Origin: Asterias amurensis
Lineage: Eukaryota; Echinodermata; Asteroidea; Forcipulatida; Asteriidae
NCBI RefSeq assembly: GCF_032118995.1
Contig: NC_092663.1
Location: forward strand, 8,370,001 to 8,434,000
Direction: 5' to 3'
DNA: 64,000 nucleotides
The notes under the pieces are model-generated. The model saw nothing but the letters and a program-made list of their open reading frames with translations, was not told the DNA's origin and did no database searches. A program made the translations under genes and the position numbers. This document shows, piece by piece, positions 1 through 64,000 of this stretch (its first letter is position 1; each line of letters opens with the position of its first letter).

Positions 1-51
1 TGACATTTACGACCGAGCTGTGTTATAAAACACGTTATTGACTTGCATAAT

Positions 52-206
52 TCGGTAACTAGTGTGCATTACGTCTATTCCCCCTCGGGCCTGTGAATGA
101 CCAGAAGAGGGGCCTATATTTCCTTCGGCCTCGGGAAATAGGTCGCTGTTCTGGTCACTGAAAGTCCCTCGTGGAAATAGATGTGTACTAGTTACTTCGT
201 TGCCAG
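52..206. repeat. Imperfect long hairpin element
   Basis: The left arm (AACTAGTGTGCATTACGTC) and the right arm at about 175-206 are inverted copies separated by a GC-richer centre containing CCTCGGGAAATAG. It resembles the hairpin elements at 424-592, 39950-40140, 40523-40720 and 48176-48350. It has no coding content. Confidence 0.5.
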
Positions 207-423
207 TTAATATCTGTATACTGTCTGCTGAACGCATCCATTTTTTGCACTTCACAATATCAACCAATGTTAAATTGAATAAAAAAAAAATAATAATAAT
301 AAAAAAAAAACAGTTTTAAAGTTGTTAAGCCTCTTCAAAACAAACCAATTAAGTTTACAAGTAAATTCAATTTGTAGTAAGTGAGCCGCTATATTTTGGC
401 GCAACCAAGACTAGTGTACACAT

Positions 424-592
424 AATGAATGTTTATGAGTGCAATGGTGCGAATATGAGTTGAAAGATGGAATTTTCTATTCAACGAGGCGGAGCCGAGT
501 TGAATGGAACATTCCAGCTTTCAACGAATGAACATATTATTGGCACCATTGCACGAATGAAAAACATTCATTATTTGTTTTATATAACATCC
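424..592. mobile_element. Foldback/hairpin element with conserved loop
   Basis: The arms read inward from GAGTGCAATGGTGCGAATA on the left and from its complement (about 540-565) on the right. The centre is CGAGGCGGAGCCGAG. The right flank TATTTGTTTTATATAACA is shared with the elements at 39950, 40523 and 48176, so this is a dispersed family. It is non-coding; the short ORFs across it are palindrome artefacts. Confidence 0.6.
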
Positions 593-599
593 AAGTAGA

Positions 600-1677
600 T
601 CTTTGCCATTTTGATTGAAAGATACAACTTTCAAAACAAACAAAGCGTTGGCCTACAATTTTTAATAGACTGTGCAAGTCTCGCGCGCACCGGAGCGAGA
701 AAACACGACAACTGAAGAACTTTATTTTTTTATGAATCAAATCTTTGCTTTAATTTATTCTTAATGCTGAATCTGAACAACAAAAATACCCTATAGAGCT
801 TGTTTAAATTAGTTTTAGCTTTTTAAACAAACACACAATTATCGGTTAAAGTCTATGTATGGACAAAAGTAAAACTCTGGGACAAGGATGTTTGTTTGAT
901 CTTAAATTTTTTGAAACCCCTTTTGTAAATCTACGCCCGAATGTGAAACTGCTAAAAGCTGGTTTATACGCGGACGCACGATGGTCGCAAGGGCGTTAGA
1001 TAAACGCGTGACGCAGTTTAAAGAGGAAGCCGACGCCTAAACGACTAATGAAAAAGCTTTTCACCCCGCGCGACCAAAACAAGCGTCTGCGTAAGTTTCG
1101 TGATCGGAGATGGGCAGAAATTCTTAATTTTTACCAAGTAACCTGACCTGAGGTCAAGTTTAAATATCGGTTTTTCTTCGTTATTATGTTGACTTTATTT
1201 TTACTTTTATATATGATGTTAATTAGTATTACATTTTTAACAACATGTGTCATTTTTATGGTCATAAACTACATTAAACTAAAGTAATGGACAAAACAAA
1301 ATCTCCCCAACGTAAAACTCCATAAGGTTGGGACCACAATGGTCCCGGAAGTTCAAATCCGCGCGAGACTTGCACAGTCTATTGTAGAATCCGAATGCTA
1401 GTATTAGTAATTTTACTAATATTATTCCTTGCAGTAACACTGCTGCGTTACAAAGACACGCGCACGCAGTGATGTTTTTACTCAGCTTTTTCGTTCCATC
1501 CGAAAAGTACCATTGCACGCTGGAACGAAAAAGCACGGTGAGTGACTCAGCGTGCAATGGTACTTTTATTTGCTATCACGTGACGGACAATCCTCCAATC
1601 AAATGGTATATAAAATGATAATGTTAACGTAGGTAAATACTATGGTCAGTAGGTATCCATGAACATTTCTTGCCTTA
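600..1677. other. No gene seen
   Basis: AT-rich stretch without a convincing ORF. It contains a short inverted repeat around 1503-1566, where AAAGTACCATTGCACGCTGG and its complement flank a small loop. Nothing here resembles the missing 5' exons of the downstream sialyltransferase gene. Confidence 0.5.
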
Positions 1678-2332
1678 TTTGTTAAAGTCACCTGGAAGTG
1701 GTATTTTTTTTAAATAAAGCTTTTGTCACTAAAATATGTGTTTTTACGAGAGGAATGTGAATAAAAAGTTAACTAAGGTTTAAAAATATTAGTTTTGATT
1801 GTATTTACAAATTTACGAGTAGGCCCCGACCCGAGAGGGCGCTGTTCGTGACGTAATTCAAGGCGCGATATTTGAAGAGAAAATTTGTAGTCAGGCCCCC
1901 GTACATTACGTCTTTCAGATACCTTCTTCAATTTCCCACTAGCTGGAAAAGTTGTTGGGACGGCGTCGTGTTTAAGAATGGCTCTTCTCGTCATGTCAAA
2001 TGAGTGGTGTATCCCAGCAAGACGGGTCGAAGTGTTCGCTGCATAGCGCTGAAAAAGACGTCGGATCGGACCACTTTGCTCTAGTTAATCTGACTTTCGC
2101 AGCCCACAACCGCCTATACTTGGGATCTGCAGGAAATAGATGAAGACTGACCCCATCTTTAGTTGTTTTGCTGCATCCAGCAGCAATACACCTGGTCGGC
2201 ATTGCCGGAAAAATGCCAGAAAAAGGGGTATAAATCGTGACAACAATTACTCAAAAAATTGTTTTATTGTTAATAAAGATATACTCTTATGTTTAAAAGA
2301 AAAAAATCCTATTTCCAGGTGCCTTTAACAAA
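1678..2332 (-). mobile_element. Short THAP-bearing TTAA transposon (Kolobok-like)
   Basis: Terminal inverted repeats are visible: the left end reads GTTAAAGTCACCTGGAAGTG and the right end is its near-complement, CTATTTCCAGGTGCCTTTAAC. Both tips carry TTAA, so the element is likely flanked by a TTAA target duplication with AG-starting termini. It is about 650 bp and encodes a broken THAP domain on the minus strand. A relative with the same ends lies at 52687-53246. TTAA duplication together with a THAP protein is typical of the Kolobok superfamily (established knowledge). Assignment here is inference because no transposase catalytic domain is present. Confidence 0.7.
1773..2202 (-). pseudogene. 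THAP zinc-finger domain, frameshifted
   Basis: On the minus strand the protein starts MPTRCIAAGC and shows the THAP C2CH layout: C-x4-C near the start, a conserved LFP, a conserved W, then CSEH as the C-x2-H pair. The first frame ends at a stop at about 1996, just after SCWDTPLI. The adjacent frame continues directly with the THAP-typical end KHDAVPTTF followed by a basic tail, and stops near 1773. A single-base shift therefore splits the domain. THAP domains bind DNA and occur in transposases and host regulators. Its location inside a TTAA-flanked inverted-repeat element makes it transposon cargo, most likely inactive as written. Confidence 0.7.
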
Positions 2333-2365
2333 ATAACACCTGAAATTGTCTTTGACTCATTTCAG

Positions 2366-5300
2366 TCTTGAAGGACATATTACGTCATCCAAAGTTTAAG
2401 AACCCCTCAGTCAGCTCGTTGAGGGCGGGCAAGGACTGCCTGAGCTGTGCCGTGGTTGGCTCTGGTGGTATACTGAACGGTTCGCACGCCGGCCGCGAGA
2501 TCGATTCACACGACCTTGTTTTCAGGTAAGAGGTGGTTCAATGCATTGGACACTAATTGGTTAATATTCTAAATAATTGTTCGCATAAAAACCCAACGAG
2601 CAATGGAGAGTTGTTGATTTGCTCGGCCCCAGCGGCCAGTCTATCCAGGACCGCTGGGATGGGCTAATCGGCTTGCACAGATTCTTGTTCAGGAAGTACG
2701 TCATATGTGCAGTGCATAGAAATATGGTGCAGTGTGAGTGTGATGCATGATGGGGCTGCGCATTATTAAAGGGTCTATGTAACTTCTGTAGGAAAAAAAA
2801 CACAATGTCTACAGATTTACACTAAACTTACACAGTTTGAAGATAATGATAGTAGAAAGCTTCCCTGAAAATATTACGTGCTGAGGTGCTGTAGTTTTTG
2901 GGAAATGAGTAAAACAATGTCATGAAAATAATTTTCGTCTCATGAGACGAAAATTATTTTAATCATTTACAAACATATTTTCATGACATTGTTTTACTCA
3001 TTTCTCAAAAACTACAGCACCTCAGTAAGTAATATTTGAAGGGAAGCTTTCCACTATCATTATCTTCAAACCCTGTAAGTTTAATGTAAATCTATGGACA
3101 TTTTGAAAAGGTACCCAAATCCTTTAAACCAATGAGCGTGCATGATACGTTTGCCCATGCAAATGGCAAACGGGGCACTTTTTGGCCGCCTAAGTAAAAT
3201 TTGATTAAAAAAAAAAAAAAAAAAAATTGGTATCTGAAAGGAGAAAAGGAGTTGGCTTACTTTTCTGCCGCCAGGGTAAAGTTTGCCTTTAGGTGGCAGA
3301 CAAGCAGAGAGATAGAAAATTGCATTTTCACAAAACGTTGAATCTGCTTTTCTACTATTCTCATAGCAGATAAGAAATGACCACTTTTCGTCCGCCAGTA
3401 GTAAAGGAGATAACGTAAAACCTGCTTTTCTGGTAACAGAAAAGTAGAAATGCATTTTCGCAAAACGTTCAGTCTGATTTTCAGGTAGCAAAAAAGTAAA
3501 AAAGTAGAAAAATTCATTTACAAAGACATTTATAGTCATGCTGAAAAAGGGGTTGGACTTTGTTTGCATTCCAGATTCAATATGAAACCATTGGGGATAA
3601 CAATTATGTAAGCTGTTTGAAATAAAAACACAATGGGTATAGTCTAGGTCATGATATTTAATACGTGACGTCATCACCCTGCTATAGACGATGTGACCTA
3701 TGTTTACATTCAAACCGCCCTCTGTTGACAAAACACTATATACGTCATGTTTCGCCGGGCACTGAGTTGCGTAGTCATATAGTAAGATACACTTTCTAGC
3801 TGGCTGCCAAGACACAAAGGTTTTGCCCGGCGGTATGCGCGCGAATCATCTTATGGTTTTCGTGTGACGTCGGAGGTCACATCGTCTATAATAAGAGGTT
3901 AAACGATGACGAAACTAATGATGGAATCGCACATGTACAATGCAATGTAATACGAATGTCCACGCATCCAGGAAGAATTGTTTCCTATATAGGAATACAC
4001 GATCTGAGAATCATTACCGCGTTAATTCTCGTATTTAAATTGGGGACATAAAAACTTGTATCTTTTTACCAAAAGTGAAATGTTTCTCAACATGCCTTCT
4101 AACAAGACACTTCTTTTATTGACTTTTGTGATTATAGGTTGAACAAGGCGGTCACTTATGGAAAGCACGCCGACAACGTCGGACAAAAGACGAATGTGTA
4201 CATTTTCTTCCCCCAGTCGGCCCATCTCCAAACTTTGAAAACAACGGTAAATAAAGTGTTGTTTAATATTTTGTTTTAAAATAAAATTATTTTTTTGTTT
4301 TGTAGGAATCCTTTTTATGAAACTGGTTACTTGTCAGAACATAATATTTTGTTCACTCTTGAAATAAGTTAATATGGATGTATGACATAATGTAGGACTG
4401 CCGAGAGAGAGATGGATAAACTTGATGCATGCCATCATGTGGTGCTATGTGGTGAATGCATGTACACTTTTACATGAATATACAGTTGATTCTGCACACA
4501 GTTGTGCCATCCTACAAAACCAGTATACTTGCAGAATATTTTTCCAATTAATTTTCGTTTCTTTATTTCAGAATGTGAGTTTGTTGTACGCCATGTTCAA
4601 CTCATTTGATTTAACCTACGCTGCTGAAATGTTCGGGATTGGCAAGTAAGTATTGTATTAGACTTGTTCCCTGTCCTTATCTGCAGGGACAGGGACATAT
4701 GTTGGTGTTATGTATGTCATGTACGTCACAGACTTAACTGCGAATCTAAAGAACAATGAAGCCCTTTATATAAGAGTCGACTGAACTGATTTTGCCGTCA
4801 AGCTAGTAATAATATTGTTTTTTAATGTACAAAGCAAAGTTTACGTTTATTACGTGGTGGTTAAATGAATATGTTTTGTCCCCCCCCCCCACAGGAGAAA
4901 CCACAAGTTACGAGCTGACCCCACTAAACTCAAGATAATCCACCCAAATTTCTTCCGCTACGTCTTCGCCAAGTACCTGGATGGCAAATCCATGAAGCCC
5001 ACAACGGGTAAGTTTTAGGGACCGTAATGCGCGGACGCACGAGTCTCACGAGGATCAGGGCTCATTAAGCGCAACAACATTATGCTTACCAAAACAGGGT
5101 TACCAGCCATTATACCATATTACACGTACACTTGGTGACTGGTATGTTGCTTATTTCTGCTAGGCAAACAATTCTTAAGCAAGATCTTCTGCTTTTAAGC
5201 AGCTCTATTAAATTGGGCCCTGATGGCAAATTCACATGGTTACGACATTATGATGGTACCATCTCGGTCATTTCCCTGTGTTCAGTATAGCAGTAATGGA

Positions 5301-6237
5301 CCCTAATAAATTCATTGCACAAAAAAGAACCAGACTATATTTTTTTTCTTCCAGCCTCGGTTTGATTAAATTGAGTTTTATGTGAGAAAATCAGGATTTC
5401 CACACACCGTGATAATGGGCTTGAGGACCACATGCTTGGCTGAACAGACCTTAATTATTAGCAAGGTATTCAAGCAATGTGAGGGAAGTTATTCCCTTTT
5501 CTATGGTAACACGTTTTCAATGCTACCACTTTTAAAGGTTACCACTTTTCGAGGTAACCACTTCTCGAGGTAACCACTTTTCAAAGTAACCACTTTTCAA
5601 GGTAACCACTTTTCAATGCTACCACTTTTAAAGGTTACCACTTTTCAAGGTAACCACTTTTCAATGCTACCACTTTTAAAGGTTACCACTTTTTAAGGTA
5701 ACCACTTTTCAAGGTAACCACTTTTCAAAGTAACCCCTTCTTTAGATTACCACTTTTCTAGGTAACCCGTTTCAAGGTAATCCTTTCCAAGGTAACCCTT
5801 TTCAAGGTAACCACTTTCAGGGTCACCCTGTTGGTAACCACTATTCAGGGGTTACCCCTTTTCAAGGTAGTCACTTTTCACGAACAAAATAGCATTTTTT
5901 AAAGCAAGTTTTATGGTTTGTAGAATTTGGTTGTTTCTAATGATTGCCTTTTGTAATTTGGCACCCGTGCCACGATCTGAGACAAAATAATGAAATAAAT
6001 GTATTGTTTTTTCCCTACTCAGGGGCGGTTGCAGTCATGCTCGCCTTGCACCTATGTGACTCTGTAACCATCTACGGGTTTGGATACGATCCACGCTACA
6101 CAATGCATTACTACGACACGAGATTCATCAAGCGCTCGTACAAATCGACGTGGACGCATGACGTCGAAAACGAGAAAAGACTTTGGGACAAACTGCACGA
6201 TGATGGCGCCATTCGCTTTTTCAAGAGAGACACGTGA
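2366..6237 (+). CDS. GT29 sialyltransferase, ST6GALNAC1/2-like (gene A, 5' incomplete)
   Basis: Five exons joined by GT-AG introns and matching phases: 2366-2525, 4138-4246, 4572-4645, 4895-5007 and 6023-6237 (stop). They give 222 residues of catalytic domain. Exon 1 holds sialylmotif L ([13 protein letters not shown], then [12 protein letters not shown]). The last exon holds sialylmotif S ([18 protein letters not shown]), motif III HYYD and motif VS (H-x4-E in HDVENE). The family transfers sialic acid from CMP-sialic acid to O-linked GalNAc glycans in the Golgi lumen. No membrane anchor or stem exon was found upstream, so the 5' end lies outside the window or is lost. The 74-nt third exon is 33 nt shorter than the same exon in gene B, dropping a Pro-rich stretch but keeping frame. 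It could be a functional paralogue or a decaying copy; all motifs are intact. Confidence 0.86.
2766..3127. mobile_element. Palindromic TTAA MITE, family D
   Basis: Begins TTAAAGGGTCTATGTAAC and ends with the complementary GGTACCCAAATCCTTTAA. The two halves are inverted copies carrying AAAACTACAGCACCTCAG. It sits in intron 1 of gene A. Other copies are at 25616-25982, 45235-45662 and 55658-56016. Confidence 0.75.
3215..3540. repeat. Degenerate short tandem repeats
   Basis: The phrases GCATTTTCRCAAAACGTT, AAAGTAGAAA and CTGCTTTTCT recur several times at irregular spacing. An A-run precedes the block. No reading frame looks coding. It lies in intron 1 of gene A. Confidence 0.4.
3640..4130. other. 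Intronic stretch with small inverted repeats
   Basis: Contains a CRE-like TGACGTCA (3665-3672), a loosely inverted partner near 3865-3890 and an ATAGACGATGTGACC motif. Nothing here looks coding. Confidence 0.3.
5085..5221. repeat. Fragment of family H palindromic repeat
   Basis: The right end reads TTAAGCAGCTCTATTAAATT followed by GGGCCC. The same ends occur at 6330-6563 and 22512-23495. It lies in the last intron of gene A. Confidence 0.4.
5505..5880 (+). repeat. Minisatellite, ~16-18 bp unit
   Basis: About twenty head-to-tail units of the type GGTAACCACTTTTCAA, becoming more diverged toward the right end, with some higher-order repetition of units containing TGCTACCACTTTTAAAGG. It lies in the last intron of gene A. 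Every unit carries GGTAAC, which resembles a splice donor core. Confidence 0.85.
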
Positions 6238-6271
6238 CACGTGTTGTGGCCTTCTTTGTTGACACAGACAA

Positions 6272-6277
6272 AATAAA
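6272..6277 (+). promoter_or_regulatory. Putative poly(A) signal of gene A
   Basis: AATAAA lies 35 nt after the gene A stop codon. The position fits a short 3' UTR, but the hexamer is common in AT-rich DNA. Confidence 0.4.
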
Positions 6278-6329
6278 ACTCGCCGCGGATTGAGTCGATG
6301 TGGAATTCTGTTAAGCTTTGCCTTCACCA

Positions 6330-6563
6330 GGGCCCATTTGCATAGAGTTGCTTAAGCAACAAATCCTTGCTTTAGTAAAATCAGATTACCGGGCCAAGCC
6401 CCCACTCAATGTTATGCTAAGAACAGCTATATACCAGTGAGTCATAAGCAATGTATATATGGCATGACATTTTTGGCCAGTAACATGCGTAAAATAAATG
6501 AGCTATTTTCGTGCTTAAGCATTTTTTTTGTGCTTAAGCAGCTCTATGAAATTGGCCCCAGGT
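6330..6563. mobile_element. Palindromic repeat, family H
   Basis: The left end GGGCCCATTTGCATAGAG-TTGCTTAAGC is inverted at the right end as GCTTAAGCAGCTCTATGAAA-TTGGCCCC. The interior is unique. Related copies lie at 5085-5221 and 22512-23495. Confidence 0.6.
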
Positions 6564-6824
6564 CAGCAGCAGGATTCTCCTGTCTACATCTGCGAGGATA
6601 AAGACGGGTACTTTCTTTTCAGAACCAGAGATGTCATTGGATTGAATGACGTCATTGGATAAACGTGCAGTGACGTAAGCTTTCTATATCTGTCCGAATC
6701 ATCTTGAAAAAGATGCTTGTCTTAGGCGAGTTAGGGGTCAAAGACGCAGAAACTGCATAAATGTCGCTAACATGCATTACATCGGCAAGGTATTTTGTCA
6801 GAATTTCAGTATTTTACTTCCTGC

Positions 6825-7175
6825 TTAAAGGAACACGTTGCCTTGGATCGGTCGAGTTGGTCTTTGAAAAGCGTTTGTAACCGTTTTTTATAAAATGCAT
6901 ATGGGTAGAAAGATGTTGTAAAAATAGAATACAATGATTCACACAAACATGCCTCGAAAATGCGTGGTTTTCCTTTTACCTCGTCGACTAACACGTCGGC
7001 CATTTATGGGGGTCAAAATTTTGACTCCCATAAATGGCCGACCATGTTAGTTCGCACAGTGGAAGGAAAACCACGCAATTTCGAGGCAAACTTGTGTGGA
7101 TCATTGTATTCTACTTTTAAAACATCTTTTCAACCATATGCATTTTATAAAAAACGGTTACAAACGCCATATCAA
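6825..7175. mobile_element. Palindromic TTAA MITE, family B
   Basis: Starts TTAAAGGAACACGTTGCC. Long complementary arms meet at a centre where CCATTTATGGGGGTCAAAAT meets its inverted partner. The right tip is diverged or lost. Fuller copies lie at 12408-12799 and 48907-49154. Confidence 0.7.
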
Positions 7176-7894
7176 GCAGCCACATCAAGGAAATTTCATA
7201 GATTATCAAAGAATACGTTCAATTCCCATAAAAAGTGAAAAGGAAAACGATAATAAATTAAATACATGAAATTTAGGCTGTATATAGGATTAGCAGTTGT
7301 CGAAAAGATGTATTAAATTCAACCGAAATCAGTACCATTCGATCATTCGACCATGTTGATACTTTAAAAATTTCAAAATAAATGTCAAAGTCGAAACAAT
7401 ATGATCACCAATGTACACTTATTTCAAGAGCTCAATAGTGTCCAGTGCCTTTAACAGGAGGGTACATTTTTGGGGCTATCATATTATTGATCCCCTCACA
7501 TCCAGCCCAAAATATGGGGGGGGGGGATAGATTTGTGTAGCCTTTGTTCATCAAGCCCATCATGGAAGTGGATTGATTTCTTTGTCCGTTGTTCATAAAA
7601 TTGATTTACTCTTTATGAAATACTTAACCAGGACAATCAGTATACAAAAAGAGTATTCAAGGGTGATTTGTATGTTTTAACGTAATATCTACCCATTAAA
7701 CGTGGTATATTGGAACAGTTGGAAAAATTATTCCATGGGCATTTATTTTCTCAGCTGTCGAACTTTCCCTTGTTTATCATTCTTTGTTTTGTCTGTCTAA
7801 AAGGAAACCACAACAGCTTTTTGCTTCACTATTTTCCCATGTGCTGAGCTTAAAGGCAAAGTAAACATTTGGTGTTTGGAACAGTTCGATTGTT
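7176..7894. other. No gene seen
   Basis: AT-rich sequence with a G-run near 7507. A GTGTCCAGTGCCTTTAAC end at 7437-7454 looks like the right tip of a family A2 element whose body is not recognisable. Confidence 0.35.
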
Positions 7895-8210
7895 TTAAAG
7901 GCAGTGGACACTATTGGTAATAATATTGTCAAAGACTAGCCTTCACAGATAATAATGAAAGAAAAAACACCCATGTCACACGAAGTTGTGTGCGTTTAGA
8001 TGGTTGATTTCGAGACCTCAAGTTCTAAATCTGAGGTCTCAAAATCAAATTCGTGGAAAAATACTTCTTTCTTGAAAACTATGGCACTTCAGAGGAAGCC
8101 GTTTCTCATAATGTTTTAAACCATCAAAATCTCCCCATTACTCGTCACCAAGAAAGTTTTTATGCTAATAACTATTTTGAGTAATTACCAATAGTGTCCA
8201 CTGCCTTTAA
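7895..8210 (+). mobile_element. Family A TTAA MITE
   Basis: Left end TTAAAGGCAGTGGACACTAT, right end the complement ending GTCCACTGCCTTTAA. It carries the family's internal small palindrome (CGAGACCTCAAG ... CTGAGGTCTC). About 60 nt are missing relative to the ~385-bp full form. Confidence 0.85.
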
Positions 8211-8554
8211 TCCTATTTAAATGTAGATGTATTCTAACAATAAAGCTAACATTTCAGAATTTCATTTCAAAAGGTGGTCGCGTTTTTTAGATACCACCGA
8301 AAATCCGGAGCAGGATGAAAAGTGCGCTTATGCAGGAAGAATAATACACAATAGAAACACATGTTCTGAGAATTCTCAAATTCAAATTTTAGGCCATTAG
8401 AAACTGATACTTTTACATAACCACATTTTAGATTCTTGTATGTGTTTGAGTGCTACAAACCAATACGAGAGCAGGTGTCAAAATGCTAAGCATTTTTATC
8501 ATTGAAACGGAATTCTTACACACTTTCTCTCTATTTTCCTGTATTTCATTATTA

Positions 8555-8751
8555 TAAGATTTCGAGACCTCGAATTCAATTCAAATATTTTTGTGAGAAA
8601 TTGCTTCTTTCTCAAAAATACGCTTTTACCTCAGAGAGACCCGTTTCTCGCAATGGTTTATACTATCAACAGCTCTCCATTGCTCGTTACCAAATAAGTT
8701 TTTATGCTAACAATTATTTTGAGTAATTACCAATTGTGTCCACTGCCTTTA
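8555..8751 (+). mobile_element. Family A MITE, right half
   Basis: Starts within the internal TTTCGAGACCTC region and runs to CCAATTGTGTCCACTGCC-TTTAA. The left half is absent. Confidence 0.7.
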
Positions 8752-9699
8752 AAGGTGCAAACATGCGTATTAAACAAAAACAAAAAATGTAGATGGAATA
8801 TCGATTTATACAAAGCCAATAATGCATCAAGCCGTGAAGAATGTTTGAACATCAATTCTAGATTGGTTTACAAACTTATTTTTTCAAACACACAGTTTAA
8901 CACCATTCACTTTCGTTTAACACCAATCACCTTCGCAGTCTACACTGTATGAAGATTATTATTATTTAAAAATTACACTTCTACCGTTGACGGCGTGCGT
9001 CAAAATTGCAGTTCTTTGACGAGTTTTTGTATGGGATGTTGCAACAAAGTGGCTACACAAAAAGAAGCTCTCACATAGTATGCTACTCAAAACGAATGTT
9101 TTTCTTGCAAATAAAATCTGTCAACTCAATTTCTTTTTTTATTGAAACAACTTTGAATGAGTTTAGGCAAAGCTAACATGTTGTCGTTTTCGTCTTTAAA
9201 CTGGATGAGACGTGTGACGACGAGGCAATTAACTGAAAACCCTTTTTTCAGGCAAACTGCAAGACAAATAACCATTCACAAGCGTATTTCCACACTAATA
9301 GTATGTGAGGACACGATGTGTAAGACAGTGTATGTAGACTTCCAACGTGTCCCTTTTTGCATGCATTGTGTGTGGTTGCCCGTCCAAGCTGCCTGTAAAA
9401 GTTGTCCTGATAGTGTTTAACATTAATTAAGAGTGGACTTTATATTATACAGATAGAGTTTCAGTCGAAACAGGAACTCGTTGGGCACCAAATCCAAGCA
9501 TTGTGAAAGATGAAGAAACATTAGACCAAAACAGAAACCAATTATTACCTTGGAAAAAAAAAAAACATAAACCCGATCTTGATGATATTGTACACGGTAA
9601 ATGTCATGAATGCTTGCTTTGAAATTCGTAAAAAGTGCTAACACACAACGGTGTATGGGTAAACAAAGAACATATATTTATTCTTTATCCCCGATGCAA
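8752..9699. other. No supported gene
   Basis: An 87-codon ORF at 9157-9420 has no recognisable domain and no splice-site or conservation support. The segment 9636-9710 (GTGTATGGGTAAAC ... TTTATCCCCGATGCAA) matches the right flank of the tRNA-like palindrome at 53840-54065, so it is repeat-derived. Confidence 0.35.
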
Positions 9700-9962
9700 A
9701 TTTAAAGCCATTAGACCCTTTCGGTACAGACAAAAATAAAAGTTCACAGATTTACAAATAACTTACAGGGTTTACAGAAGGTAATGGTGAAAGACTTCTC
9801 TTGAAATATTAGTCCATGAAATGCCTTACTTTTTGAGAAAACGGTAAAACAATATAAATTCTCGTTAGCGAGAATTACGGATTTGTTATAAACACGTGTC
9901 ATGACACGGCGAAACGCGCGAAAACAGGAGTGGGTTTTCCCGTTTTTACCACTTATCTTCAC
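9700..9962. mobile_element. TTAA-flanked repeat fragment, family K
   Basis: Begins TTTAAAGCCATTAGACCC and continues with a stretch containing GGTAATGGTGAAAGACTTC and a small GAGAATT palindrome. The right end is missing. Only one copy is in the window; assignment to the TTAA group rests on the left tip. Confidence 0.45.
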
Positions 9963-10500
9963 ATGCTATTTGTAGCATCAAACCATGGAGGTAGACATTT
10001 CGTCCTTCATGATCAAACATGCGCGCGCACAGAGTTCAACAGGAATCCAAAGTCCACCTTTTTGATGTAGCAGCCTATAGTGATATAGCGATAGCAACAA
10101 GAGGCGGGACCAGTAGGCAGCAAGCTCATAATAAACAACCACCGACATCGAACTGTGTGTTATAAGTCTCGAAGACCAGCTCGTTTGTAGTCGTTTAATA
10201 AGTCGCTCTGCTGCCGCTGTGTATTGATTGTGTATTATTGTTGTTTACTGTTTGCGCTATGGATGATTACAGCGCACAATACTAGAAGTGTTGTTTTTAC
10301 CGGAAACCATTGAGGAATGACAGTTGGACTGAATACCTTCTGGACATTTTCACATATCGACACGAGGTAAGTACTGCGAGAGTTATTGTTTCGATGCAAA
10401 GCGAATATCAAAACAAGAATTCATTACCTTTACCGTGTACAATGTCATTAAGATCGGGTTTATTTTTTTCTCTCCCAGTATTGGTTAAAGTTAAGAAAAG

Positions 10501-10685
10501 GTGTCGTGGCCGAGCGGATAAGAGCATCAGACTCAAGTAATGGTGGCTCATCGGGATGTGGGTTCAAATACCGGTCGCGACACTTGTGTCCTTGGGCATC
10601 GCTTAACCAATGCTTCTCTCTACCCATGATATTTTGGAGTGCGGTAACTCGCAGCGCCGAAAGGGTCCAATGGCTTTAAGGCCCA
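10501..10685 (+). mobile_element. tRNA-headed SINE, partial
   Basis: Starts GTGTCGTGGCCGAGCGGATA (an A-box of tRNA-Leu/Ser type) and has GGGTTCAAATACC as its B-box. The body, CTTGTGTCCTTGGGC, is shared with the longer copy at 21112-21525. The head cannot fold as a normal tRNA gene across its anticodon and variable regions, so a SINE is the better reading. Confidence 0.7.
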
Positions 10686-10691
10686 GTGTCT

Positions 10692-11075
10692 TTAAAGACA
10701 GTGGAAACTATTGGTAATTGTCAAAGACCAGTCTTCTCACTTGGTGTATCTCAACATATACATAAGATAACAAACCTGTGAAAATTTGAGCTCAATCGGT
10801 TGTCGGAGGCGAGATAATAATGAAAGATAAAACACCCTTGTCACATGAAGTTGTGTGCTTTCAGATGCTTGATTTCGAGATCTCAAATTCTAAACTTGAG
10901 GTCTCGAAATCAAATTCGTGGAAAATTACTTCGTTCTCGAAAACTACTTCACTTCAGAGGGAGCCGTTTCTCACAATGTTTTGTACTATTAATACCTCCC
11001 CATTACTCGTCACCAAGTTAAGTTTTATGCTAATATTTATTTTGAGTAATTACCAATAGTGTCCACTGCCTTTAA
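10692..11075 (+). mobile_element. Family A TTAA MITE
   Basis: Near full length. Left end TTTAAAGACAGTGG, right end GTCCACTGCCTTTAA, with the internal palindrome around AAATTCTAAACTTGAGGTCT. TTAA is present at both tips. Confidence 0.85.
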
Positions 11076-11178
11076 GGCCCAGTGATCGGGGGGGGGGGGG
11101 TAATAATGTTGGAAACACTTTGATACGCCTTTCGGGCGGTGATAAAGTGCTATTTTATCTAAAAATCGATATCTATTT

Positions 11179-11573
11179 CAAAGACAGTGGATACTATTGG
11201 TAATTGTCAAAGACTAGTATTCACAGTTTGTGCATCTCAACATATGCATAAAATAACAAACCTGTGAAAATTTGAGCTAAATCGCTCGTTGAAGTTGCGA
11301 GATATTAATGAAAGAAAAAACACCCTGGTCACACTAAAGTTGTGTGCTTTCAGATGCTTGATTTCGTGACCTCAAATTCTAAACTTGAGGTCTCTAAATC
11401 AAAAAACGTGAAAAATTACTTCTTTCTCGAAAACTACGTCACTTCAGAGGGAGCTGTTTCCCACAATGTTTTATACTATCAACAACCGTTCCCCATTTTA
11501 TTACTCGTAATCAAGAAAGGTTTTATGATTAAAATTATTTTGAGTAATTACCATTAGTGTCCACTGCCTTTAA
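11179..11573 (+). mobile_element. Family A TTAA MITE
   Basis: Close relative of the copy 100 bp upstream and in the same orientation. The left TTAA has mutated to TTCA; the right end GTCCACTGCCTTTAA is intact. Confidence 0.85.
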
Positions 11574-12407
11574 TATTATTTCAAGCTAAATTTGTTGAGA
11601 TATTGCCAAAAATCCGGAGCGGCTAGGAGCATTCAGGAAGAATAATAGTAGCACATAGTCTGAGAAGCATTACTGCATTAACGCTTCTCATATTCAAATT
11701 TGGGGGTATAACGTTTATATGTTTTTACATGTAACCACACTATTTCTAAGTCAAATGTTTCTATCGAAAGCTGCTGTATGCTTCTAACCAAGCGTGTTGG
11801 TTGTCATGAATATTTTAAGAGCCCAACATAAACCTTCCTATTCAGGCTTTTATTTCGTAGTGATGGTTATAGGGATTTCTGCTTGATACTATAACACTAT
11901 AGCTGACCCCTAACCCATGTACATGTGATGTTTCATTTGTTTTGCTTTTCCTTTCTCATGGTTTTGTGTATTTTTTTTTCATTTACATGTTGGCTTATCC
12001 AGTATGTGTCTCTTAAAATTTGGTTTTATTATCAATAAATAATACTATAAAAAAAAAAAAAAAAAAAAATTATGTTTTGCTATTTTATAGTTTTGCTATT
12101 TTATGGTATTATCCATGCTAACGGTTCATATAGTTATACAAATAAACTCTATGACTTTGACGTCTAAAAAAAAGGGGGAAAAATGAAAACATGCGGGCAA
12201 AATACTACAGCGTAAATCATTGAGATCACCGTAAAACTGCTTGTAGTTTTATGGCACAAACCCGGGCCACCAAGCCTTCACGTGCACTGATTACTCAAAC
12301 AAACTTTTCACACAGATCGTACAGATTATGAACTATTTATTTACAACTATTACACATGATACCCAAATATAAAGCTGCTTAAAATAAACGAGGGGATTAC
12401 GAAAATT
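11574..12407. other. No gene seen; low-complexity DNA
   Basis: AT-rich with an A-run at 12051-12069. The words AAAATCCGGAGC and GAAGAATAAT recur at 8290-8345 and 41828-41860, hinting at a further old dispersed repeat. Confidence 0.35.
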
Positions 12408-12799
12408 CTTAAAGGGACACGCTGCCTTGGATCGGGTGAGTTGCTCTATATATGAAAAGCGTTTGAAACCGTTTGTTATGAAAGGCATAATAAATGGTTG
12501 GAAAGGTGTTTTAAAAGTAGAGTATAATGATCCACACAAATGATCATGCCCCCAACTTACACGCCTTTTCCTTATACGTCGTGAAATAACACGGCACGCC
12601 ATTTTGTGGTCAAATTTTTGACTCCACAAAATGGCCGACCGTGTTTGTTCTCACAATAAAAGGAAAAGCGTGAGCAATTTCGAGGCGTAGGTGGATCATT
12701 ATCTCTTAAAACACCTTTCAAAGCATATCATGACAATTCGGTTTCAAACGCTTCTTTAAAAGCGTTTGAAAAACCACCAAGGTAACGTGTTCCTTTAAT
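12408..12799. mobile_element. Palindromic TTAA MITE, family B (full length)
   Basis: Left end CTTAAAGGGACACGCTGCC, right end GGTAACGTGTTCCTTTAA. The central symmetry point lies where CCATTTTGTGGTCAAAT meets its complement near 12600-12640. It is the most complete family B copy. Confidence 0.8.
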
Positions 12800-13858
12800 A
12801 TTCACAGTGGTATACGTGTTTAAAGCATGCACGCACGAAGATTGGAACTGTGCAAATAATATTTGAATCATATTACCCGTTTTTGGTTTCGCCTGTGATT
12901 GTACGAAGTCCCGGTATAGCAATTTGTTTTTGTATGCACTACAAAATTGCCACATGTATTATTGCTTTCCATTAGGGACATCTTTCGTCTTCTAAATCGA
13001 TTTCAAAAAAGGGAATCCTTTTGTAGCCCAACGAAGGGGGTGTCCCTTTAAGTAACTGCACGTTTATCAAATGAAATCATTGTATCAGATGAAATCACTG
13101 GTTCTGTTAGACCTCAACAAAAAATATGCATACAATAAAAAAACCTGTTTAAATCACATTAGGTCTTCATGATTTGTTTTTTCTTCGCGGATAAAGACAT
13201 GGGGCCAGTCTAATGATGGTGTTTTCCCAGATGCGGGTCGCCATTTTGTTTACGGCACTACGAAGCTGCCACTGTCGTAGTGCTTTTCAATGGGAGTTCT
13301 TTCCTTTCTGAATCGATTCAAAAGGGGAATCTTCAAACAAAAATCAGGAAAATATTTGAGGATGCCAATTCTAAATAGCAGAAGAATCAATTGCATCTGG
13401 GTCGGTCCAAATAATGAGGTCGGGGTCTTTCTAAGTGTTTTAGTTCTCGGAAGCCCTTGAAAATATTGATATTAAAAACAATATTAATCCGACAATAATC
13501 TGATCGTTCAGCATCAAGGCCAATTTTTCACAGAAAAAACCCCAAAACATATATATCCGTATTTTTTATTGGGCTTGATTGTCTACCCCACAATTATAAT
13601 ACTCTACAAAATAGCCGGCGTTGTACTTAGACTATAATTAGACTTCGATTATTATTAATGTCCATAACGGAAAGTATTTTCTTGGTAACTTTAGTTTTTG
13701 TAGATATATTTTTATTAATACAATTTTAAAATTTGATGTGTTTGTGTCGCTGGGCACCTCTGAAAAACAGTGTTTCACTGAGAGGTTTCCCCAGAGTAAA
13801 TAAGAAATACATAAAAATCTCACTCTTCTACTGCAAACTAAAAGCCATATAACAACTT
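12800..13858. other. No gene seen
   Basis: Contains short ORFs only. The phrase CGATTTCAAAAAAGGGAATC recurs in altered form near 13311, so a diverged local repeat is likely. Confidence 0.3.
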
Positions 13859-14209
13859 AAAGAGTGTCCACACTCTCGGTTTTTACACGAAATATATGTC
13901 AGCATACAAACTCACTTGGAAATGGGCAATTGTATACGGTGAGTTGTTGCATAGTATAAAACATTGTGAGAATTAATAACTTCATCTGAAGTAACGTAGT
14001 GATTGAGAAAAAGGTAATTTCTCACTTGAACATTTGAATCTGAGAAAGACTTCAGGCTTGAAGCCTTTCTCATGCATTTGGAGGCATACAAATTTGTGAC
14101 CAATTGAGCCAAAGTTTACACAGGCTTGTTATTTTATGCATGGTACACACCAAGTGAGAATACTCAGTTGTTCATAGACAAATTACCAAAGGTGTTCAGT
14201 GCCTTTAAG
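13859..14209 (-). mobile_element. Diverged family A2 MITE
   Basis: Retains AGTATAAAACATTGTGAGAA and the right end GGTGTTCAGTGCCTTTAA. It differs strongly from family A in the centre, where GACTTCAGGCTTGAAGCC forms the internal palindrome. Confidence 0.65.
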
Positions 14210-14360
14210 GCATAGGTGGATCCCAATTTAAATAAACAGTTACAACAACAAACACCAAAACTGAAAAGAAATTATAATAAATTAACATTTATAATGCGCC
14301 ATGTTTTTGGTCACAAAGTAAACTCTTTTATTTTATGCATAGGCCTATATGTCGGGATAT

Positions 14361-14415
14361 AGAAGTGAGAATACTGGTCTTTGGCAATTACCAAAGGTGT
14401 CCAGTGCCCTTAAAT
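14361..14415 (-). mobile_element. Family A2 MITE terminal fragment
   Basis: AGTGAGAATACTGGTCTTTG followed by GGTGTCCAGTGCCCTTAA, only the right tip of an element. Confidence 0.5.
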
Positions 14416-15560
14416 AAGGGAATACCAGGGGTAGCGACGAGTTTTTAAAACTGCTATTTAAATCTGCAGGGTCGTGGCCGTGCGATAAAGGCCCGAGCGT
14501 TTCGGATATGCATTCGTACAGGTTATAACAGCTCCAGCTGGTCATTCTAAGCCGTTTAAACACCCCTCGTGACGCACTCTCCACCAAAAGGAATAGCTGA
14601 GTCATTTATGAATAAAGCATTACACCTACCGTTTCAACTGGCTCCCTTATGCATGGAAGACTCGGGGCTCGGCAATATTCCCATTCTCCAACTTCGCCGA
14701 TCATCACCACTTTCACTTCAGCTATCGCTTAAAAATATTGGCTGAAATGTTGCTGGTTGATCTTATCTGGGCTATCTTAAAACTTTCTAGGAAGGTACTC
14801 CCAAACCTTGATCAGTAAGGTCAGCTATTGGGTTCTGTCCCTGCCGTTCACCTCTGTATACCCCATTCGATTCCCGCACCAAGAGCCTTGCATGTGGACC
14901 GGGTTTTTCAGTTACTGTGATTGCGTATAGGTCTTCCCTACATAAGGGGTTTCCTCCCATGTCTAAAACTGAAATGTCTTCATTGTCTCCTTCTAAAATA
15001 ACAACTTGTAGTGATGTTTCTTTTATAGTATGCTCTGTCGACTATAGATTCAGATTAAGATATTCTTGATCACTTCATTATTAGGTACAGCTCATACTCT
15101 TAATGCTATACCGCACTCTTCAATACGCTGTCGGTCTCCCCTTCCATCACCATCAACTAGCCGGGCCGACTCGGTCCTTTCAGGCACAACGGGCGAGGGC
15201 ACCGGGTCCCAGGGCCGCCCTGGGTGCAGCGCGAGACCCCGCCGCTCGGAGTACCGCAAAGAACGGCTATGAGCCAAATTCCCTTAGGAATTTTCTTTCT
15301 GTTCCTTACAAGAAAACCAGCTCTTTGTTAACCAAAATAGCCTGTCTAAAATTAAGCATAAGCACAAAGGAAACTCGCTGCATAGGACTTGTAACGTAAT
15401 TCCACGCCCTAGACATTTTTGCAGGGATTTGGTAAAACGTATGCGAAATAACTCCTTGTTGTCATGCTTTCACCTTTTGTTCCTATAGCTGTGAAATAAC
15501 GACAGAATCATTCATTTGGGTGGGGTGTATGGGTAGATATGGGAATATTTGAAGGCACGC
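14416..15560. other. Unassigned region with a GC-rich island
   Basis: No coding region was recognised. The part at 14800-15000 (CCATTCGATTCCCGCACC ... GGTTTCCTCCCATG) has the look of an old dispersed repeat. The part at 15150-15275 is far richer in G+C than anything around it (GGGCGAGGGCACCGGGTCCC); three overlapping ORFs on two strands are just its open frames. Confidence 0.35.
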
Positions 15561-15830
15561 CAGTCTTGTCTCTGGTATGATTAATTGGTGTATCCAAACG
15601 TATACATACAATAACGCATAAATTATGTAAACATTTGAACTTAATATTGCACGAGAACAATGAATGAAAAACACCCTCGTTGCACGTTCAAACGCCTAAT
15701 ACTCGTTTCAAGGTTTCAACCTTTGATTTTGACCACACTATACAAATGTGAAATATACGTTACAATAGACATAACACACAAGTTGTTATGCTAACAGTTA
15801 TTTCGATTATTTACCAACGGTAAATATTTT
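15560..15830 (-). mobile_element. Strongly decayed family A-like MITE
   Basis: Retains the order GTGTATCC...ACATACAATAACG, ATGAATGAAAAACACCCTCG and GTTATGCTAACAGTTATTTCG of family A, without clear ends. Confidence 0.35.
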
Positions 15831-16533
15831 CTTTTTAAATGAGTAAAAACATCAAGTTCTGAAAACCGATAGTGCATAGGCCCAAAAGGTTTTTTCCCCT
15901 CTAAATTCTTATGAATCCGGTAAGCGGTGACAGATCAGGCTTAAGCTTTCACCATAGTTTTGTTATTTTGTTTATATTATATTGAAACCAACGATTCTTT
16001 TCAGACCCCCCCCCCCCACACACAACCACACACTCATTTAGAGATCATCATTACATGCTGTACCGCAAACCTTTCTATATCGTGTTTCCACCATGCTAAG
16101 TTTCAAATTCTACGAATAATAATATCGATTTACACGAAGCATATTGATACACATGCATGTCCTTAACAATGGCCGCGTGCTTAATCATAATACTTTATAT
16201 AAAAGATTAAAAAAATACATGATCTAGGTAGTAAACAAACAAACAAAAATTAAAAAAATGACAAAATCACCAAGACACGCGAAACACACAAAATCATAAA
16301 GAAAGAACATGCTTAAACCAAAATAAAGTTTGGAATTAATAGTGGATAAATCAAATGTACGTCTGTCTCTTGCTGATAAACTATTTTTTACATATGTTTT
16401 TTTTTTTAATAAACTAATTTTTGTAATTTACATTTTGTGATATCGATTGCCCATTGATGAAAACGGAAATAGGTTACCGATGTCACACCTGCAGCTTGGA
16501 CATAATCTGCCAACTGCAGTTGTTGATTGTGCG

Positions 16534-16564
<31 letters not shown>

Positions 16565-16637
16565 CTTATATCATGTTAAGTTGAATAATTAAATAAAAAC
16601 CACGCATAATAAAAAATAAAATTGCATACACGGATGC
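15831..16637. other. No gene seen; low-complexity runs
   Basis: AT-rich with a C-run near 16009 and a long A-run near 16540-16564. Small ORFs lack support. Confidence 0.35.
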
Positions 16638-17014
16638 ATAAAGGCAGTGGACACTATTGGTAATTACTCAAAATAATTATTAGCACAAAACCTTACATGG
16701 TAACGAGTAAATGGGAGAGGTTGATAGTATAAAACATTGTGAGAAACGGCTCCCTCTGAAGTGACGTAGTTTTAGAGAAAGAAGTAATTTTCCACGAATT
16801 TGATTTCGAGACCTCATGTTGAGAATTTGAGGTTTCGAAATCAAGCATCTGAAAGCACATATCTTCGTGTGACAAGGGTGTTTTTTTTTCATTATCTCGC
16901 AACTTCAACGACCGATCGAGCTCAAATTTTCACAAGTTGGTTATTTTTATGTATATGTTGAGATACACCAAGTGAGAAGACTGGAAATTGACAATTAAAT
17001 AGTGTCCACTGCGT
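16638..17014 (-). mobile_element. Family A TTAA MITE
   Basis: Left end AAAGGCAGTGGACACTATTG, right end ATAGTGTCCACTGC followed by diverged sequence, so the right TTAA is lost. The internal body is typical of the family. Confidence 0.85.
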
Positions 17015-17436
17015 GTGCAATCGCAAATTCATGAAGTAGCGTTAACATAATAAAGTAGCTGCTTATTATGTGGCCAAACAGACCCAAAAACAAAACCAAC
17101 ACCAGTTCATTTTAATTAAAAGTGTGTAATTAGTTCTTCTGCATGTACGTTACACATGCATTAATGTTCCATTGGTTATTAGGATCGTGTATGTCATGTA
17201 CGTATATTTTTATTAAAGAAATGTTGAATTCGCATTGGAGATAAAACAAAATTATACTTTTGGTTTTTACCCTTACACAAATATGTGTGTAACAATATTT
17301 GAAAATTTATGCAAGTTTAACATCTGTAATATTATTTCCATTGTTGTATTTTGGTTTATGTCTTTCTTAGATGTGTTTTTATGTAGCCATGATAGCATCG
17401 GAGTTAAAAGCTTTGGTGTCACCGTTATTAGTTGAA

Positions 17437-17770
17437 GGAACATTACAGAATTGGTTTTTGCTAACAAAACAGTTGCCGACAGTGTAAGCACTTTATGTAA
17501 TCCACCATATATAAACTGACAAACCTGTATAAGTTTGAGACCGATCGGCCGTCTGGGTCACGAGAGAATAGTAAAAAACAGATTCCACATTTTGCATTGC
17601 ATCGATGCAAAAAAATGAATAAATGAAAAATGAATAAAACGCTCACTGAGCGATAAACTCAAAGACGCGATGTTAGATTATTTAATTCTCATCAAATATG
17701 ACATTTCAGACGGAAATATTCCAAGGGATGTTTTCTACTATCATCATCATTAGACCATGTAAGTTTTATG
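17437..17770 (+). repeat. Dispersed repeat C
   Basis: The segment GGAACATTACAGAATTGG ... GCTAACAAAACAGTTG ... GTGTAAGCACTTTATGTAAT ... CGCTCACTGAGCGATAAACT is found again, inverted, at 53270-53575. It abuts the LINE fragment that starts near 17812. Confidence 0.65.
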
Positions 17771-17811
17771 TAAACCTGATCTTCACGATTTTTGTATTTT
17801 TTTTTTTTAAA

Positions 17812-19013
17812 TTATAGAATATTGGTGTTCGTGGGTTGGCCCTGGAATGGTTTAAGAGCTACTTAACACACAGAAAACAATTTGTTTCGTATAATTCTAG
17901 ACAATCATCCAATAAATATATTTCTTGTGGAGTTCCTCAAGGTTCCGTATTAGGTCCTCTATTGTTCATTATCTATATAAATGATATTTGTAATTCGTCT
18001 AGTTTGATCTCCTTCTGTATGTTTGCAGATGATACAAGCCTTTTATATAAACACCACAATGTTGACGTAGCTATACAAAACCTTAACGTAGAGCTCGTTA
18101 AAATAAGTAACTGGCTTCTAGCAAATAAACTGTCAATTAATGTTCTGAAAACAAACTATATCATTTTCTGTGCTAGGCAAAGAAAATATGTGCGCCATGT
18201 ACCCCTCTGTTTAAATGGCAGTGCTCTAAACCAAACAAAGAGTTGTAAATTCTTAGGTATTAATATTGATGAGAACTTGTCCTGGAAAAAACACATACAT
18301 GTTTTAACCACCAAAATCTCAAAAAATGTTGGTATTATGAATAGATTGAAATATTTTCTACCGCAAAAGATTTTGTTAACTTTATTCAATGCATTCATTC
18401 TTTCATATTTAAATTACGCAATATTATCCTGGGGTCACGGAAAGGCACTATGTAACAAACTTTTACTATTGCAAAAGAAAGCCGTTAGAATTATTACAAA
18501 AGCCAATTATCTTTCTCATTCAGCTCCTATATTTGCCGAACTTAAAGTGCTCAAATTTAATGACCTGTATCGTCTGAACTTAAGTAAATTCATGTTCAAG
18601 AACAAATACCGCCTGTTACCTAATAGCTTTAATGAAATGTTTATTTTAGCTTCATCATTACATTCCTATGGTACTCGTAAAGCATTGAAGGGGGATCTGT
18701 ATATTAATCACAATAGAACTTCAATTCATAAAAATAGCGTTGTGCAACGAGGAGTAGAATATTGGAATAGTCTTCCCATACATTTTAAGCAACCTTCTAC
18801 AATCAGTACATTTTCAAGAAAACTTAAACACCACTTGCTAGATACTTATCTGTAATGCCATCAAAATCTAATGTTGTTCTTTTTAATCGTTTGCTTTGTT
18901 TGGTCTCAGCTGTCAGCTTGTGTATACCTGTGTGTCTGTTTTGTCTCTCACATAGAGAATACTTTGGTACACTAGTAGTAATCGGCGTCTTAATTCACGA
19001 AAGCGAGATGTCG

Positions 19014-19046
<33 letters not shown>

Positions 19047-19895
19047 CATACTGTCGCATTATTTTGTTCTCTGATTTTTATCATCATTGATATAAGGCAA
19101 ATTTATGTACCTGTTACCTAATAGCTTTTTATTTATTTAATCGGCAATCACTCTACCTGTATTTTCGAAACAACTACAAAAACTACTACTCAAATGCATA
19201 TTCCTTATAACCCTATAATTCATGACTTTAATAGTACGAGTCCATTTAATGATGACTCGCCTTTGTGTTGTTTGTAGGCCTACACCTATCGTCTGACCAT
19301 GTTGTCCCTTGTCTTTGTCTTTGTTTGTGTTCCTTGGTATCATGTTTGTCTGTCAATAGGTTAGGGCACAAAAGCATTTTGCTTCACCTTACACCTAAAT
19401 GTTGTCTTTAAATACTACATGTTTATTTTTTTGAAGTATTGTGTACCTAATCATACCTCATACTATATTGCTTGTTTTAATTTTGACATAAATGTACGCT
19501 ATTGTATTATTGTTTTGTATGACAGCATTGAAATAAATGTACTGATTATATATATCTTACCAATTCTGTAACAATCCTTTTCAGGCTTGTGCACCTGTCC
19601 TATTGTCCTTGTTGTATTGTTTTATTCATCATATTTTACTGTTCTTGCTCTTATCATATAATAATAAAATGCTTTCAGGCAGTTGTGCTGAGATGGAAGG
19701 TATACCGATCAAAGGTATACCGATCAAATGATTTGATTTGTAAAGATATGTACTTACATTTTGATAGATTGATGGATTTCCTCATTTTTTCCTGTCGTAA
19801 AATTTTAATATGTTTATAATAATTTTGTTATGCGCCTGTATTTATATGTGTACATGTTATGGAATGGGCGCAATATAAAATAATAAATTATTATG
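17812..19895 (+). mobile_element. 5'-truncated non-LTR retrotransposon
   Basis: Begins mid reverse transcriptase and includes an intact-looking C-terminal RT frame (17836-18855). About 1 kb of 3' UTR follows and ends GGCGCAATATAAAATAATAA, then a short ATTATGATGATG-type tail. Short tandem tails rather than poly(A) fit CR1/L2-like LINEs (family knowledge). A 30-nt T-run at 19017-19046 interrupts the 3' region. Confidence 0.75.
17836..18855 (+). pseudogene. LINE reverse transcriptase, C-terminal part (339 aa)
   Basis: The frame has RT motif B (CGVPQGSVLGPLLF) and motif C (FADDTSL) in the first 80 residues. The thumb/connection region follows, with LGINIDENLSWKKHI, then the conserved tail (GVEYWNSLPIHFK) and the end HHLLDTYL. 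The fingers, motif A aspartate and any endonuclease domain are missing upstream. The open frame carries no stops for 339 codons, so insertion was fairly recent, but the protein cannot be a working polymerase alone. Confidence 0.85.
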
Positions 19896-20640
19896 ATGAT
19901 GATTATTTATTTTTTTACGTGCAAGGCTTTTTAGCCCTTAGTCTTTTTTAGGGGGGGGGGGGTAAATAAAAAATAAAATTATTAGTAAATTCACGAGCAT
20001 GCGTCTATTTTATGTTGATTTTTGTTCTTGCTCGTCGGTAATATCGTACAACCTTGAGTCTGAATTTGCTCATGCCGTCTAATTACATGTTTCTTCAATT
20101 ATTGACTGCCATGGAAGTCTCTCACAAGCTACTGGAACGTGGTTTGCTTTGTTGTGTGTTGCGTTGGCAACCGCATGACATCCGCTATTATAGTACGGTT
20201 ATCACAGGGATAAAGACCTCGTCGCGTAGACCGCCTCGTACTTTGCACGGCTATTTTTTGTTTCATGGTTTGATGCATGCCGTGTGTGGTCTGTCAGTTA
20301 CTCGCTTTTGTATAGCTTTTTCCCAGCCAATTTCAGCAATAATTATTTGATAACATTATCAACGCATTCAAATTCACACCTCATTCCCCAGTCTTATGAC
20401 CTTTTACCTGTATCTGTTGTATTGACTTTAGCTCTATACTTTAGCATGAGTATCTTATGCCTGTTTGAAAACAATTTTTTTGTTGACCTTTATTCCAGGC
20501 CAAAGAGAAAGTAAACAAAACATTTAAAAAAAAATACAATTCCTGAATCAGGTGGGATGTGGTACGATTTAGGTTCCTATATGGTCAAAGTCAAGGTCAG
20601 GTACGGGGTCAGGGTAGAGTCAGGATATTAGAATGAAGAT
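19896..20640. other. No gene seen
   Basis: Contains a G-run at 19951 and short ORFs without recognisable domains. Confidence 0.3.
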
Positions 20641-20677
20641 TAGGGCTAGGTTTATAAAATAATATTCATAAATACCT

Positions 20678-20900
20678 CAGACAGTTTCGCTATTCTTATT
20701 GGTGGAGAGCGCGTCACGTGGGTGTGTATAAACCTTTGTTAATGACCAGTCAAAAGTGTTGAAACATGGGCGTGACACGTGAGCTTGCACCTGTGCTTAT
20801 AAGACAGTTTCTTCATTCCTATTGGTCGAGCGCAACGGCCGGGACAGTTGTGCCTCATCACGCGATACGCGCGACGCGCACAGCATTCCCTTATAAGGAG
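20678..20900. repeat. Diverged direct repeat
   Basis: AGACAGTTTCGCTATTCTTA-TTGGTGGAG at about 20679 and AGACAGTTTCTTCATTCCTA-TTGGTCGAG at about 20802 are related units about 123 bp apart, each followed by GC-rich sequence with short CGCG palindromes. Confidence 0.5.
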
Positions 20901-20954
20901 TTATTTTACTTTTTGACCAAAAGTGTTAATGGTTCTTTTACTGAAAAGGTATTT

Positions 20955-21111
20955 ATGAATTGGAATCAAGGTGTGTTGAATCGGTTTTCAAGTGGTTTAA
21001 ACCCGCCGAGGCCTGGTTCTTGACAACTCGACTTCGTCTCGGTAAAAGAACCAGGTCTCGTTGGGTTTAAACCACTAGTTGAAAACCTCGTTACCACACA
21101 TTGATTCCATT
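20955..21111. mobile_element. Foldback element with long arms
   Basis: The left arm (TGGAATCAAGGTGTG ... TCAAGTGGTTTAAACCC ... CCTGGTTCTT) is inverted on the right (AAGAACCAGG ... GGGTTTAAACCACTAG ... CACACATTGATTCCA). The small centre contains CTCGACTTCGTCTCG. It directly abuts the SINE at 21112. Confidence 0.7.
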
Positions 21112-21525
21112 AATAATAATACAAATGTGGCTTCTTATATAGCACACATGTCCGTCACCCAGTGACTCTCCTGGCGCTGTAACAGGCAGTTTTTCCTGCA
21201 AGATGTGGGACTACGTTTGAATTATGAGACCTAACTCTGATAGCACCATGTAATGTTTTACAAAGTGCTGTGGCGCAATTTGCTGCCGATCAGACCAGGA
21301 ACACCGGGGCTAATCCCAGTCTCTTTTCGATAATAATGCACTGGGTTTTACATGCGTTACATAACACATGGACCAACGGCTTGACGTCCCATCCGAAGGA
21401 CGAAGCAATGGTTAAGTGTCTTAAGGACACAAGTGTCACGGCTGGGGATTCGAACCCACACTGTGCTGATCAGAAACACCTGAGTTTAAATTCAGTGCTC
21501 TTAACCGCTCGGCCACGACACCTCT
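21112..21525 (-). mobile_element. Full-length tRNA-headed SINE
   Basis: Reads on the minus strand from AGGTGTCGTGGCCGAGCGG (A-box), with GGGTTCGAATCCCC as B-box, through a ~300-nt body containing CTTGTGTCCTTAAGACAC, to a short ATTATTATTA tail. The tail type matches the LINE tails in this window, so a CR1/L2-like LINE may have mobilised it. About 414 bp. It lies upstream of gene B. Confidence 0.75.
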
Positions 21526-21862
21526 TTGTCTATAAACAAAGTTAAATTTAAATTGAGGGATAACAATCACTATATCTAGTTTTCACTGTGTTTTCTTTCA
21601 GTTAATAACAGAGGCTGGACGAGTACCGTTGAGCTTATCTTCATTGACGCCACTGGTGACGTATTCAACCCGTGCGGAATTGTTAAGACCAAAACAATTT
21701 TAGCAAAAAGACAATGATATGCCGTGTAAAACTGTAATACAGACTCTAAAAAAATGATAGATTTCTGAAAGTTGGAGTAAAAAAGGGATATTTAAAAACA
21801 ATACACTCTTCAATACCATTTAACAAAACACTGGATATGAACTACGGATAATATCATCCAAT

Positions 21863-24800
21863 ATGTTGTCATTTTGTTCAATTCGGCTACGCACCTTTTA
21901 TTTAGCAATTATTGCCTCTGCTTCTGTCCTGGTTTGGGTAACTTCGCGGCAGCACGCACCAAAGCTGTTGTACCCGTGGGAAGCCCAGAAGGCCGACGAA
22001 GTGGTAATCGAGAGGTGGCGAATTGGTAGCCGCGAAGAGACAGTCTCACATAATGATACTGTTCAGAAGGAACTGATGCGATTGCAGAAGCTTGTGATGA
22101 CGATGAAAGAGTCTATGGGAAACCAAACCAGACCGACAGAGGAGCACAGAGAGGTAGGATTAGTGTCCGAAATGACATTTGTTTCCCTCAAATTCCTTTT
22201 ACATACCGTTTTAAATGTTATGCTCGCGCGCCTGCACATATTTTGAACTATTGGCTCTAGGTATAGGCTGAAGGTCTTTACAGCAAATGTGTGAGCGTTT
22301 AACCTCTGTGACCTGGCACTTGACTTCCTTAACTTGACACTCAACTTCTAGGACTTGAAACTTGATTTATGTTAGGATTCCAGTCTTGACCTTTTGGGTT
22401 TAGGACTTGACCTTTAGAAACTTGAGATTTGACCTCTATGACTTGAGATTTGACCTCTACGACTTAGACTCGACCAATAAGACTTGAGACTTGACCTTTA
22501 TGGCGTGAGGCCAGGGCCCAATTTCATAGAGCTGCTTAACGGTAAGCAAATTTTTTCGCTTAACGTAGCAAAAATAATTGCTTAAAACCATTCGGATTCC
22601 ATGCTAAACGTACACGAGCTTAAGCACGTAAACAATCTGCGCGCGGAGATTTTATATCGTTTGCTTAAGCAAAACAGAAGAAGGCAGTGTATTTTGCACT
22701 GTGTGCATGGCCTAGGGCTGCTTAACGGTAAGCAAATATGTTGGCTTAACGTAGCAACAAAAATTGCTTAAGCGTAAACCTATTTCACCAGCGGTTGCTA
22801 GCTTAAGCACGTAAACAAACTGCGCGCGCAACATTTTAGATCGTTTGCTTAAGCGAAAAAGAAGAAAGTACTGACAAAATGGCGGGCGAAATAAATGCGG
22901 AGTGCACTCGAGTGGCGATAAAAAAAAAGTCATCACCTTCTGTGTCTGATATGTATTATTTGTAATGGTTCAAAGTGCCCCTCGAAAGGTTTACACACTA
23001 ATTTGAAAGTAAACAAGAAGATAATTATACATGAATTGTACAGCATGATTCTGAAGCATTTTAGACACTCGTTTATTCGCTACACCTACCATACAAACGC
23101 ACGTACAATCACCGCTTTGCCGGCACAATAACATCGTTTGCATTTAGTGTTGCACTATGCGCTGTGTGAATAGGGTGCTTAAGCAAAATAGAGGCTTTAA
23201 GGACCCTTTTTGTTTGCTTACCTATAAAAGCAAAAATCAAGGGTATGAAATGAAAATTTACTAGGTGCGCCCGTTAAGCACAAAATCGACCGTTACGGGA
23301 TGCAGCTCTTTGAAACTGGGCCCGGCGCTTAAACAGGGTGCTTAAGCAATGGGACTTTAAGGACCCTTTTTGCTTGCTTGCTTTGCCGTTTTAAGCAAAA
23401 AACCTTGCTTAAGCAAGGCTATGAAATGAAAAACTTGCTAGGTGCACCCGTTAAGCACAAAATCGACCGTTAAGCAGCTCTATGAAATTGGGCCCAGATC
23501 TCAAAACGAGACATTCCCTCCAGGACTGTTGCGTAATGTTCGTTTAACCCATTTACACTTATCGTTAAAGGCAGTGGACACTATTGGTAATTACTCAAAA
23601 TAATTATTAGCGTAAAACCTTTCTTGGTGACGAGTAATGGGGAGAGGTTGATAGTATAAAACATTGTGAGAAATGGCTCCCTCTGAAGTGCCATAGTTTT
23701 CGAGAAAGAAGTAATTCCCCACGAATTTGATTTCGAGACCTCAAGTTTAGAACTTGAGGTCTCGAAATCAACTATCTAAACGCACACAACTTCGTGTGAC
23801 AATAGTATTTTTTCTTTCATTATTATCTCGCAAGTTCGATGACCGATTGAGCAAAAATTTTCACAGGTTTGTTATTTTATGCATTTGTTGGGATACAGCA
23901 ACTGTGAAGGCTAGTCTTTGACAATTACCAATAGTGTCCACTGCCTTTAAAGGCAGTGGACACTATTGTTTATTACTCAAAATAATTGTAAGCATAACAA
24001 CCCATTGAGTAGCGAGCAACGGAGAGCTGTTAGTGGTATTACACATAGTTATAAACGGCTCCCTCTGAAGTAACCTCTGGATTTTGAGAAAGAGGTAATT
24101 GTCACTCAGAATATTGAAAGACTCCAGACCTGAAGCCTTTTTTAGGCATCTGAAAGCACACAGATTTGTGCAACAAGGATGTTTTTTTCAGCCATTTGTC
24201 TCTTGTAACTTTGATGACTAGATGAATCAACATTTTTGCAGGTTTGCTGTTTTATGCATGACCGAAGTGAGAATAGTGGTCTTTGACAATTACCAAAAGT
24301 GTCCCCTGCTTCAACGTAAGGCTGCTTTAAGTTGTCAAGAAAGGGCAATAAAATGCAATCGTGAACGTTAGAATTGAATATGGTGTTTGTACTCGTTTAT
24401 AGAACAAATAAAAACTGTAACGATATCCAACCCCCCCCCTCAAAAAGGGGGGGGGGGGTCGGGTCCATTGACAACATTTGGATACAAACCCTTTAGAAAT
24501 ATGCGATAAATCGTTTCTCAGAATCAAATGTTTTTTTATTCCTTCTTTTTATGTTATTGATTTCCAGTCAGCGGGGAATTTCAGACGATATAGTTGAACT
24601 GGATGCTTACTGTACTAGCATTACCATATTTATAACAAGCATTTAAAGGATAGAAACTTTAAAAAAAATCACTTGCAATGAAATCGATACAAAAATCATT
24701 GTTAATACAAAACAGGATTCAGGTGTCGAGGATACTGTCATGGGAAAACGGCATATGTCAAATTAGTACGTGTAACATCGGAAGACAACAATACTCTGCA

Positions 24801-27800
24801 TGGCATATACGTACAATGATTGCAAATTAACGTTACTTTATGGTGTCGCCTCACTATTGGGCCGTAGTTATGTTTTATACCCCCATCACTACGTTCTGAA
24901 AAGTTTTGTCGTGGATGGTGCAAGTCGTGGTTATTCACACAATCACTCTGTTATCGCGATACACGCCCGCTCCCGCCTCGCCGCGCACGTATCAATTTAA
25001 CCGCACGAGAGCTGCAATACAACGGAAGGTTCCTGCCCATTTGAAGCTGTCACAAAAGAAATGACGTGTGTGTGACACCTAAATGTAGCCCGAGCCCAAA
25101 ATGTAGCCCACAGACGTGCCTTTATTAATAACCCACATACCAGGGTTTAAAAATTGGGCACAGCGTCACATGTAATGTAGAAGTTCCTATGCATGGTAGA
25201 ATGTTAGATAAACATTCAATCGTGCTAATAGTGATTAAACTTTCAATCAAATAAAATACTCCCAATGAATGGTTGCTTTGTTTTAATATTCATCACAAGT
25301 TTTGAATAGTTGGCTGTACACAATGTAACGAACTTGTGACATTTTTTGTGTGCATTTAACCTCGGTTGCCAAAAACTGGGGTTGTGGCGTTCCAGTATTG
25401 TCTCAGCCGCCCGCTCAAGTCCCACTGTATTTGTTTTTTAAAGGGGTAAATATTTCGAAATATCTCGAATGTAAAAGTTTGACGTCTTTTTACGATCATT
25501 TCAACACAAAATAATTATCATAATCATATAAAGAGAACTTATAAACCGCCTTACAACTAGACCATCAACCCTAAAGCGCTTAGCAAGGAACTAAGTACTG
25601 GATTAAACTTATTTTTTAAAGGGTCTATGTACTTTTTGTAGGACCCAAAACACAATGTCCACAGATTTACATTAAACTTACACAGTTTGAAGATAATGAT
25701 AGTAGAAAGCTTCCCTGAAAATATTATTTGCTGAGGTGATGTAGTTTTTGAGAAATGAGTAAAACAATGTCATGAAATAAATTTTCGTCTCAGTGATCAT
25801 GAGAATTAGTAAATTATTTTAGCATGTAAAAACGTATTTTCATGACATTGTTTTATTCATTAGCTTCTCAAAAACTACAGCACCTCAGCGAGTAATATTA
25901 TCTTCAAACGGTGTAAGTTTAATGTAAATGTAAATCTGTGGACATTGCGTTTTGTGTTACAAAAAGTACCCATATCCTTTAAAGATCGCCTAAGCAATAT
26001 TAAGCATTCAACATACTTAGATTCACAACCAAAATGTCAGAGTCTAAACTCCCATAACGATTGACCTGTTGGGTCACTCCACCCAGGGGGTGTCTGTGTG
26101 TGCATGGTGTCCACTTACTTTGCAAGCAGAGGTTGCGTCTGCTGTTGTATGCTACGTGCAATATCAAGCCTAGTTGACACAAATATTATATAGATTTTAA
26201 TGTTGATGAATAGATTCGAAGAAGATACAAGTAGGTCGGTGTCTTTGTACCACCAAAATTCAAATCTCTTCTCAAAACTTGTGTTATCATGACTCAGGTT
26301 TTCAAAGACTAATTTTGTTGTGTCTGTTTTTCTTTCGATTTGTTTTGTTTTTACTGCGCCTTGAACACCAAGCAGGGTAGATATGTCCGCATGACAAGTG
26401 TTGTTGTTATTGTTGTTATTAAGTTTTCATTTTAAAGACAGAGGACACTATTGGTAATTGTCAAAGACCAGGCTTCTCACTTAGTGTATCTCAACATATG
26501 CATGAAATAACAAACCTGTGAAAATTTGAGCTCAATTGGTCGTCGGAGTTGCGAGATAATAATGAAAGAAAAAACACCTTTGTCACACGAAGTTGTGTGC
26601 GTTTAGATGGTTGATTTCGAGAACTCAAGTTCTGAACTTGATGTCTCTAAATCAAATTCGTGGAAAATTACTTCTTTCTCGAAAACTACGTCACTTCAGA
26701 GAGAGCCGTTTCTCACAATGTTTTATACGATCAACCTCTCCCCATTACTCGTAATACCAAGTGAGGTTTTATGCTGATAATTATTTTGAGTAATTACCAA
26801 TAGTGTCCACTGCCTTTAAGTATTGAACAAACAAAAGCATCTGCCTAAAAGATGAGCGGTAGTTCTAAAACAAGAAAATATACATATATAAGAATAATAA
26901 TAATTATTATTTTTAATTGTACCAACAAAAAGTAAACGATAAGTGGTAGTTCTAAATTAGAAAATGAATTATTAAATCACAGCCCGTATTTTAAAGCCAT
27001 GAACAAACAATAGGGATGGTGGCAATGCCATACACTTCAAACCAACCATTCAGTGCATGAACAGCATTTTACCGGTAGAGGGCGCTATGGTGTTCTTAGA
27101 ACAAAATGATCGTTCCAGCAAACAAAGACTTAACTATAAGACATGTTTGCGGTAACAACAAGATAATATATTTTATCTTGTGCAGACTTACCAGGTAAAT
27201 ATCCATTACAGTTTAAGTCTGCTGCCACCTAGCGTCCAAAATAGTCCCCCTAGCTGCAGAATGACATTCGCCCTGTCCTTATCCGTAAATCACGAGCCTC
27301 GAAGTGTGACGTCAGATATAGTGGCAATGACTCACCTATCCTTTCATGCTTCAAGGCTGCTGAATCGGACGAACAATGTTTCTACAGTTCATGTTTTTAT
27401 TCAGCTCTCATATATAGAACTACCTCAAACCCTGCTTACGTTTTCTTTCTTTTTAAAAAAACATTCTAAATTGATCTATAGCACCAGAAATGTTCAAAGA
27501 CTCTGTCATCTCTAATTAAATACTCCAAGTGGTTCAGAGAGCGTTACCGGCCGGACGTCAAACTCTTCTTGGACGAGGATGACACCCGTCACTATGACAA
27601 TCTGTCGTCTAACACACTTCCGTTCGGGTTCAAAGGTCAAAATAAAACCGGTAAGAAAGTCTATTTTTTCATACAGGCAGGGCACCAGTCTAATTGGTTC
27701 ACTTGCACCGATTTCACAGCCGCCCTCCATAGTCCGCCATTTTGGAATTCAAGTTGCAAAAACTAACCTCATATCTATAGAGTAGGCGAATACCACACGA

Positions 27801-30800
27801 GCAGTTCCTACAACACACATGCATTGTGACTTCCAAAATCGCGCATAAAGCAAACGAGTCATGACGTCATGTGAAGTTGGTATATAGTTTATGATGTGGC
27901 GCATATCTTAACATAACATGGAATTAATTTGCACAATATAAATGAACGCATTTATTTCTTGAAAGTTTACCTCCATTTCTGTCTCTTTCCAGTTCTCAAT
28001 CAGATGTTACTGCACGAGAATTTCACTAACCCATCGATTCACAAAAAGAAGGCAGGGAGCAAGACGGGGTGTGTCCGTTGCGCTGTGGTAGGGTGCGGTG
28101 GCATTTTGAACGGCTCCGGAGCTGGCGATGAAATCGACAGTCACGATTACGTCTTTAGGTGAACAACAATTACATAACTTGGTTAGGCATTTTTTGATCC
28201 AGAAACCGTGTTACATTAAATAATGCGAGAGACACTGCATCCTCTACTGATCTGTGTTTCTTGTAAGCAAACTGATAAGGATCAAGAGCAGGTGGAATAT
28301 TAGCTAAAATATGTTGCCGTACCAGAGACTCTAAACACTTTGCAACAATTGACGTCAAAGCAACTGGTCGGTAATCATTTAAACAAACAGGTGTACGCTT
28401 GGGCACAGGAATGACAAATGAATGTTTAAATACCTTAGGAACATGACAAATCTTCAATGACCAATTAAAAATAATACAGAGAATGTCACACAGTTCATTT
28501 TTGCATGATCGCAAAAGGCGAGAGGAAATCCCATCCCGACCAGGAGCCTTCCTCTCGTTTAGTTTGGACAAGACGCGGCGGGTATCGTCCAACGAAACCT
28601 GAAATGGAGGATGAAGGTCATCGCTATAAGGTTTACAGAAAAAATGTCGCCCGACGGCCTTTTAAACAAATACCTCTGGTTACAAAATATAGAAGTGTTC
28701 CAACTGAATGCAACCATTCAAATTAACTTGATATTAATAATAATGGCAAATTCACAATAAAGGGCGCCACCAATGTTTGCCTCAGAGAAACAGTTATTAT
28801 AGCGCATTACAAACAGTATATTCTTTCACAGAAAGGCATGCATTTGCGAGATATATTTGTACGATGTATGGTATGCCTTTAAGTCGGTTTATATATTTAC
28901 CCAACATTGTTGGGTATAATTTTAGTCAACAGCTGTGAGTTCATAGACCCAACATTGGTCAAAGTATTGGTTGTTTTGCAAAGTAAACAAACCAATCCTG
29001 TACAGTTTTCACGTAGAGACATTATTGTTTCTCACTTGGTGTATCTCAACAAACCTGTGAAAATTTGAGCTCAATTGGTCATCGAAGTTGCGATATAATA
29101 ATAAAAGGAAAAACACCCTGGTCACACAAAGTTGTGTGCTTTCAGATGCTTGATTTTGAGACCTCATATTCTAAACTTGAGGTCTCGAAATCAAATTCGT
29201 GGACACCTTCTTTCTCGAAAACTACGTCACTTCAGAGGGAGCCGTTTCTCACAATGTTTTATACTATCAACCTCTCCCTATTACTCATTACCAAATAAGG
29301 TTTTATGTTAACAATTATTTTGAGTCCACTGCTTTTAAAGTTACACAAGTTATGGAAAAACTTAAAAATAAATGTGTATGATTCAAAATCTATTTTTGGG
29401 AAAGTCTAAAAACGAGCTTAACTTCAAATTCGGGATTTTCCAACATACGTTTTGGACGTAGAGGACTTGTGGCCATTGGTGATGATGCTGAAGTAATAAT
29501 GGAAGGCATTTGATGACATAATGTGGCAGCGCAGACTTAACAAGTAAATCCATTGTTTTAGTAATGTGCGCATGCTCAATTGAAACTAAACAATGGAATT
29601 TTACCTAGTAAGTCTACTGCCACCTTGTATTCCAAAGTTTCAAATTATTAAATGGACTCATGAAAATAATATGTTGTTGCCCTTTTAATCCAAAGAGTGA
29701 ACCGTGCTTTAACGAAAGGGAGATTCGCCAACGACGTCGGAAAACGGACAACATTTTACACCTTTTTCCCCGAGTCTCAAAACATCCAGGATGTCGAAGA
29801 CAAGGTTAGATGTCTTTATCTTGATATGGAATTTACACTTTGTGTTTAAAGGGAAGGTACACGTTTGGTAATGGTCAAAGACCATGCTTCTTACTTGGTG
29901 TGTCCCAACATAAGCATAATATAACAAGCCTGTGAAAATTTGAGCTCAACTGGTCATCGAAGTTGCGAGAAAATTATGAAAGAAAAAAAACCTTGTTGGA
30001 CGATTTGTTTGCTTTCAGATATGAATAAAAGACTTCTGGCTAGAGGGAGCCGTTTCTCACAATGTTTTATACTATCAACAGCTGTCCAATGGTCGTTACC
30101 AAGTCAGTTTTTAATTTAATATTATTTGTTTTGGGTAATTACCAAACGTCTACCTCTCCATTAACTGGCAGGAAAGGTATGCGTTTGTAATTACTCACTC
30201 TCAAAATTAATGACAATAGGAACTATTTTGGTTTAGAAGCCCAAGCCGTGGATTCAAAATGGCAGACGCGCATTATTCGGAGGTGCCTGCCTTCTTCTGC
30301 TTTGCGCAAGTGATTTATTGGCCCTTTTCAACAATCCGGCAATAGCCTTTTCCTATTCTGGACACGGCCGTATTGTTCTGCATTTCGTTTGTTCTTCGTT
30401 AAGGTCCGAGTTAACCGAGACATTGTTTTCTTCCTATACTCACAGAATGTTCTTCTGTTCTTTACGATGTTTAAGAAGTACGACGTAGAGTATGGGTTGA
30501 ACATGATTAAAGACGTTCCACCTCCACCTTACATATCCAGAGGAAAAGAGCAGTAAGTTTGAAATGTTTTTTTATTTAGATTAAGTTTTTTTTTTTGCAT
30601 TTAAAACCAGAACATTTTCTTTTCACCAATTAACAAACTTGGCAATTCCATATCTATACCTCGTCTCATCCTCATGAGTAATGAATCTTGTAAGTGAAGT
30701 GTCATCTGCATACTTGACCATGGAACACTCGTGGCATTACTACATCTAAGATCGCTTGTATACAATGTGAACAGTACTGGGGATAAAACATATCCCTGAG

Positions 30801-33087
30801 GGGCGCCTGTATTGGTATGAACAGTTTCAGACACTGACTGCATCAGTCTAACTCTCTGTGATCTATTTGTCAAGAAATCGTTTATCCATAAAATAAATAA
30901 CGGGTTAACATTCATCCCCCTCAGCTTGCCAAACAGAACATGAGGCTGGATCAAGTTGAAGGCCGAAGAAAAACCCACGAACATTTACTATTATTTATTG
31001 ATTATTTTATTCCAAGCTCAATAAAATTACACACACATAAGAGGTATAAGCAAGATATGGAGGAGGAACATGTAAATTTTCCTATAACCTAAAGGTAAAG
31101 TCAGCCGAAAAAAAATATTTATAAAAGGTACAGACCTGCCATATACAATGTACGGGGGGGGGGGGGGGGTAAACAATAACAAAGATATCATATTAGTAAA
31201 ACAATTAAAAACTTAATGGTACGGGCATAATTCAAGATGGATTGGAATGTGTATAAAACATAAAGGCTGGGTAAAGGCATAGAGTGACTAATTAATTCCA
31301 ATTTTAACTTTGAAGAATTTCCGTGATTATTTTGTTACATTGTTTTAAATGGGACCAACACAAAATGGCTCTGAACTAAAAGAGATTTAATTTTGACGTT
31401 AAAATAAAACCCTGTCATTTGCCAACTAAATGGCGTTGCCTATCCTAATTTACTAACTGATAGCAATCTCACAGTCTTCTATGGTGGTCTGGAGATCTTG
31501 CATTCCACCATTCCAGGGGGCACCATGAATGTGTGCACGTATGGTCAGGTGACATGTTTCAAACAATTACTGCAGGACAGACTAAAATACTCGTTCATGT
31601 ACGAGTCAATCGGAAATTCCCTAATATAAGCGTATTCTCTTAGAAATCAGGGAAATTGAGATTTTCACTAAGTTTATACGCATATATTATTAGCCACTGA
31701 GTTACTAAGTGGCAGTGTGGCACACTAAGGGTTAATGGCATACATTTAGGGGTGGTTTCAGCCTTTATATGCAAAACTAATATGTTTGTTTTGTGTTTGT
31801 TTTTCATCAAAACAGTTTAATCCGCAAGCCCGCATCAGATCCACGGAGGTTAAAAATCGTTCACCCCGATTTTTTCAAATACGTCTTTCACACTTATTTA
31901 GATGACAAATCCGCTCGGCCAACTACAGGTAAAACAGCAGAACCGATGCCTTTTAAAGGCAGTGGACACTATATGGTAATTGCCAAAGACCAGTCTTCTC
32001 ACTTGGTGTATCTCATCATTGCATAAAAAAAAACATGAAAATTTGAACTCAATTGGTCGTCGAAGTTGCGAGATAATAATGAAAGAAAAAAAAAAAACCT
32101 TGTCACACGAAGTCGTGTGCATTTAGATGGTTGATTTCGAGACCTCAAATTCTAAACTGGAGGCCTCGAAATCAAATTCGTGGAAAATTACTTCCTTCTC
32201 GAAAACTACGTCACTTCATAGAGGGAGCCGTTTCTCACAATGTTTTGTACTATCAACCTCTCCCCATTACTCGTTACCAAGTAAGGTTTCGTGCTAATAA
32301 TTCTTTTGAGTAATAACCAATAGTGTCCACTGCCTTTAAAGGAGCTGTAGTGTAACGATCAAAGCTGATTTTACTTTACGTGAACTCTCACACAGCTACA
32401 CTCTACGCGCGTGCTTTCCCCCTGGGCTCCGTATCATCTATAGACTTGATTCAAGTCCCTATCTTGTGCGACTAGCAAATACAATGTAGCTATTGTGGTC
32501 CCGTGGCACAGGTTTGGGGAATGCCGGCCGCGCAAAAATAGCTGACGTTAGGCGATACGGGACTGAAAATAAAAGGACTTTGACTCACGGAATTGGGACT
32601 TGAGTCGAGTCTAGATCTATGAAGAGCGCTCGCGCGCAGAGTATAAGTGGGTGAGAGTTCAAAGGTCTGGGTACAGCCATATGCCTGCTTTCTCACCACG
32701 GCACTGTGCCGTGGTCGAGTTACTCAAAACACTTTTCAAACGAGGCACAGAGTCATTTGTCCTTCAGCATTTTATCAATTAATTGTAATAACTAACGTGG
32801 ATAATCAGGCTGCTGCCACCTAGCGTTACAAATACACTCATTGAACCAAATACATTCTTTAACTTTATACAGGTGCGCTGGTCGTGGGCCTAGCCTTACA
32901 TATATGTGATGAGGTGACAATATATGGGTTTGGCTACGACCCACGCTTCACCATGCACTACTACGACACCAAGTTTGTCACCCATACACAAGCATCGACG
33001 GGGTCTCATGACGTGGACAACGAACGAATGCTCTGGATGAAACTGCATGATGAGGGCGCTATCAGGCTTTTCAAAAGAGACGTTTGA
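21863..33087 (+). CDS. GT29 sialyltransferase, ST6GALNAC1/2-like (gene B)
   Basis: Seven coding exons: 21863-22153, 27482-27650, 27993-28158, 29696-29804, 30446-30552, 31816-31928 and 32873-33087. All introns are GT-AG, phases agree, and the total is 1170 nt, 389 residues plus stop. Exon 1 starts [10 protein letters not shown], has one membrane anchor at about residues 11-27 and a long charged stem: a type II Golgi enzyme. Exon 2 carries LPFGFKGQ. Exon 3 has sialylmotif L ([16 protein letters not shown], then [10 protein letters not shown]). The last exon has motif S ([18 protein letters not shown]), HYYD and HDVDNE (H-x4-E). Sequons include NQT, NFT and NGS. Length matches vertebrate ST6GALNAC2 (~374 aa). 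The introns hold several MITEs and two antisense RT fragments. Exon 1 is the least certain join: its donor (GAG|GTAGGA) fits phase 0, but no homologous exon was compared. The last exon is duplicated at 34530-34744. Confidence 0.87.
22260..22511 (+). repeat. Short degenerate tandem repeat
   Basis: About ten repetitions of a ~20-25-nt unit of the form ACTTGA-(C/G)-A-TTTGACCTCTA-TG, in intron 1 of gene B. Confidence 0.6.
22512..23495. mobile_element. Cluster of family H palindromic repeats
   Basis: Opens GGGCCCAATTTCATAGAGCT (22515-22534) and closes AGCTCTATGAAATTGGGCCC (23476-23495). Inside are further internal copies of GCTGCTTAACGGTAAGCAAA, CTTAAGCACGTAAACAA and GACTTTAAGGACCCTTTTTG, so at least two or three elements are nested or tandem. 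Intron 1 of gene B. Confidence 0.65.
23565..23950 (-). mobile_element. Family A TTAA MITE (full length)
   Basis: TTAAAGGCAGTGGACACTAT to ATAGTGTCCACTGCCTTTAA, 386 bp. It is one of the cleanest copies and a good reference for the family: inverted ends, TTAA at both tips, central palindrome around AGTTTAGAACTTGAGGTCTC. Its right TTAA is the left TTAA of the next element. Confidence 0.9.
23947..24314 (-). mobile_element. Family A2 MITE, back to back with previous copy
   Basis: Starts TTAAAGGCAGTGGACACTAT at the shared TTAA, then diverges to the A2 body (ACCCATTGAGTAGCGAGCAA ... CTCCAGACCTGAAGCC). The right end GTGTCCCCTGCTTCAA is mutated. Confidence 0.8.
24315..25615. other. No exon recognised (intron 1 of gene B)
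   Basis: Contains a C-run/G-run inverted pair at 24432-24460. No reading frame has a domain I recognise; two overlapping 66-codon ORFs on opposite strands near 24740-25000 are likely chance. Confidence 0.35.
25616..25982. mobile_element. Palindromic TTAA MITE, family D
   Basis: TTTTAAAGGGTCTATGTACT on the left and GTACCCATATCCTTTAAA on the right; the arms carry TTTACATTAAACTTACACAG and its complement. Intron 1 of gene B. Confidence 0.8.
26305..26425 (+). mobile_element. LINE 3'-end fragment
   Basis: TAATTTTGTTGTGTCTGTTT ... CTGCGCCTTGAACACC ... GCAGGGTAGATATGT, ending in GTTGTTGTTATT repeats. It matches the 3' UTR of the minus-strand LINE at 60985-62263, so both belong to one family. Confidence 0.7.
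26432..26819 (+). mobile_element. Family A TTAA MITE
   Basis: TTTAAAGACAGAGGACACTA to GTGTCCACTGCCTTTAA; typical body. Intron 1 of gene B, about 660 bp upstream of exon 2. Confidence 0.85.
27170..27240. repeat. Family E repeat fragment
   Basis: CAGACTTACCAGGTAAATAT and AAGTCTGCTGCCACCTAGCG are the two inverted end segments of a short dimeric repeat also seen at 29524, 33450, 43572, 46740 and 50636. Confidence 0.55.
28165..28600 (-). pseudogene. Reverse transcriptase N-terminal fragment
   Basis: A 140-codon minus-strand frame shows [17 protein letters not shown] (RT motif 1), [16 protein letters not shown] (motif 2) and [14 protein letters not shown] (motif 2a). It ends ...QKMPNQVM at about 28170, just before the motif A aspartate would appear. 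It lies antisense in the intron after gene B exon 3 and begins only a few bases past the exon's splice donor at 28159. It is a LINE fragment without a catalytic centre. Confidence 0.8.
29028..29340 (+). mobile_element. Family A MITE, left-truncated
   Basis: Begins TTTCTCACTTGGTGTATCTC and ends TTTTGAGTCCACTGCTTTTAA, with a small deletion at the right tip. Gene B intron. Confidence 0.75.
29524..29632. repeat. Family E dimeric repeat
   Basis: The left half GGCAGCGCAGACTTAACAAG and the right half TTACCTAGTAAGTCTACTGC-CACC are inverted copies around a ~60-nt centre. It lies about 65 nt upstream of gene B exon 4. Confidence 0.6.
29849..30165 (+). mobile_element. Diverged TTAA MITE related to family A
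   Basis: Ends are TTTAAAGGGAAGGTACACGT and ACGTCTACCTCTCCATTAA, so the terminal repeat differs from family A, while the interior (AATTTGAGCTCAACTGGTCA, GGAGCCGTTTCTCACAATG) is shared. Gene B intron. Confidence 0.7.
30601..30984 (-). pseudogene. Reverse transcriptase middle fragment
   Basis: The minus-strand frame starts [18 protein letters not shown] (motif A region, with the usual Asp of DFSSAF changed to Gly), passes [19 protein letters not shown] (motif B), and then loses frame where YADDT should be. It is antisense in the intron after gene B exon 5. It starts almost where the fragment at 28165-28600 stops in RT protein order, but lies on the wrong side of it for one contiguous insertion. 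Confidence 0.8.
31000..31790. other. Intronic sequence without recognised features
   Basis: Contains a G-run at 31155-31170. No coding or repeat family identified. Confidence 0.3.
31953..32340 (+). mobile_element. Family A TTAA MITE
   Basis: TTTAAAGGCAGTGGACACTA to GTGTCCACTGCCTTTAA, starting 24 nt after gene B exon 6. Its right half (from 32181) is inside the duplicated block. Confidence 0.85.
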
Positions 33088-33143
33088 ACTTCGGAAATCG
33101 TTTTCCTTAATATATCCCTTTTAAAATATGTTCCTTTTGTATT
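32181..33143 (+). repeat. Segmental duplication, copy 1 (contains gene B last exon)
   Basis: 963 bp found again at 33838-34800 with constant offset 1657. I compared long stretches of both copies and saw no difference. It contains the right half of a family A MITE, a family G repeat (GATTCAAGTCCC ... GGGACTTGAGTC), and gene B exon 7 with its acceptor and stop codon. Confidence 0.9.
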
Positions 33144-33837
33144 TTAATATTTTCTCTTTCATTCAGACTTGGGAGTTACACGGATACAGTTTGGTGCAAT
33201 GTTTTTAAATAGATTAAGGTGTATACATGATGCAACACTTTACAGGTCTATGTGGTTCAAGCTTACGTCTTTTAAACGTTTGCCCGAGCCCCATCCCCAG
33301 CATTGGATGTCATATCTCGTGAAACGTTCCAGATCCCGGTGTCAAAGACAAATCTATCCCCCATGCTCTTATATAGCGCACAAATCCTTAGGTGCTAGAT
33401 CGAGGCACTTGTGGAGAGGTGGAACATTGAGTAAGAATCGATACAATGGAAGACTTTGGAACGCTAGGTGGCAGCAGACCTACCATTGTTTACGTAGTTC
33501 TGAACATGGGCACATACATGACCGAGAACAATGGAATGGTAAGTCTGCTAAGTCCCAAAAGTCCCCCCTTGGCAACACTTTACAGATCTATGTTGACGCC
33601 GGTTGAGCTGACGTTTTATAAACATTTGCCTCGGCCGAAAAAGGGTGACGATTCAAAAGAGGGCGATATCAATAGAAGTTTGACCACAGTTCGCCATGTG
33701 GGGAACACGGAATCTCCTGCCACACCGGTCGAGGTAACGTCTTTAAAACAGTTTGCCCCATCCTCATACATTTCGTGAAATGTACCAGATACAGGTGTGA
33801 AGGGAGAAGTCCTGCCCACCCGGAGATTCGGCCCCCC
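33144..33837 (+). other. Spacer between the duplicated blocks
   Basis: Contains two related segments, GCAACACTTTACAGGTCTAT (33233) and GCAACACTTTACAGATCTAT (33571), each followed by a TTTTAAACGTTTGCC-like phrase, and a family E repeat at 33455-33550 (CTAGGTGGCAGCAGACCTAC). ORFs here overlap the repeats and look non-coding. Confidence 0.45.
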
Positions 33838-34800
33838 TGGAAAATTACTTCCTTCTCGAAAACTACGTCACTTCATAGAGGGAGCCGTTTCTCACAATGT
33901 TTTGTACTATCAACCTCTCCCCATTACTCGTTACCAAGTAAGGTTTCGTGCTAATAATTCTTTTGAGTAATAACCAATAGTGTCCACTGCCTTTAAAGGA
34001 GCTGTAGTGTAACGATCAAAGCTGATTTTACTTTACGTGAACTCTCACACAGCTACACTCTACGCGCGTGCTTTCCCCCTGGGCTCCGTATCATCTATAG
34101 ACTTGATTCAAGTCCCTATCTTGTGCGACTAGCAAATACAATGTAGCTATTGTGGTCCCGTGGCACAGGTTTGGGGAATGCCGGCCGCGCAAAAATAGCT
34201 GACGTTAGGCGATACGGGACTGAAAATAAAAGGACTTTGACTCACGGAATTGGGACTTGAGTCGAGTCTAGATCTATGAAGAGCGCTCGCGCGCAGAGTA
34301 TAAGTGGGTGAGAGTTCAAAGGTCTGGGTACAGCCATATGCCTGCTTTCTCACCACGGCACTGTGCCGTGGTCGAGTTACTCAAAACACTTTTCAAACGA
34401 GGCACAGAGTCATTTGTCCTTCAGCATTTTATCAATTAATTGTAATAACTAACGTGGATAATCAGGCTGCTGCCACCTAGCGTTACAAATACACTCATTG
34501 AACCAAATACATTCTTTAACTTTATACAGGTGCGCTGGTCGTGGGCCTAGCCTTACATATATGTGATGAGGTGACAATATATGGGTTTGGCTACGACCCA
34601 CGCTTCACCATGCACTACTACGACACCAAGTTTGTCACCCATACACAAGCATCGACGGGGTCTCATGACGTGGACAACGAACGAATGCTCTGGATGAAAC
34701 TGCATGATGAGGGCGCTATCAGGCTTTTCAAAAGAGACGTTTGAACTTCGGAAATCGTTTTCCTTAATATATCCCTTTTAAAATATGTTCCTTTTGTATT
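33838..34800 (+). repeat. Segmental duplication, copy 2
   Basis: Apparently identical to 32181-33143. The left junction is after GATTCGGCCCCCC, within the internal part of a family A MITE; the right junction is at CTTTTGTATT, followed by CCGAGGATTCC. Confidence 0.9.
34530..34744 (+). pseudogene. Duplicated last exon of gene B
   Basis: The same 215 nt as gene B exon 7, including the acceptor TTTATACAG, motif S, HYYD, the HDVDNE motif and the stop codon. It would be spliceable to exon 6 and encode the same C-terminus, so it could serve as an alternative terminal exon with a different 3' UTR, or be an inert copy or an assembly duplicate. Confidence 0.75.
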
Positions 34801-35154
34801 CCGAGGATTCCGAGATTCCGGGTCAAGCTGACCCAGGAAGTGGTTAAAGAGAAGAATCTTGAATCGGATTATGCATAGTTTGGACTAATTTCTGGCTTCA
34901 ATTTGACAAAGATTTCCAGGTCATATTGACCCAAAAAGTGGGTCAGGCCCTATGGATTCCGGATCCGTGTTCTTAATGACCCGGAAGTTCTAGAGTGTTA
35001 GGCAAAGTTTGTAAAGAAGATTTTTGAAGAAAACAAAACTCTGGTGCAATGGAATTTAAAAATTGTATAATTATTTTGAATATCTTAGATTGCCAATTTG
35101 TATATACTGGACATCTATTATGCAAGATAGAGAACTTGTCAATAAAATGTTACA

Positions 35155-35400
35155 AAATTAGACTACCTTTGACTATTTGTTTTTATACAAGGTGTTTTGA
35201 TACAAATAATATCTACTTTGGATGTGAAAATTAGATAAAAGTATATTATAAACTCCGTTAAATACAAGAAGATAATCACAAACATATAGCTCTGTCGAGG
35301 GGTTGGCTGTGGGTGTATGTGACTGTTTGATGGGACGGGGTGGTCTATTGTACATCGCCGGTCATTAAGAATTAAATGAGTAAAGAGAAGTACCTGACGG
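35155..35400 (-). repeat. Dispersed repeat shared with 55255-55490
   Basis: On the minus strand it reads TACTTCTCTTTACTCATT ... CCCATCAAACAG ... CCCTCGACAGAGCTAT ... ACACCTTGTATAAAAA. The copy at 55255-55490 is in the opposite orientation. Confidence 0.65.
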
Positions 35401-35427
35401 AAAGATGAGCCTTTATCATGGCCGTTG

Positions 35428-35722
35428 TTACCACCCCCAAGTCTCGCTGATAATATAAATGTAAAGAGAGGGAGTGGTGGTAGGGGGAGGGGCGGTGATG
35501 GACATGTAGTAGACCTCGCCGGTGTCATAGGGAACGTTCCTGTTCCCCGGAGATTCTGTGTGCCCCCCCCCCCCCATTACCACCCCCAAGTCTCGCTTAT
35601 AATATATATGTAAAGGGAGGGAGTGGTGGTAGGGGGGCGGTGATGGACATGTAGTAGACTATGCCGGTGTCATAGGGAACGTTCCTGCCTCCCGGAGATT
35701 CTGTGCCCCCCACCTAAATTGG
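35428..35722 (+). repeat. Two tandem units of ~150 bp
   Basis: CCACCCCCAAGTCTCGCT opens both units (35431 and 35580), and CATAGGGAACGTTCCTG-type sequence and CCGGAGATTCTGTG close both. They are GC-rich and purine-biased (GGGAGTGGTGGTAGGGG). Confidence 0.75.
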
Positions 35723-36174
35723 GGAAAAAACATGTGCTGAGGAAGGGTAATGATTAAAAAGATGGCGATATGACAAGAGGTTTGCACATAGTTCGCCTTA
35801 TGTGGAGGGGTTGCACAGAATCTCCTGTCACACTGGGATCAGAAGATTGAACTTTTGGCTTGCAGTAAATATATGGCAAACATGACATAATGGCTTGCCA
35901 ACATGATCAGCGAAGCGCTCCGTGTGTGACCTCAGAATCTTCCATGATGCCCATTTACGGATTCCTAATTCGTCAAGGATACTCACACTTTAAAGCTACT
36001 GCGGATGCGGCAATTTTATATGTGACACTCATAAATTAAGGGTCGTTACGCAATTCTGATGAATAATTGGTTTTCTCCTACTTTATTATCTGTAAAAGGC
36101 GAAGACAGAGATGAAGCTTGTTTATAGAGCTATCCTCATACAATGAAATTATCAAATATCTGAAACACTTTTTT

Positions 36175-36402
36175 CGCAGGACAAACGTGGAGAATTATCT
36201 ACACACGTTTGTCCTAGAATAAAAAAACACTCGATCCATGCTTTGCGTACAAAAACATATGGACACGCGTCTGGGAAACAGACGTCTTATTCCTAGACGC
36301 GTGTCCATATGTTTTGTACACAAAGCACGGATCGAGTTTTTTTTTTTCTAGGACGGACGAACGTGTGCGAAAATTCTTCACGTCCGCCTGGGAATAAAAT
36401 AA
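36175..36402. mobile_element. Foldback element with long arms
   Basis: AGACGCGTGTCCATATGTTT on the right mirrors AAACATATGGACACGCGTCT on the left, with further pairing of CTCGATCCATGCTTTG. The outer parts (ACAAACGTG ... CACACGTTTGTCC) also pair. Overlapping ORFs here are symmetry artefacts. Confidence 0.75.
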
Positions 36403-37340
36403 TATGCGCTCGCTCGGCACGTGTCGTGACTTCGCGATGCGTTCGGCAGAGTTCGGGGACAATAAGCATTTGTAGTGTAGTGGTAACACGGAGGATTTGG
36501 GGATTGAATTACGGTAAGAATTTATAACTTTTAACATTTTTTTGAGATTGCGGAGTGGGTTCTCTGGTCGCCCGTTCGGACATTGAGATATCAAAGGACA
36601 CATAGAGCCTAATTTTGGCGAGATTGAAATTAAAAGAAAGAGAGATCTTCGATTCCGAAATTCTTTGAACAATGATTGAACCATCATCGTTTAACGCGTG
36701 AGAATTCTAAACCTATGAGGTTACGGGAGACGATAGCCGGACAAAACCGAAATAGTTCTAGGAGTACTATACCAGCCTACATAATATCTGTTCATGTATT
36801 TCTACCTCCGCACTATTTCCAAGTGTGCGTTGCTGACCGAACATTTTTATTGCAAAATAAGTTTTTTATACAACCTTCAAATCATATACCCATGAAAATG
36901 GCTGTTGACGAAAAAAGTGTTATTAAGGGCAGAAATTAGCGGGTAAGATCGTCCCCCCCCAAAAAAAAAAAAAAAAAATGATTTTTTTTTTTTTGCATTA
37001 ATGTTAAAAATTTGTTTTTTTTACGTTTTGATTTTTATTGCATTAATGTTACAATTGGGCTAGTGAAACTTTCGTTGTGCGACCCAAAGTTTGTTTGACC
37101 CCCCAAACTAGTTCAATATACAGATTCCGTATGTTCACCTCCGGCGACCGCAACAAATCAGTCCAGGTTTGTCCCTATTTCTGGCTGCGAGGTTGGGGTG
37201 GTTTACTGGGTTAGTGTCCAAAACGTCACCACAAACAATTTCAGATTTTTTTTTCAACACCTGGTTGCATCTCTGAATTGTTGATTTCCTTTTACATCGC
37301 ATAGGGACGTCACGGTGATATGCGCTATAATAAGAATGGT
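36403..37340. other. No gene seen
   Basis: AT-rich with mixed C, A and T runs around 36952-37020 and a TACGTTTTGATTTTTATTGC region. No recognisable frame. Confidence 0.35.
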
Positions 37341-37343
37341 TTT

Positions 37344-37930
37344 ATCATTAGGTGTTCGGCTAACAGCCGAACAACTATTGTTAGGTGTTCGGCTACCGAA
37401 CAACTATTGTTATTGTTATGTTTTTTTTAGGTGTTCGGCTAAGGTGTTCGGCTAAAAGCCGAACAACTATTGTTATTGTTATGGTTTTTTAGGTGTTCGG
37501 CTAACAGCCGAACAACTATTGTTATTGTTATGTTTCTTTTAGGTGTTCGGCTAACAGCCGAACACCTATTGTAATTTAGGTGTTAGGCTAACAGCCGAAC
37601 AACTATTGTTATTGTTATGTTTTTTGTTTTTGTTTTAGGTGTCCGGCTAACAGCCGAACAACTATTGTTATTGTTATATATTTTTTTAGGTGTTCGGCTA
37701 ATAGCCGAACAACTATTGTTAGGTGTTCGGCTAACAGCCGAACCACTATTGTTATTGTTATGTGTTTTTTTAGGGGTTCGTCTAACAGCCGCACAACTAT
37801 TGTTATTGTTATGTTTGTTTTTTAGGTGTTCGGCTAACAGAGCCGAACAACATTTGTTATTGTTATGATTTTTTTTTTTTTTTTTAGGTCTTCGGCTAAC
37901 AGCCGAACAACTAGTGTTATTATTATGTTG
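37344..37930 (+). repeat. Hairpin minisatellite
   Basis: About a dozen units of the type TTAGGTGTTCGGCTAACAG-CCGAACAACTATTG-TTATTG-TTATG-T(n). Each unit holds a perfect short hairpin, GTTCGGCT-nnn-AGCCGAAC, followed by a TTATTG spacer. Unit length varies from ~28 to ~65 bp. Confidence 0.9.
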
Positions 37931-37989
37931 TTTTTTTTTCTCGCGTTCTTCTTTCCCTGCGAACCTTCTCCAGCAATTTTGAACAAAAG

Positions 37990-38900
37990 TAAAGGGAATG
38001 ATGACGTCATTGATTACGTCATGGCAAGGTTTTTATAGTTGAAAAACGAAATTTGCTTTTCGCTGTATCTCAACAAACATTAAAGCTATGATGTTCATAC
38101 TTGGGCATCGGATAGATAAAGACTTGGATAACATTTGAAAAGTAAATGCGGTCGTAACCATGGGTCAAAGTTCGCCTGCGAATGTTTTCATAAAATAAAA
38201 AAAACTTTTGAGCTTTAAAACAAAAGTAAAGCTTGTACAAACTTAAAACCTACTATGTACATAGGCACTAGTGAGTAGATGAAACCGCCACTTTTTGGAA
38301 TGATGACGTCATTGATGACGTCATGACAGGGTTTTTAATGTTGAAAAATTACCATTTGCTTGTTGCTGTATCTCAACGAATATAATAGCTATGATGTTAA
38401 TACTTAAGCATCATATAGATACAGACTTGGGCAACATTTGAAAAGTTAACGCCAAAATCGTACGACCTTAACTTCCGGGTCGTTACCCTGGGTCAAAGTT
38501 CACATTTGTGTTTTTTCCATCAAAAAACAACTTTCGAGCTTTAAAACAAAAGTAAAGCTTGTACAAATTTGAAACTTACTATGTACATAGACAATAGTGA
38601 GTAGATGAAACTGTCATTGTTTGGGAATGATGACGTCATTGATGACGTTATTACGAGGTTTTTAAATTTGAAAAGTGACCATTTGCTTGTTGCTGGATCT
38701 TAACAAATATAAAAGCTAAGATGTTCATCGTTGGGCATCGGATAGATAAAGACATGGGCAACACTTGAATAGTTAACGCCAATATCCTACGGTCGTTACC
38801 CTGGGTCAAAGTTCATCTTCATATTTGTTCATCAAAAAACAACTTTTGAGCTTATCTACGGCATAACTCAAGAATAAGATCGATTTGAACCTTGAAACTC
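37990..38900 (+). repeat. Three tandem ~320-bp repeats
   Basis: Each unit has AATGATGACGTCATTGATGA, then TTTGCTTGTTGCTGTATCTC, GATAGATAAAGAC, TACCCTGGGTCAAAGTTC and AACAAAAGTAAAGCTTGTAC. Units start near 37996, 38300 and 38628. The TGACGTCA palindromes are CRE/ATF-type octamers, present once or twice per unit. The array lies 3' of gene C. Confidence 0.8.
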
Positions 38901-39431
38901 AACAGATAGTTGAACCTTAATGTCAAGACACCACAGGCCTTATTACAACATAATGACGTCATCGGGTATTAAATAACAATAAAACAACGTTTAAAATTTG
39001 TAAAAATCATATGGCGAGAACGTTTTGGGGGGAATCCCATCAGCGCTCTCTTTTGTCCAACAAAAGAGGGCGCTGTTGATTATCAAATCTGTGTACAGCA
39101 TCCCGTGCAGGGTGAGCTAAATTTTAAAAGGGTTTCCATAAGTTGCATAATAAAACCTGATGCCAATCTCAGACAAACATATTGCATTTTGTGAAGAACG
39201 AAGGAGTTGTTTAAAAATGTCATACAAGTTTAACTATAAAATGACGACACATTGTAGAAAAAGTCATCTTTACTGTTCAATGTTTTTGAACTACGTCATC
39301 ACGTAACGTCCAACCGAACACCGTGTTTTTGTAATTAACAAAAATTCTATGTCTAGTTATTATCATTACTTGCAATATTGTGACGTCATGAATGGTCCCG
39401 AGCTTAAAAGCCATTTGCGATTCTATCTGAT

Positions 39432-54533
<15,102 letters not shown>

Positions 54534-54724
54534 TTTGTTTCTTATGGGTATTAAAAAAGCCAAGAGATGATAATATTTTACCGGGTTGAACAATATTTGT
54601 TGACTAAAGACACTTTAAATTTCGGATGTTCTCTGTGTAGATTGCGTTGCGATGACCGCTCAATAATACAACTAGATAAATTCACTCGAAAATTGTAGGC
54701 CCTATTGTTTGCAATAACTTTATT

Positions 54725-54885
54725 GTGAAACAGCTTGGCTTAATGACATCAATAGTGACGAATGTCTAGTGGAGTGTAGACTGTATTTAAGTCCCGTTCT
54801 CGTGCGAGGGGTCCTAGGCATATTGCGCCAACTATAAGGACTCTCACGGGAAGGGACTTGAGTCAAGTCTAAGTGGAGTGTGGCA
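54725..54885. mobile_element. Palindromic repeat, family G
   Basis: TAGTGGAGTGTAGACTG ... TTTAAGTCCCGTTCTCG pairs with ACGGGAAGGGACTTGAGTCA ... TAAGTGGAGTGT. It lies about 200 bp upstream of gene C exon 1, in the likely promoter region. Confidence 0.65.
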
Positions 54886-54971
54886 TTCTTACTCCATAGG
54901 CATTCGTCACTCACGCTTTTAACACACACACTCTTAGAAATTCCCTGCTTACCCGTGCAATACGTTAGGCG

Positions 54972-55250
54972 TTTTAAATGCAGTGGGCACTATTGGTAAT
55001 TGCTCAAAATAATTATTAGCATGAAACTTTGGTAACGAGTAACGGGCAGAGGTTGATGGTACAAAACATTGTGAGAAACAGCTCCCTCTGAAGTGACATA
55101 GTTTTCGAGAAAGAAGTAATTTTCCACAAATTTGATTTCGAGACCTGAGAACCAAATTTTGAGGTCTCAAAATCAAGCATCTAAAAGCACACACCTTCGT
55201 GTGGCAAGGGTGTTTTTCTTTCATAGTTATCTCGCAACTTTGACGGCTCA
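54972..55250 (-). mobile_element. Family A MITE, right end replaced
   Basis: TTTAAATGCAGTGGGCACTA and a typical body up to ATCTCGCAACTTTGACGG, where it is cut by the repeat at 55255. Confidence 0.8.
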
Positions 55251-55254
55251 TTAT

Positions 55255-55490
55255 TATGCCAGGTACTTCTCTTTACTCATTTCGTTCTCGTTCATTTTGT
55301 CCCATCAAACCATACGCATCAAACAGTCGCATACACCCACAACCAACCCCTCGACAGAGCTATGTTTGTGATTACCTCCTTGTATTGAACAGAGTTAATG
55401 CAGAATAGTATTTTATCAAAATAAGTAAATGCTATTTGCGTCCCAACACCTTGTATTTAAGAAAAGTCAAAGGTAGTCTAATTTTGGGTA
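55255..55490 (+). repeat. Dispersed repeat shared with 35155-35400
   Basis: GGTACTTCTCTTTACTCATT ... CCAACCCCTCGACAGAGCTA ... AACACCTTGTATTTAAG. It truncates the family A MITE before it, so it inserted later. Confidence 0.65.
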
Positions 55491-55657
55491 ACATTTAATT
55501 ACAACTTGCAAAAAATATCCATACATACATATTAGCAATCCAATGTGTTTTAGAAAAGATTATTTAAGTTTTATCATGAACCATCATTAACAGTAACAGT
55601 GGAAGGTCTGTTGTCACGCGAAAGTCTGAAATATAGGCCTACATCTCCTTATAGACC

Positions 55658-56016
55658 TTTAAAGGAATGGGTACTTTTTCAAATTGTCATAGATTTACAT
55701 TAAACTTATAGGGTTTGAAGATAATGATAGTGGAAAGCTTCCCTGCACATCTTACTTACTGAGGTGCTGTAGTTTTTGAGAAATGAGTAAAACAATGTCA
55801 TGAAAATACGTTTTTACATGCTCATAAGTTTTGTCTTATGAGACGAACATTATTTTCATGACATTGTTTTACTCATTTCCCCAAAACTACAGCACCTCAG
55901 CACGTAATATTTTCAGGGAAGCTTTCTACTATCATTATCTTCAAACTGTGTAAGTTTAGTGTAAATCTGTGGACATTGTGGTTTTTTGTCCTACAATAAG
56001 TACATAGACCCTTTAA
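55658..56016. mobile_element. Palindromic TTAA MITE, family D
   Basis: TTTAAAGGAATGGGTACTTT to GTACATAGACCCTTTAA, arms as in the other D copies. Confidence 0.8.
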
Positions 56017-58169
56017 CCAACCGCATTGGCATGGGCGGCTGACGACCGTTAGGAAACGAGCAATCATGTTTTAACCATGACGTCACTAAATTCAACATGT
56101 TAAAGATGGACTATAACGGTACTCCTACATTAAAATCACTATCAGAACTTGTTTATGTTGTGTTCAGCTATCAATTCATTATTGTGGTCATGTTTTTCTC
56201 CAAATAATTTTGCTACAATTTACCGAAAAAATTTGACCTCGATTCTTCGATTTTGAAATTTCCCGCCCTGTACTGGTTCCCGGCTATTAAACCAACACTG
56301 AAATCCAAGCGGATTTGTAAACCAGCGGACGTCATGAACGCGGTCAAAAAATGGTGATGTCATACCCATGAAGCAACGAGAGTGAACAAAGGTTACGCCA
56401 TGTTACTCCGTGTTTTGTGTATGCGTTTTCATCCACACTATAGGCGTGCGTGTGTGCTACGAAGCTTTTTGTTTCTAATGTATCAGCTATAAATACTGCC
56501 GACTATTTGGTTGTTTGTGGATGCACTAGAAGTTTCAAAGTTTGTGTAAGAAGCCTGGATCGATTCCGAAATTTAAACCTCTAAGCATCGAGAGAATTCA
56601 GGGGGATATTCTACCACCAGGCCCCAGCCAGTGCTGCTTGTGCATGCTACGACGTCGGCGGGGTCCCTCTGCCGTGGCCCTGGTCGCAAGTGGCCGTGGA
56701 ACAGCAAAAGAATCAAGGCATTACATAAAAGAGAGGGAGAAAAGCCTGGTAAGTACTTGTTAATAATTTTTAAAAATCTACTACTGAGAAACTATCTCCA
56801 TTATTAATTCAGGCCCAATACATGTACATGTAATTGTAATCAGAAAAATAGTAAACAATCTCTACCCTTTTCATGCAAGGAACAACCATCTTGTTGTCAA
56901 ATGACACGATGTGCATGCTCTGAATCTGACCCGACTACCATAAAATAGCTACATAGTGTATTGACTCTGTTGAGTGATGAATCCATGTAGCCACCCAAGT
57001 GCTTTAGGCATGTTTATGCCCTGGTTTACACTTTCTGGCATGTTCATGCTCAACCATGTGTGAACACTATATTAATCCATTTAAAAGGTTGATTGTTACA
57101 GTTAACAGTTTATTGGCCTCGCTGACATGTATTTATATTGGTCTATACTGGATTGCTGGACATTGTTTTTGCCAAAGCTGCCTAAGAATTGTTCGCTTTT
57201 TTTTTTAAGGCACAGCTCAAAAACATGTTCAAACTCCCATCCATATAATTGCCCATCCATGGTCATTCAGAATTTTTCTCTCCTAATTCAGGAATTACCA
57301 ATTCCAGAGAAGTTTAGTCTGAAGTTTTCCTATAGCTGTGTTTATTGGCTTGGCACGGTTAATTATGGAGTGTTTACTATATTTGCATTTGTAAAATAAG
57401 GCCAGTTCTTTTTCAGCACTAGTTTTTTTATTTATTTATTTATTTTTTGTTTTTATAATTTTTTGTATAGAAGTAACTCGCAGCTCTACACTACAATGAG
57501 AATGCAGGACGAAGACAATGCAGTACGAAGACATGCTAGCCAGAACTAGAAATAAAGACCTAAGATTCTCAATAGCACTTTAGGTAAGTAGTAGGCCTAT
57601 GCATGCAAATTTTCAGAGGATCAGATGATTTCTTCATTTTTAGTTTTTCAGCTGCCCCTTTGAAAACTGTTCACGGTGGAAGGGGGGGAGGGGATGGGGT
57701 GTTGAATCGCAAGAACCCCCCCCCACCCCGATCTGTACCTGAACAGTTTTGTACTAGGTGTAGATCTGGGGGAGGGGGGTGGTTGGAGGTCATGTTTTCT
57801 ATCAGACATAAAGAAAACCTGCCCCCTTGGTTTTGTTGCATGTGGACTCCTGTTGTACTGGTTTTGCGTTAACTCCTGTAAGGTTCTTTTCAAAACTACG
57901 CCAACTCAAAGAGAGATTGTCAGTACATGGTGTTACGTCAAACCTTCCGAGATTGTATTTCTGCCTTGTAAATTTTCAAGAAATCCCACATAACGATTAT
58001 TTGGTTTTGTTTTTTATTTTTCATTAAACAGATACGCATAGAATGCATGCACAATGCACTTGTTCATTGTCAGCAGGGTGACAAGACATGAAAACAACTC
58101 CATCCGCAGCTGATGTGTAATCCCCGTGTCATTGACATCAACCTTCACCAGCCGGAAAAGGATGCAACA

Positions 58170-58880
58170 GCTTTTTTTTTGGGGGGGGGGGTGGGGGTTC
58201 AAAGATAGTGGGTTCAACTTTGTTTGAAGAAAGAATGACCTTAGTCCAGTTTCATGGATCTGTTCATCACCAAATTCTGCGCTTATGATCACCGTTCTCT
58301 GCTTACGTCCAAACGCTAAATTTCTGAGCTTACTTTGTAAGCGTAGAATGCCTGGTATAAACCAACTATGCACCCATGACCGGCAAAAGCCAAAATTCGC
58401 TGGTAGCCTGTGAAACGCGCTTGATGTAAGCACAGAATTCCCTGCTTTCGCAAGTGCCGATTCTTTGTTTACAGTATATAGATCCATGAAACTGGGCCCT
58501 AGCTAGCTAGCCTGTACACATTGATTTTTTTGGTGCTTATTTTTGGTAGGGGGGGGGTCCATGGTAGTAGAATCAACTTTGTTTAAAGAAAGAATGACCT
58601 GTGCCCAATTTCATGGATCTGTTCACCACCAAAATGTGCGCTATGGTCACGGTTCTCTGCTTACGTCCAAAGGCTAAATTTCTGCGCTTAATACTTTGTA
58701 AGCGTAAAATGCCTGGTATAAACCAAGTATGCACCCATGATCTGCAAAAGCCAAAATTTGCTGGTAACCTGTGAAACACGCTTGACGTAAGCACAGAATT
58801 TCCTGCTTCCGCAAGTGTCGATTCTTTGTTTACAGTAAGCAGATCCATGAAATTGGGCCCTAGCTTGTACACATTGATGT
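58170..58880. repeat. Two tandem palindromic units (~370 bp)
   Basis: AGAAAGAATGACC-type sequence, TTTCATGGATCTGTTCA, GCCTGGTATAAACCAA, ACCCATGA and TGATGTAAGCACAGAATT occur in both units (about 58205-58500 and 58580-58862). Each opens and closes with an inverted CCAATTTCATGGATCTG / GATCCATGAAATTGGGCCC pair. G-runs precede both. Confidence 0.75.
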
Positions 58881-59411
58881 GGGTTTTTATTTCATTTTTT
58901 ATATATATTTTTTTTTTTTTTTGGGGGGGGGGTAACCAGGGTAGTACAATCAACTTTGTTTAAAAACAGAATGACATGGTCTGTACACAATGATTTTATT
59001 ATATTCTTTTAATGTACAACTTAATTTACAATTAACAAAGAGAACCACAGCTAACTAGGTACATAACATGGCTTAGGTTTTCTTTTTTGGGGGGGGAGGG
59101 GCGTTGACAGGGTTGTATAGTTAACTTTTTTTGATGACGGAATGTTCAGATGATTTCGCAATCACTAGGCAACCTTTTTTCAATTTTGATATTTTAAACT
59201 CAAAAATAAACTATTGTCGTTTGCAAATACATACAGTTTTAGTGTTGTCGTTATTATGGAGGTGTACATGGCTTCTGTTTTTTGTTTTGTTTTTATATTT
59301 CTGCTAACCAAGTTGAATGTTGTTACCATGTTAATCATAGTGTATTGTTGACAACAGGGGACAAGTTTATTGCACATAAGTGCTAAATTAATCAATTTGA
59401 ACCACACACCT

Positions 59412-59570
59412 AATTTTATAAGCCATAGTAATTTACATTTTGTGTCTTTCAGAGGGGTGGGTGGTTCAAGTTAAATTAATCAATTTGAACCACCCACCCA
59501 TCTGAAAGAAACAAAATGAAATAATATACATGTACATTTATACGTAAATTATTATGGCTTATCAAATTAT
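59412..59570. repeat. Palindrome
   Basis: ATAAGCCATAGTAATTTACA ... CAGAGGGGTGGGTGGTTCAA pairs with TTGAACCACCCACCCATCTG ... AATTATTATGGCTTAT. The centre is GTTAAATTAATCAA. Confidence 0.8.
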
Positions 59571-60984
59571 TTCTCACTCCCTCCGGATCATAACTTTGAA
59601 AATTGTTACGACTGAAGACAAATAAACCAAAGCAAAGCTGCCTATTCCGTTGGTGGATACGAAAATCCTTCCACTGTACTGTACACGAGGGTTTGGAAAC
59701 GTCCTTCGTGTTGCTGCCATCAAACATGATGTCAGTGGCAGCGGTTGAACGGACAAGATAGTCCTAAGCTCACCACTTGCTGATAATCATCATTGCAGTG
59801 TTTTCTGTAAAACAAAACAAAAGAATTCATACAAAATTATTAACAACAGATTTGTGGTTTGCATGGTGAAGTGTTAATATTGCATGTGTGTACCTGAATT
59901 GCTTTAAAACTATACCCATGCCAGAAGGCAATCATAATCCAAAGTAGCAATTACATACATGTACATGAGATATTTGTGTAGATGCACATATGTCAACCAC
60001 CACGCAGTTACTTGGTGGAGAAAAACAACAACATAGGTTATCTACAATATCAGTTTAAATTGATAATGTATGAATTTTGTCAACAAAGTATAAAACGCAA
60101 GACAAAAATTACCCCTCCCCTCACATTTCTACTGCCTAAGTCAGTGCATGTGTTGTTCACATACATGTATTATAACGTGAATGGAGGTAAACAATAAACC
60201 TTGTCCATCATGTTCGTTCATGTTTTAATTTAGTCAAGGATAGCCTTCAACTATTTTTGGGAGCAGAAATAAACTGATCAAACGAAGCATCATTCAGTAT
60301 AATTCATGAAACGTTTTGTGGCCTTACCAGTCTGTCTTTAGCCGTCGATCATCAGGGTTTGGCTCATCGTCTTCGGCCTGACGATTATCGTCCCCGGGCT
60401 GGTTAACTACATGTACTCGGCTTCTCTCTCGTCCGGTGAGCTCCCCTTATCGCTAGAGCCCTCACTTTCCTCTGAAGTGCCTCCCTGAAATGCCTTTTCC
60501 TCATCTATACTTTGGTTTTCCCAAGACCCGCTGCCATCGGACAGTTTCGCTGTTTTTTTGTGTCAAAAAAATGCAGCCTATAGTGTCCGATGTTATTCCA
60601 CATTCAATGTACATGTAAAATGCACGCACACGATCGACCTGACACACTGTGTACAGAGCTTCGGTACGTGGTGTGACGTCACACACTGTGTATGAATGGT
60701 TCGTGGGTCACCGGCTTTTGCCGAAACTGAGTTTTCTGGGTCGGAGTACGCCGCGCGAATTTGGGTTTTTTTTTGCATGAAGGTAAAGGTTTTATTGAAT
60801 ACTACTAAAATATCAGTCCTTATTTTACATTTCTTGTACAAAAATAGTAATATTGGCTATATCAATAATCTGTTATAGTCCATCTTTAACAACTTTCAAT
60901 AAACACATATACATCCAATAACTGGTTGCTTTGTTACTAACTAAATCAACAATATTTGAATATTAATTTGTGTAACAAAGTTGA

Positions 60985-62263
60985 AATCTAATAATAATAA
61001 TAATAATAATAAATAATAATAAGACTTGTAATGCGCACATATCCACCCTGCTGGGTGTTCAAGGCGCAGTAAACCAAAACAAAACAAAACAAAAACACAA
61101 CACAAAGAAAAACAGACACAACAAAATTAGTCATTGAAAACCTGTGACATAAGATAAGTTTTGAGAAGAGACTTGAATTTTGCGGTACAAAGACAAGATC
61201 GAAGATTAAGTGGTAGAGAGTTCCAGATGCGTGGCGCGGCTACAGAAAAAGACCTGTCACCCCATGAGTGTCGAGACTTGGGTTCAATGAGGAGAAGCAT
61301 GGAACTTGATCGAAGATTCCTTGATGGAGTGTAAACTTGAAGCAGTTCAGAAATATAGTGGGGAGCCTTGCCATTTAGAGCTTTGTGGACAATGAGCATC
61401 AGCTTGAAGATGATTCGTTGAGAGATAGGGAGCCAGTGTAGTTGTTTCAGAATGGGGGTGATAGAACAGGATTTTATAGACAGTGTCACAATGCGGGCAG
61501 CAGTATTTTGGAGCCGTTGAAGTCGGGAAATCTGGTTGTTAGGAAGACTGTAGAGAAGAGCATTGCCGTTGTCAAGACGAGAAGTAACAAATGCGTGAAT
61601 GACCTTTTCAGTGGCACTTTTGTCCAAGTACTTGCGAATCTTACCTATATTCCTGATGTGATATGATGATAAACGAACAATGTTGTTGATGTGTGGCTGA
61701 AGTGTCATCGATGAATCAAAATTAACCCCTAAGTTCCGAGCTTTCAGCGAGGGAGCTATCCGAGCATCACCGATGGAGATATATGGCACTGAAACCTTAG
61801 TTAACTGTTGACGTGACCCAAATAAAAGGAACTCTGTCTTATCATCATTTAACTTCAGGAAGTTTTGTTGTGTCCAACGTCGAATCTCTTGGATGCATTT
61901 CTCAAGTCTTGCAATAGATGCATTGGCGTTTTCTTGAGAAGATTTAAACGTGATGTATAGCTGAGTGTCGTCTGCGTACACATGGTAATTCAGATTAAAT
62001 TTGAGGATGATGTCGCGAATCGGTAAAGTGTACAGCGTAAACCACTGCGGGCCGAGTACCGACCCCTGTGGCACAGAGTAGTTCAAAACAACAGGGTCGG
62101 ATATCGCAGTGCCAATACATACATGCTGAGTTCTGTTGTGGAGATACGATTTGCACCATGCTAGGGCTGTGTCCTCTATGCCAATCTGTCTCTGCATTGC
62201 TTTTATGGCATCACATAGTTCTCTAACCAGGAGCAGAGCTGTGTCTTGAGAGAGTTGCGACAA
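60985..62263 (-). mobile_element. 5'-truncated CR1/L2-like LINE
   Basis: On the minus strand, an RT C-terminal frame (62263-61127) is followed by a short 3' UTR ending GCGCCTTGAACACCCAGCAG ... GCGCATTACAAGTCTT and a TTATTATTATT tail at 60989-61024. The same 3' UTR occurs at 26305-26425. Confidence 0.85.
61127..62263 (-). pseudogene. LINE reverse transcriptase, C-terminal part (378 aa)
   Basis: Motif B (SVPQGSVLGP) and motif C (VYADDTQLYI) lie near residues 65-100. LEKCIQEIRRWTQQNFLKLN, LLFGSRQQL, RNLGVNFDSSMTLQPHI, QRLQNTAARIV, LHWLPISQRI and the end GDRSFSVAAPRIWNSLPLNL follow, all hallmarks of CR1/L2-type RT tails. The frame upstream of IGIEDTALAW lacks the motif A block with its catalytic Asp, and ALLLVRELCDAIKAMQ takes its place, so an internal deletion has removed the active-site aspartate. 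The frame is otherwise open for 378 codons: recent but dead. Confidence 0.88.
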
Positions 62264-62620
62264 GGAGGGACCACTTTTCTTTGGTCACGTGGTTGCTGGG
62301 CGCCATGTTGTCTCCAAACGCAGCACAACCCAATGGGCAGACTAGTCTGGCACCCCGTGTTCGGCCATGCGTTTCTTGGGAACAAAATGGCTTCTTATCG
62401 CAAGTTGTCGCAACTCTCCCAATATACGGCTCTGACCAGGAGTGCGTTTTGGCGACCCCAAACAAGTCAACAAGTCGGTTACCGTTTGGTCTGAACAGCA
62501 TCGTCACACCGCGTTTCAACCTTGAACACGCGAAAACGCTCAACCGATGACCAAAGCTCAATCTGCTTCTGGTTGTGGTCGCCAAAACGCACTCCTTTGT
62601 TGGCAAATTAACCTCGGGCT
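62218..62620. mobile_element. Compound palindromic region, family I copy
   Basis: AGAGTTGCGACAAGGAGG (62258) is inverted at 62400-62420 (CAAGTTGTCGCAACTCTC). It is followed by a full family I element (GGAGTGCGTTTTGGCGACCC at 62440 to GTCGCCAAAACGCACTCC at 62580). A second copy of family I is at 46573-46730. Confidence 0.7.
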
Positions 62621-62626
62621 GTGACG

Positions 62627-62832
62627 TAGACTTGTGGACAAGTCGTTAAATCGGCCCCACGCGCTGAGATAGTGGTCTCGCGAGATCACTGCTCTCGCGC
62701 GAACTGATGGCTCCCCGATTTCGACTCCTAAATCGGCCCCACGCGCTGAGATAGTGGTCTCGCGAGATCACTGCTCTCGCGCGAACTGATGGCTCCCCGA
62801 TTTCGACTCCTCATTAACGACTTGTACAAGCT
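62627..62832. repeat. Hairpin-ended block with perfect 82-bp tandem duplication
   Basis: Outer ends ACAAGTCGTTAA and TTAACGACTTGTACAAG are inverted. Inside, an 82-bp unit beginning AAATCGGCCCCACGCGCTGA occurs twice (62648-62729 and 62730-62811) with no difference seen. Each unit itself holds CTCGCGAGA palindromes. Confidence 0.9.
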
Positions 62833-63140
62833 GACAGCGGTTTGTGCACCTCCTATGGGCACTTCAGCCGAAATCGTACGGACGCATCTGATTGGTCGAT
62901 GTCGTTAAACTATGAATATTCAACATGTATATGCTATCAAACAGTACACCCTGTGTTGGATGGGTTCGGGAAGTCACATGTATGAATGAACGATCAACAA
63001 AACTGTCAGCGTGTGAATTTATATGCCTACACTACCTAGACGTCGTGTGTGTATGGTACTTTTGAGTACGGATTTTTATCGGGAACTTTGACGTGCATAT
63101 TAAATAAATAACTTAGTCTGAACTTGGTCTGTCATCAATC
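62833..63140. other. Possible 5' flank of a gene
   Basis: Non-coding; a CATTTGATTGGTCGATG-like CCAAT-box context occurs near 62888. It precedes the candidate first exon at 63141. Confidence 0.25.
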
Positions 63141-63259
63141 ATGGACTTGGTTGATAAACTTGAAGAACAAGATATAGAAGCAGCCGTCAAAAAGCCAGTT
63201 TTCTCAAGGCATGCAACATGCAAGAGATCCGCTCACGTCGACGACAGGTCGCATGGAAG
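63141..63259 (+). CDS. Candidate first coding exon of an unknown gene
   Basis: ATG at 63141 opens MDLVDKLEEQDIEAAVKKPV, followed by a Ser/Arg/His-rich stretch (FSRHATCKRS, DDRSHGR), and meets a possible donor GAA|GTATGC at 63260. The acidic, helix-prone start looks protein-like, and nothing here matches the repeat families. There is no second exon in the remaining 740 bp and no homologue I recognise, so it may be chance. Confidence 0.3.
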
Positions 63260-64000
63260 AAGTATGCATGCCAACACACACACACTGCACACAGCGTGTA
63301 TTGATGCAAGGCAATGACACTTTTGTAAACAAATGATTTGCACCAAAAAATCAGAACAGGTGAGCTTGCTGTTTAGTTTCTTAAACTACTAATAAATAAA
63401 CTACTAATAAATAAACTACTAATAAATTTGCGTTGACAAATAATATATTGCAAAAATCTACCTCCTTGGAGTTACCGGTAATTTGGTTTTTGAGGCTTCT
63501 TAATCTTATGAACAAGTTTTATTTTTAAGTAAAATTTAACAAAAACATGTGTTACTGTTCATATAACTCAATTGTTCCACCATTATGAAGATAGTTTCTA
63601 CCACCATGGTAAACAAAATTGAACATAATTAATGTTTTTTTAGAAAACAATAACAAAACATTTAAAAAAAATTGTTTAAAAAGTTTAAACACTAAAACTT
63701 AGATAAGATTTGAAACTACATAAGAGTCTTTATTTGTGATGGTGTTGCCTCAAACCTCACTTTAGCCCGTAAATAATAGGTAGGTTTTATTAGCTGCATG
63801 TTATACCAGCAAACACGTGAACGTGAAGGTCTAAAAATTGTGTTGTTAGGTGATGTCACCACTTTGGGCTTAATTCATGCTCACGTAAGACGTCTGCACA
63901 GAGAGGTACCTAACGTGAAAAACGATAACTTCATGTGTGAATTTAACACCACAATTTTCTGACATTTTCATGTTAACGTATTTGCTTGGGTAACATGCTA
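63260..64000. other. No gene seen; short tandem repeat
   Basis: A 17-nt unit, AAACTACTAATAAATAA, is repeated about three times at 63382-63427. The rest is AT-rich without recognisable features. Confidence 0.4.

Follow-up and report, generated by a model that had tools for sequence, protein, structure and literature searches.

How many sialyltransferase genes lie together at this sea star locus, how are they related and what might they do? The window, i.e. the whole stretch of 64,000 nucleotides that was analysed (C16:8370001-8434000), had been read in an initial annotation as a local expansion of ST6GALNAC-like genes, three within about 52 kb. Enzymes of family GT29 are inverting sialyltransferases of type II topology that work in the Golgi with CMP-sialic acid as donor. 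The reading that we hold, as a whole, to be fairly probable is that of an old array of six GT29 genes, belonging to the group that contains ST6GALNAC1/2 and acting on GalNAc-type acceptors, probably at C-6. Below, C-numbers denote contigs, L-numbers GT29 loci and G0 to G5 the genes of the array. Contig C23 (16,427 bases) marks the organism as an echinoderm and likely a sea star: its first 6 kb, translated with the echinoderm and flatworm mitochondrial code, yield cox1, nad4L and cox2 on one strand and nad2 and nad1 on the opposite one, as we named the genes from the translations. Sea stars have nad1 and nad2 inverted with respect to cox1, and 22 chromosomes.

The three window genes (G1, G2 and G3), which we located by motif scanning and by comparing the three regions with one another, are where they had been placed, two on the plus strand and one on the minus strand. 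Their PF00777 scores are 190.9 bits (3.9e-56), 203.2 bits (7e-60) and 212.4 bits (1.1e-62), respectively, for a Pfam cut-off of 23. A GT29 profile scan of the whole genome (491.5 Mb in 23 contigs) gave 88 exon-level matches, and those on C16 run on past both window edges. A tblastn search of the joined 214 kb formed by the window, 50 kb to its left and 100 kb to its right uncovered three extra GT29 genes outside the window, together with exon A of G1. The count of three is thus right for the window, whose genes are the middle half of the array, but the array itself holds six and spans about 171 kb (C16:8348020-8518971). By tblastn, neither the 28 kb left of G0 nor the 15 kb right of G5 contained another GT29 exon. 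All six catalytic-domain models have GT-AG introns, equal phases and neither internal stop nor frameshift (Table 1), so that the common phases claimed for the window genes extend to the entire array.

Table 1. Genes of the array, exons in the window and the copied segment of G2. Positions are those of the window unless preceded by C16.
Feature	Position	Strand	Basis or remark
G0 catalytic-domain model	C16:8348020-8353700	+	spliced model
G1 catalytic-domain model	C16:8369266-8376237	+	spliced model
G2 catalytic-domain model	C16:8397488-8403087	+	spliced model
G3 catalytic-domain model	C16:8419412-8409432	-	spliced model
G4 catalytic-domain model	C16:8443384-8436442	-	spliced model
G5 catalytic-domain model	C16:8476532-8518971	+	spliced model
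G1 exon A	~0.57-0.73 kb before window	+	tblastn, spliced model
G1 exon B, 160 nt, motif L	2366..2525	+	spliced model
G1 exon C, 109 nt	4138..4246	+	spliced model
G1 exon D, 74 nt	4572..4645	+	spliced model
G1 exon E, 113 nt	4895..5007	+	spliced model
G1 exon F, 215 nt, motifs S (most), III, VS, stop	6023..6237	+	spliced model
G2 exon A, 163 nt	27488..27650	+	spliced model; other candidate acceptor 6 nt upstream
G2 exon B, 166 nt, motif L	27993..28158	+	spliced model
G2 exon C, 109 nt	29696..29804	+	spliced model
G2 exon D, 107 nt	30446..30552	+	spliced model
G2 exon E, 113 nt	31816..31928	+	spliced model
G2 exon F, 215 nt, motifs S (most), III, VS, stop	32873..33087	+	spliced model
G2 copy 1, 963-bp source segment	32181..33143	+	left flank continues repeat family
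G2 copy 2, exact 963 bp, second identical exon F at 34530-34744	33838..34800	+	sequence comparison
G3 exon F, 218 nt, motifs S (most), III, VS, stop	39432..39649	-	spliced model
G3 exon E, 98 nt	41558..41655	-	spliced model
G3 exon D, 110 nt	42137..42246	-	spliced model
G3 exon C, 109 nt	46819..46927	-	spliced model
G3 exon B, 160 nt, motif L	47332..47491	-	5' part and acceptor within 82-bp tandem duplication
G3 exon A, 163 nt	49250..49412	-	spliced model
G3 candidate first exon: ATG, hydrophobic anchor, phase-1 GT donor	54398..54533	-	read from sequence

Exon lengths are largely shared. Across the array, exon C has 109 nt in all six genes, exon A 163 in five (172 in G0), exon B 160 in four (166 in G2, 157 in G5), exon E 113 in five (98 in G3) and exon F 215 in five (218 in G3), while exon D has 107, 74, 107, 110, 110 and 110 nt from G0 to G5. 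The recurrence of exons of exactly 109, 113, 160 and 215 nt, once claimed for the whole trio, stood up to a check of the splice sites in all three genes for 109 nt, but only in G1 and G3 for 160 nt and in G1 and G2 for 113 and 215 nt. The differences among the window genes are multiples of three, hence phases are kept. The gene span drawn earlier ends at 54533 on a plausible signal-anchor exon of G3, but it leaves out exon A of G1, which precedes the window. Candidate signal-anchor exons were found for G3 by direct reading, making it the only one seen within the window, and for G1, G4 and G5 by a scan for phase-0 donors and strong hydrophobicity; the same scan, limited to such exons, gave none for G0 or G2. 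From the gene models of seven and eight exons proposed at first we could thus retain the catalytic exons, but the full models are unconfirmed, with stem exons unplaced and no first exon found for G2.

Are these genes all functional? The core residues of motifs L, S, HYYD and H-x4-E are invariant in the six genes, as had been noted for three; the residues making up motifs L, S, III and VS are also seen in the PDB alignments, and the histidine of H-x4-E is the catalytic one in GT29 enzymes. The names of these four motifs follow a section of PMC5811610. Protein identity between array members is 45-60%. Over the 15 gene pairs, pS is 0.74-0.84, i.e. saturated, and pN is 0.26-0.36; dN/dS was obtained for a single pair (0.11), and this ratio is not numerically meaningful here. 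We considered a recent duplication of the array genes and discarded it, synonymous sites being saturated in 14 of the 15 pairs and dS being 3.0 in the remaining one. Saturation indicates that the array is old, and six frames still open after so much change speak for purifying selection over a long time. One might speculate instead that the array is a collection of relics, in which functional genes have survived by chance alongside pseudogenes in a stretch dense with repeats. The stretch is indeed rich in repeats and holds reverse transcriptase pieces, G2 has a duplicated last exon and G3 carries an 82-bp tandem duplication at an acceptor. But all six catalytic models are open with good splice sites in spite of saturated synonymous divergence, and 88 of the 296 alignment columns are invariant across the six genes, which makes this account very improbable. 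The genes of the old array would have arisen by local duplication with inversions and would be held by purifying selection.

The last exon of G2 deserves a separate word. Two copies of a 963-bp segment, comprising part of the last intron, the acceptor and exon F, are without a single difference (0/963). The repeat that continues into the left flank of copy 1 occurs many times nearby and is absent from the flank of copy 2; hence copy 2 is the derived one. Either this duplication happened very recently, or the copy is an artefact of the assembly. A second transcript end through the copied exon is possible and would yield the same protein. There is no AATAAA or ATTAAA in 33088-33837, and there are three in 34745-35800. 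The 82-bp tandem duplication of G3 (47442-47605) spans the acceptor and the start of exon B; an in-frame reading by eye from its upstream acceptor meets a stop, and the downstream acceptor was kept.

The DNA around the genes has features of its own. A repeat of a few hundred nucleotides (16639-16889, 23565-23828, 32029-32339 and others) is present in dozens of copies in both orientations, and occurs throughout the array and in other loci that were read. Short palindromic units (TTCGGCTAACAGCCGAA) are spaced by about 35-60 nt in 37348-37939, and about 96 copies of TATTAT fill 42492-43069 in a long G3 intron. The reverse transcriptase pieces (PF00078), from mobile elements, lie at 17836-18855 and 61127-62263.

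Common introns had been put forward as a sign of expansion, and here the evidence turned out weaker than it seemed. The B/C break after VFR is common among the GT29 genes of this genome. The E/F break at P-T-T-G, in phase 1, is found in all six array genes, and we initially regarded it as specific to them; this was dropped, since nine ST8SIA-like loci, of which two are near-identical copies, have a candidate AG|GT acceptor at that very position. A further 17 GT29 loci read through the site, among which the ST3GAL-like L045 and L046 break after CDEV instead. Gene structure at motif S was compared with the C9 loci of this genome rather than with vertebrate genes: in L042 and L044 the E/F site is uninterrupted, whereas the array splits at PTTG. 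The introns of the array thus reflect an inherited GT29 structure. They agree with local duplication without proving it, and adjacency together with the clade described next is better evidence.

To place the array, we took GT29 exons from 27 loci of the genome outside it. The tree has 31 rows, made up of the whole array, 22 of these loci and three solved enzymes, namely human ST6GALNAC2, pig ST3GAL1 and human ST8SIA3. These three are the only vertebrate rows, ST6GAL and the other vertebrate subfamilies being left out. Also left out were L004, whose sequence is near-identical to that of L003 as far as shown, and the ST8SIA-like L031, L032/L033, L034 and L035 of C13, represented by L036 and L037/L038. 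A reduced tree of 25 rows further omits L039, L005, L007, L008, L040 and L037/L038. Rather than falling into unrelated GT29 subfamilies, the window genes belong to one clade of six array genes (support of 96/91 with 31 rows and 92/92 with 25). The C9 loci, four C1/C2 loci and human ST6GALNAC2 form a wider group with this clade (98/95 and 86/88). Outside this group fall the ST3GAL-like L045 and L046, nine ST8SIA-like rows and, in the 31-row tree, L005, L007 and L008, labelled by motif and presumably ST6GALNAC3-6-like. For the larger tree the program gave a warning of long branches meeting where the ST8SIA-like and ST6GALNAC3-6-like rows come together; the reduced tree, without the latter, keeps the array clade, but the wider group is less well supported there. 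The local expansion is therefore borne out by neighbouring genes forming one clade, but its duplications are old and the window trio are not mutual closest kin: as a clade of their own, they were rejected (AU test, p 0.019). The groups submitted to AU tests were named only after the tree was seen.

The trees support a place for the array within the wider ST6GALNAC1/2 group, apart from ST3GAL, ST8SIA and the ST6GALNAC3-6-like genes, but we are unsure of its exact position inside it. One could take the array for the sea star's own expanded ST6GALNAC1/2 ortholog group, using Tn and core-1 acceptors as in vertebrates. The best PDB match of G2, the one query used, is human ST6GALNAC2 (6apj, 128 bits, before ST3GAL1 with 114, ST8SIA3 with 71 and ST6GAL1 with 39), and a clade of array, C9 loci and human ST6GALNAC2 is not rejected (AU p 0.145). 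However, it is the C9 loci (three in the larger tree, two in the reduced one), not the array, that pair with human ST6GALNAC2. The C1/C2 genes come next, and the array joins only after them (97/92 and 88/83). Besides, human ST6GALNAC2 shares a YANHD stretch with the two C9 last exons read, and this stretch is absent from the array; the lack of the E/F intron in L042 and L044 speaks the same way. We thus find such orthology unlikely: the array is probably not a direct counterpart of ST6GALNAC1/2, and the label "ST6GALNAC-like" is sound at the level of the group with human ST6GALNAC2 but does not establish orthology with ST6GALNAC1/2.

Less likely still is that the array has its closer kin in ST3GAL or ST8SIA and that its enzymes form other linkages. 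Its E/F intron site is common to the nine ST8SIA-like loci, its motif III ends in HYYD as in ST8SIA3, and a clade of the array with ST3GAL is rejected by a narrow margin (p 0.048). Yet both trees put the array with ST6GALNAC2 at the supports given above, the PDB scores of G2 favour the same enzyme, and the common intron may come from a shared ancestor. Among other unions, that of the array with the C1/C2 genes is borderline (p 0.058) and that with L039 has p 0.043. A part of PMC5811610 places ST6GalNAc1/2 near ST3Gal and ST8Sia and apart from ST6GalNAc3-6, and our tree agrees with this for ST3GAL.

Several other GT29 genes came to light. The four C1/C2 genes (L024-L027), with a YGMG, YGIG or FGMG motif, make up a separate clade next to ST6GALNAC2 and the C9 loci. 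L039 (C3:279900-284000) is a long-branched gene that stands outside all families of the tree; its last exon contains GFGYD...HYYD. A second cluster, ST8SIA-like, counts six loci in about 90 kb (C13:20785000-20874000, L031-L038), and the exons read from L031 and from L032/L033 are near-identical. A motif-L match on C8 (23989862-23990056) lies inside an open frame of 1768 aa. Outside C16, 21 scan matches reach the end of the profile (position at least 269); all are in loci that we examined, and every one of these loci stays apart from the array, as judged by the tree or, for five of them, by sequence alone. There may be further array-type genes elsewhere, since the scan is incomplete, having missed the last exons of two C9 genes that were found by further reading, and 12 matches were not read. 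One of these covers profile positions 170-238 (C7:3935656) and 11 are at motif L (C3:15504261, C4:3041689, C4:24234562, C7:3948440, C7:3938746, C8:23989862, C11:13068436, C13:16475638, C13:16491252, C13:16467878 and C15:155836).

What would such an array do? Most likely, judging from their sequences, its genes encode Golgi sialyltransferases acting on GalNAc-type acceptors. The proteins would be type II Golgi enzymes moving sialic acid from CMP-sialic acid to GalNAc, probably at C-6, and their diverged stems and motif flanks might allow a division of labour between tissues or between acceptors, i.e. O-glycans and GalNAc-bearing gangliosides. The acceptor is suggested by kinship with ST6GALNAC2 and by the chemistry of starfish gangliosides, which, as one part of PMC8228791 describes, carry sialic acid on C-3 and C-6 of GalNAc: a ganglioside of Evasterias retifera has 8-O-methyl-NeuGc at GalNAc C-3, and its disialo form has NeuAc at C-6 in addition. 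In the portions of the literature searched, no gene is assigned to this sialylation at C-3 or C-6. Through this chemistry, the idea that the array brings acceptor preference and glycan diversity is plausible. A bolder version seems to us doubtful: here the array would be a GT29 subfamily that vertebrates lack, and its members would share out the starfish-type linkages, among them those of sialic acid to both C-3 and C-6 of GalNAc in gangliosides. Six open, chromosome-placed genes offer a concrete set of enzymes for the known sialoglycans of starfish. We found no published starfish GT29 gene array, judging by titles, and no paper on ST6GALNAC in Acanthaster, both within the open-licence literature.

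The array also adds to a branch of GT29 whose history is poorly charted. A figure legend of a 2023 review (PMC10225777) holds that the history of ST6GALNAC in deuterostomes cannot yet be reconstructed, and the same source names, in the part available, a single st6galnac3/4/5/6 gene in sea urchin. According to an excerpt of another review (PMC6994554), the sialyltransferase homologues of sea urchin are still to be enzymatically characterised.

Comparison with solved enzymes and with known expansions puts these genes in perspective. Human ST6GALNAC2 shares motifs L, S, III and VS and the tree group with the array, but differs in motif III, which reads YGFITSNYWKFSDHYFE in 6apj and YGFGYxxRxTxHYYD in the array. 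The difference pointed out in the initial annotation is thus confirmed on the PDB sequence, but YGFG and HYYD also occur in L048, one of the two C9 ST6GALNAC1/2-like last exons read, so the two alone are not specific to the array. Pig ST3GAL1, the second-best solved relative of G2, has HHYWE in place of HYYD, and ST3GAL1/2 are a nearby family in the tree. The expansion is real and of a kind already known: as part of PMC2564942 describes, the ST8Sia EX genes of sea urchin and amphioxus are divergent GT29 genes, mostly tandem duplicates. They resemble the array as GT29 genes of invertebrate deuterostomes, and the E/F site of the array is also found in the ST8SIA-like loci of this genome. Yet, ST8Sia EX genes belong to the ST8SIA family, whereas the array groups with ST6GALNAC2.
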